Source: Branchiostoma floridae (lineage: Eukaryota; Chordata; Leptocardii; Amphioxiformes; Branchiostomatidae). Taken from it: a stretch of DNA of 64,000 nucleotides. Location of the stretch: the NCBI RefSeq assembly GCF_000003815.2, contig NC_049980.1, positions 2,580,566-2,644,565 of the forward strand. Reading direction: 5' to 3'. The position numbers and the translations under genes are program-made. The notes below the pieces were generated by a model that saw nothing but the letters and a program-made list of their open reading frames with translations, ran no database searches and was not told where the DNA came from. Positions 1 through 64,000 of this stretch are shown here, one piece after another. The first letter of the stretch is position 1. The number at the start of each line of letters is the position of its first letter.

Positions 1-3000
1 TGTAACTGGACTTAGCCTACTATGGTTTTCTGACTTTCTCCAGAGCATTGTGTGGATGTAGCAAGTGTAACTGGACTTTAACACAAGATGCTTTGCGCTT
101 GAGTTCAAAATGGAAAGCGAACGTACATATTGTTTCCCCTGGTAAGTAAGAACAACAACAACTATTTACACACTGGTGCATTGTTGTTCAGGAGGGAAAT
201 GTTTCATTGCCTGGGTGCGTCGTTGGCTTTTTCTTTAACTGTCTTCAGATACTTTCTTCAAATACATAATCTTCTAGTTGCAACAAAACAATTATAGGCT
301 TTGGACTAGGAAATAAAATTTGGAAGTACTTGTTGAATTGCGTATCTTGTTAAATGCCATGCCATCAAGTTAAGCAACGTTGCTTTGATCAACAATCTGG
401 TGTCCGAAAAACAACCTCAAGCTGCATACTTCACAAATAACGCTAGAAGCAAGGTAAATATCACAAGCATATTCTAGTTGGAGAAGGCAAACTGGAGATC
501 TCTATGTTTCCATAAGATACCATGAGATGTCTGAAACCAAATGTGTACGGTAAGAGACACAACTGTCACCAAACCTCTGCTCAGCAACTGGATATCCAGA
601 TATCCACATAAGAACAAACTTCACAACTCTGGAGTTGCACAGAATCAGACATGTTTGTTATTCCGAGGACGGAGTGTCTGTCTAGAACCACTGGCTCGTC
701 GCCAGAATGTACTTGTGGTTAGTTTGCGGGTAAGGGTTCCTTGTCTGCAAAACAGAATGTTTTATAGAATATGTTTTGGTCCTTTCCTATATCTGGATGG
801 AAACCACCACTTAAGTGGTTGGTTACTAAACAAAAGGTGCATTTGCATGAAGAGGAAAACTCCAACCTTTGTGGAAAACCTGCAAGATGTTGGAAGAAAA
901 CGCCGGCAACATGTGGACTCATCGGTTTTAAGGTAAAGCATGTAGTTTTTCGTATGCTTCTTTATGATAAATTCTTTTCCCATTTTATTTCGTGTTGACT
1001 TTGGTGACATTTAGATCCTTAAAAATTATCTATTTTCATGAGTTGTGGAGAGTACGAGAACTTTCATATAAAGTGTGATAGATATTGCACAATTAGCAAC
1101 ACACCCACAGCATTTTATTTACTCTTGTTAGTTGTTAAAATGGAAAGACAGTATTCTCCAATGATTAAACCTTTCCTCTTAAAGAAACCACATCCCGTAA
1201 ACGTGCATGGGTTGGGCATAAAGCGAGGATTATCACATGCACAGAGACAAGACTGCTGATTTCTTTTATAAGTGTACATCATTCCTGCTTAGATTTGTGC
1301 AATTAGACAAACAAGCACAATGTAGAACAAGGTGGACCTGGGACTACAAACAACATCAAACTTGTAGGCACACACCAGTTAAAGTAAGACTATCATGTGT
1401 TTGCATAACATATACATGTGAATGTTGTGTTCTGTATTTTATGTGAGGCGTCTACAATCCGCATACGCTGCCTTTATTGCATGCATCACGTTTAGTGCAA
1501 TATTTTGCCAATAAATAAATAATATCTAATTTGAGTGCGGTGACATTGTACCATTATTTGCATTCCAAACGATTGCTACAAGCTTAAGTGCACATCTGAA
1601 GTAATGTGTATGTGTGGAGAGCCTTCTTCATACGAACCTGCAAACTAACTCAAAGTTAGAAAACAAAGGTCCCTGTCTGTTGTATGCTTACGGACATAAT
1701 TACATACTTTAGATCAAGTTACAGAATCATTTTTCTGTCCCTCTTTCACATCACCTTACTTTCTTTCATATTTCCTTACTTTCTTTCATATTTCCATTGT
1801 TACCATCTCTTGTAATGCACAAAGTATGAAATTATTGTGCCTGCGAGAATAGTGTAACATTGAGATTACACAGAAATGTTCACTTGTACCGTCAGTTTGA
1901 ACGCAAAAGTCTGTCACAAGATGTTGAGGAATTGAAAAGATAAATATTGTCAGTGAAGTTGATATATATCAGTTCTGTTTCGTCGAATAGATATTCTTAA
2001 ATTAAAACGTTTGAAGTTGATGTTCTAGTTTCATAGAGAACGTACAAAAAATATAATTCTTGGACATACCTTTGTTAGTTACGACATGGCTTTAGACCAA
2101 TTGTCCCGAACTTTGTACAAACTACAAAGTTTGATACTTCTTTGCTGAGCTCTTCGTCCTTCTCAAAATGGCTGCCGCCAAACCGTCAGGTCCAAGCACC
2201 AAATAACACAATACCAATGTAGAACTGCTAGGTATAGGAAGACCACACTACCTTAGCTTGTCGACAAGCTCAACAACTCAAAGTGCTAGAGGCGTTAATA
2301 AGCATTTGGATGTATACGCAGCTATTTTAAAAGTAACTACTGTAGGGTTTAGGGTTTGTAATGTTTTGAATATTGTATTTCCATTGCTGTTCATTTTAGT
2401 TGTAAAGCATACTGCTATTCAGCCGAAATAGTATGTTGTTTTATGTCGCGCGATGACAGAAATGAATCATTCATTTATGTAGGAAAAATATTTCTACGAT
2501 AACTTTGAAATTAAGTAAGGGATACCCTTGTTTCCTTTTGCGCCACTTGCCCATTTGAATCATGCAAATTTTAGTCTTTATGCGTTCAAATTCGTTTGTC
2601 TTTCTGATGAAAAAGATTCATGACCACCGATGTTTGTGTCTTGCTATGAAAAATCTGTTACGATCAATACGTCGTGGGCAAGGTACACAACTCAAATTTC
2701 GAGGCAAAATGATATAAACTCTGAAGCCATTTATCTATGTATCCACTAGGTTTCAAATCATTGTGTTCATTACTTTTCAGTCAATGTCCTTTTGAAAATT
2801 AGGATTAGTGGGTAAGTGGTGAGAAAAAAGAAATATACAAAAACGAGGTCAAAATGCTCGGTGAAGAATCCCTTCGTATGTTAACTATAAAGAAGTTGGT
2901 ATCTGACTTTCAGGAGAGTCGAAGTTGACTCGCACACCTCAGGTCGCAGTTGAATTCTTCCCCTTTCTCTACTATGAGGTTTTAGATTTCAGAAATCACA

Positions 3001-6000
3001 TTTGGCCGCAGTATATCAATTTCAATACGTCTTGTCGCGCTTTCCCAGAAACGAGTAAAACTCCATTCAAGATTAATTTTAGTTTCATTATAGCAGCAGA
3101 ATAAAAGAGCTTACAGCTTGCATTCCTTGTCTGCAACCCTCTCCTCCAAATTGTGACAAGGCTCATAACTTTTTCACCAGCTTTATCACTCCATCGTAGT
3201 TTATCTGATTCTCGAGGATAAGTCGCTCTTATCATAACATGCATTTCTCTAGATGGCATTTTCGGCAAATGAAGCCTTAAATGCAAGAAAAAATTAGCAT
3301 TTCCGTTGTTGTGAAATATCTTGGAAATTCTGTTGCAATACGATCGTACTGCCTGATCACACTGCCGAAAGTTAATTAGTACGTTACTTCTATGAAAACA
3401 ATATGTATAGAGAGAAACATACTGTATACATATTTTCAAAGGAATCATTAACTTCAACTATGTTGAATCTTAATGCCATACTTAGGCACAATTCTTGCAC
3501 CCTATATAACAACAATTATTGCCACAACAAAAGTACAACGACTTTTCTTTTACAGCAATAAAACAAACACACAAATGAATTAAGCTTCACATGAGTATTG
3601 GTCTGACTCAGTAAATTCACATGCTAAGTTTTGCGTATCGCTTGCACTACTGGTTCTAATGTCTAAACATTTTTGATGTGTCGATGATGAAAGTTCGACA
3701 TCCTCGCAATAAGATACGCAAAGTAACAATTGCTAAATATGAGTGTTTTCACAGTGTTTCCTCATAAAATTTCATTGCAAATAATCTGAAGAAAATAAAT
3801 ATATCCGTTTATTTTCGAGTTTTATTATAGCTCCACGTTGTAGTCAGGTTGGGATGGAGGTCACGCTGTGACTTCAAACCGACATTTTCCATCTTTCACG
3901 CCTATGAGGCCGATCTGACATCTGAATTAGTTCCAGAGAATTTTCCCGGACCGCAAGTTCAAGTTCACGAGTCAAGTTCAACGCGAGTGTCACTCTAGCG
4001 TGGCTGGGAAGTCCCCGCACCTGCCAGCTCCGGCCGGCCACAACAAGCAAAATTAGCCATGACGAAAGTGACGTATCGCGGTCAGAGGAAAGTGCAGGGT
4101 TCTCGCCTGGCCCTGTGTTATTGAAATGAGAACCCGCCGCTGTCATAACTCACTGGATTCCTGCACACTTTGTACCGAGACAAGCAGTTCCTCTCCGCTT
4201 TGTCCCGTCAGCTTTTGACAAAGATCTACATTGTCTATTGTCGAAGTTGGCAGAAATTGGCGGTTATCGTGCAGAAAATGCGGTAGATGTCGATGACTCC
4301 GTTCTAAAGCTGCCGATTTGTAAGTTTTAACACATCACACGGTCGGACACATGGCGATGAGGACAACTTTTTCAAAGTGAAAACTTTTAATACTTATTTA
4401 AAAGGCCGTGTAAAATCGATGGGCTGTTAACGGGCATACAAAAATCATCAAGGAAGCCAATGTATGTACCATACAACATAATCAAAGAAAAAAGGCTAGT
4501 GTTATGATGCCATGAACACTCAAAGTCAGAAAATGCGGTGGATGGCAGGGGTTTAAGATCTTCATGTTTCATCCCAACGCACCGTTGCACACACAGCGAT
4601 GAGGAGAACTTTTCCGAAGTGAAAACTTTCGCTCAATGTTGTATCTCACTGCACTTTGACATCTTTCGGAAAGAAATCATTTATGTTGGGTGCTAACCTT
4701 TGCTTGAGTTACAAGCATTGTAATCATCGCTAATAGCCAGCCGCCGAATAAACTTGCAATCATTTGGACCCATGAGCCATGTTTTTTTCTCACTTTTTAC
4801 AAATAGCATACACTTAAACAGTAACAGTTTGGCAAGCCATTGGCCGACAGTAGAGGTGGGTACCAGTACAGAAAATTCAGGTCCAGCTACGGTCTAGGTA
4901 AGGTCTGGACCGGAACCTGGACCTAATTATCTGTAAAAGCTTGTGAATATAAATACTCAAATATGAGACTCAAATCATTGGTCCATTTCGCTACAAAGGA
5001 TTCTGTTGGGGGAGTATCCGACGTCCACTGGTGTATACAACACTAACAACTTAGACCAAGTTTGACTGTAGAAACTTGGTAAAAATTAATATCAACATGA
5101 CTCTACTTCGCTCTTGGACCTGTAAGCTCGGAAACACTGCCGATATTATATGTCCGTTTTATAATGGGTTCCATATCCGGTCCACTGACTTTTTTGAGGT
5201 CCGTTTTTTTGGACCAGTCCAACAAGAAAAACGGTTTTGTACCCACCCCTAGCCGACAGTGATTATACTCCGCGTTGTACAAAAAACGTATCAAATATCA
5301 GACATTTTCATTTGAGTTCTAGATAAGTACAGTACATAAACGCTTATCAATGTCCACGACAATACAACATCATGATTAGGCCAATAAATGAGTCTTACAA
5401 TTTCTAGTTATCAACAAAAGTCTTATACTGATCGTAAAAAGTCAGCATGTGCAGTGACTGAACGACTGGATACGACATGATAGTGTTGTCTAGACCATCA
5501 ACTACACCTAAAAAGCTAGATCCAGAGATATTCGTCCAAGTTTCGGAAACTAAGTGGTTGTCCGTATAAATAATGATATAAATGAAAGAAACATGTCTAC
5601 AGTTATTGCTACTTGTGATTTATAATAAGTTAGCGTTATGTTGTTACTTGTTGCGCATTTTGGTACAGCTTGTAAGCTCAACACAGGAGTTCGGAAACTG
5701 GATTTTAGTCGATCACACCTATTTGAATATTATGCCAGTCGCATCAAAATATGCAGCATTGGAAAGCTTTGTAATGGACCTTTACATGATATCGCGTTTG
5801 TTATAACCGTACATCGATTGGTTTGAGTACCAGGGCCTGTTATATGAATATGGTGCGAAAAAAGGTCATATGTCTGTTGCTTCTTTTATTATTATCATTA
5901 TGTGTAATATTGAAAAGTCTGTCTTCCTCTTTAGATTAATGCTTCATTTGTTACGATTATGATTTTGTGCAACAGGCTCCGCAAATTTGTGGGTGAGTCG

Positions 6001-6388
6001 CCCCATAAAGTGCCAAATCAGACACAAAATCAGACACTGGCAGCGGATTTTTGGTACGTTTGTTTTGCGACTCATTCACAAAATCAGCCCTGGTGTTCCA
6101 CCTTTAAATGTAGTATCATGAATAATTGGCGACATTGTAAATCATGTTGATACGCTTTTCCATGATATGTCATACTAAACACTTTCCATTTTTTGCATGT
6201 AAAGTCTTCTTTTGCAGTCTGCAAATGTTGTTTGATGATTATTGTTATATGTGATTTCAAACTGGGGATATAACTACTTTGCAAGGCAGGAAAGTGCACG
6301 GAACCTACAGAAAATTGTTGCATGTTGAATACAGTAGTAGTCCACTGTGTTCTGCCGATGCAGTGGTCTGGACACTCTGCATCAGCGC
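1..6388. other. No gene seen
   Basis: AT-rich spacer with only short or unlikely open frames. About 4850-5250 shares ggtaccagtacagaaaattcag-like and ggtctggaccgg blocks with the inside of the Harbinger-like elements, so an old relative probably lies here. Confidence 0.6.
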
Positions 6389-6906
6389 TCAGTCTTTCTT
6401 CATCTCTCTCCACTGCGTCTTGTTCATCGCCAGCTTCCTGAGCTCCCGCAGTTTTCTTTCTGACCGCAATGGTGCAAGAAATCTATCATCGAGGTCAGCC
6501 CTCAGTAAGCCTAACAGGTTCTTACAGTGCCTTCCTTTTCGAGCTTTGTAAGTGTTGGAACCAATAAGGGCAAAGTCTAGGGCCTGTTGGGCAGGTTGGT
6601 ACATGTTGGCATTCTTAGTACATGTCCAAACATAGCCCATCCGGCATGTTTTACTTTTGTGGACAGTTGGCTTGTGTTGCACAACTTATACAATGCTTTG
6701 TTTAAAATCAGCCTGTTTGGCCATCGGTGCCCTGTGATTGTTCGTAGGTGTTTTCGATGGCAGGCATCTAACTGGTCTAGCATTGTCTGTGGAGCTGCCC
6801 AGCTTGTACAGTTGTAAAGCATGATAGACACGCAGGTGGCATTGTACAGTAGCAGTTTTTTCTCCAACGGAATTTTTGATCGGCGGATCCATATTTTATG
6901 TATCAT
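6389..6906 (-). mobile_element. Truncated 3' end of a non-LTR retrotransposon reverse-transcriptase ORF
   Basis: Minus-strand translation gives KKLLLYNATCVSIMLYNCTSW, then LDACHRKHLRTITGHRWPN and AMFGHVLRM. This is the typical region after the reverse-transcriptase catalytic core in many non-LTR elements (LYxxxVxSxLLYGxExW, then RxRxILGIxWxD, then WxGHVLRM). A frameshift near 6600 moves to the frame containing RKGRHCKNLLGLLRADLDD. The catalytic core is absent. It is a dead fragment. Confidence 0.75.
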
Positions 6907-9900
6907 ATGTTGAATACAACAAGTCAGTTTAGTTCAGTCATCCATCTGGTGATACAACAAACCTTAGCGTAACTATAACGAAAAAAACAGCTCTATGGTA
7001 CCGTTCCATCTCTACACAAGTCAAGCGTCGCAGGTTAAGACTTGGTGCAAACTTTGAGATAACAAAGTGAACTCGCTGGTGTTCACTAGCTTCCACTACA
7101 CTGCCAAAATCTTTTTTTCTCGTGTATCTTGTTTTTCTTCCTCACAGAAAAATTATCTTCCAAGAAGAAAATTATTCTGTCCCCAAGAAATCTTAGAAAA
7201 ACGTGCTTGTCCATGGGGCAAGCAAATTTTTGTTTGAATTTTTTGAGACATTTTTTAGATTAATGTTCTTACACCAAGAATACTTTTCTTAGATCAAGAG
7301 CAAAATTCTTGTATTTCTTAAGAGTTATGAAAAAGCAAGCATTTCTAGAATTTTTTTCTTGGATCATAAGAAAAAACAAGAAGATTTTGCTTAAAGTTCC
7401 AGAAAATACTTAGGTGTGAAAAGAAGAATAAGAAAATTGTTCTTTGCGTGAGAATTAAGATTTTTTGGTAGTTTCTTGTTTTGCTTAGAATTTTATTCTA
7501 CATTTTCTTCTTGTTATAAGAATTGTCCATGGGGTAAGCAAAACAAGCAAAAATCGTTTTTGGTAGTGTATGGACTCCTGAAGCAAAAAGAGATCCCCCC
7601 CCCCCCCCAACATCTTATATCAAATAAACATGTTCAAATAAGAAAGCTCCAACTGACAAGATGTATGATAGAAAATGCAGGAAGTTGAACTTAATGAATG
7701 CTTGAACTCTTTTATAGGACAAGAAATATAAAGCGGCAAGAACGAACATTTTACGCCTCTGTGTCAGGAACTGAGACATGTTTCTTTCGGCTTGGCATAT
7801 ATGATAACATCAAATCAAGTTTTTGTCATTGGGCTTTTTTTTCCTGAAATACAGTCATACTGTCTATAGACTAGCCAAATGCGGCTACTATAGACAGGTG
7901 GCAACTGTAGAGGGCTGGCCACCTATATAGAGAAAATGCTGATCAATCAACCACGAGCAATAAGTTACACATGATTTCAGTACCCACTGATCTTTATTCA
8001 TGTAAACACTGCACAGGTAAAACCATGTTTAGATTTGCAGTTCAAATGCTTTTGATATTAAGAAAAATAATACATGTACTGTAATTAATCTGGCACTGCA
8101 TGTAATGAAAAAATATAGGCTAAATAAAAGTTCTAAACAGTTTCTGTGAATTGCTCAAGCTATGCCCCAGTTTCTGACCGACTTTTCTTTCATGTTCATA
8201 ATCCTGAATTGACGTTTATACATTTTTATATGAACAACATATTTTAGTGTAAATACGTAGCTGGATACAGTCTGCAATGTTGAAAATAAAATCAACACAA
8301 AGATTAGTGGAACTTGATTTCGGTCGATCATATAAAAAAATACTTTATTAATTGCATTGTATCATATATCATAAGAGACCCTGTGTATTACTCTTTACGA
8401 TCATATTCTATATATTATGTTCGGGCGTTTATGAAGTAAGCATCAGAGCTACTTATGTGAGTTGGTCGAGAAAAAAGTGCCTACATGCTTACTAATCATA
8501 TGCCCATTGTTTTTACTGATTAGCATAATGACGTGTTTTAGAGTTAATACCAAATTACCAAGAGGGCATTTCTTGCACTTTGTTCTAACATTTTGGAAAT
8601 CTTTGTGACAATCTAACTGTGATAATTAACCGTCTAGAACTGTTTATAGCATCTGTGTGATGTTCTAAATATTTTCTACAGTATTCAAACATGTTAGAAA
8701 CATTTCTAACGTCAGATACATTATTTCTGTAAGTTTCAAAACTTTTCCAACATATATTCATCATTTGTGATCACATGTTCAAACATTGAAACAATATTGT
8801 GTATCTGGGTCAGTGGGCTGGGAATAGGGCATTTTAAACATCCTTGCCAAGTGCAGGAAATTATGTCTGTCTGCCACCTTTTCAGGAAAGAGTCACCAGT
8901 GTCTACTGAAGAAAATCTAAAAGTATAAGACCCAAACAAAGGACCCAGCTTATCAGCTTGGTTTATGGGGACAATAAAAGTTTTCATGGAGAAAACATGA
9001 TGAAAATTGTTGAAACATGTTGGAATTCGAACAATGACAAAAACACAAAGATGTTCAAAAATCGTTCCAAATAAAGAGATAATTATACCGTTACTTTCCC
9101 AATATTGTAACATGTATAAATAGGTTCAAACATGTTCAAATTTTCAATTGTTTGAACAATTTAGAACTTTTACTCAAAATAGTTCAAACTTATTGCAAAT
9201 GTTATTTTAAATTCCTCTCAGTGACTTGGAATGGAAAGCTTGTACATTTTACTTTAAGTCTTTTTAACGGTCACACATTTGTGTTGAATCGCCAACAAAA
9301 AAGGAAGGACATTTCCGTACCAACGTCAAGCACGCATGTGTCAGCTCTGGAGTTCGACTTTTGAATAAGAAAATTCGATACCATTGTAAACGATAACACA
9401 GAAATATTCTATGAAATCTAAGCTTTCGAACTTTTTCTGCCTTAAAAGTTTGTCTAGAAAAAACGTCAGTTGATTCCCAATGACTTGGAGATAGATTGCC
9501 TCGAAGGAAGAGAAAAAAAAATGGTCGCTTGAAGTCCTTATTCAATAACGACTCCGTCAAAGACTATAAATTATTTTTCTGTCTGTTTAGTTATTGTCAA
9601 CATATGAACAGGGATATGTGAGCGAATAATTGTTAAGCAAATAAACCAGCTCATTCTAAAACAATAACATATCTTTGCGCCTCACATATAACTGATGCCA
9701 GTAGCTGAAAGTCTACAGCATTTAGCAACTTTACAAAAATGGTTCCTTCTCTGTCTAAGTGTACCTCATGGGCCTGCTGAAATACTCGTGTGTGTTGGAG
9801 TACAATCTAGAAATATCTCATCCTCTTGAGGTTCTTTCATCTGTTGTTGCTATGATTCCTGGTATAAGCAAATATTACATAATGACAAGCACTCTAAGAC

Positions 9901-12900
9901 CGCAAGGACAAGATTGGCGTACTTAAAAAAATCTACTGATGCAGCATCAGTAATCATCCCCTGGGTATGTAGTTGTATAATTATCAGTGTAGATTTGAGT
10001 TAATGGTAATGTTATACGGATCGCAACATGTGTGTAACTTTCGAGACTTTCATTGTGATGGGACAAACTCTTCTTTCTTTTCTTAACATAACTGTATCAC
10101 TAATGTTATTATGTGTATTGCATGTAGGAGCCACACATAATCTGCAATGATGTCAACATATAGGCTCTTTTTCAACTTTTTGAAAAAAACTTCAATGTGA
10201 GGAGGCCATTTCCTATCGCATTTATTTCCAACTCGCCACAATGAGTCATTACCGTTGAAGAAACTTATTAGTTATATCTAAACAATCGTTTTTCACACAC
10301 AAGAAACGGACTGTAAAACAATGGATACGTCGATGAAGGTTGGACATCCAGGTAATAAGATATGCCAAAAAGCAGTCACTCAAGTAACTGGATATGGTCT
10401 TGGAAACGGTTTAGACGTTTCAACTAGTATCCACTAGCTTTCGGCAGTAACAATGAGGAGATCTGGAAGAAACTGGCGTTCTATACCCTAACTATGAACG
10501 AACTTCAAGACAATTTTAGATGTCCAATAGGAAACATTGCAAGACAATTTCAGACTAAAGACAATTCGGATTCAAATACGAAACAAAGGTATGGCAAAAG
10601 TAAAGATAATGTAATAGATGTAGTGATCTCAGTGCGTCACCGTGCTGTGTATATATGTATGTCTTGACATGTAATAGACAAATGTAGTATTTATTCATGA
10701 AAGGTCAACAAAAGGGGTACAGTTGTACCCGAAAAAAGTTTAAGCACAATTCGTTTCTACATGAAAAACTTCCCTCAGACACTCTAACGCCACTTATAGT
10801 CGAAACTGCCCAAGACGACCACTCAGACGGCTAATGAAATATTATCTAACTATGACCACTATAGACAGGATGCTTAATATCATATTGCCGACCAACTTCG
10901 CCTCCGGCTACAAGTTATACACATACAAGAGTGGTTTAGTAGTACCAAAAAGAATCCAAAAATGGCTATAAACAGGAAAATACCTGTGTGATATAAATAA
11001 CTTGTGAATCCATAACACAGTTAAGAATCAGTAGCCATAAATTGAATGTAGAAACAGGAAGATACCACAATGTAGCCCCTGACAAAATCATCTGCCCATT
11101 TTGTCCAAAGCAAATTGAAAATTTAACTTCGTTATGGAGTGCCCTATGTATGGTATGTTATGTTACGCAATAAGTTATTCACATTCCTATCACATTCCTA
11201 TATCTAAATACTACAGGTGTCAAGATACTAGATACCAGAAGTAGATTTGACGATGTATTCAGATCCGACACCTATTATAATGCTAAAATAGGTAAATGCA
11301 CAAAATATTGCTTTGTAATCAGAAAGTTAGTGACACTCAAATTTAGCCCCACCTGATTGTATATAGGATTTTTTATTATCATCCTATATTTTTTAATTAG
11401 TAGAATTGTAAGATGTCTAATGTATTCTTTCTCTCTCTTTTGTTGTAGTTTATAGTTGACCATACAGAGGAACTACTTTTTGTCGTGTCAATAAAGCGTC
11501 CAGGTATGTCAATGGAAGAACATCATCTGAGAGAACAATAGACAGGCGCTCCTTATGTAGAGGTGGTCACCTGTACAATGTTTGACTGCAAAAGTTGTGA
11601 TATTAGGGAATAACCTTTTCACCTATCATCAGTTGTCATTAAGTTAAAAAAAACATTCACCAGTAATGACATAGTTGGTCTGAAACTTTGGGACGTTCTT
11701 GTTCATTTTACTTAAAAACTTCTACTCATTCACGATGACTCTGAAACATGCAGGTTGCCGCAGTTGTCAACACACAATGCCAATTTCTGCGTTTTGACAA
11801 TTGTAGTAAAGATGTGGTCTATATGCAGCACAAAAAGGAAAGCTTATTTCTAACCCTGTATAATGATACCAAATATATAATTATTCTACATTCAAGAGTC
11901 AAGCACAAGAGCTGACTGTGTGAGCGGATAGAACATCACTGTCAAAATCCACTGCCTCCACTATGTCTGGCGTTGTAGCACGTTTAGGCGACACATCAAC
12001 GAAATTGTGCACAACAGTGACATCATAAGAAATGAGATTTTTCAAACGAAAAGAAACAAATCTCTACAAATCACCCGGACTCCAGGAAGAAAAGTGACAT
12101 ATCAGTCACTAATGGAGATCTGTATAACCAAACCAAACCAAAACCAGGATTTGCCATGATGATGTAACCCATAATGCCAATCATTTAAAAAACATCGTAG
12201 GATATGATGAAGGGAAACATTTTTCGAGCCTGCGCAAGAAAGTAGACTCCATCAATGAATGTAAAAACATACATAAAAACTATGATGATGAAGAGCAACA
12301 ATCAAGATTTTAATCATATTTCAAACAATATAACTGATAAAATGTCAACAGAAATCAAGTTTCCTAACCGTTTAAGTCAATGGAGGTTAGACATCAATGT
12401 AATAAGAAATGGCAGTACTCAAGCCGGATATGATTTTGGAAACAGCCATTGACCGTTTCCTTACTTTTTACTTGGTTATCATCATCATCGCGGGCTGCTT
12501 GCCCGGACCAAGTCCACCCACTCCTTCCGGACGTCTGTGTCCCCCATAACGTTCTTTAAATCCTCGACCCGCAACCCCACATCACGAGCAAGCTGATCTA
12601 TGTAGGTTATACTTGGTTTATATATATATATATATATACTTGGTTATATGGGCGGAAAATATCCTGCAAATCACTTTTAGGACCTAAAAATATAGAAATA
12701 CCAAATTGAAAGCAAAGTACAGCGTCCACCAAACTCTATATCATCGTAAATTTCCTTTTCATCTATATTTTGATACAATTTAAAAGAACTGGACTGCCAT
12801 TCACCCATTTGTTCACTTCTTAGTAAGACTGGACGTTCCAGTGTGAATTGACATACCAAATACCCAAAACGCGGGTAATACATTACAGGAAAAGTTTAAC

Positions 12901-13039
12901 TTAGCTGTAAATTTCATAGATTGTTTGGAAGTCTGATTTTGATCCGATTCAGCAATTGTAAAATACTGACGAACTTTTTTTTTTGTTCAGCGTCTTATTC
13001 TCTCAATGTTACTTATCTAGGTTTATCAACTGTTAAGTA
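6907..13039. other. Mostly no gene seen
   Basis: AT-rich sequence with a poly-C run (about 7591-7603) and the 10.3-kb repeat. A fragment at 12.48-12.60 kb (cgggctgcttgcccggacca) looks retroelement-like but could not be assigned. Confidence 0.6.
10320..10600 (+). repeat. Dispersed repeat, copy 1
   Basis: From cgtcgatgaaggttggacat to agacaattcggat it matches the copy at 13.04-13.27 kb over most of its length (for example gatctggaagaaac and tgtccaataggaaac). Part of it is also at 12.38-12.45 kb. No intact reading frame. Confidence 0.6.
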
Positions 13040-13270
13040 TTATACGCCAAAAAGTAGTTACTCAAGCAACTGGATATGGTTTTGAAACGGTCAGACGTAT
13101 CGGATAGAATCCACTATCCTTCGTCAGTGACACTGAAGTGATCTGGAAGAAACAGGTCTTTTACACTCTAACTGAGAATGAAGACAATTTCATATGTCCA
13201 ATAGGAAACGTTGTAAGACAATTCAGACTGAAGACAATTTGGATTTCAAAGGATAGCAAGGCTAAGACAC
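13040..13270 (+). repeat. Dispersed repeat, copy 2
   Basis: Second copy of the 10.3-kb repeat. It ends about 80 bp before the Penelope-like fragment, so both may derive from one larger element. Confidence 0.55.
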
Positions 13271-13351
13271 AGTTAATGAAAATGAGTCAATTAGCTCCTG
13301 TTGTTTTAGTTGCAGGAGCTAAAAGTTTTGTTGTGGGGGGGGGGGGGGCGT

Positions 13352-13552
13352 AATGCTATGTCCCAAGTGCCGGAAAGTTCCATGCGTAGCCCCCCTTTTC
13401 TGTTGAGGGTGGGATTGTATATCCTCTCATATATGGCCTCTCTTACTCCCCGTTCAAACCAGCGGGCTTCACGGTCTAGGATGTCGGTAGATTGGAGGTT
13501 GAAGGAGTGTCCTGGGTTGTGTTCTAGGTGGTTGAAAATAGCAGAAGAGTAA
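13352..13552 (-). mobile_element. Fragment of a Penelope-like element C-terminus
   Basis: Minus-strand reading gives AIFNHLEHNPGHSFNL, ILDREARWFERGVREAIYER and NPTLNRKGGLRMELSGTWD. The pattern H...H, ILDRE, WFxRGVxEAIYxR, PxLNRxGG is the tail of the GIY-YIG-type endonuclease region of Penelope-like retroelements, as far as I recognise it. The fragment is short, and a (G)12 run at its end marks a break. Confidence 0.55.
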
Positions 13553-13773
13553 AGTAAAGTATTAGAAAAAAATCCACTTGTGTATATGGTCGCTTTATGT
13601 TCGGGCTCGTTTTATTAAAGTCACAATTCGGTATACGTTTTGGTAGCTTAAGGGCTATTATCAGCTGCATTTGGAGTTTTCAAAGTTGAGTCCTACCTTA
13701 CAGAGTGGATTTCTTTTACTCCAAACGTCATCACTTTGTACATTAACTGTTAAAAACAATTGACAAGTCAACA

Positions 13774-14186
13774 TAGCCTGGTTACCAAACCCCAGCCCGA
13801 TCTCAAGTATCTATCGTGCAGGGTCTGGCCAGATGGGATAGGAACTCTTCTCAATTTTGCCCCTTATAGTGGGCAAACAACTCCACCAATAGAACAGCAC
13901 AGGATCAGCAGGAGGTAATTACACCCCTACCATGATTGGTTAAACACCCCCAACTGTACTTTTTGAATACATAGCACTGACCACTAAGTACCTGATTCGC
14001 TACTGTGATAGCCTGCTGACCAACTGTGGTGTGTTGTAGCTGGCTACCTGTGGTGAGAGTGGTCATCAATCCTAAAGGTTCTCCTCCCTCTGGTCAAGGG
14101 CCTTCGAGAACCTTTCTACAGCCATCCTGCAGTCAGACCCCAACACGAAAGATATATTTTGAGGTTGGGGTATGGTATCCAGGCTA
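13774..14186. mobile_element. MITE with TAGCCTGG termini and 9-bp target duplication
   Basis: The ends are inverted repeats of about 22 bp (tagcctggttaccaaacccc and the complement of ttggggtatggtatccaggcta). It is flanked by aagtcaaca on both sides (13765-13773, 14187-14195). No coding capacity. The 8-9 bp duplication points to a hAT- or Mutator-type transposase in trans. Confidence 0.85.
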
Positions 14187-14195
14187 AAGTCAACA

Positions 14196-15779
14196 GAACG
14201 CACCACAAATGTTGACATCGTCATCCGTTTAGAAGGAGATCCCCATTTACTTATTTATAATATCATATCTTAGGATGAGAGATTTATTACAGTGTGCCAA
14301 TGGGTAAACGCATGGAAGATTGTTTATTTGTGTTGTTTCAGCGGCAGTCAAACTTTACATATTGATGTAAAAGTAAATGAAAACTAGTTTATCATTCTTA
14401 CGAAGTATACATTAACTTCCACCTTTCTACATTGTGTTTGCTCAGTTGTAGATGAGATTACAATTTGTATAAATTTGCATTGTTATTCACAATGGAATAA
14501 CAGTAAGTAATCTTAATTTAAGTATATGTTTAATCACCTCTGCACAAGAAATGCTAGCAACTGACTGGACCGTGATGTGTTGAGCTATGGAATTTCAGCC
14601 AAGTTGTGTACCAAAGAAAAGTACTGCTTCCGACTTGGTCCATAATTTAAGTGGTACAATCACTCCACAAACAACTTCGGTTATCTATTTTGTTCATGTT
14701 TAAAACGCTGCTGAAGGATTTGCAGAGCATCTTAGAAAAATAAACGTTTACACACATTTGTTGTAGTTCCATGTATCATTTCTACAACATATCTGTACTT
14801 AAGTCATTATACAATATTGCAGATATCGAAACAATGTAGCGTCCCGGCAAATGTGATACTCGTGATACGAAAAACAGTCGTATGAATTAATGAATCATTT
14901 CTGGTGTCGAATTTGTTTGCAACAACACTGTTGAAAGGGATTGGTATAACCAGACGCGTAACTTGCCGAAAACAATAAACCCGTAGCTATAAACCGTGAC
15001 GGCTGTTTCACATAACTTGATGCGGTGGCAGAGTCTTACTGCGCTGTGTATTTCTACCTTCTACCCGTACTCGCGCCTCTTTGTCAATCATGGGACAAAA
15101 TATGATGGTTTATTGCATATTCTTGCCCAAGGGCTAATTGCATTTTATATGAAAGGGTACAAACGAATACTAATAATAAAACATGTCTACTCTAGTCTAA
15201 AGGCATACTCTAAACTACAACTTCGATCTTTTCCTAAGACAATGGGAGACGAAGGATCCCACCTTTTCTTTAATGTGTGGGTTTCTGTGATGTTAGGAGG
15301 AATGCAGTTTTCTTTTTGTCTGTAAACACGGGAAAATTTGGGAGAACTTTAGTGGCCTCTTAAAAGAGTTACTGTCTTTCGTGATCATAGAAGGAAGAAT
15401 TTAAGATAAAATGTTTTCCGTCTTTGATATATAAGTATATATATAAGTTCTTTCGCAACTTCTTGTAACGCCCTTTCTTTATTTCAAGGGGGTGGGCGCT
15501 AATTCGGAGTGTAGATTAAAATTATCTAGTTCTAAATATTTTTCATGGTATATGCTGTTTTACAGGTCTTAAAAATCTTTAGCTTACTGTTATCAATACG
15601 CAGATTATGGCAGAAGGTTTAAATACACACATCATAAATTCTAGATAGTATTACAATATAGTATTTGATGCATGCCCGTGTACTCGCATGTGAGCTTGGT
15701 AACTTGGTTCTCGTACTATGTTTATCTTTGTGGTGCTATATCAATTGTGTTTCAACCAAGGCATGTTTTGTTTACCCTA

Positions 15780-15831
<52 letters not shown>

Positions 15832-18800
15832 AAAACAACATCATGTTCGTACCAACTATTCTCAATGCTTAAGATAAAACAGGCGATTCTTTCTTAATGG
15901 CATTCGTTCTCCATGTACTTCCTACAGGAAAAGAAAAATACAAATATTGTGGCACATCTCGAAAGAAAGATGTGATAAAAAAACTCCGATAAAGTTGAAC
16001 AAAGAGGTAAAAAGGAATTTTGAATGTTTCCAACATAGTGAGGGTGTAAAGATACTTATCTTACAATTCTGAAAAGTTTATAAAAGACGCGAAAGTCCCG
16101 TGACGTCTGCAATTTGACCCTGAGTTTTGCAACTACTTGAAGAATATGAATACTTCTGTTGCTGAAGATTTAATGAACATGTTTGGTCGTAAGTCTGGTA
16201 ATTGAATTGGAACGCCAAGTCCAGTTAAGAACGTCAAGTACATACACTCATCCAGCCACATCAAAGAAGGCTTAAATGGTGTTGTTGAGTCCTTCTCAAG
16301 ACAGTCTTGAACACTTGGATGTAAGAATTGTTGATGCCTGGGGTATGAATGGTGCCGCATTTGTGGATCTCTTCACATTCGTCGTTTTAGCTTTATTATG
16401 GCAATATCATGGTACCAGAGGGAATTCTGAAAGTCAAAGTAACGTTAATACTTTAAGACGTAATTGCAAATAAACGGGGTTGTTGGCGCAAGATCCAATA
16501 CCTGCTTTGGGTACGCACCAACGCAATGTTGTTTTATTGTTCTAATGATGTTTATTATGATTCAGACTTTGTCATGATCATACCTGCTATAAAGAAATGG
16601 AAAGTTTAGACGTTGGAAATTCATTCAATGATTGCAAAAGCCCATACTCATCCCATACTACACATTCCCTGTATTAGTTTATTTAAGCCTTATATGGAAC
16701 TGTAGTCATGTACCAGTAGATTCCATACTTTTACCTTGTACAATTGTGGTGCGATAAAGCTTATTCTTTTATAAAGCTTTCATTTTGTTACTTCTGCAAG
16801 AAAAAACATAAAGATGAAAACGCAAAAAATATAGAGTCTGATTTTTTGCTTTCGCATAAGTAACGGCATCACAACAATTTCCAAAGTTTTGACAAAGATT
16901 GTTCGATAATTACTACTATATTGCATACTTATAAGTGTTGCTCAAGCGAATGAAAATAAGAGTTTTTACTTATATGTAACTTTTGCTAGAAATTATAGCT
17001 GAAATTGTTCAATTAAAGATTAAGAGAAACTTCAAACAAACTTCATGTCAGTCGCCATTTTCCTGTTTGGATGGCAGGTGCCCGCCATGTTGGATCGCCA
17101 TTTTGTTTTCACGATCATAAAATCCTTACTCTCATCACTTTCTCATCTTCACCTTGATAATTTAAATTAACTTGTTCATGGTGAAATAGCACGGTTACCA
17201 AATAGATAGGAATAAAATGAATAAAGGAAGGATGCACAAGTTTATAGTCGAGGACACGACATCACCTTAGTTTGCCATAGAATGCGTTGTACTCTCAATG
17301 TCATGCGTGCATTCTTACTTTGGTCTCGACATAAGAGATTTCACGTTTCCTTACTTTTGTGTTTCGTTTGGTTCTCAATCGGTCGCTTTACTATTTGCTC
17401 GATACAACATCACCGCGTTGCTTAAAAGTTCGTAGTTTGACAAGTTTATTTACTTCCGTTGTATTTTGATGAATGTGTTCTGCACAAATCATCTTTTTGT
17501 GTAGTCAGAAGTTGACTGCTTATTTAGTAGACTAGAAACAAGAGCAAGCTTAAGCTTGCTTTTTTGTTGTCCTTCAATTGGAAGTCAGCATTTGCTATGA
17601 AACAAGTATATCATACATATACATATTAAGATCAGGTCTTGCAACCACCTTTATCTATTTGCCTCTACTTTCCTACTCGGCAAATTGTTGTTAAAGTTGC
17701 GTTTTATATGATAGAACTCGAGGAATTTTCATCAACAATATTAATAACCAAAAACTCCGCAAATATGGCAGCTTGTTAGGTCCATCAATAACTCCCCACT
17801 GTTAACACATAAAGAAGATATGAATGTCATCAACAATATTAAAACTGCATATTGACAGCCATGTTTCACACACTTGTCACGTAGACCTCACAGTGGAGGT
17901 TGTTATCTCTAATACAGTGTGAATTTGAAAGTACAAAAAGGATTTGGGAGTTGTCAGACGACATGGAATCGTGGCCTTTGTTCCTTTTTTTTACTAAAAC
18001 GCCTCCATTTCCCCTTGGGCCTTTCCGGTGCGCCACGGAAACCACAGAAAACAACCTCACCAGATTATTAGCGACAGAAACTTGGAACGTTGCCAAATAT
18101 CACACAACTGTGGCGTGATAAGATCGTGGTGTTCTCATTGGCCGACAGCAGGAAGTAATTCACGCTTATCGTCCAAACATGACAATTCTTTTCGTTCCTG
18201 CAAATCTTTTCCATCCGTCTGATTGGCTGGCGACAAACATCAATCATATTTACTAGTAGAGTTGACTTTTTGGTAAATGAGGTGGTGGATGACGACATCC
18301 CATGTGCCTGAAGTGCTTTCTCAAATAAAGTCAGTCCTGATTTACATATAGAAGATCGATATGTTTTTGACAGCGCAGCCCTCTACCGGGGATACGACTG
18401 GCTTATGAAAGGGGCCCTTTCGTCTGCTGTAACTGTACACTCCGCTTACTGTTACATAGCAGTGACAAATGTGACGTATCACAAAAACACATAACGTATG
18501 ATTAGTGTTGTGATTAGAAAGTCGAGGAAATACAGAACTTGGTTGTTATAACGTTACAGAGAATTTAGAGATTGTGTAATGATTCCGGAGTTGCTTCGTT
18601 AATGCTATTGAAACACCGGTCCCGATTTGATCTCCGTGAGCTGGTAAATATATTACCGTGGGCCATCTCCACAGAAAAGCCGGATAGTACCTAGTGTATA
18701 TCTTTATAACTTGATTATGTAGGTGCTAGTTTTGATGGGAGAAAATTTGAAAAAGAATTCTATTCTAACCTTTCTGAGACTGAAAAGGAATTTATTTGTT

Positions 18801-18998
18801 CTGTTCCTTCAAATTACCAGTACCCTGCATGTCACCTGTATACGATTTCTACAGTAACAGTAACTTACATGAACCAGATCGAACCACGTATACATGAAGC
18901 TGTACGTGTTTTCGCTGTATGAGTTAGAATACCATCCAGGGAAGTAAACAGTTTCCAGGTGGCGCTGCATTAGTGCCCCCCTAGAGCATGAACGAGGT
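14196..18998. other. No gene seen apart from the AC microsatellite
   Basis: AT-rich with small unlikely frames. Confidence 0.6.
15781..15828. repeat. (AC)24 microsatellite
   Basis: Perfect dinucleotide run. Confidence 0.97.
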
Positions 18999-21040
18999 AT
19001 AGTTCTGTTGGTGCAGGAACGAGGACTACACGGCTGATCTGATAGTTATAGTTCTGTTGGTGCAGGAATGAGGACTACACGGCTGATCTGATAGTTATAG
19101 TTCAGTTGGTGCAAGAATGAGGACTACACGACTGATCTGATAGTTATAGCTCTGTTGGTGCAGGAATTAGGACTACACGGCTGATCTGATAGTTATAGTG
19201 CAGGAATGAGGACCACACGACTGATCTGCTAGTTATAGTTCTGTTGGTGCAGGAATGAGGACTACATGGCTGATCTGATAGTTATAGTTCTGTTGGTGCA
19301 GGAACGAGGACTACATGGCTGATCTGATAGTTATAGTTCAGTTGGTGCAGGAATAGGACTACACGGCTGATCTGATAGTTATAGTTCTGTTGGTGCAGGA
19401 ATGAGGACTGCACGACTGATCTGCTAGCTATAGTTCTGTTGGTCAGGAACGAGGACTACACGGCTGATCTGATAGTTATAGTTCAGTTGGTGCAGGAATG
19501 AGGACTGCACGACTGATCTGCTAGCTATAGTTCTGTTGGTGCAGGAATGAGGACTGCACGGCTGATCTGATAGTTATAGTTCAGTTGGTGCAGGAATAGG
19601 ACTACACGGCTGATCTGATAGTTATAGTTCTGTTGGTGCAGGAATGAGGACTGCACGACTGATCTGCTAGCTATAGTTCTGTTGGTGCAGGAACGAGGAC
19701 TACACGGCTGATCTGATAGTTATAGTTCAGTTGGTGCAGGAATGAGGACTGCACGACTGATCTGCTAGCTATAGTTCTGTTGGTGCAGGAACGAGGACTA
19801 CATGGCTGATCTGATAGTTATAGTTCAGTTGGTGCAGGAATAGGACTACACGGCTGATCTGATAGTTATAGTTCTGTTGGTGCAGGAATGAGGACTGCAC
19901 GGCTGATCTGATAGTTATAGTTCTGTTGGTGCAGGTATGAGGACTACACGACTGCTCTGCTAGCTATAGTTCTGTTGGTGCAGGAATGAGGACTACACGA
20001 CTGATCTGCTAGTTATAGTTCTGTTGGTGCAGGAATGAAGACTACACGGCTGATCTGATAGTTATAGTTCTGTTGGTGCAGGAATGAGGACTGCACGGCT
20101 GATCTGCTAGTTATAGTTCTGTTGGTGCAGGAATGAGGACTACACGACTGCTCTGCTAGTTATAGTTCTGTTGGTGCAGGAATGAGGACTACACGGCTGA
20201 TCTGCTAGTTATAGTTCTGTTGGTGCAGGAACGAGGACTACACGTAGTAGTTCTGTTGGTGCAGGAATGAGGACTACACGACTGATCTGATAGTTTCACT
20301 ATAGTAGTTCTGTTGGTGCAGGAATGAGGACTACACGACTGATCTGCTAGTTATAGTTCTGTTGGTGCAGGAATGAGGACTACACGACTGATCTGCTAGT
20401 TATAGTTCTGTTGGTGCAGGAATGAAGACTACACGGCTGATCTGATAGTTATAGCTCTGCTGGTGCAGGAATTAGGACTACACGGCTGATCTGCTAGTTA
20501 TAGTTCCTTTGGTGCAGGAATGAAGACTACACGACTGATCTGCTAGTTAAAGTTCTGTTGGTGCAGGAATGAAGACTACACGACTGATCTGCTAGTTATA
20601 GTTCCTTTGGTGCAGGAATGAAGACTACACGGCTGATCTGCTAGTTATAGTTCTGTTGGTGCAGGAATGAAGACTACACGGCTGATCTGCTAGTTATAGT
20701 TCTGTTGGTGCAGGAATGAAGACTACACGACTGATCTGCTAGTTATAGTTCCTTTGGTGCAGGAATGAAGACTACACGACTGATCTGCTAGTTATAGTTC
20801 CTTTGCTGCAGGAATGAAGACTACACGACTGATCTGCTAGTTATAGTTCCTTTGGTGCAGGAATGAAGACTACACGACTGATCTGCTAGTTATAGTTCTG
20901 TTGGTGCAGGAATGAAGACTACACGGCCGATCTGCTAGTTATAGTTCTGTTGGTGCAGGAATGAAGACTACACGACTGATCTGCTAGTTATAGTTCCTTT
21001 GGTGCAGGAATGAAGACTACACGGCTGATCTGCTAGTTAT
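18999..21040. repeat. Minisatellite, 49-bp unit, about 41 copies
   Basis: Unit: ttctgttggtgcaggaatga then ggactacacggctgatctga then tagttatag. Variants differ at few sites (ctgttgg/cctttgg, gaggac/gaagac, gata/gcta) and cluster by position: gaggac types to about 20,400, gaagac types after. A few units are shortened, for example near 19195 and 20240. The unit is not a multiple of 3 and holds stops, so it is not coding. Confidence 0.95.
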
Positions 21041-21644
21041 TCTATTGCTACAGGAACCAGTACCGTATAGATCACCGTTTGCGTTCCCGTCCAACTTAGT
21101 ATCTCAAATTCACACCATGTGATTATAGATTTATAGACCTGTGATCATATTAGTTATTCAAATGTTCAAAGGTAAAATGACAAGTTCATTATGTTCTTGT
21201 ATCTTATAAATCGTCAGTGTGCACCTGTAAAACAGGCGAGACGTTGACGTTCCTAGGAACAACTGAGACAGCTTTATGGTCATTACCTTCAAGTGTGAGA
21301 CGATATGAGTAAAGCTTTGTAAACTACATCAATATGTACAACTTAATCTTTAGTTCTAAACAGATGCCTGCTACTTAGAAAGCTAATTTCTTACATCTTC
21401 ATCAAGCTGATGTTGTTGATTTTGAACCTATTCGGGCCTGAGTTGAACAGAAACAGTTCTAACTGATCAATTCTTCATTTGTCCATTCTACCGGCACGGA
21501 TAGCCAAGAAGGTTATATTCAGTTACTAGTATGTTACTAGTATGTACGACCATACATATTTGCATTTTAGATACTTATTTTTGCATCGTTTGTTTCGCTT
21601 TTCCCATACTGTAGAGTGATTTCTGGTGTACTCATGCGAGGTCA

Positions 21645-21718
21645 TAGCCTGAGTACCATCCTCCGTAGTGACCGCTGTAGTGAGCCAGCGGTCATTACGG
21701 AGGATGGTACTCAGGCTA
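21645..21718. mobile_element. Palindromic 74-bp MITE
   Basis: Nearly perfect hairpin: TAGCCTGAGTACCATCCTCC...GGAGGATGGTACTCAGGCTA with a 10-bp loop. Flanks gcgaggtca and gtgaggtca form a 9-bp duplication with one mismatch. The termini resemble those of the 13.8-kb element. Confidence 0.8.
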
Positions 21719-22750
21719 GTGAGGTCATCGGTGACGTCACAAACATGTGCGGAGGAAACTGCGTGACGGGATGTGACGTCACACGACATGTTTTTCAGGT
21801 ATGGTTATGAGAATCCTGGTATGATTTCAATAATTTAGATGGATTTAAGTAATTTCTGAAACGGCGGAATTGATAATAAAACATTGTACCCAAAATAATT
21901 GTATTTGGCGACATGACGGGCGAGGGTAGCGAGTGTAAGGAGCCCCGGTAGAATACCGATGGTACCCAGGCTAGGGGGAGGGATCGATAGAAAACAATCT
22001 TCCACAGGAGAATTGGACAGCCTGTCAAGTAAAAGCACCATAAACCCCTAAAAGAACATAGTTACTTAAGTCTTAACTACGTGTCTGTTAGTCATGCCCG
22101 ATGGAGTGGCCATGTACGGACACAAATCATGGTAAACCTGAATTCTATTGGTAAGCGTATGCGGAAGTGTAAGGACAAGAGATGACGTCACACATCTTGC
22201 ATCGTGATTAAAGCAACATTGGCAGTGGCCAGGCGTGAAGCGGTTAATTTAGTATGTGATGTATGAAGATGTATGTAAGGTAAGAAAATGATATAATTTG
22301 TCTGTTATGGTAACGTGTTGGTAGATAGGTTTCGATCATTGGTCATTTATCAGCGTAGTATACTATATAATTCAATTACAACACCAATATCAAATGATAC
22401 CTAAGATACAAGTTTATGCTCATGCACGGGATGTGAAGAGTCATCATCGTAGACATGGACAGAAGCTGAGAGACAGATGCAAAGGTTTAATGTTTGGAAG
22501 CAGCCCTTAAGATGGATAAATGTGTGGTTATAAACACCACTTGAAGAGGACCACTTTATATCTACAAGCGCCATGGTTTGATGACCAGAACAGCTTTGCG
22601 TAGAAGTTGTAACAGCGTCCCCTTACGCAGGAACTCAATGTTGCAAGAGCCCAGGCTTAGGCTCCTGCACTGAGTAGATCAAAGATGCCATCTACCGATT
22701 TGGACACGAAATACTTTTATGAAGGTTAGACATCCAGATAAACAATACAC

Positions 22751-22995
22751 AAGTGTGGCGTCGGGCGTGGCTTGTGTGGCGTCGGGCGTGGCGTAACTGG
22801 TAGAGCTTTCGGCTCGGAATCTATGGGTCCTGAGTTCGATTCCCACCGTGCCCCCGACGTTGTGTCCTTGGGAAAGGCACTTTACACGACTTTCCTTCTG
22901 TCTGTACCGTGTATGTGGCATTGTTAATATAAGTTACAAAAACTTGAGTGCAGTGCCACATCGTCCTCGTCTGTCCAAAAGCAAATAGAAAAAAA
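22751..22995 (+). mobile_element. tRNA-derived SINE with target-site duplication
   Basis: The 5' part holds a box A-like GGCGTAACTGGTAGAGC and box B-like GAGTTCGATTCCC, but no pairing acceptor stem. The body has GGAAAGGCAC and GACTTTCCT, and the 3' end is A-rich. It is flanked by aacaatacac at 22741-22750 and 22996-23005. The first 20 bases or so are repeated (gtgtggcgtcgggcgtgg twice), a short 5' duplication. It is inserted in a MITE-like sequence whose ends (ggttagacatccag) lie either side. Confidence 0.8.
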
Positions 22996-23305
22996 AACAA
23001 TACACGCCGAAGAAGAGTGTTAGGTCATTTAAAAAGTCAATCGCCCATTTTATCCAGTTGTAGAGATTGAATTGCATTTGAATATTGATTACCTGGATGT
23101 CTAACCTTAGGAGTACACAACATCTACATGGAATCAGTATTATGTCATATGCATACAATATGGTTACAAAACAAGGAATTTAACTCATATAAAACCAGAG
23201 GCTCTGCTGTGTTACCAAGGTCACACACCAGGAGGCCCAAAATCTATCTTTCCACATGACAGATGTGATTAGAATCCATCTGAAGGTCCTTACGTTATGC
23301 TGACC

Positions 23306-23393
23306 CACCCTCAAACTCAGGGTTGACAATCGCGGCAAAGCCTAACGATATCGCTAGACTTTGCCGCGGTTGTCAACCCTGAGTGTGAGGGTG
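23306..23393. mobile_element. Palindromic 88-bp MITE, 8-bp target duplication
   Basis: Arms CACCCTCAAACTCAGGGTTG and the complementary right arm are about 35 bp each around an 18-bp loop. Perfect flanking TGCTGACC (23298-23305 and 23394-23401) shows insertion and fits a hAT-type mechanism. Confidence 0.85.
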
Positions 23394-23639
23394 TGCTGAC
23401 CACAAAGATACGAAAACACAGAGGTACCGACACAGACACAGACCAAGCACACATACACACCATGACCAAGCACAATATTTTGAAGACAAAATCAAGCACA
23501 TCCCACTCAATATGTAGACAATTCACGTGCAAATTGTGGATACTACTTTTGTTACTTCTTGTCCAATGTCGTTCAATTTACTGGCTCAAGTAAAGTGGAT
23601 GGTCCACACCAGATACAAGCATATTTACTAAAAACTTCA

Positions 23640-24540
23640 GCTTCGAACGAGAACCCCCGGATCCATTGTTTTGAGCAGGTTGCCATCCAGCCACAGAGTT
23701 GTCATGATTTGGTGAAAGACTAGAACCAGTTCTCCCATCCCGCTCAGACCGTTAAACGTCCCCCGTTAGTGAGATTGCGGTTTATCCAACTCGAGGAGAC
23801 GTCCATATACTGCATTTTACCGAATCTGTAGAAAGCTTTATTGTCTATGGTGGTGAGAGACGGCTGCTGCCAGAAGGCTAGATCCTGCAGTTCCGTCAGC
23901 TGCAGAAAAGCTTTAGACGGAAGCTCTCGAACGTAATTCCTTACCTGATCCAAGGCCAAGGGATTCCGTCGTCTTTAAGAATTCGCAGTTAACAACTTTT
24001 AGTTCCTTTTTGTTTTGGAAAGCTCCCGGCGCCGTGGTCTCGACTTTGTCATCAGAGAACTCCAGATGTACGATTTCTGTCATGCAGGTTTGTAAACGCG
24101 TCCGCTTTGACCTGGACTGCTCTGTTGGAAATGGGATATCATAAGTCAGCTTTGAGGGCAGGTAGGCTGGGAAAGGATTTTGTTAAGGACAGGTCGAGCG
24201 TTTTTGCAAAGGTCAACTGACTGTTCAGTTTGTTATCGCTCAGTTCTATCGAGTCTACAGATTTGAGATATCTAAAGTTGATTTTGGAGACAATGGGGAT
24301 GTCTGCTGTGTTGAAGGATGAGATGTACGCCAGTCGGGATGCCTAGCGCCTGAGGGGACTGATGTGAGACCAAGCCGGCTGCACTTCATGATCTTCGTTC
24401 CTTCCAGACACTTGCAGCCCTTGGGACAGACCGCCTGAGGACAGCCCTAGAAACAGGTCGCATTGGGGCGGGATAGGCCAGCTTGGCACAGCCCCCAGCA
24501 CCAGATGGGACACCGACCTAACGCCTGACATTTTCTGTAG
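23640..24540 (-). pseudogene. Decayed copy of the neighbouring leucine-rich-repeat gene
   Basis: Reading minus from about 24450, CPKGCKCLEGTKIMKCSRLG matches the cap of the intact gene. NFRYLKSVDSIELSDNKLN, then ELQDLAFWQQPSLTTIDNKAF (23.8-23.9 kb), and finally TTLWLDGNLLKTMDPGVL (about 23.65 kb) match successive repeats in the same order. The frame is broken by stops and shifts between these blocks and several repeats are missing. It lies just downstream of the intact gene in the same orientation, so tandem duplication followed by decay is the simplest account. Confidence 0.8.
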
Positions 24541-24998
24541 CCAGGACTTTGTACCTAACGTCAAAGTACAACATGTACGGTTCATATAAATCAGCTGCCT
24601 TATGAAAAAACAACAACCTGAAGCAACATCAAAATATAAGTTTTTGCACACATGAGATGTACACAGAAAGTGTTCAAGGAATGGAATCGTTTAATACATG
24701 AATCCGCATTAAAGTGACAATGTGTTTAATCCAACAAGCAAGTTTCTCACAGCCGTCGACAATCGCTTTACATGTAGGATCCCTATCCGAGAACACCATT
24801 GGCACAGTTTCTCATACGACAGTGTCTCAGTTACATTACATAGGTTACATGAGCACGGTTTTATCTGGTCGTAAGGAACCACTACTTAATCGTGGCACGT
24901 GACTGCTTTACGCAACAAATCAGGGGTCTTTACTTTACACATGATCTAAGAAAAACGGCTCTCAAATAGACTGGATTAAAACTTGATATTAGTCCCCG

Positions 24999-26543
24999 TC
25001 AACTGCACACAAAATCATTTGGAGAAAGCGTATCAAAAGCCCGTCCCTTGAGTTTGGGCGGCGCATTACACACATTGAGGTGAGGATCTTGAATGGTCGG
25101 AGCGGTGTTGTTGTTGTCGATGTGTTCCTTGAGCCAGCGGAGGTGGCAGTCACATGTCCACGGGTTTCCCCACAGGTACACTTCCGACAAGCGGGGTAGA
25201 ACGCTAAAGAGGAAGGGACGTGTGCGTTATACAGTGTATTTGTTACTGGCCTTTTCTGACATAGCAGCAACGGTAGTGAACAGTTATCTTTCTCTAGCAG
25301 GTGGGGCCGTTGGAATAAGCATTCCGGACCATTTGAATAAACATTCTGGACCGCTCGAATAAGCATTCTGATCCAAACATTTCTAAAAAATGAAAATGGA
25401 GGATAAATTTAACTTTCAAGTCAAGATACACCTGATACACTTCATGTTTGATACCACTGAACATAACTTCAGAAACACTTGTAAAAAGGGAAACGACCGA
25501 TGACGTAGTACACACCTCGTATCAAGAACCTCGGGAGAGAGCGTGGTGATGAGGTTCGCATCCAGCCACAGGGACGACAGGTTCTTCATGTCGTGGAAAG
25601 CTCCTGCTGGGATCGCTGGGATCTTGTTCAGCGACAGGTACACCTGCCAGGTCCCCGTCAGACCGTCCATCGTGCGGCCCGTCACCCTGTTCAACCCCGT
25701 GGAGGTGGCGTCCAGGATCTGCAGCTTCCCCAGACCAGCAAATGCGTCATCATCGATGGTGGTGAGGGAGGGCTGTTGCCAGATCTCCAACGTCTGGAGC
25801 TCAGTCAGGTTGGAGAAGACTCTGGACGGGAGCTCCACGATCTTGTTCCCGACCAGATCCAAGTGTTCCAGACCTGGAGGAAGGTCTACAGGAACGCGCG
25901 TCAGCTGGTTAAACCTCAGGCCCAGGATAGAGAGTTTGCTGGCCGGCTGGAAGACGCTTGTAGGGATGCCGTTGTCGTTAAGTTTGTTGAAGTCACAGTA
26001 AAATACGGCCAGGTTTGATAGGTTGTGAAATGCACCGGGTGCGATAGACTCCACTCCGTTGTAGGAAATATCCAAGTGGATCAAATCAGACAGGTTTGCG
26101 AATGCTTCTTTTTTGACGTGCTTGAGGCTATTTTGTATGAAGTACAGAGTCATCAGCTGTGAAGGTAGGTACGTTGGGAAGTCTTCAAACTTCCTGTTGT
26201 CCGACAGATCCAGTGTCTGGAGGGAGGGAACATCATCAAACGCGTCTGCCGGGATCCCCTCACTGTTTAACTGGTTAGAGCTCAGGTCTAAGAACTGGAG
26301 AGACTTGAGCCCTCTGAAGTTGTCCCGTGAGACCTTGGCGATGTTGTTGTTCTCCAGGATGAGCTGTTGTACGTTAGCGGGGATGGCGGTCGGGACGCGC
26401 GTCAGGCCCAGGCGGCTGCAGTTCACGATGAGGGTCCCGTGCTCACACTCGCAGTGCTCCGGGCAGCCTGGAGCAGCCACCGTGACCCAGGCCAACAGGA
26501 CGGCTGGCGTCAGGAGGAGAATAGCAGTTCTAAAGGAGGCCAT
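24999..26543 (-). CDS. Secreted leucine-rich-repeat protein, two exons
   Basis: Join on the minus strand: exon 1 26543-25516, exon 2 25203-24999; donor acgag|gtgtgt, acceptor ttttag-type (tttag|c). The split codon (ag+c) gives Ser and total length is 410 residues. Residues 1 to about 24 are a signal peptide (MASFRTAILLLTPAVLLAW). A cysteine-rich N-terminal cap follows (CPEHCECEHGTLIVNC), then about 12 leucine-rich repeats of LxxLDLSxNxL type. The second exon holds the C-terminal cap (NPWTCDCHLRW and later Cys residues), ending DFVCS. No membrane segment or GPI-type tail is seen, so it is probably extracellular, of the small leucine-rich proteoglycan or related type. Several NxS/T sites (NCS, NLS, NLT) are potential N-glycosylation sites. 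Without the intron the frame would end in an unlike tail, which supports the splice. Confidence 0.85.
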
Positions 26544-29079
26544 TTTCTACTGACGTTCCTTACTGCAAAGCTTGAGTTAACCCTCGTGATATAATCAACC
26601 TTTGGCTTCGGTGCACGTCTCTCTAGGAAGCACGATCACAAATATTTGAACAATCGACGAACAAACATTCCCCTGTGCTGATTGTAAAACTTCAAAGAAT
26701 GTGATTCAGTGTCTAATATTCAGTGTATGATCGGAAGTAATTGACACGTAAAAGGCAAGGTTCAATAGATGCGATGTCACAAATAAATTGTTTGGTTCTT
26801 AGGTTTTGTCCCGAAGACGCACTGTCGATGTAAGAACAGCGTCAAAATATCAATGGTCGGGGACCAAAGGCTATAGGTCAAAGAGTTCACGTGGAATATG
26901 GACCGTCCCTCCCCTGCACCTGACTGTGTACGCTTATAGTTAAAATGGTAAATAAACTCTTGGTCCCGCTCGTTCAGACTTCAATTTGGGAAGCAGAATG
27001 GGGAGTACAACGACGTCGTGCCGCGCGGTGGAGGGGGTCAGTCATGGGTCGGAGGTCATCGTCCGGACCCGGGACGGTCTCGTTTTTATATCCACATGGG
27101 TACCTCCTTTAAGAACCCTAAAGAATGAGTGAGAGGAGTCAAGAGTTAGCCAGAAGAAAAGTCTGGAGCCACGGGCTGAGTCTGTAGGAGAATCAGGAGG
27201 GCGGACAGATCAGACTGTTTAACGTCAACCATCACAAGGTTTGTTTTCCCCGTGAAAACGGAGGTATTGTAATCAGTTATTGTTTCGTTTGTTGTCTTGA
27301 TGAGTCCTACATGCGCTTCCGCAGTTAGGTAAATATGTGAATCGACAGGAGCGCATTCAGGATACCCAGAACGCGCTCCTCGCTTGCGACGTATTCTGGA
27401 TTTCCCAGAAGCGCTTTTGGGATAAAAGACAATCTGGGATGCAGACCTATCCCAGATGTGCTTCTATCCTAGAAGCACTTGTGGGTAGAAGACAATCTGG
27501 GATATAACAGCAACATGTTAGGCGAACTGTGTAATAGGATACTTGGAGAATTGGATGCATAGTTAGACTCAGGTCTAATGGTATTGTTCTTGAGAGCAAT
27601 GATAACTGATGGCCACACAGTAATATCAGGTTATTGGGGGTACCCGAATAGAACCCGTCTGATGTTTGATTAATTATATCAGTGTCTTGCATTTTTCATT
27701 CAATGATCAAAGATCGTCCACCGGCTCGCAGCATCCTTGGGAAATATCAATCGATAATTAATTGTTGCTACTTTTATGTAATTATATAATTATCTTTCTG
27801 TCTTTCTTGTCAATAACCTGCCATTTCCATTTTCTTTAATTAATAGCGGCGCCAATGTAATTTGCCTGTGTATGTTTCTTTATTAAAAAAATATATCGAC
27901 CGATGGAAAATATGACAACTTTTGACGTGGTGTGTGCCTATAAACTTCCTGCATCATTTCCAAGTGTTAATTTTCAAAAGTAACAAGTGACCGTAGGTAA
28001 CATAGTCTGTGACGTCGGTTTGGTATTTTTTTGGTTGTTATGTTCTTTTTGCTTGTTGTTTGCTTATATTCTTTATGTATTTAATCATGGTGTTAAACAG
28101 ATGGTATATGTAAGTTTGCTTGTGATGTCTGCGTAATATGAAGCAGGTTGACTGAAACCTATGTTGTTTGGCGATCCTCTTTACTGAGGTTGACCATGAT
28201 GCACGTAGCTTTCTTTTGGGGCAGGTGATATATATATATATATATATATATAACGTTAAATATATATATATATAGATGTATATACATAGGTTTACTGATA
28301 TCCAGTTGTGATTCTTCATTAAACATCCAGTGTCAGGTGCACACAATGAGCAATGCTGACACCACATTTCCTGTCTCCTCCAATCTCATTGATGAATCTA
28401 TGAAACCGCACATCCACGTCCCCATTATAACGAAGAGAGCAAACACTACCTATTGAGCAACGCGAATTGTAAGATGTTGCGGCAACTTTCCAACGACTTT
28501 GCACGTTCTAACCATAAAGGCATATGACTACCAACCACGCAAATTATTTTTTACTATAGTATGTGATCCCAGCCTCAATAATAAAGGCACAATGCCGGAG
28601 CAAGGGGAAAACAGCATAGTGCAAGAAAAATCAGTTACGTACCATCAACTGCAGTGCCAGGCAGAAAGTAATATTGAACAACACGCGGAAGTCAGCATCA
28701 CACAAAAGACCACAAAGTCAACTCACAGCCACACTGTCTAGATCGGACAAGAGACTGATGTACAAGCCTTGAAGACAGCATTATCATAATTAAGGTACCA
28801 ACCATGTTAATTTAAAAAGTAAATGGCGATTGGCCCGCAGCTACTTAGAATTACCGTAAATAGGTGATACTGTCATATTCAAAGTAGATCGATGTTATAA
28901 AAAATATCATGACCAGCTGGTCGCGGCTGTTGACAACATGTACAGCTCGTCACAGCTGGCCACAGCTGGTCACAGCTGGTCATAGATTTTGACGAATTTT
29001 GAGAAACTTGTGTGAATGGTAAAATAAATATCCAACATATTTCGAGAAAGGTGAACAACTGTCAAAGCGGCCCAGAACC
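26544..29079. other. Upstream of the leucine-rich-repeat gene; no other gene seen
   Basis: The proximal 500 bp should hold the promoter of the minus-strand gene, but I see no clear TATA box. At 27.35-27.50 kb the phrase gacaatctgggat occurs twice within short diverged repeats. Confidence 0.5.
28227..28274. repeat. (AT)n microsatellite, two blocks
   Basis: Two TA runs separated by aacgttaa. Confidence 0.9.
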
Positions 29080-31140
29080 GAAATACACCGCCAAAACAAA
29101 CCCACGTGCATCATCGACAACCTCAGTGTACATAGCGGACCTGCCAAACCACATACGATTCAGACAGAGAACATACAGATACAAATACGACCACGCGTAA
29201 ACGTGATAAAACGACAACGGAAATATGCAAATACAGATGAAAACGCGCGTGAAATTGACTGTACATATCACGCTTGAACAAGCAGACTTGGACCAATACA
29301 TCGTGAAACGTACAAATACAAGGGGTGATATCTGACATTATTACATCCATACTGAAAGCAACTAGCGCGACAAAAAAAACACCGTGCGTCATCGTCTAAC
29401 ACTGTGCAGAGAACCTGCCAAACCACAAACGTATGCGACAACGGAAACTACAGATACAGGTACGAATGCGCGTTTGACGACAAGAAAACATTACGCCTTG
29501 CAATATTTCATTATGGCAAGACTCACACAAAGCGGCTCTGGACCAAAACACCACAAGACGAAGAAATTGTAGGGGTGATATTTACCACAAGACGAAGAAA
29601 TTGTAGGGGTAATATTTTTATATACATCCATAATAAAACGAGCTGCCGCGAAAAAAAAACGTGCATCATCGTCAACCTCAGTGCAGAGGACTTGCCAAAC
29701 AACGTACGTATGCGACAACGGGAACATGCAGTTACAGGTGCGAATGCGAATTAACTTTGACGATCAGATAAAACCACGTATCTGCTTGACAATATCAATT
29801 AACGCATGACCCATAGGCCATGTTGATTTGATTATATGGATGACATCCTCCGGGAACTCCAAAACTGATGCGAGCGAGCGAATAAAAAAAAAGTTTGGCC
29901 AAAAAAAAAGTTGCCTTCAGTATGAAATCAAAGTGGCCAGGAAGGTTGAACATAGGACTAAACACACATAGTATGGTATACCAACAGTTAGGTGTAGGGA
30001 CCAGTACATCATACGGGTGCAAAACATTTTTTTCTTCTTGGACCAATCCGAAAAAAAACAGACCTGAAAAAAGCAACAGAGGAACAGGTTTCGCCAATTA
30101 CAAAATGGACACACTATGTCGGCAGCCATTTGGGGTCTAACCGGGGGGCCAAGATGACAACAAGAGCGAAGTCAAGTAGAGTTTATAGTCAATTGCACCA
30201 AGTTTCTACAGTCAAAGGTACAGAGACAGTTAGCCTTTGTTACATGGGATTTCAAAATGCAGTGGGAGTCCAATAATCCACCAAACAGATTCGTTTGTAG
30301 CAAAATTGACCAATTACCATTGTTTTGAGTATTGCCAGTTCTCAAGTTTCCACAGACAATCAGGTCCAGGTTCAGGTCCGGACCTGGAAATGATCCTCTG
30401 GACCTGAATTTTCTGTACTGGTACCTCCCCCAACCAACAATAGATTTTTTTTTTCTTTCTGTCCTTTCACATCTTATTCTTTGACTTTAGATTTATTTTG
30501 GCATTCTATGGCATTAGTTATCTGTTTTCTGATACTTTTTTTTTCAATCTATGGAATATTTGTGCTCATTTTACAGCTGCTTTGCACAATTTATTGTGTG
30601 GTCGAAAACTTTTTTTGGGGGGGAAATGGCCGAAAATTGGTGCGAGCGCGGATGTCATCCATATAATCAAATCAACGTGGCCATATACAGGGGATCTGGA
30701 CCAATACACCGGAAGATGAACATTTTGTAGGGGTGTTATTTTTATAACATCCGTAATAAAACCGGCAGCCGCGAAAAAAACAAAACAACGTGCATCATCG
30801 TCAACCTCAGTGTAGAGGACTTGCCAAACAACGTACGTATGCGACAACGGGAACATGCAATTATAGGTGCGAACGCGACTTAACTTTGACGATCAGATAA
30901 AACCACGTATCTGCTTGACAATATCAATTACCGCATGACCCACATACAGGGAATCTGGACCAATACACCGGAAGATGAACATTTTGTAGGGGTGTTATTT
31001 TTATAACATCCATAATAAAACCACCTGCCGCCAAAAAAAATCCACGTGCATCATCGTCAACCTCAGTACAGAGGACCTGCCAAACCACATAGAATTCAGA
31101 CAATGGGAACATATAGATACAGCTGCGAACGCGCGAAAAC
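29080..31140. repeat. Fivefold repeated module of about 200-250 bp, interrupted by the Harbinger-like element
   Basis: Copies carry gtgcatcatcgtcaacctca, cctgccaaaccacatacg and ggaccaatacaccggaagat. They sit near 29.1, 29.4, 29.65, 30.75 and 31.0 kb. The element at 29816-30682 splits one copy. Translations such as WQVLxTEVDDDAR on the minus strand recur only because the DNA repeats. Confidence 0.7.
29816..30682. mobile_element. Non-autonomous PIF/Harbinger-like element, copy 1
   Basis: 33-bp terminal inverted repeats start GGCCATGTTGATTTGATTA. It is flanked by ATA on both sides (TWA target). An uninterrupted copy of the target module at about 30931-30960 (gcatgaccca-catacaggg) acts as an empty site. 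No transposase frame; inner sequence has homopolymer A runs and a palindromic GGTCCAGGTTCAGGTCCGGACC. Confidence 0.85.
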
Positions 31141-31203
31141 CAGACAAAACTAAAAGTCTGTCGACCAGAGGTTCTGGTCACAGACTAATAACACTATATA
31201 AAG

Positions 31204-31337
31204 AATACAACACGGTGTATTCCGTTTCACCCGAGGTACCAGCCCGACCGTGGGTAGGATCGCCCGACGGCCGGAGGGTGATCCGACCCGCGGGAGGGCT
31301 GGGACCGAGGGTGATGCGGAATACACCGTGTTGTATT
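31204..31337. mobile_element. Snap-back palindrome of 134 bp
   Basis: AATACAACACGGTGTATTCC at the left end is repeated in inverse at the right end, and the arms pair with few mismatches almost to the centre, including CACCC, CAGCCC and GGATC blocks. It is probably a foldback MITE; no clear target duplication. The GC-rich arms stand out from the AT-rich surroundings. Confidence 0.7.
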
Positions 31338-31943
31338 TTATTTATGTCATACCCACCTGAGAAAACACATGTTTCTCACTATGCGAAATGCGCCAGAAGT
31401 TCAGAAAATTTAATTAGTGCCCATGAACAAAGTTTGTTACAATAGCGATTCCAGTGTCATATTCCAAGATACGGACACATATTTGACAGTTTGTGACAGA
31501 TTTTTGTTCCCTATACATATGATATTGGTCACTAATCGCTTTTTTGGCCTTCCAGTTTCCTATCTCCGCGCTAGCTGAACGTGGTTTGCTACAGCCGCTC
31601 CCATGCCTTCGTCACAGCAAAGGGTATCAACGCGAAAAAGGACATCAACGCGCCTCCTAGCGGAAGCGACACCGCGCGACAGGCGCCCAGTATCATCACA
31701 GGTGGGAGGTGCGGAAAGAAATTGGGAAAATATTGGGGGGTGGCCATGATAGAAAGGGAGGGATAGGAAAAAAAATTCTAGTGCTGCTCGTCCCATTTGG
31801 CTCCGTTGTCACGTGACAGGATAATTCTGGCTGGTGCATTTCATTGATACTTGGTACAATATAGGCAACAGGTCACAAAACATACGTATAACCTTGAAAC
31901 TGACATTCGCGTCTTGTTGTCGGCATGGCAAAGAAATGACGGG

Positions 31944-32277
31944 TGCACTGCGGAGGCACTGTGAAAGAACTGCGCAGGCAGAGGCACGGTGGAGGGACTG
32001 TGGAGGCACGGTGGAGGGACTGTGAAGAAACTGCGGAGGCACTGTGGAGGAACTGCACAGGCACGGTGGGGGCACTGTCGAGGCACGGTGGAGGCACTGT
32101 GGAGAAACTGCGGAGGCACTGTGGAGGAACTGCGGAGGCACGGTGGAGGAACTGTGGAGGCACGGTGGAGGAACTGCGCAGGCACGGTGGGGGCACTGTC
32201 GAGGCACGGTGGAGGCACAGTGGAGGAACTGTGGAGGTACGGTGGAGGAACTGCGGAGGCACGATGGAGGAACTGCG
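31944..32277. repeat. GC-rich 11-bp minisatellite
   Basis: Unit GGAGGMACKGT, about 30 copies (ggaggcacggt, ggaggaactgt, ggaggcactgc). Because 11 bp gives an 11-residue periodic peptide and the unit has no stop in most frames, long artificial open frames appear on both strands. Confidence 0.92.
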
Positions 32278-32411
32278 CCTTAGAAATTCAGTGTTATAAA
32301 TCATTTTCAAACGTTTATGTGTTTTTAACTAGTTCTATTCTGAATAGAGTAACCTTTTTATATAGCGCCTTCAGGATGATTTCTTAAAATTTAAAAAATG
32401 CATAACATTAA

Positions 32412-33445
32412 CTAGAGTTCGGCGACCTCATACCTCCATGAATATTAAGAGCTTTTGTAAATTTCATGCAATTAACTGATACATTAACATAATTTATGCA
32501 TGGTATTGTTCACCATTGACTAACGTACACGTGTCACAATAATAAAATTTCCATCATCAATTATAAAGCGGTTTAGCAATTTTTACATAAATTATGCAAA
32601 TAAGTTCCTCATTACCATATTTGGTATCTGCTTATAATCCACCCATCATAATTAACATGTGTTGCATTTATTGAAGTCCAGTTATTGAAAGCAATCGAAT
32701 TATACAATTTCCTCAGTAATAATGCAAATTAATTCCTCATTTGCATAACATGCATATCATTATGAACATCTTTGCCCAAGGTACCTGCATGCCTAATATG
32801 ATGCCAATCCCTCAATCCTTTCTGCAGTTATCCTCTTTGGAATGTCTTGACAAAAACGCCCCTGCAGTTCCCAAATTACATGTTAGGGGGCTGAAACTTG
32901 CTTCACTCTGTCATGACACAAAAAGCTATCTACCGCTTAAATGTCAAGACCATAGCATGTCTAGAACAAGAGATACATTGAAAAAACTGCTATGATAGAA
33001 TATTCTCATTTATTATGCAAATGTGTTCCTATTTTGCATAATTAGTATCTTATCTTGTACAACATTGTTTAAGGTACCTACATACCAAAAATCATGAAAA
33101 TCTGCTGTTCCATTCTTGAGTTATCCTCTTCAGAAGTTTTTGACAAAAATGCCCCTGCTATCCCAAAACTAGACGCTAGGGGGCCCAGACTTATGTGACT
33201 TCTTCCTGAGCACAAGAGCTATCTAACACTCGAATATTGTGACCATAGTATGTTCAGAACACCCAGATAGCAAAACCGGAAGTTGCGCTGCAGTACCAAG
33301 CAGAGTCACTAGGGGGCTTAAAATCCAATCATTTCCAGCTTTCATCACACACTACCAACACACCAAGTATGAAACCAATCCACCCAACCGTTCTTGAGTT
33401 ATTTTGTTTACACACACACAGACAGACACACAAACGCAGGGTAAA
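32412..33445. repeat. 1.03-kb repeat, tandem copy 1
   Basis: Starts ctagagttcggcgacctcat and ends in a CA/GACA run with a caaacgcaggg end. It holds an inner duplication: the block ttgacaaaaacgcccctgc...agggggc and the diverged ttgacaaaaatgcccctgc...agggggc lie about 300 bp apart. Non-coding. Confidence 0.85.
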
Positions 33446-34479
33446 CTAGAGTTCGGCGACCTCATATCTCCATGAAAATTTAGAGCTTTCGTAAATTTCA
33501 TGCAATTGACTAACACATTAACATAATTTATGCATGGTGTTGTTCATCATTGACTAACGTACACATGTCAGTTATAAAATTCCCATTATTAATCATAAAG
33601 TGATTTTGCAATTTTTACATAAATTATGCAAATAAGTTCCTCATTACCATATTTGGTATCTGCTTATATTCCACCTATTATAATTAACATGTGTTACATG
33701 TATTGAACCAGTTATTGAAAACAATGGAACTGTACAATGTCCTGATTAATTATGCAAATTAAGTCCTCATCTGCATAACATGTATATCATTATGAACTTC
33801 TTTGCCTAAGCTACCCGCATGCCTAAAATGCAGGCAATCTGTCGTTCCTGTCTGTAGTTATCCTCTTTGGAGTGTCTTGACAAAAACACCCCTGCAGTTC
33901 CACAATTAAATGCTAGGGGGCTGAAACTTGCCCCACTTTGTCATGACACCGAAAGATATCTACCACCAAAATGTCAAGGCCATAGCATGTCTCGAACTAG
34001 AGATACATTGAAAAACTGCTATGATAGAATATTCTCATTAATTATGCAAATGTACTTTTGTTTTCCATAATTAGTATCTTATCTTGTAAAACATTGTCTA
34101 AGGTACCTACATACCAAAAATGATGAAAATCCGTTGTTCCCTTCTTCAGTTATCGTCTTCAGAAGTTTTTGACGAAAATGCCTCTGCTTTCCCAAAACTA
34201 GACGCTAGGGGGCCCAAACTTTTGTCACTTATTCCTGAGCACAAGAGCTATCTAACACCCTAAAATCGTGACCATAGCTTGCTCAGAACACGAGATAGCA
34301 AACCCGGAAGTTGCGGTGCAGTACCAAGGTAAGCCGCTAGGGGGCCCAAAATCTAATCATTTCCAGCTTTCATCACACCCTACCAACACACCAAGTATGA
34401 AACCAATCCACCAAGCCGTTCTTGAGTTATCTTGTTTACACACACACACACACACAGACAGACAGACACACAGACAAAC
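33446..34479. repeat. 1.03-kb repeat, tandem copy 2
   Basis: Second copy of the 32.4-kb repeat, in direct orientation with almost the same length, followed by two copies of ataacctccatgacatttca plus tggagg (34493-34550). Differences are spread evenly, so the duplication is not recent. Confidence 0.85.
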
Positions 34480-35143
34480 ACGGGGTAAAATATAACCTCC
34501 ATGACATTTCATGGAGGTAAATATAACCTCCATGACATTTCATGGAGGTAACAACCTGCTCAATCTCCCAGAACGTTTTCTTATTACAGAGAATTTTTAA
34601 CGTTTCGGTTTCTTCTCATAGTCCTGTCAGTGTCACATGCACATTAAAACGTCCACAACATCCGTCGCTACAACAGCCCTAAAAGTGACAGTAATCTTCT
34701 ACTTACCCAGTAACCTGTTAAAGGTCAGAGGTTAAACGCCCCAGCTGGTGTTTACATTTGTCGCAAACAATCAAACATCAAGCATCCTAAACACACGTAG
34801 AGTCAGTAAATACTAGACATATCATAAGATGGCCAGTGCCTGTGGAGTATAATTTAACCTCTGGTCTGTGTCACAAAAAAGGCGTCCATCCACAATTAAA
34901 GGTTAGGACAGGTGTCGAACAGGTTAGCGCTCTGGTACTAGTATTTACAAAACAAACAGGACGACTTGGTGGGTTATTTGTTTGGTACTGACGTGCAATC
35001 ATGTAAAACAGTGACAGTTTTTTGTTTGCTTGAGAAAAGACGTAAGAGAGGTCATTTTAACACATTACAAAACGATAGATTTAGGCAGAAAGGTAACAAA
35101 ACTGCGTTTTAACAAAGCAATTTTATGCCAAAGCCCAATTTAC

Positions 35144-35147
35144 AAAA
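35144..35147 (-). terminator. RNA polymerase III terminator (TTTT) of tRNA-Cys
   Basis: A TTTT run on the minus strand begins three bases after the tRNA 3' end. Confidence 0.6.
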
Positions 35148-35149
35148 GA

Positions 35150-35221
35150 AGGGGGCACCCGGATTTGAACCGGGGACCTCTCGATCTGCAGTCGAATGCT
35201 CTACCACTGAGCTATACCCCC
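35150..35221 (-). tRNA. tRNA-Cys (GCA)
   Basis: On the minus strand the 72-nt cloverleaf starts GGGGGTA and ends TGCCCCC plus discriminator T. The acceptor stem pairs 7/7 with one G-U. The D arm has AGCTCAGTGGTAGAGC, the anticodon loop reads CTGCAGA (anticodon GCA), and the T arm is CCGGG-TTCAAAT-CCGGG. Boxes A and B are intact. U73 is typical of tRNA-Cys. Confidence 0.95.
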
Positions 35222-36839
35222 TCTGATACAGTAGTAACCAATTCTAACCACAAAGCAGCGATTTGATAAAAGATAAATACATATACAATATACAGTGTAT
35301 TGGAGTCTGCACAATTCACATGTTTTACTCGAACATCATGCTCACTTACTTACTTACTTAGTTCGAGCTCCCGCTCGAACCAATCCAGAGATCTCCAATG
35401 CACTTGGTCCTCCAAGGCCCTTTGTAGGGTTTATTTGCAGGCCTAGGCACAATGTGTCCTTAGACACGGTAGCATTTAAGTAGAAAACTGAAAGACTACA
35501 TTGTAAATTCGATATTGATAGACTACACCTGTATGGTCAAGTCCAAAACTGCTGTCTTATAATAACCAGCCAAAGCAAATGTTTGTTATCAATTGGTACA
35601 AATATTTCACTCATGGTTCTTCGATTCTTTCATGCACTTCGACGTTCTATTTGTTGATGTTTTTGTACAAGCTTTTCATTCTACTAATTATAATTTGAAC
35701 CCTCCGACGACCATGTTGGCGGGTAATTGAATTGAGTAGTAGCATCTTCGTGTGGTTTACAAACGTACACTGCAATCCAACATGGCGCAGATGACGTCGA
35801 TTGAAAAGCCTTATTACGCATTTGACAGCTGTCTGACATATGAACGCATTAAGAGATACGAGTTCACTGATTAAGTAATTCCATGTTCTTCATTCTCCCA
35901 AATCTTTGTAAGTTTTTATACACCTCGATGTTCTGTTTTGTATGTGTTCTGATGGCATAGAAAATGGGACGATTGTTGTCACCTGATAACGCGGTGTTGT
36001 GAACACCTGTCCGACAGGTAGACAGGTAAGTACGTAATGAGAGCAATTTAATGGCAGAGGAAATAAATTATCCCCTAAGGACAGACGCTTTCTGAGAGCC
36101 AATCAGAGATCAGATAGCGGACAGTTATTAAACTCTTTCCCCGAGGGGAGAACTGAGTACGTGTTGTCTGTGTGAGGCCGGCAGGGAATGAGGGAACGAA
36201 AGAACGACAGAAGGGAGAACGCACAAAGCGCGTCTGTCACTATCAGTGAAGCACAGCAATGAAGAAAGAAAAAAATCTTGAAAGAAATGGACCATGCCAC
36301 AACTAAAACGGGTTTTGGTAGAGGACGAGCTATCCATTGTGTTTTCTGTGCATGAGTCTTGAGGCTCTAGATTTTAGACAAGGCCAGCAGGACACAATCC
36401 TCTTATTTTCTACCTTGCAAGTGACGATGTGCTATGTGTACTATCACAGGCTGTGGATTGTCCTATAAAATTTTTCCCATAGCATGTATATTCCGCATTG
36501 CATTACCAGCTCATTGGAAAAGCATCATGCACCATGTCGTTTCTGAATGAAAAGAGACTGGAATATCATCCGTATCGGCAAAAAAAGAATCTGTGAATAT
36601 TTTCGCTGGGTTATTCTTGTTTTGTTGTTGTTGTTGTTTTTCTTTTCGAACATGGTAGTGATAAAAGATGTGGAATGACCAGGCTATTACCTCGGCGTGT
36701 CAGAGTCTTCGTACAGACCATGTGACCTGTCCTCACATAGTGTTTGCACTACAGCTGACCTCTGCATTGTTATCCCACTTAAAGATACGCGTCACAGTAA
36801 ACATCATTTGTTGTCATTTTCGTTCATTCCTAAACGTCC

Positions 36840-37194
36840 CAACACCCAAAATGGCGTGTAAACACCTCGCTACACGGCTGTCTCCCCCGCGTGAAGGTGA
36901 GAACAAAGACATCTCGCCGCCAGGTGAGCGTGTCTAATGAAGCAGACACGCCCACCCGAGGTTGGCACGCTAGCTGCGGTGTTATTCAGTCCGTGACCTT
37001 TACACGGCACAGAGCTGGCGCGGGGAGGGCGAGCCGCCACGCAGCCCTGACTGTGAGTTTCCCGCGCGACAGTGACTGTCACTACAGCTGGGAGGGTCCC
37101 AGAGTTCGTACCGAGGGCAGATAGAACCCTGCTGACGGCGGAGAACTCTGCTGATCCGTGTATGTGATAGTCAACACTGTGAACAGCCGTCGCC
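36840..37194 (+). promoter_or_regulatory. Probable promoter and 5' UTR of the intermediate-filament/KASH gene
   Basis: The DNA changes here from AT-rich to GC- and CpG-rich and stays so through exon 1. No TATA box is evident. The transcription start cannot be fixed from sequence. Confidence 0.4.
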
Positions 37195-37721
37195 ATGAGT
37201 GCTACCGATAAGGCAGGCGGTGTGGATAAGGCAGACGTTGCTTCCGCCTCTGTTGTCACCGCGGCGTCGTTTACGTCGAGTGACGGCGACGACGAGGGTC
37301 TTGGGACGACGACGTATAGCGTCAGCACGTCGTCAGACGTGGAAAGCACGGCGAGCAGCTCCACCGTGACCGAGGTGCGACATAAGCGGTACGTGGTGAC
37401 CAGCTCCTCGGGACGACTGTCGAGCGTCCCCGCCGACCCAGGTCCCGAACCCCCCACCTTCCCCACCACCGACATCGTGTCGCTGAACGCCCGCTTCATG
37501 TACTACGTGGACCGCGTGCGTTTCCTGGAGCAGGAGAACCGTACCCTGCGCCACAGCGTGACGGAGCTGGAGGTCAGGTCTGTGTCCCCGGAGATGTACC
37601 GAACCTTCCAGCAGGAGATAGACAGGGGGCGGCAGAAGGTGGCGGACCTGGGCGCAGAGAGGGCGCATCTACAGGTGGAGGTACAGAGGCTGGAGAGGGA
37701 GATGCGCGAATTCAACCACAA
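37195..37721 (+). CDS. Exon 1: head, coil 1A and start of coil 1B of an intermediate filament
   Basis: The ATG has good context (gtcgccATGa) and in-frame stops lie just upstream. Residues 1-94 are a Ser/Thr/Val-rich head with no recognised domain. LNARFMYYVDRVRFLEQEN (97-115) is the classic coil 1A start motif of intermediate filaments (compare LNDRFASYIDKVRFLEQ in the family). About 42 further residues of heptad-like coil 1B end at EFNHK. This is the exact place where intron 1 falls in vertebrate type I-III genes. The donor is cacaa|gtgaga, leaving phase 2. Coil 1B up to this point is as short as in chordate cytoplasmic filaments, without the 42-residue insert of lamins and protostome filaments. 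Reading past the donor gives a stop at once. Confidence 0.9.
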
Positions 37722-40700
37722 GTGAGAATTTTGTTTCCTTCTTACGTTGTTATTGATAATTTTAAAAAATCTTACCAATTTTTTTTTTTTGGCTTTTTAC
37801 GTTTCGTAACTAGTACCCATAAAAAACTTTGTGTTGCTGTCATAATGTGGTAAGTGCAATTATAACAATAGAACACTAATACCAATCTATTTCTTTGTTG
37901 TCGTATTCAAAAATTACTAGAAGATGAACATGAAAACTATGTCTATGTCATGGCACACAAAATCGCAGATAGTGAATATATTTAGAGCCCTCCCATCCCT
38001 CTTTTTTGTTGTTGACATTTTGCTGAATTTGTGCAATGGGATTTTTGTTAGAATTAGGAAAATAGTAATAGTGATTTATAAAAATCAGTAATCAGTACTA
38101 GACAGGTAACATTTGCAAGCAAATACAGAATGTTACCTTCACATGGTCTAGCCTAGCATTTCTACCAGGAAGGGTAAACTGAAATAGTTGCAGATGTTGA
38201 CACAGGATAAGACAAGAAGGTACAAATAAATGTTGATAATTTTTTATCTGTAACGTTATGCATCTTGAATAATGAACACAACGTCTAATATTGTTCCACA
38301 CAGGGTTTCTCATCATCATCTCATCTCAGTCCCATAGCTACAAGCCACAGGGCAGTCTGTCTGTCCATAAAGGTTCTCCATATTTCTGACGGTCGTCAAC
38401 AGGGTTTACTCGACGACATTTAGCGTGGGGAAGACGGCCGTCTGCGGGAGGGTCAGGGCCTAGGAATTTTTTTTCAGCCTCACGTGAGACAAGAAGCACA
38501 CACAGTCACAATTTTATTGTCAAAAGGAAGCCAAAATATTATAGAATTGAATTCTCGTTTCTGTCTTCTTGAATTAGACTAACTTTGAATAGAGCAAAAT
38601 TAAAACAAGCCTACCAAGTTACGGCACACTGTCTAGCGTAGCACAAAAATCGGAAGGTACATTCACAAAAACGTCTCACAGAGTTTGCCGCTTGTACTAC
38701 GCAGCGCGAAGGGTTCTCCTCAGCATGCTCTGTCACACTTTTACGTTTTCTATAATATACCCAGTGTGAAATCGAAGGCTACACAATCCTATTTATGTCG
38801 CAGTAATAGCGCGGCGCGATCGCCGTCTAGTGGTTACCAACTACTGTAAATCGCACAAATTCATAGAAACAGCTGGTTAGCGTAATCGCTAAAATTGCCA
38901 CAAATCTATTATATTCGTTCACGTCACGCAGTTGACAGATACTCTCAGTGCTGAAATTGATATGGCTACCCCTGCACACTCCATGTAATCTTCACAGTAC
39001 GCAGCTCTTCTCCGCTATATGCTTCCTCCGCTATATGATTCCTGTCAATCTGTGTAAATTCATTCATATTTGAACGGCTCGATCATTTTTTTCAGAGTCC
39101 GCAATTCACATTTCATAAATTTCTTTTAATTTTTAGCAAACAATTTTGATTTACGTTTGATGTACGTAGTTTGTTTATGCCCTCATTATCAACACGTGCC
39201 GCCCGGCACACTTCGAACCCGTCCGCCTGTCAATCATGCAAACTTTAAGGGGTTAGGTTTCTGCTACACTAAACTTTCGCGTTGACTTTGTGCCTGGGGT
39301 TTTGTGCTGTGCCGGCCACTCCCACCGTGTATAAAGCTGCACGTAGCTTAATTGTAATGTACCCAGCTGACTTCGTTTCCGTGCTCCACTTACTTGCTGG
39401 GGACCAACGCAGCGCTGTGGTAACTTACATGATGAACAACAAGGTGAAAGGAATGACCGTGACCTAAGATGGGGCGGGCGTTCCACGCTGCAGTTAATCA
39501 TGTTTGTTCAAGGTCAGTTTAATAGCGAAATAAACTCATCAAGTCCATCGTTTTTGTTTCACATACCTTTATGTCTCAGGCGTAAAACTTTGAGTTTTTT
39601 TATGTAACCGCCGGCGACACGCAGTGACCTTGCGTCTAACGTAGTCATGTGTTTCTTTTTGCTCAAATGTTTTTTTTTTCTACTCAAAAATCGGTTAACT
39701 AGAACCGTGACACCATTCCGTGTTTCATTTGGACGACAGCTCTATGCATGGACTTGAGTAAACGTTCCTATTCAGTACTGTGGATAAAAACGAACAGGTC
39801 TCGCTACATTTTTATGATTATATGTCAGTTACTTATAATGTCAGGAAACATCCAAAGAAATCCCCACGTTACCACATACACGTAGCGTTACCACAGTTAT
39901 TGGCCTGTCTGAGAAAATTGCACTAGTGCTAACGTTATTAGTTATTCTCTCTGAGTGCGTTTGTTCACCAATATTATCGCGCGGAGCACGCAACTCAACC
40001 TCGGCTTTTACAGAATCGTGAAAACACCAGTGGAATCAAAAGACGAGTGCTGGCGCACTACACACCGTGTGTGTTCTCGATTCTACGTAACTCAAACACA
40101 ACATAGAATTCTCGCCAGACCTTTTCAGCATAGCGGGCCGATACGCTGTCGGCTGGAAAAATGACGCTGTAAAAAGCCCGCTACGCTGCTTTTTCATCCA
40201 GCGTAGCGGCAAAACATGGGGAAAAAATAACAAAATATCGTAGTAAAAACACAAAAGCACGCGCCAAGCACGCGCCTCCGCTGTTTCAAGAAGTTATCAG
40301 CTCGAAGGGAGGTGTTTCAGAGCACCCGCCGTGCCGTTGTCTCGCAGCCCCTCCCACCCAGGATCGCCCTTGCGTTCGCGCGAAATGATTGTAAACAGAG
40401 GACTTGCCGCCACGAGTGACCAGCGGGGTGGGATCCCTCCCCGGAACAGCCAAAATGTATAAGATTTCCCGCGAAAGTCCTTATTTGGGGAGCGGGGTTG
40501 ATCAACACAAAGGCGCTTGCAACTAGTTGCGTCATTTCTTTTTCACCGCGGAAAATAGAATCAATTCTTTCTGACACATTTCTAGAGCAAGAGCGGGTCG
40601 CGTCCCCAAATTTCCTGTTCTAAATTTTGCGTGTGCCGGCCTTGCGTTCGTGCAAAAATGTAAACAGGGTAGCGAGTAGGCCTTGCCGCATGTGACCAGC

Positions 40701-43700
40701 GGGGTGGGATCCCTCCCCGGAACAGCCAGATTTCCCGCGAATGTCCTTATTTGTTGATCAACACAAAGGCTCTTACAACTGGTTGCGTCATTTCTTTTTC
40801 AGCGCGGAAAACAGAATCAATTCTTTCTGACATATTTCTAGAGCAAGACCGTCCGCGTTTCCAAATTTCCTGTTCTAAATTTGAAGCTCTTTGATTCGGC
40901 AATGTAAAATTCAAACCATCGTAAGTTTGTATGTAAAACCCGGGCATTTCCTTTCGGGGCCGGGGCTTTCGGGGGAGAAGCCTCGCCATGTGGCCCCGCC
41001 CACACCGTCGGCTTCCTTGTTACCAAGGCAGTGCACTTTTTCGCCCACTTCATCAAAGGCCGCCGCTGTTGGTTAGAGTTTCAAACAGCCGCGTGCCAGT
41101 TGACAGCGAACTTCATATGCTACGTGATTATTGCATTCCTTGGACTTCCCCACAGCGGTGCTTCTACAAAATATTTATTAGACTGTAACATTTATTCCCA
41201 CGTAACGTTACGTGTTTTATAGAATAGAATCTGACGCGGAACAGCGGTTTCGCCGGATATTTTCCTTGAAACAGGTCCGTTGGAATATCGTCTGACAGCG
41301 AGGCGGCGACGTAGGGATATAAGACCGTCAACAACAATCGCACGTCACGGCAGCGCAGCGAAGGTACTAGCGCTATAAAGAAGCGCTTCAGCTTCGGATG
41401 GCAAACTGGACGATAGTTATAAGTACTGTTGAGCTGAGTAAAGTTTGTTGTTTATGAGTTTTTAGTTGTCTTTGACTCTTTGACCCGAAATACTGCTATG
41501 TTAAACTGCTGAAAAGAAGTTAAGTGACTGCTACGATTATCGTAGATATGGCCCTAAAAACTGATAGAATAAGCCTTCTGATTAGCCTAAAATGCAAGAG
41601 CTTAAGGGGGGCTTCGTCTAAAGCAAGATGAAGTCATCATTTGACGGGCGGACACTTCCGTGTTGCGTAGCAGCGGTCGTTGACCTCGTTCGAACACCAT
41701 GTTCCATATCTCCCGGGCGGGTTCCATAGCTACCGGTCGTTGACCTCGGGTCCTTGGAACGTAGTTCCAAAGTTCTATTGGGGCTCGAAAGTTCGATTTT
41801 GTGTTAAAATTGCTAGTTTTTTCACCCTTTTTTGCCCCATAAAATCATTTTTTGGTATCTTTAGGGGACCAAATGACCAAGGTGCAGTGTCTTATGTGCA
41901 GACCTACCAGCTTGCTGAATTACGAGATATTCCAAGGTCTAGTTTCGGAGATATTCATGTTTTTTATTTGTGCGGAAAAGAAGAAGAAACAGAGCAAAAA
42001 CAGTATGTACCTTCTGTGAAGGTAACATAAATAGGTCTTGGCTACACAGTAAACGGACTCTACTCCACCCACCACCCCTCCATCCCTTAACAACATGGGT
42101 GGGTATCATTCTTTATCAATGAGTAGGCGTTAGCCGGTACAACGCGCCCAACAAATGTCACTGACACATGACCGGGGACAATTTTATCGTCTCCGGTTTC
42201 CGAGGCAATGCTTCACACGCATTTAACCGTCACTGTCTGTCTGCCATGGAATGGTTCAGCACTGTCAATATCAGGGGGAATGATGAAAGTTTTGTTTGAG
42301 CTCAGCTGGTTTGTTGTATGTATGTATAAGTGTGTTTGGGTCAGTTTGTTTGGGCTGTTTCAATACAGACTGTGTGTGTTAAGTCAATTGTTAAGGTACC
42401 CACGCATATTTGTGTGTACAACTTAAGTAACGCAGTAAATTTATGGCATTCTCCGGGCGGTCATTAAAGTGTCGTACAAAATTCGGCTGTCTTCCAACAG
42501 ATAAGATCTATGTCGTCAACATTGACTTCTGCTTTTAGCCTCGCAGAAGAATGAGAAAATAAAGTGGCCGTGACGACGCCTGACCATACCACAGTGACGC
42601 CATATCCGAGTGACGACATTTTTTCCGGTTTGTCTGTCGGCGAAAAATGAATGTTTGCCAGTCCCCCTTCCATGTTATGGTTATGAGGCTGCGTATACTC
42701 GTACAATGACAGTAAGCCAAGGTCACATTGTTGGCGCCATATTTGTTGCCGTTCTTTAGGGACGTACCATGTTATTGTGGGGGCGGAGTTAAGGCCTTTA
42801 GGCATTATAAGTAGACTAGCCCTTTTACCATGTTTACTTGCCACTTGTTCAACCACCACATTCAAACTTCTCACAAGAAACGTAAAAACTACAATAATTT
42901 CCCCTAATTCCAATCCCCACTAACCCCATTCCTATCATTCCTACATCAAAGAAAACATCAACTCCTTTTCGAGACCCCCATTTGGCCGAGTAAAATGTAG
43001 TAAATGTATTACGAAAGGCAATTAACTAGATAGCAATTTGCTAACTTGCTGTTTAGCACAGTAACAATAAAGAATCGTTCTGTTTCCCTGCTATACAAAC
43101 AGAAATAAAACTGTGATCAGCATATCTCACGAAATATCGTGTCAGCTGGATGGGAAAAAAAGAAGAATTGACCAAATAGGGACAAATAAGTTGCCATGGG
43201 ATTTCAGTCTTTTTTTTTTTTTAGTTTATCCAGCTATGCACCGGCCGGTAAGTTTGACTAGGCCAATTGACTCCTACTACTACTTTTATTCCTAACTTGG
43301 CCAAAGTAACCTATTACCATTAGGTCAGGCCGGAGTCTGGTAAAGACTGCCCATCTGTACAATGTACGTGATCAATGGATTCTACCGTTCTGATTGACAT
43401 GCACAGCACGTAGTTCAGACGTTGCGTGAGTATATGCCACCCCAAAGTGACTCCAATAATGTATCAATCAGTCATATCTGAACATCCTATATACTCTTAC
43501 AGCCTGGGACCGCCGCCAAACAAAACTGAACCACCTCAGGAACGCTTCCAAATGACACAAAAACTGATCNNNNNNNNNNNNNNNNNNNNNNNNNNNNNNN
43601 NNNNNNNNNNNNNNNNNNNNNNNNNNNNNNNNNNNNNNNNNNNNNNNNNNNNNNNNNNNNNNNNNNNNNCTATTTGGTTGATATCACTGTTTTTCCGTTC

Positions 43701-46700
43701 ACATATGGAGACTCGTAGAGACGAGTCTACTATTATACTGAGAGTGAGGTGATGACTATTGTGCGACCAAGTTTAAAAATGAATATTATTGATAAAGAAG
43801 TGTATTTTGTTAGTTTTGCGTGTTGTAAATCTGCTACTCTTCAAATTTTACTTTTGATATCATACATCATAACTCATAAAGTCATAGGTCATACAGATCC
43901 TGTTTTGTCGCTTAACGATCTCAATTCAGCGGGACATTAACAACCCAATGAACAATCTCAGTGGCCTTCGCCACAGAATCTTCTAGATATATCGATCTGT
44001 GAGTCCGCCGGACACTCTAGTGTACATCTCAGAGCTGATGTAAAGTATGCGTTAATATAACTGCACTGTTTTAAAGCTATCAGCACAATCATATAACAAT
44101 TAGGAAACAAAAGAACTCGACAGTGATGCTTGCTACAGTATGAAAAATAACTCGTTCGGCACAATAATGCAGGTGGACTTGAGGATAGTATCAGCTAGCC
44201 CAACATGCATAATTGAACGCAATCAATAATTTATTGTTGAACCTGATCAATGATTCAGCGGTCCAGTCGGTCACGACCATCCCTGGTGCGGAGGCGTCAG
44301 GTTTTTCTGTGATTCCCGTACAATCGACAATCTGTTGTTTTTTTTTGGGGGGGGGGGCATAATTACATTACAGTTGATGCAATGTACCACAATGGCATCA
44401 TAACTCAAGAATGTTTCAAAACATCTATATCTTTTAGTGTGAGTGAGTAACATCTGTATCCGCATAGCCGATATAACCACCCTTCGGCGTAACACGTCAG
44501 TTTCAAAGGCTAAATCGCTAATCGTGGACGAGCAAAGTCCTGGTATGCCCTGAGATGCGACTATAAGTCATTTGATAGATCCGACAAGTATGGAAATAAC
44601 TTGTTTGAGAAAGTCGCTTTTGTCTGTTTATGGAGGCTGTACTCAAAGGTCTATATTTTGAGCAGTGCTTTTTAACCTCCTTGGTTTGAGGTAGTCTCTA
44701 CCAGACTCCGGGGAGCTGGAAAACCACCACAAAGGTGACATCATTTTCAGTGGAAATCCAGAAGAGTGTAGCCAGCCAGCTGCAAATGCTTTAATGGCAG
44801 TTGTTAACCACAGTACTTGCAGACAAGCAATTACCTGGACAAGTACAGACCTTGATGGTGTACTTTTTCAAGGAGATGCACTATACACCTACATAAAACC
44901 ATCACTAAGATCTGGTGTGGAGTTCCTCTCCGTTGATGATATTCCAGACTATTTGCAACTTTACAACAATACTGTACGTGTATCAATAAAAGAGTCTTAC
45001 ACTGGAGACATATTTGCCACAAAAGCAGTCTATCCTTATTACACCTTAAAGAAAGCCCTAGAAGCAGCATTTGCTGANNNNNNNNNNNNNNNNNNNNNNN
45101 NNNNNNNNNNNNNNNNNNNNNNNNNNNNNNNNNNNNNNNNNNNNNNNNNNNNNNNNNNNNNNNNNNNNNNNNNNNNNCTCTTTTGTTCATTTCTCGGTTT
45201 TCCAGCGACCCGGAGTCTGGTAGAGACTAAGTTTGAGGTCATATACTGGCGCTTTCTCTGATGAAGTATGTAGGGATGATGTTCAGCACCGGAACCGATC
45301 CTGTCGTATAGGGTGTCTAACTGGCTCATATGTTAGAGTCATGTTAGGCCATATTGATTTGATTATATGGATGACATCCTCTGGGAACTCCAAAACTGAT
45401 GCGAGCGAGCGAATAAAAAAAAAAGTTTGGCAAAAAAAAAATTGCCTTCAGTATGAAATCAAAGTGGCCAGGAAGGTTGAACATAGGACTAAACACACAT
45501 AGTATGGTATACCAACAGTTAGGTGTAGAGACAAGTACATCATACGGGTGCAAAACATTTTTTTTGTCTTCTTGGACCAATTCGAAAAAAAAATAGACCT
45601 GAAAAACAGGTTTCGCTAATTACAAAATGGACAAAATGTCAGCAGGCATTTGAGGTCTTACCGGGGCCCAAGAAGACAACAAGAGCGAAGTCAAGTAGAG
45701 TTTATAATCAATTGTACCAGGTCCAGGTTCAGGTCCGGACCTGTAAAAGATCCTCTGGACCTGAATTTTCTGTACTGGTACCTCCCCCTACCAACAATAG
45801 ATATTTTTCCTTCTGTCCTTTCACATCTTATTCTTTGACTTTAGATTTATTTTGGCATTCTATGGCCTTAGTTATCTGTTTTCTGATACCTTTTTTTCAA
45901 TCTATGGAATATTTGTGCTCATTTTACAGCTGCTTTGCACAATTTATTGTGTGGTCAAAAACTTTTTTTTTTTGGAAATGGCCAAAAATTGGTGCGAGCG
46001 CGGATGTCATCCATATAATCAAATCAACATGGCCTTATGTACAGTAACAAGAGAGTCCATTCGGGAATAAAAATGGGTCATCTGTACGCGTTACGTTACG
46101 TTACGTTTATACACATTTCATGACATATAACGTAACGTAACGTAATGTAAAGCGTACAGATGACCCACCATTCTTCCCGCATGGACTCTCTTGTGTCTGA
46201 CCTTTTACGGGTTAGGTAAAAAGTCTAACAATGAACAAATATTTGTTCAGTGAGTCGGCTATAAAATGTAGGATAACTGGAAAACACATTAAATCTGCTA
46301 GCAAACTATACTTATTTTCCCCGAGTGTCTTTCGTGGGAAGCTAAGTTGCTCAAAAATCGATAAAAACTGTTCTACTATAGTAAAACATGGGTGCGGTAA
46401 AAGTGCACTATGTTAACAACGACCAATTTTTGTTGAGAGGACAACTTGTGGTAATACCAGGATGATCCCTGTACTCCCAGCCGTCCGACCGGTGGCTGCC
46501 TGACCCGGGAGGAGCTGACCCGGAACTAATCCTACATTTACCCAGCAGACCTCAGGGTCATATCTATTAGAATGTACCCCTTCAGAGAAACCAGCGGACC
46601 AAACAACAACAAAGGCAGCCCGGCCAGTCTGTTTGGCGATTCTTGAATATTTCTCAATCTGTGTCAATGAGATGCAAACACACAGTCTAACATGTAGTCC

Positions 46701-49700
46701 GAGGGACATGTTGCTGATGCGGAACTTTCTCCTCAGTGTGGCGTAGTTGCCATGGCGCAGAACTGTACATGTCCTCTAGCTGTGCAGTCTTTTGGAAGCA
46801 CGTTGTAGATTTGCCTGTTTAGAAACGTTATCATATATACTGGGTTAAAACACCGTGAAACCAAACATGACATGCTTGGATGTGTGAATAGAGTTTTCTC
46901 TGTGTCTGTTTGATATGTTTGATAAACAAAATTATCATATAGCCAGGGGACGTGGGCCAATCAGAAGGCCCCATTTCATGCTGGTTATGACGCCGTAACA
47001 GCCGTGCATTGAATTTTTGATTATCACATGTGTGATAAAACTTTTGAAAGTTTAAACCAATCAGGAGTACAGACAAACATGACGCTGGCCAATCAGAATG
47101 AGATATCCAGGAATCGTCCATCTGCCAAGATAGGGGAATAAGTACAGGCATGGCAGGGGGGATGGCTCCCTCTATTAACATCGGTAGTGCGTGTTTCTTT
47201 GTTCAAAGAAAACATTTGCTGTCTTAAAACAACATTGAATTACCTATAACATTTAAGACAATAAAATCTATTTCAAGTCATGTCCAATTTAAACTGCAAA
47301 TGGAAAATAAAATTATTTGCACCCCCGCCCATTCAAGTTCAGACGACAATAACACCACGGTCCGCCATTGAGTAGCGGTCATGGCGCTGGAGGACCAAAA
47401 TACTACCTTTCTTCGGAGAAGTCGTGTCTGGGTTCGTAGTGAATGAGATTCTCAAGAGCTGTGAAGCACAGGGATCCCGGAATACCTCAGGAAAGCCGGC
47501 AGAGATTTAGCGCCTGATACGAACGAACTCGACAAACTGGAGAATGGGCGAGTGGAGAAATACGGAGCGTGCAACAGTTTGTAACATAATGAATCGACTT
47601 TGTTCTTATTTTAAGTCTTGGAACAGAAATACATTTCACGTTCAAGTTTTATGTTGTTCAAATTCACTGTTCAAATGTATGTACTGAATAAAAGATGTAT
47701 GTTTTAGAAAAGAATTTGTCGCTCCCACTCAACTGGAAACTCTACTCTACTCTAATCTACTCTTAAATGGGTCAGTGTGGGTAGGCTATATGAAAAGAGG
47801 GTTAATGACTCACCCGCTCCTCGNNNNNNNNNNNNNNNNNNNNNNNNNNNNNNNNNNNNNNNNNNNNNNNNNNNNNNNNNNNNNNNNNNNNNNNNNNNNN
47901 NNNNNNNNNNNNNNNNNNNNNNNNNNNNNNNNNNNNNNNNNNNNNNNNNNNNNNNNNNNNNNNNNNNNNNNNNNNNNNNNNNNNNNNNNNNNNNNNNNNN
48001 NNNNNNNNNNNNNNNNNNNNNNNNNNNNNNNNNNNNNNNNNNNNNNNNNNNNNNNNNNNNNNNNNNNNNNNNNNNNNNNNNNNNNNNNNNNNNNNNNNNN
48101 NNNNNNNNNNNNNNNNNNNNNNNNNNNNNNNNNNNNNNNNNNNNNNNNNNNNNNNNNNNNNNNNNNNNNNNNNNNNNNNNNNNNNNNNNNNNNNNNNNNN
48201 NNNNNNNNNNNNNNNNNNNNNNNNNNNNNNNNNNNNNNNNNNNNNNNNNNNNNNNNNNNNNNNNNNNNNNNNNNNNNNNNNNNNNNNNNNNNNNNNNNNN
48301 NNNNNNNNNNNNNNNNNNNNNNNNNNNNNNNNNNNNNNNNNNNNNNNNNNNNNNNNNNNNNNNNNNNNNNNNNNNNNNNNNNNNNNNNNNNNNNNNNNNN
48401 NNNNNNNNNNNNNNNNNNNNNNNNNNNNNNNNNNNNNNNNNNNNNNNNNNNNNNNNNNNNNNNNNNNNNNNNNNNNNNNNNNNNNNNNNNNNNNNNNNNN
48501 NNNNNNNNNNNNNNNNNNNNNNNNNNNNNNNNNNNNNNNNNNNNNNNNNNNNNNNNNNNNNNNNNNNNNNNNNNNNNNNNNNNNNNNNNNNNNNNNNNNN
48601 NNNNNNNNTAATTGACGAAGGTCATACGAAGGTATGTCAGGTAAAGAACGAAACTTTAAGTGCATTCTTTGTAATCCCTCGGTGCAGAACGCGCTAGGGT
48701 CCCTGCCATGACTCTTCTTCCGTATTAAATATCCATCGATTGTTCACATTTGGGATGGAATAGCGACCAAAGGTCCTGTTTGCATTTTTATGTGCATTAT
48801 CTTTGTAGAAACGTCTAACGCCGCGCTAAACTGCGCGATCCTGTCGTGACTAACTCCCTCCCCTGGTTCACAGGAGCTGTACGACACCAAGAAGGCCTAC
48901 AAGGACGCCCAGGAGAACCTGCGACTTCGGGCGCAAGAACAGGACTTCAAGACACGCACACACGAACAGGTAAGAAAATGACTCAGTATGAAGACAGTTA
49001 GGATCGTTTTAACAAAACAAAACACCACGCGTAACGCCTTTGTCACATCGTCACATTGGCAACGACTTTCAACCGAAATTCTTGACCGCCAGAAATCCAC
49101 CGAATTTCAAATAGCGCCTTTTCCCAGAAAATCCACCTTGTTACATTATACCGAGCCCAGTGAACTGTTATCTCTAAATGTTATCTGATTCCTAGAATTA
49201 CACAGTGATCGGAAGGATGTGATTTACCAACTTGGTGGCTGTGAAACGTACAGTCCTACAGGCGATGCCATGTTGCTAGAAGACTGCTACTTTTGACAGG
49301 ATTTCGGAAGTTAATCCCGGACGGATCTCTCTTTGTCCAGATAAGACTTATCCCACTCAGCAGCTGTAGATGGTACACGGAGAAAAACACATCAATTGTC
49401 AAGCTTAATCGTTTGATTGTTCCCTGTCTTGTCTTGTCGTCCAGGAGGTGAAGGAGGTTCGGAAAGAGATCCTGAACATATCCGTGGAGCTGGAGAAACT
49501 GAGGAACGAGGTGAGTCGTCTTCGCTATCATTTTGTTTGTCGCAATCGGTAAGATGTTTGACCCAGGCTCCAGACGTAACAGGTTCAAAACCGCTGATGT
49601 GTCACCGATGCTGTGCCCTTAGGAAAGGCACTTGACAGGACTTTCCTCACTTCACTCAGGTGAAAATGATTACCTAGCTTTGGTTAGGGCCGACCCTCGG

Positions 49701-52700
49701 ATAAAACGTTAAATGGGGGTCCCGTGTTTGAGGAGAGCCACACCTCGAGCACGTTAAATATCCCACCACACTTATCGAAACGAGTAGGGGTCCTTCACAG
49801 TGTTAGTGGTTTAAAACCTACAGTCCCATGGCCGCATCTGGGACAATTACTGTCGTATTAAGGTCACCTGAGTGGCGCCGAATGGCAGCTCGCTCCAGAC
49901 CCTTGCGATGTAGCCGCGCCTATTGTAAGCTCCTCGCAATTCAGCCCCTGGTTGCCAAGAGAGAGTAGTCGGGCCATCCAAGAACAAAATTAACGTCATC
50001 TCTACCCAAAGCTTAAGGAACCTGCAGTGCAAGATTCATCATGACTTCAAAATCATCTTATAACGTCTTGCTGAAATGGAGACATGAAAGACTTTTTAAA
50101 AAATCACGAGCTGGCTCGTTGTATACTTCAGTTTGGGTTGTCGCCGCACCTTAAATGTCACGAGAATATACATGGGCAGTTTCTTGTTCTGTTATCGGAA
50201 TCTTTCTTAGTGAATGGGCCGTGAGAGTTATAAATGAGCCGTAGAGCAGACTATCCCATTCTCTACTGTCTGCCGCTGTACGCCGTTCTGTCGAAAGGTA
50301 AAACGACCATCCCCGCATTGACGTGTCACTGGACATACTTAATACAAAAAACAAAGTTAGTCAAACAACTGGATAATGTTTGCAAACTGTCAGACGTTTC
50401 AGACAACATCCGAAGTCTTTCGGCAGTAACACTGCTGCAACAAGCCGCTGACGGAAGATAGTGGATGCTGTCTGAAATGTCATACCGTTTTTAAAAATCA
50501 TCCAATAACTTTTGTATTACCCCATTGCCCGGATATCTAACCTTCATCAACGATAAAACGGCATGTTTTAGAGATTGATCTGACTGCAACTCGATTTCAG
50601 AACACAAAGGTTGCGATCGGCGTCCTGGGAGCACAGGGGGAGCTGCAGCAATACGTCACCGGGAACGAAGGGGTAGGAGCTGGTCGCCCCCCTCCCCATC
50701 ATGGCGGCACTGTGGTGTCTCAGGGGAACCATATCAGAATTTTCACCTCCTTAAGCATTACTAACCACATCCCTAGTCCCACTTTGGAAGAAATCACTTG
50801 CAAATGTTCACAGGGTGAGAGGTCCACAAGGTCAACACTAGTTGTTATGATTTATTCAGAGCATGATGACATAATTATTTCTGGGTCAACTATAATGAAC
50901 TTGCATCTTTAACCAAGGAGTTGGTGTAAATATAAGCATGTTTTTCCTGCCAGAATGCACAGCTGCAGTCAGAAGTTCATCAAGTTTCCCACAATGCCAG
51001 CACGGAAGTGACGCAGTACGTGTCGATGCTAGAAAAGAGGGAGGTCGAATTAGAGGTGAGGAAAACAATAAGGAATCGTGGTGCTACATAATCGTGGTAC
51101 TTCCATAAACTACATGCAACTAGTCTCCAAGCAGACCCTACGGCGCCTTAGAGATAATGGTGCCGCTATACTAAGTCCCTTGTCAGCTTTGATACTATTT
51201 CTAAGGTACCGTAGGGTCTGATTGGAGACTACATGCAACAGCTAACTGCTCCAATACTTATTAACACCTATTCCCAGACCTTTCCCATGTCCTTACGATT
51301 TGACATCTGTTCACATGTCTTAACCTACTGACACCTGTTCCCATGTCCTAACCTACTGACACCTTTTCCCATGTCATTATTCACTGACACATATTCCTAT
51401 AGCTATGTCCTTACCCACTGACACCTGTTCTCATGTCCTAACCCACTGACACCTGTTCTCATGTCCTAACCCACTGACACCTCTTCTCATGTCCTAACCC
51501 ACTGACACCTCTTCTCATGTCCTAACCCACTGACACCTCTTCTCATGTCCTAACCCACTGACACCTGTTCCCATGTCCTAACCCACTGACAGCTGTTCCC
51601 ATGTCCTAACCCACTGACACCTGTTCCCATGTCCTAACCCACTGACACCTTTTCTCATGTCCTAACCCACTGACACCTGTTCTCATGTCCTTACCCCATG
51701 ACATCTGTTCTCATGTCCTTACCCACTGACACCTTTTCTCATGTCCTTACCACTAACACCTGTTTCCGTGTCCGTATCCTTGAATAATGACACCTGCTCC
51801 TATGTCCTAACTGACACCTGTTCTTGTGTCCTCACCCATTGACACCTTATCCCGTGTCCTTACCCACTGACGTCTGTTCCAATATCCTTGAATACTGACA
51901 ACTGATCCTATACCTGGTTCCTATTTCTATAACCTTACCTGACACTTTCTCTCTTCTTGCCTTCTTGTCCTAATCAACAGAAACTTGTTGTCATGTCTCA
52001 CCTACTGACAACAAGTTTCCGTATCCTAACCCACTGACACCCGTTACCATGTCGTCCTTGCCTACAGGCACCTGATCCTATATCCTTGTCTACAGGCAAC
52101 TGTCTCCATGTCCTTTACTATTGACGCCTGTCCCAATGTCCTTGCCTATTGACACCACCTGTCCCCATGTCCTAGCCTATTGACACCTGTCCCCATGTCC
52201 TTGCCTATTGACACCTGTCCCCATGTCCTTGCCTATTGACACCTGTCCCCATGTCCTTGCCTATTGACACCTGTCCCCATGTCCTTGCCTATTGACACCT
52301 GTCCCCACGTCCTTGCCTATTGACACCTGTCCCCATGTCCTTGCCTATTGACACCTGTCCCCATGTCCTTGCCTATTGACACCTGTTCCCATGTCCTTGC
52401 CAATTGACACCTGTCCCTATGTCCTCGCCTATTGACACCTGTCCCCATGTCCTTGCCTATTGACACCTGTCCCCATGTCCTTGCCTATTGACACCTGTCC
52501 CCATGTCCTTGCCTATTGACACCTGTCCCCACGTCCTTGCCTATTGACACCTGTCCCCATGTCCTTGCCTATTGACACCTGTCCCTATGTCCTTGCTCAG
52601 ACCCTGCACCGCAGCCTGGAGCAACAGAGGGAGGAGTACGAGAAGCTCATGCACATGAAGCTAGACCTGGAGCTGGCACTGAAGCATCATGGACTGGAGT

Positions 52701-55700
52701 ACACCACCATACAATATGAGTGAGTTTTGCCCATCGCCTTTCTACCTTTCGTCTTTTAGGGAACAAAAAGCATCAGCCCCTTGTGGAAAGGTCTGAAACA
52801 GATGAACAGCATACTGCATACATTTCGCATTAAACATATCTTTGTTGGTAGGTATAGGTATAGGTTATAAATTCGAAATGAACACAAGAAATAGCAGCCT
52901 ATCAATGAGTGGGGTATATCGGCTGAAAGACCGTAGGCATGTCAGCAAATTATGTCAGCAGATAAGTTTGATAAAACTTCATTAATTCATCAAAGTGTTT
53001 TTGCCTTCCAGTGTGCACGACTGGTCTCCGTCCCACCGCAAATCATCTACTCCAAAGGGCACACCAATCCGTCGTCGCCCCCTCCATGAAATTAACCATT
53101 CCAACAAAAAGAGGAAAGCTGAGCACCCATCACCTGCAGATGGTTCATTCCTGACGGATGAGGCTGCTTATGTCTCTGCAGAAGGCTTCGCTACTGGTGA
53201 GGGGCGCGCTATGCAAACAAGCCACTCTGTCGCTAACGCCGCGGGGTTATCACAGGGTTTCGGAAATCAAGGGTTTCTACCACAGGGTTTTGAATTCCAG
53301 GCTAGTCCTACTGGTGCGGGTGTGAGCGTTAATGGTGTGGGCCATGCTGCTGTTGCTACTGCTTTTTCCCAGGGAATCGCGGCGCACGCTAGTCCGGCTG
53401 ATACCGATGTGTGTGTGCTCCATGCTACAAACACCCATGCGGGTTCTGCTACCGCTGCAGGTATATCCCAAGGTTTAAGAACCCAGGGTACTCTTGCTGG
53501 CTTGGGTGTGAGCGATAGTGGTTCAGAGACCTATGTGAGTTTTGCAAGCGCAGCTCCATCCCGAGCAGCTGGTGCCGGTCATGCTACGCAAACATATGCG
53601 GGTCATCCTGCCGCTAGTCCCGCACACCTACCACAGCTCCCTGATCCCCATACGGGTGCAAGTACGGGTCATGCTAGTTTCTCTGTGGCTGACAGCGTCA
53701 GCCTTCTTCCCTCCGCTCAGCCTGCTGGTTGCGCTGTCTCTCCGGCGTCTGTCATCCCTCCGGTTGCTGCAGTCGTGGCACCTGCTCTGGGTGGTCCAAA
53801 GCGTGTTCTGCTGTCCTCTGGGGAATATTCGGCTGTAGACTCGAGTACTTTTGGTACGAGCCCCGCTTATGACAGTATCAGTAGTACCCCTACTGTCACT
53901 AGTACACCTACTGTCACTAGTACTCCTGCTGTCACTAGTTCCACTGTAGTTACTAGTACCATTGCTGCCACTCGTTCCACTGTAGTCACTAGTTCCATTG
54001 CTGTCACAGGCTCCACTGTAATCACTAATATCCTTCCTGTCACTCGTTCCACTGTAGTCACTAGTACCCTTGCTGTCACTAGTCCCATCAAGGCCACTGT
54101 TTCTTCGCTTGCTGTTGGTAAAGTTGGTACTTTTGATCCATCCTTTTGTCTTACTCCAACGACTAGAAGTGGTGAAAGTACGTCTCTCTCTAGTGGCTGC
54201 AGGACTGTACCCGATACTGAAAGGCTAGAGGGATCTGAACTTGTTAGTCCGCAACGAGTGCTCCTGTCCTCTGACGAATTTGTGGTGGTGGACTCTACTA
54301 CTGAAACTAACACAGTCACTTTTCTCACCGGCAGTGCTGCTGGTACTCGTACTATCAGTGGAGTGACTCCTGGTGTTGCTGATACCGTTACCATTGGTGA
54401 AGGGACTGTATCTGTTGGTACCAGTACCACATGTGGAGTGGCTTCTGGTGCTAGTGGCACCAGTGCCAACGGTGGAATGACTCCTGTTGCTAGTGGCATC
54501 AGTACCACTGGTGGAGTTACTCCTGATACTAGTAGTACCAGCACCTCCGGTGGAGTTACAACTATTGCCGTTAGTGCTGTTACTAATGGTGAAGGGTCTC
54601 CTGGCACTGGTACCACTACTGCAGTTACTCCTATACATGTAGATACCAGAACTGGTACTGTCTGTGGTGTTATTCCAGTTAGTGCCAGTGCCGGCCACAC
54701 CATCGATTCCGTAACTCTCGTGGGAAAAGTGCGGGGTGTACCTTCGTCTGGCCTGTGTGGTCCGGAGCGCATAATTACCCCATCTGGAGAATATGTCTTG
54801 TCTTCTCCAGGTGGAAATATTGACGCTATCGACGGTGCCAGTACCACTATAGATTCCGCGAGGGGTATGGCCGATGCAACACGTGCGGCTGTGCCTGATA
54901 CTAACATGGGAACTGTCATTGCTAGCGGGGCTGCCTACAGATCCCGTGATGTGCTGCCCTCCCCCCACACCCATGATCATCCGCTTTCTGCTTCGGCTCT
55001 AAACGTCGCGCAGTCCACCAAAACCCCGCAAGGTGGCACTGTTGTATTTGGCTCTGCTACACCTGGGGGCAACACAGTTTATATTGGTGAGGGCTATGGT
55101 GCTGCGAACTTTCCAACTTTGTCTGGTGAGAACGTGGTGCCTGCGGAAGATACGGATGACAAAGGGGCTTCAACAACCAGCAGCCAAGTGCGATCGCTAG
55201 GGGGCGCAGTGGTAGAAGGGGGAGCTGCCGAGGATGAGTCCAGAATTGCAGCTGCTGCAACAGTGGACGGTGTAGGAATGCCGCAGGGCTTCAGTGGTGG
55301 TAAGCAGGGTACTTATGGTAAGATAGTAACAGGCTTGCTTGAATCACCGCAGGTTAGCGACGTGTCGCCTGGCGAAGCCCCAGAAGCTGCTGTTGAATGC
55401 ATGCTGACCAGATCATACGCGTCTAAAGTCACTGAGAAGAAACGTGAAATTACTGTACCCGATGACGCCCGAGCCTCTAGTGGTGGCCAAGCGGGTGTTA
55501 CAGACACGGAGCTTGCCGTTGAGTCATTCAGCAGTACATCTGCTGATGCGGTTAGCTATGTAGATGTAGACGGCAACGTAAGCGCAGCTTTTGTAAGCAC
55601 TACGGATGAGGCAGGTGAAAGTTGGAACCCTTTGGTGTCATTAGAAAGTGCTTATTATCAGGGCGTTACCTTGACAAGTGCTGCCCAAGCGGCCACTGCG

Positions 55701-58700
55701 TGTGTCCATCTCGCCGCTGTGGCTAAAGCTGGAGTAAGTAGCTTCATTGTCAGGTCCGATGACGACAACTCGGACGACAGTATGCCTGGTGGCTACGTAC
55801 CCACAAAGATGAACGGTGATACAAAGAACAGACACATGAAGGAAACTACCCCAGCAGCACCATTCCCTACGTCGTCGTTGGGCGTAACAGCGACTTTACC
55901 AGAGATTTTCCCCGGGGTACCACACAGTCCACACTTCGAAGCTACGTCAACCGACGTCAATGAGACCGCATTTGTCATACCGAGCACATCCCGAACTGTT
56001 GGCGGTAAATTGTGCGGTTTTGCCGCCGGTGTCCTTGATGACGATGCAGATGAAAACAATGAGCGAGCAGAGAACAGATTTCCTGATTCAAGCATTCGGT
56101 GCGTCATTTTCCCTGAATCATCATCGCCTGAAAGTGAAGCCATATCCATCGGTAACTCTGACAGTCAGATAATCTGGCAAATGCATTTGTTGCACGGTGG
56201 CATATCAGCTTTTAGGCTTCGGGAAACAATAGCTTACATCGACCAGTTTCCGCAAAATTCTCCTGTAATTCGCATTCAACTCTTTGTCATGGTAAGCAAG
56301 GCTTTAGTTTGATAAATGCAAATTAAAGGTGCCAGTACGAATGGAGTAAGAAGTTCTGTGGGGAGGTACTGCAAGAGAACACATGATAAACTCTGCGTAT
56401 CTTAATTGTTCATATGGTGAAAAAGTAGATTGCAAGCTACCTTTTATTTGCTGTGCCGCTGAGTGTGCGAGTGTCAGCTACATTTTGGTTACATTTTAGT
56501 AAGCTAAGCCATATCTAGGCTCGCTGACTCCAGCCTTGTCAAGGAATGATCAATCCACCGCTTGTGATATAATGTTGCCAACACAGATACAATCAATTAT
56601 ATATTACGATATATTTCACATATAGATAGAAGATGAATCTATAGGAACTGTTGCAAAAATTTGTCTTTTCTACATTCTCGCAGAATCTGGAAGCCAGTCA
56701 GGGTACATCATCACCGAGAGTTACACCATCGATGGAAGCGCGTCACAACAGCGGACACAGCGCGATGAAACGAATGGAACAGCAGGAGGTGTTGGCGATG
56801 GTCAGCTGGTGATAGGTGAAGCTCGAGCCGTTGATGCTCCTGGGCTTTCCGGCCCGAGACGAGTCATGACAGCTTCCGGGGAGTATGTGGTGGCGTCCGC
56901 AACATCCACGGTCCGTTGTAGCGGAGAGGAAGGCGACACGGCCATGGGGCTGACATCAGAAGGCCAGATGGCGACTACGAGGGCCACAGCTGACGATCGC
57001 CCCGGTCTCTCAGGCCCGAAACGCATCCTTACCGCCTCAGGAGAGTATGTCATCGCAACATCCTCGGAAGAGCAGACAACAACTACGACGGCCACAGCTG
57101 AGGACCGGCCCGGGCTCTCAGGTCCGAAACGCATCCTTACCGCCTCAGGAGACTATGTCATCGCAACATCCTCGGAAGAGCAGACAACAACTACGACCGC
57201 CACAGCTGAGGATCGACCCGGGCTCTCTGGTCCGAAACGCATCCTTACCGCCTCAGGAGAGTATGTCATCGCAACATCCTCGGAAGATCAGACAACAACT
57301 ACGACGGTCCAGTCTGAAGATCGACCCTGTCCTTCAGGTCCGAAACGTATCCTTACTGCTTCAGGAGAGAATGTCGTAGTGACATCTTCGGAAGATCAGA
57401 CGAAGACTACAACAGTCAAAGCCGAGGACCGCTCTAGTCTTTCCGGTCCGAGACACGCCTTGACGTCCACAAGGGAGTATGTTGTAATGACTTCGTCTTC
57501 GGATGAGCAAACAACAACTACAACGGCCACACCTGAGGATCGACCCGGTCTCTCAGGCCCTAAACGCATCCTTACCGCCTCAGGAGAGTATGTCATCGCA
57601 ACATCCTCGGAAGAGCAAACAACTACGACGGCCAGAACCGAGGACCGACCCGGTCTCTCAGGTCCGAAACGCGTCCTTACACCTTCAGGAGAGTATGTTG
57701 TAACATATTCGGAAGACCAGACGACGACGACCGTCCAGGTTGAAGATCACCCCGGTCTCTCCGGCCCGAAACGCGTCCTGACGGCTTCTGGGGAGTACGT
57801 CGTAGTAACTTCGTCTGAACACCGTACAGCATCTACAACCAAAGACGGCGTGAGCACTGAACAAGTGAAACGAGGGTCTAATGCTCGTGATGGTGGGATA
57901 GGAAGCTATCTTGGGACTGATGTTGTCGACGCCACCAAATCGACGTCGGGCGGCTACGTCGTTGAGTCGTCAACAAAAGAAGGGGTGTACGAGGGTCATG
58001 GGAAGGCGCAGAAGTATTCAGCTGACGTTATGGAGACGACAACAACAAAACGCCGATCGAAAGGAGGCATCGGCCACTCAGAAGGCCCACCGATATCCTA
58101 CAGTTTACACCAGGAAACCCAAACGGTAAGTCAAACTGTTACTTTCTTATGGTGTACTGTGCTTTAGTAACGTGCTGTGTTCTGGATTGTCCCGATCGGT
58201 ATGCTTGAGATTGTCACCGGGTGCATGTGATGGTAAAGGGAACCCTCTGACGTAGCCGTGGCATGTCCATTTTGGTTTGTTTTGGTTTTGTTTGGTTTGG
58301 TTTAGAAAGAGGACCGTTCCTGCAAAGCGGCGACAGCAGTGATGCCTGTGCAATGGTGCAACGTAGTAGCGGTAATACCCCTGTCTCATTTGTCGAAATC
58401 GATTGGGCGACGATTCTGCAGCAATCGCCCGAGCCTCGCTTATGTAACTATAACTTTATTGCACAAAAATTGTACAAGGTACAAAGTATGGCTTATATGT
58501 AACAAAGACCGTTTTCAGTTGAAAAGTACGCGCAACCCTCTGTCGATCTTAGATATGGTCGATCTTTCATCCATACGCACGGAGATCGTGGATAATGTGA
58601 CAGGGGTATAACCGTCATTCTTACTCTCCCGTCGCAGAGGAAAACTCTGGAGAAAGCTGATTTTGAGGAGGGAAGTGTGCCTTCCCGAGAAATCGTACAG

Positions 58701-61700
58701 GACAGAACAGCGGATTCACTGTCGTTTTCTGGGGACACGCACATGATGAGTGTACGAATGTGGGGAAAATTTCCCACCAAGCGAAGACAGATGGTAACAT
58801 TGTCCTTTTTACAGTTCAGCTGGTGAGCTGGTGGAATGGGTTCTCGACGTGAGATGATATTTTTGATGGTGGCACATGGACATGGGGCCGGTGGTTGTCT
58901 GCATCTCATATCGTTAGTGAAGTCATCGCACAATTTAATGTAGTAGTGTTTTGCGATATAGAGACCTATATACACTGTGGTTACACTATTTTTCCTTATG
59001 CTGTTTCACAGTACGATGGTGATAGCAAGTTTGACCGGGTGATAGGGAGAAAGGGGGTGAACAAACCTGCGTATAGATATCTACAAAATGCGACCTGTGC
59101 TGTATTTAACAGACCGCGGAAAAATTACTAAAAATTAAAAGTGAACATTTTATTTGTATTACAAGAACACCAGTGATAAGATTGTATCAGCGACTTCGTC
59201 AATGGAGTCGAGCGAAACACAGACTTCAAGCACCATCACCAGAATACCGGAATCCAGTGTCAGTGTTTCCACATCCGACTCTACCTCTTCCGGTCCCACC
59301 ACGAGCCCTTCCGGACCCGGTCTCAGCCCTTCCGGATCCAATGCTTCACTACAAACCCTGACAGAGTCCGACAATACTTTGCTGAATTCCCAGATGGCGG
59401 TGCATTTCTGGGGGCGACGTGCTAACAGAAAAAGTTTACCATCGGTAAATGGATTGTGCAATGGTTGGCATGGCATTTTGCGGTGTATGTACAGGTCGGA
59501 AGCTTAAGGAAAATCGGTTCCTCTTGTCCAATAGCCGCTATGATACGAACGATGCCTAAGTTGTTTTACTTGCTGGATTCCAGGTTTTGTGCTCGGAGTT
59601 GCAGGGGCGAATGTCTTCCACCGATCCTAGGAAGAGTATGGTACGAATGCATGAATGCGAGCAGGGTAACACGTCATGCAACCACCGCATTCAGAGTTGG
59701 ACAGAGCGAGGCCTACCAGTACCATAGATATAATTCTATCGACATCGTGTGACAAACTGCACGAAAGTAAAGTGCACTGGTTCCAGTGTCCAAACACGAA
59801 ACCTGCAACATTTGATTTTGTTCCTTTAATAATCATTTCAATTCACCTTCAGGGAACACCGACCTTGTCGGAGTTGAAGGCAGACCGATTTGGAGGGCCG
59901 TTTGCTGGAGACAGATTCACAAGTGACCCCATCACAACCATTACTTCAACCTCTACCTCAACAGAACGCACACGTACCAGCGACGGTGGTGCAACACATC
60001 CTGTCACTGCCACCAGTACCTTCTCAACAACCAATAGAGCAGAGGTGCTACACAAATACTGACTAAACACTTTCTAATGCTACTGTCACTTCAACTTCAG
60101 TAGTCATCCTTCTATTAGTCCCCACCAGGAGAAACGTAGAGGTGCCACATTGCTTGGGACTTGACAGCGCATTTTTGCGGCTTATGTGCCTCTCATTACA
60201 TTGGTGCGTCTTCTGGTATAAATTCGTGGTTCCGTGGAAAGATAGTGGTTGCAAATAGCTGTTTCTGGGGATTTTCTATCCTTTTCCTCTCCAATGCTTG
60301 ACCAATGCCTTTTTCGACGGAATTGTTGTTTTCAGGTTCAAGATATGTCGGAAGCGTCTGCAGAAAAATCCGGTTGGGGGCGCTTTTTCGGGCGGCAGTC
60401 AAGAGTTATCCGATCTATCCAGCACCGCACGCCGTCACACCACGCGTCCGGGTTTCGGCAACTGGAATCTAACTTCTGGGGCAAATCCGTCAGACGGGAG
60501 AATACGCGGACGGTGAACCTGTTTTGTTTTCCCTTCGGGTTCATTGGTGCCGCCATGTTGGTTTTAGACGTCACGGGTCGGCAATCTTGTTTGAACTTCT
60601 CATACACATACTTTCCGCGTATCCCACTATTTCGCTAGTACACGTACGGTCTAGGGCTACACATTTGTGAAACCTGGCCTTGCTTTGCTGTGTTGGGATG
60701 TAGATTTTAGTCTGCAATTTCCACACCGTTTCTTAAGGTGGTGATGGTTTCAACATTGCCTTGATAAATCTCCTTGGGAGTTCCTGGTGAGGCGAATATG
60801 GTACACAATTGGGCAGCACTGGCTGTGTGTCCCGCGCAAACCAATAGATAAATAAATCCGTAGGAATAAATAAATGAATCCGTACTAACATTCTTCAGTG
60901 TCATCTAACACAAAACATTACCTTCAGCAGAACCCGGCCAGTGCTACTGATCTCATAGGCAGGAGCTGGTGGAGTCGTCTGCTGGGTGTGCCCAGCGTTG
61001 CCGCCGTCTCCTCTGTTGACTCAATACAAGGCGTGGTAGGCATCGAATTCGGTTTACCCAGTTGCATAATACTGGTCGATTCTTGTTCGTTAACCGCTGC
61101 TTTGTGGTGCTAGATAGCTTTTCGGTGAATAGAGATGCGAAAGGCAGCAGAACAGCAGCAAGACGAAGGGGAATATGATCTTCTGTGAGTTTGTTAATCG
61201 TGAAACTACGTCATGCCAGTTACGCGGAGGAAGTCCAACTTTCTTACGTACCGTAAGTGTCAATCGCGGTTTCCCGGGTGTAGAGGTCTGTAGATGCCAT
61301 CTCAGATGTGCTGGGAGTAGCTGTCTGTGTTTTGCCTTGATTTCTGCAGTAGCTAAGCCCCGTGCTTGGGTATTTGAAAGTTCTGTAACACATGTGATCA
61401 CAGATTGTATGCATTTCATACATCGTATATAAGTATTTTCAACATGGTCAAATGTAACGTTACATGCTGCTATTTTTCATTCGTTCGTTATTTTTATGCC
61501 TTCTTTTATGTCATATCGTCTTGCAGTATCAACGATTGTACTATTGATGTACACTTATCAGACTAATTTGATTCACAGAATGATCATTTCAAGTTGGTGA
61601 AGCGATGGTGACGTCAACTTGACGATACAGCGTTGTCTTGACTAAAAGTGCATTATTTTGAGATGTTTGAGACGAAATTGTTGTTTTCAGGATCAGGATG

Positions 61701-62820
61701 ACATGGATGCCTCTTCTGCAAAATCTGGCTGGTGGCGCTTTTTAACACGACAATCGACAACGTCAACTACAAGACATTCCTCCCAGGCCATACAACGTGA
61801 GCTGACGTCAACTGGCTCGTCAGGAATGACGCAACTAGGGTCCAACTCTTGGGGCAAATCCACCAGGCGAGAAAACACGGGGATGGTAATTTGTTTGGGA
61901 AGCTCTGATTTGACCGCTTTTCTCCTATCGCTTTTTTGAACCTACAGACCTACAGAGCCATGGCATGAATTCCTCTAAGCAATGCGCTATACATGCGTTT
62001 TTTGTCGCTTGTGCTGCTTGTAGGTTGCTTTAATGATCACAGCACCTTATACTCCTGTGCGTTTAGTGAAAGCGCAGAGAAGTGTTTTTTCCGCTTAATG
62101 ACTGTCGCATGTTCCACTACTCGCAGGACTTCTCTTGGCAGGTTGGCAAGCATGCTGCAACATAGTGTGCTGTGGCACCGCCATGGAATTTCCACGTTAT
62201 TTTCTCTCTTCACCATTTGTCTACTAGCGCTTTTAAGGCAAATTATCAATGTAAAATTTAATTGCTTGTGGCTTTTCTGACAGCGTGGGGTTGACGAGAC
62301 CGACACAACAGCCGTTTCTGCTACACATACGACTGTTACTACTACTGGAAGGTAAGTCTTCTCACGTTGTACAACGAATATAAGTAAGTAAATAAGTGCA
62401 CAAATTGATTTAACGAAACGGAAATTGATTACCATTCACAGAGAACTCTTGTACATGATTCAAATGTTTTCTGTTTTTGTAATTTAAAAGAACTGTTTAT
62501 GAACGACCATTCTTTCGTTATTCATCTTCAGTGACGGTGCTAGTGGCAGTAAAAAAACCAGGAGGACTGGTGCCCGGCAACTCGTCGATGGAAGCGATAA
62601 GACCTCTCGGACCTGCCTCTCGCGGATTGGCCGCTTGTGTGTCTGGCTACTCCCGCTGCTTTTCCTCCTCCTCCTACTTTTCTTCCTCCTGTCCTCCCTG
62701 TTCCCGGGTGGGATGCTGGGGATGCTCCTGGGCTGGGAGAGAGGCAGCTGCCACTTGCAGAACAGCTTCCGCCAGTCCTGGCGGTTCATGCTTAGGCACA
62801 GGAGCCCCCCTCCCATCTGA
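37195..62820 (+). CDS. Intermediate-filament protein with C-terminal KASH domain (gene model, 16 visible exons plus one unseen)
   Basis: Proposed join: 37195-37721, [unseen exon, predicted 61 nt], 48874-48969, 49445-49510, 50601-50672, 50954-51055, 52601-52719, 53012-56151, 56684-58125, 58638-58793, 59166-59444, 59853-60044, 60336-60512, 60928-61035, 61691-61885, 62284-62351, 62532-62820. All introns start GT and end AG, and phases agree at every visible junction. With a 61-nt second exon the frame is 7,089 nt, about 2,362 residues. Order of parts: head (1-94), coil 1A (about 95-130), rod to about 348, long Ser/Thr/Gly tail with GPKR repeats, Trp-Gly-basic motif exons, transmembrane helix, KASH peptide ending PPPI. 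Known: intermediate-filament rods form coiled-coil dimers, and KASH peptides bind SUN proteins in the perinuclear space. Inferred: a filament or filament-like tether fixed to the outer nuclear membrane, with the bulk cytoplasmic. There is no lamin Ig fold and no CaaX end. The main doubt is whether one transcript spans all exons. Confidence 0.75.
40368..40883. repeat. Direct duplication of about 250 bp in the first intron region
   Basis: Copy 1 (40368-40627) and copy 2 (40640-40883) both run from ccttgcgttcg to cctgttctaaattt. They share ggtgggatccctccccggaa and ctggttgcgtcatttcttttt-like blocks. Copy 2 has short deletions. Confidence 0.8.
43570..43669. other. Assembly gap (100 N)
   Basis: Exactly 100 N, probably a gap of unknown true size. 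Confidence 0.99.
44692..45229 (+). mobile_element. TIR-bounded element carrying a broken coding region
   Basis: Terminal inverted repeats TAGTCTCTACCAGACTCCGG and inverse; flanks ggtttgagg and agtttgagg (8 of 9 match). Inside, from about 44727, one open frame reads GDIIFSGNPEECSQPAANAL, then WTSTDLDGVLFQGDALY and DDIPDYLQL. This pattern (GDxxFS...CxxNALxA...WTxxDLDxIL.xGDxLY) is one I associate with uncharacterised, transposon-linked proteins of many animals, but I cannot name the domain. A 100-N gap interrupts it at 45078-45177. Most likely a non-autonomous element that captured or kept part of a longer ORF. Confidence 0.5.
45078..45177. other. Assembly gap (100 N)
   Basis: Exactly 100 N inside the TIR-bounded element. 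Confidence 0.99.
45347..46034. mobile_element. Non-autonomous PIF/Harbinger-like element, copy 2
   Basis: Same family and orientation as the element at 29.8 kb, with about 180 bp less in the middle. Termini are GGCCATATTGATTTGATTA and its complement. Flanking TTA on both sides (45344-45346, 46035-46037) is the canonical Harbinger target. It lies in the long first intron region of the intermediate-filament/KASH gene. Confidence 0.87.
46048..46193. mobile_element. Foldback element with TTACG-repeat arms
   Basis: Arms CAAGAGAGTCCAT...GGGTCATCTGTACGC then a run of CGTTA units, and the inverse on the right. It begins 13 bp after the end of the Harbinger-like element. The target duplication is not clear. 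Confidence 0.7.
47824..48608. other. Assembly gap (785 N)
   Basis: It lies 265 bp before the 96-nt coil 1B exon and is the most likely place for the missing second exon of the intermediate-filament/KASH gene. Confidence 0.99.
48874..48969 (+). CDS. Coil 1B exon, 96 nt (equivalent to vertebrate intermediate-filament exon 3)
   Basis: Acceptor ttcacag and donor gtaaga enclose 32 codons in phase 0, beginning ELYDTKKAYKDAQENL and ending in THEQ. Exon 3 of vimentin-type genes is also 96 nt and ends near FLKKLHEEE; here the end reads DFKTRTHEQ. Length, phase and the HE motif together identify it as coil 1B. The preceding exon must end in phase 0, while exon 1 ends in phase 2, so an exon between them is not visible. 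Confidence 0.85.
49445..49510 (+). CDS. Rod exon, 66 nt
   Basis: Acceptor cgtccag, donor gtgagt, 22 codons, phase 0 both sides. The peptide EVKEVRKEILNISVELEK is helical and charged. It follows THEQ just as the I/V-x-E-L start of vertebrate exon 4 follows its HEEE. It probably covers the end of coil 1B. The exon is far shorter than the 162-nt vertebrate exon 4. Confidence 0.8.
49560..49990 (+). mobile_element. SINE-like repeat in the intron between rod exons
   Basis: It shares the GGAAAGGCACTT...GACTTTCCTC block with the SINE at 22.75 kb and continues with a body containing AGGGCCGACCCTCGGATA and GAGCCACACC. A clear tRNA head and target duplication are not visible, so the limits are approximate. 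Confidence 0.5.
50335..50560. repeat. Foldback repeat in the intron between 66- and 72-nt rod exons
   Basis: Imperfect inverted arms: AACTGGATAATGTTTGCAAA with GACGTTTCAGACAACATCC on the left and their diverged complements on the right. The outer part (ggatatctaaccttcatcaacg, inverse) matches the repeat copies at 10.3 and 13.0 kb. Confidence 0.55.
50601..50672 (+). CDS. Rod exon, 72 nt (linker or coil 2 region)
   Basis: Acceptor tcgatttcag, donor gtagga, 24 codons, phase 0. The peptide starts NTKVAIGVLGAQGELQQY and ends GNEG. The glycines suggest a linker (L12-like) rather than a continuous coil. Family identity rests on position and phase, not on a motif. Confidence 0.7.
50954..51055 (+). 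CDS. Coil 2 exon, 102 nt
   Basis: Acceptor ttcctgccag, donor gtgagg, 34 codons in phase 0, with NAQLQSEVHQVSHNASTEV then SMLEKREVELE. The heptad-like spacing and acidic end fit intermediate-filament coil 2. Confidence 0.78.
51121..51231. mobile_element. MITE with TAGTCTCC termini in a rod intron
   Basis: Inverted arms of about 31 bp (TAGTCTCCAAGCAGACCCTA and inverse). Perfect 8-bp duplication catgcaac (51113-51120 and 51232-51239). It lies 65 bp after the donor of the 102-nt coil 2 exon. Confidence 0.85.
51261..52595. repeat. Intronic minisatellite, 28-bp unit, about 47 copies
   Basis: Unit cctattgacacctgtcccca+tgtccttg in the distal half; the proximal half uses acccactgacacctgttctcatgtccta-type units. 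It fills the intron before the last rod exon and runs straight into its acceptor. The pyrimidine-rich units provide the branch and polypyrimidine region. Confidence 0.93.
52601..52719 (+). CDS. Last rod exon with diverged helix-termination region
   Basis: Acceptor ccttgctcag, donor gtgagt, 39 codons plus 2 nt. EEYEKLMHMKLDLELAL matches the family pattern EYQxLLxxKxxLxxEI near the end of coil 2B. Where the family then has a near-invariant TYRKLLEGEE, this protein has KHHGLEYTTIQYE, so the helix-termination motif is largely lost. The polypyrimidine tract is supplied by the last unit of the 28-bp minisatellite that fills the intron before it. Confidence 0.82.
53012..56151 (+). CDS. Giant tail exon 1 (3.14 kb)
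   Basis: Acceptor ttgccttccag; it completes the split codon from the rod exon and continues VHDWSPSHRKSS. A basic patch (RRRPLHEIN, then KKRKAEHP) follows, possibly a nuclear-localisation-like or filament-binding patch. Next come loose repeats around SQGF, QGF and SQGI, a Thr/Val array with a repeating STVVTS unit (about 53880-54100), a Gly/Thr array with a GVTP unit (about 54350-54600), and three copies of the GPKR-type motif (about 53786-53850, 54240-54290, 54750-54800). I end the exon at atcg|gtaact (56151) because this gives phase 1 and joins in frame to the next exon (g+aa). The frame stays open to 56312 but changes in composition there. No enzymatic domain is visible. Confidence 0.78.
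56684..58125 (+). CDS. Giant tail exon 2 with nine GPKR/SGEYV repeats
   Basis: Acceptor attctcgcag, donor gtaagt. In the frame set by the previous exon it reads SGSQSGYIITESYTIDG. It then holds nine tandem repeats of about 36 residues, consensus GLSGPKRILTASGEYV followed by SSEEQTTTT and an EDRP link. The end is a less repetitive region (VDATKSTSGGYVV, KRRSKGGIGHSEGP). The repeat motif is also in the preceding exon, which ties the two together. The region is probably disordered, rich in Thr and Ser and so a likely phosphorylation or glycosylation substrate (inference). I know no named domain for the repeat. Confidence 0.82.
56836..57810 (+). repeat. Nine coding tandem repeats of about 108 bp
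   Basis: The unit encodes about 36 residues with GPKRILTASGEYV at its core. Copies 2 to 4 and 7 are nearly identical at the nucleotide level; copies 5 and 6 are diverged (GENVVV, TSTREYVV). The reading frame is kept through all nine, and the number of units is likely to vary among alleles. Confidence 0.9.
58638..58793 (+). CDS. Tail exon, 156 nt, with first Trp-Gly-basic motif
   Basis: Acceptor cgtcgcag, donor gtaaca (weak), 52 codons, phase 0. It begins RKTLEKADFEEG and ends RMWGKFPTKRRQM. The WGK-basic end resembles the ends of the exons at 59166, 60336 and 61691. Confidence 0.65.
59166..59444 (+). CDS. Tail exon, 279 nt, Ser/Pro-rich with FWGRRANRK end
   Basis: Acceptor gtattacaag, donor gtaaat, 93 codons, phase 0. 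It contains repeated PSGPGLSPSG-like stretches, then HFWGRRANRKSLPS at the end. The Ser/Thr composition continues the preceding tail. Confidence 0.72.
59853..60044 (+). CDS. Tail exon, 192 nt, Thr/Ser-rich
   Basis: Acceptor caccttcag, donor gtgcta (weak), 64 codons, phase 0: GTPTLSELKADRFGGPF and then a Thr/Ser-rich run ending NRAE. If the donor were not used, the frame would stop 15 nt later, so this could also be an alternative last exon. Confidence 0.62.
60336..60512 (+). CDS. Tail exon, 177 nt, duplicated W-motif exon (copy A)
   Basis: Acceptor gttgttttcag, donor gtgaac, 59 codons, phase 0. It contains SAEKSGWGRFFGRQS and, 29 residues later, NFWGKSVRRENT. The exon at 61691-61885 has the same two blocks in the same order, and the last bases of both upstream introns match (attgttgttttcag), so the pair arose by exon duplication. 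Confidence 0.78.
60928..61035 (+). CDS. Tail exon, 108 nt, half-copy of the W-motif exon
   Basis: Acceptor taccttcag (a NAGNAG site, so the first Gln may be optional), donor gtaggc, 36 codons, phase 0. SATDLIGRSWWSRLLGVPS resembles the first block of the neighbouring duplicated exons (KSGWWRFLTRQS); the second block is absent. Confidence 0.65.
61691..61885 (+). CDS. Tail exon, 195 nt, duplicated W-motif exon (copy B)
   Basis: Acceptor gttgttttcag, donor gtaatt, 65 codons, phase 0. SSAKSGWWRFLTRQS and NSWGKSTRRENTGM are the two blocks shared with the exon at 60336-60512. The linker between them differs and is Ser/Thr-rich. Confidence 0.78.
62284..62351 (+). CDS. Short Thr-rich exon before the KASH exon
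   Basis: Acceptor ttttctgacag, donor gtaagt, 22 codons plus 2 nt (RGVDETDTTAVSATHTT and on). It ends with 'ag', and the KASH exon supplies 't' to complete a Ser codon, so the phase match is exact. Confidence 0.7.
62532..62820 (+). CDS. Terminal exon encoding the KASH domain
   Basis: Acceptor catcttcag, stop TGA at 62818-62820. It encodes 95 residues after the split Ser codon. A basic cytosolic stretch (KKTRRTGARQ) leads to a 23-residue hydrophobic helix (62635-62703), then 38 residues ending PPPI. This is the layout of a tail-anchored KASH protein of the outer nuclear membrane. Confidence 0.88.
62605..62817 (+). other. KASH domain (transmembrane helix plus SUN-binding peptide)
   Basis: The helix is LCVWLLPLLFLLLLLFFLL and onwards. 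The luminal part contains CHLQNSFRQSWRFMLR, which aligns without gaps to CTQANNFARSFYPMLR of vertebrate nesprin-1/2 as I recall it: Cys, Asn, Phe, Ser, an aromatic and MLR are shared. The Cys corresponds to the one that forms the disulfide with SUN proteins. The end is PPPI against PPPT, with one residue fewer between MLR and PPP. In the family the prolines and the free C-terminus sit in the SUN pocket. I judged this from sequence only. Confidence 0.87.
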
Positions 62821-63861
62821 TCACGTGATGATCACATGGTCCTCACGTGTCTATATCCTGATCACGTGGAGACCACATGGCCGCCACATGCTTACATTTT
62901 GATATTAAATGTCAAAAGCAGTTGGTAATCATGAAAATGGTATAGGCCAGATATCTTGTAACAGCTACAAATTTAATGTTCTTGAGCTTAGCTTGTCCTG
63001 TATTTGTGTGCGTTCACACTGCGAATAAGATAAGAATGGGACATTTTAGCTAAGCGTATGTACCAATACATCTCAGGTCTAGATTGCGACCTGCACTTCC
63101 ATGTCTAGAGATTAAAAGACATGTTGTTCATGCATTGGATCGTACATGTTCTGTTGGTCGATGGGGCAATACCAGCAATCTTTGTGTTCCCTATCATTAT
63201 AATCATCTGTTTACAGTTGTCTCTTGATGATGAGAGTTCTCCGATATTATTTTTCAATTAAAGGTGGAGGTGAATGTATTTGAAAGGGAATGAGATCATT
63301 CTATGCAATACTTTCGTAGGGTCTTCCAAAAATTGTGTAAAATGTAACTTTGCTTAATGCAAAATGCACAAACATTGGATATAGGTAAACTAGCTATAAT
63401 TCTTAAATATATAGATTATGCTTATATATTTGCATATATTAACATGTGGCCTTTACAATTGACATTTGGACCAAATTGCTATGTGAGGTGCAGTGGTCAT
63501 TGGTGGAATAACGTGTTTAAGGAGTGGTAGTATTTATTACATTTGTATGAGTAAGAAATGTATTTTCCTCGTCCTCGGCTCATTCTCTACTTGACATGTT
63601 TGAGAAGCGCCTTGCGATTTTGTGTGTACGTACAAACGCACATGAAGCTTTTCGTTGTGTTTTGATGTATCATCGAAAGAAAATTGACCGTACTGGATCA
63701 GATCTTTGAACGGACGTATAGCTGTAGGGAGAGCATGGTTGTGATTATTGTTCATGTACGTAGCTTGATATTGGTGCCTCTTCTATTGGTGCAATATTTA
63801 CTTGTTTTCGGTCGAACAGACGATGCATTCTGGTGGCCTAAAAGTGGATTTTATTTTGGTG

Positions 63862-63867
63862 AATAAA
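63862..63867 (+). terminator. Candidate polyadenylation signal AATAAA
   Basis: It lies about 1.04 kb after the KASH stop codon and is followed by a T/G-rich stretch. Earlier weaker ATTAAA hexamers in the presumed 3' UTR could also be used. Confidence 0.4.
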
Positions 63868-63909
63868 CCTACCATGGAGATGTGTTTCCGTCATTTGTAT
63901 CTGATAGAG

Positions 63910-63994
63910 AATGAATGAATGAATGAATGAATGAATGGATGGATGGATGGATGGATGGATGGATGAATGAATGAATGAATGAATGAACGAATGA
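63910..63994. repeat. (GAAT)n/(GGAT)n tetranucleotide tract
   Basis: GAAT units, then GGAT units, then GAAT units again, reaching almost to the end of the window, after the gene's presumed 3' end. Confidence 0.95.
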
Positions 63995-64000
63995 ACGATC

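Follow-up and report, generated by a model that had tools for sequence, protein, structure and literature searches.

An intermediate-filament rod and a KASH anchor in one amphioxus gene: a likely tether of the outer nuclear membrane in Branchiostoma

To our knowledge, the known links between cytoplasmic intermediate filaments (IFs) and the nucleus run via separate linkers; nesprin-3 and plectin are reportedly the subject of a 2005 paper. Regarding the nuclear side, KASH proteins are described as having cytoplasmic N-termini and a short C-terminal segment that binds SUN proteins and typically ends in PPPX (PMC5371868), and nesprin-3 is stated to anchor IFs to the nucleus (PMC9035595). On the filament side, filensin (BFSP1) is described as a long-tailed protein that lacks 29 residues of coil 2, has changed initiation and termination motifs and forms filaments with phakinin (PMC10626283).

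The locus discussed here, a + strand gene at 37195-62820 of the window (the whole stretch of 64,000 nucleotides of Branchiostoma floridae DNA that was analysed), brings the two sides together: an IF head and rod is followed by a tail that is long and rich in Ser and Thr, then by a single transmembrane helix and, at the C-terminus, a KASH peptide ending in PPPI. We consider it likely that this is one gene and that its product would be a tail-anchored KASH protein, its cytoplasmic part made of the IF head and rod and of a long, mostly disordered, splice-variable tail, acting as an IF-derived tether of the outer nuclear membrane. Judged by its sequence, what is new in this KASH protein is its cytoplasmic module; a full-text literature search on IF-KASH proteins and amphioxus KASH, which left most subscription papers outside, gave none describing such a protein among the matches listed.

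Exon structure of the gene

The first gene model was obtained by chaining exons by splice signals and phase, before any annotation was consulted. The final set of 16 window exons, with inner boundaries that are all GT/AG, rebuilds the public B. floridae protein P0001 letter for letter except for residues 176-196, and in this respect the agreement of splice phases noted in a preliminary description of this DNA is borne out. Compared with P0001, the annotation-blind model was without exon 2, carried the long form of exon 7 and missed the exon at 58638-58793; it also contained an extra 57-bp exon at 59584-59640, which is not in P0001 and was dropped.

Exon 1 (37195-37721) contains the ATG, a Ser/Thr-rich head, coil 1A and the start of coil 1B, ends in phase 2 and corresponds to P0001 residues 1-175. 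It matches the IF rod profile PF00038 with E=2.4e-15 and 57.4 bits (cut-off 40), and with E=1.8e-13 in the whole-assembly search, which confirms the coil 1A motif LNARFMYYVDRVRFLEQEN first noted by eye. Exon 2 is deduced: 61 bp, with the two dangling bases of exon 1, would encode the 21 residues 176-196, a peptide not found in the six frames of the window. The exon order places it between exons 1 and 3. This interval holds every one of the window's 985 N, in three runs, so that exon 2 must fall in an assembly gap; according to the N-run scan its likeliest site is the 785-N run at 47824-48608, the alternatives being the 100-N runs at 43570 and 45078. The sole open candidate of 58-67 bp in the sequenced part, 47616-47676, lacked a coiled-coil look and was rejected. 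Since P0001 holds residues that cannot be read in the window DNA, transcript evidence probably entered the public model, at least for its exon-2 part.

The remaining rod exons all match P0001 and have GT/AG boundaries: exon 3 (48874-48969, 96 bp) encodes part of coil 1B, exon 4 (49445-49510, 66 bp; missing in P0005) the end of coil 1B and the linker, exon 5 (50601-50672, 72 bp; missing in P0002, P0004 and P0005) is an optional rod exon, and exons 6a (50954-51055, 102 bp) and 6b (52601-52719, 119 bp; together 221 bp) encode coil 2 and its end, the latter without TYRKLLEGEE and with a weak alignment to vimentin 337-398 (9.2 bits). The intron before this last rod exon holds a long tandem array at about 51300-52590, with a unit that by eye measures about 28 bp in the later part.

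As for the tail, exon 7 has two forms: the short one (53012-53196) starts the tail and ends at the exact P0001 boundary, and the long one (53012-56151) is an open Ser/Thr-rich exon whose 3' end is a chosen weak donor (score 1.2), with the B. lanceolatum protein P0003 showing a long tail at the corresponding place. All exons that follow match P0001: exon 8 (56684-58125), made of repeats of the DRPGLSGPKRVLTASGEYVVVTSSEEQTTTTT type, exon 8b (58638-58793), exon 9 (59166-59444), exon 11 (59853-60044), exon 12 (60336-60512), with a basic/aromatic motif SGWGRFFGRQS ... NFWGKSVRRENT, exon 13 (60931-61035), exon 14 (61691-61885), which resembles exon 12 (SGWWRFLTRQS ... NSWGKSTRRENT), and exon 15 (62284-62351), which ends in phase 2 with a strong donor. 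Reading through the donor at 58793 adds 10 residues before a stop. Exon 16 (62532-62820) encodes the membrane-proximal segment, the transmembrane helix and the KASH peptide ending in SCHLQNSFRQSWRFMLRHRSPPPI, and is closed by TGA; 84 bases past this stop, the hexamer scan located a candidate polyadenylation signal, ATTAAA, at 62904-62909.

A divergent intermediate-filament rod

The whole proteins scanned (four of four) match PF00038 with 63.5-93.3 bits (cut-off 40). At coil 1A, LNAR stands in for the helix-initiation motif LNDR, one substitution away, in all eight proteins retrieved by the searches described in the last section. At the other end, YRKLLEGE, from the helix-termination motif TYRKLLEGEE, occurs in none of the eight, LALKHHGLEYTTIQYD or a close variant standing at that place. 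The region past coil 1B is short and so is coil 2, whose end is degenerate; vimentin 257-336 is without a confident counterpart. In the AlphaFold2 model of P0006 (7 sequences), which had a mean pLDDT of only 40.8 and a best ten-residue rod block of 90, the rod region 92-313 consists of helices at 92-128, 132-179 and 184-313; mostly disorder and low-confidence strands come next, and a helix at 1053-1082 lies at the membrane anchor.

These features bear on what the rod may do. With coil 2 short and the termination motif lost, a co-assembling or capping partner is likelier than an independent filament former, and the rod probably needs an IF partner instead of polymerising alone. Thus, the wording "filament protein" used initially holds for the rod as recognised by profile and is to be narrowed for polymerisation, since lone assembly is unlikely with the termination motif and part of coil 2 missing. 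The same gaps, together with the predicted helix ending where the termination motif would be, could instead indicate a tail-anchored protein of the ER or outer membrane in which the rod is a mere oligomerising coiled coil with no filament contact. We regard this alternative as improbable: the exon-1 part of the rod is 91-92% identical across species, higher than one would expect a generic coiled coil to require, and filensin, with its short coil 2 and altered motifs, is still reported to co-polymerise with phakinin (PMC10626283), the closest parallel known, from which co-assembly is to be expected for the amphioxus rod as well. Filensin resembles the amphioxus protein in having both a short coil 2 and a long tail; it differs in that the available text of PMC10626283 names no transmembrane or KASH domain for it, its tail binding the membrane protein aquaporin 0 instead.

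The relation of the rod to other IF proteins was followed through exon sizes. The series of 61, 96, 126 and 221 bp occurs in two of the six other amphioxus IF loci scanned, L018 and L022, and at the thresholds used the others gave 96 and 126 bp (L016), 61 bp (L017), an unsplit 157 bp with 221 bp (L020) or none (L025). The rod exon sizes had been described as vertebrate-like; the exons of 61, 96 and 102+119=221 bp have their match in L018 and L022, and the 126-bp exon has no counterpart in the present gene. L018 and L022 differ further in ending with YRKLLEGEE and in having no KASH match nearby. Matches to IF exons also crowd both strands of C2:27683859-27852203, a large IF expansion of amphioxus on the chromosome that carries the present gene.

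Directly C-terminal to the rod, in the exon at 53012-53196 (P0001 368-383), lies a basic motif, RRR...KKRK, whose KKRK part is found in 8/8 proteins. Its position after the rod is presumably that of the lamin nuclear localisation signal. A conserved KKRK would fit a nuclear protein and is unexplained in one that is expected in the cytoplasm; with the IF rod, which here too would lie at the nuclear envelope, it gives the protein a likeness to lamins and is a point in favour of a lamin-like role at the inner membrane. Exon 1 speaks for this role as well, being about equally similar to L025, lamin-like by eye (30/83 identical, score 114), and to other IF exons, the best of which is that of L018 (score 119); as a classifier this similarity was discarded, as it did not separate a lamin from a cytoplasmic IF origin. 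Still, we find a lamin-like role unlikely, and several differences weigh against it: coil 1A-1B can be aligned to vimentin (8rve, 39.1 bits) for 150 residues and to lamin A/C for no more than roughly the first 91-107; the 61-bp and 96-bp exons match those of two of the six other IF loci scanned; the Pfam scan found no lamin-tail domain at E<=0.01 in four of four proteins, and there is no CaaX end; finally, the lamin-like gene and its surroundings, about 19.7 kb, contain a single KKRK, which lies upstream of the coil 1A exon. Used as a query, P0001 residues 1-409 retrieved nothing at E<=0.001, other IFs included, among 7999 candidates scored.

The KASH end and its anchor

Exon 16 matches the KASH profile PF10541 with 31.4 bits (cut-off 23), aligned to the last profile position, and has a hydropathy of 2.71, in full accord with the transmembrane helix and PPPI-ending peptide proposed for it at the outset. 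In the whole proteins the profile scores 26.7-28.0 bits (4/4 scanned), and in all six fused proteins, those carrying both domains, the top hydropathy window (2.71-2.76) is just N-terminal to the KASH peptide; the next peak is 0.54-0.90 in five of them and 1.78 in P0003. The C-terminus is PPPI in seven of the eight proteins, P0008 ending otherwise, and the ends are PPPI or QTVI.

The nearest solved relative of this end is the KASH of nesprin-3 (6wme, E=0.0033, ungapped), with nesprin-1 next (E=0.087 and 0.2). The Cys and PPP of nesprin-3 are kept, and so is the length of the stretch between them; the cysteine aligns with that at -23, described as a feature of KASH1-4 (PMC10719071), one residue nearer the C-terminus, as in nesprin-3. 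At the place of the KASH1/2 proline -11 (position from PMC10719071) there is a Phe. The nesprin-3 length of the Cys-PPP segment and this Phe suggest that the peptide is likely to bind in the KASH3-5 mode, without a kink. The Tyr at -7 matters for binding without defining the family, and its mutation reportedly disrupts the SUN-KASH interaction (PMC10719071). It is not kept; a His aligns there, which weighs against the proposed reading, although the second clear amphioxus KASH, L010, has a His at this place too. As for the receptor, the same genome has a SUN-domain gene at C13:1493907-1494696, and C8 carries a second, partial match; a partner cysteine for the KASH disulfide was not found in the examined piece of the amphioxus SUN protein.

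Searching the whole assembly (513 Mb) with the KASH profile gave three matches, of which 62532-62820 is the weakest (E=1.0e-4); the other two are on C1, at 18618373 (70.9 bits) and 2907971 (L010, 67.4-67.6 bits). With only three matches in 513 Mb, chance alone is unlikely to have put a KASH exon on the same strand about 25 kb 3' of an IF exon. The gene at C1:18618373 shares the KASH domain, is closest to nesprin-1 in the PDB, and differs in having a weak spectrin-repeat match nearby (19 bits, below the cut-off of 29.9); for both C1 genes, no Filament match was present on C1 among the matches listed. The KASH exon of L010 (C1:2907971-2908141) ends in NGPSPT and not in PPPX. Given that the genome search with this profile returned no further KASH exon, amphioxus may have no separate nesprin-3, within the sensitivity of the KASH profile.

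Relatives, linker and proposed tether

A protein search with the chained model covered about 5.8 billion proteins; scoring was confined to the 7997 candidates with the most words in common. At E<=0.001 it returned five proteins, all from Branchiostoma and all (5/5) with PF00038 and PF10541 in one chain; repeating it with the alignment of these five, again with 7997 candidates scored, gave eight proteins, all from Branchiostoma, six with both domains. The absence of relatives outside this genus is bounded by sensitivity, length range and the number of candidates scored. The sources are B. floridae (P0001), B. lanceolatum (P0003, P0008), B. belcheri (P0005, P0007) and two hybrid assemblies, floridae x japonicum (P0002) and floridae x belcheri (P0004). 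P0007 has the KASH peptide at its end, in a model that skips the transmembrane helix, and P0008, isoform X2, stops before the KASH exons, past a stretch related to 58638-58793.

The end of P0008 could be taken to mean that two adjacent genes, one for an IF and a separate one for a KASH protein, were mistakenly chained by gene predictors; consistent with this, between exons 8b and 16 the window has an ATTAAA (59134) and more than one AATAAA (60851-60869). Such a mistake is very improbable in our estimate. Both domains occur together in six of eight proteins on at least five different contigs, P0006 splices exon 8 straight onto exon 14 and so shows another route to the KASH end, phases agree throughout the gene, and the scarcity of KASH matches in the assembly makes a chance neighbour unlikely. 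A single gene with the IF rod at one end and the KASH anchor at the other is therefore supported by public models, which are automated, from B. floridae, B. belcheri, B. lanceolatum and the two hybrid assemblies, and the rod-tail-KASH order that was to be looked for in other amphioxus is present there. The public names of these proteins are serine-rich adhesin for platelets-like, mucin-19-like, GFAP, hypothetical and uncharacterized; the architecture had been hidden behind the first three, and this is now corrected.

Regarding conservation, no region of P0002 falls below 97% identity with P0001 (97-100%). Comparing P0001 with P0003, P0004 and P0005, identity in the rod is 91-92% for exon 1, 90-96% for exons 2-3 and 92-95% for exons 6a-6b, the optional exons 4-5 having 78-91% (P0005 being without them); at the other end the transmembrane helix reaches 96-100% and the lumenal KASH segment 92-95%. 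The values are lower in the head (79-82%), the repeats (68-74%), exon 14 (69-74%) and just before the membrane (59-63%), and fall to 27-30% in exons 8b-13, partly because different exons were aligned there. Both ends are conserved and part of the middle is free, the pattern expected of a tether.

From the rod end to the membrane there are 739-2151 residues in the six fused proteins, a length that would make this linker a flexible tether of variable extent. Repeats of the GPKRVLTASGEYVV type occur in 56684-58125 and in parts of 53012-56151, with a copy number that differs among the public proteins. The tail exons at 60336-60512 and 61691-61885 have the same 15 bases upstream (aattgttgttttcag) and a common W/F/R-rich motif; exons 12 and 14 are apparently a tandem exon duplication near the membrane, and their motif is possibly a membrane-binding segment.

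In the mechanism proposed for the single-gene protein, the C-terminal helix would insert into the outer nuclear membrane and the lumenal KASH peptide would dock on SUN trimers, while the rod would pair with other cytoplasmic IF proteins; filaments that incorporate it would then be fixed to the nuclear envelope directly, without plectin and nesprin-3, and the KASH-less splice form could serve as a soluble counterpart. Whether amphioxus indeed has such a self-anchoring IF subunit, a one-molecule IF-to-SUN tether with a linker tunable by splicing and a soluble KASH-less form, directly doing the job of vertebrate plectin and nesprin-3, we regard as evenly balanced. With nesprin-3 (SYNE3) and plectin it shares the C-terminal KASH, the Cys-PPP spacing and the presumed task of joining IFs to the nucleus, and it differs in carrying the IF rod in the same chain. 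The initial view that the filament protein is itself the nesprin keeps its functional part, since the protein may work like nesprin-3 plus plectin, and loses the name: no spectrin repeat (PF00435) was detected at E<=0.01 in four of four proteins scanned, so that it is not a nesprin by definition.

If this is true, lamin lipid anchors and linker proteins would be joined by a third means of fixing IFs at the nuclear envelope. Having both ends in one conserved chain would permit a direct test of how IF tension reaches SUN proteins, and it opens the question of the origin of the vertebrate nesprin-3/plectin link.

Elsewhere in the window, the - strand holds an exon of a leucine-rich-repeat protein at 25419-26546, where an LRRNT match (25.0 bits) is just under its cut-off of 25.8 and LRR_8 reaches 165.8 bits.
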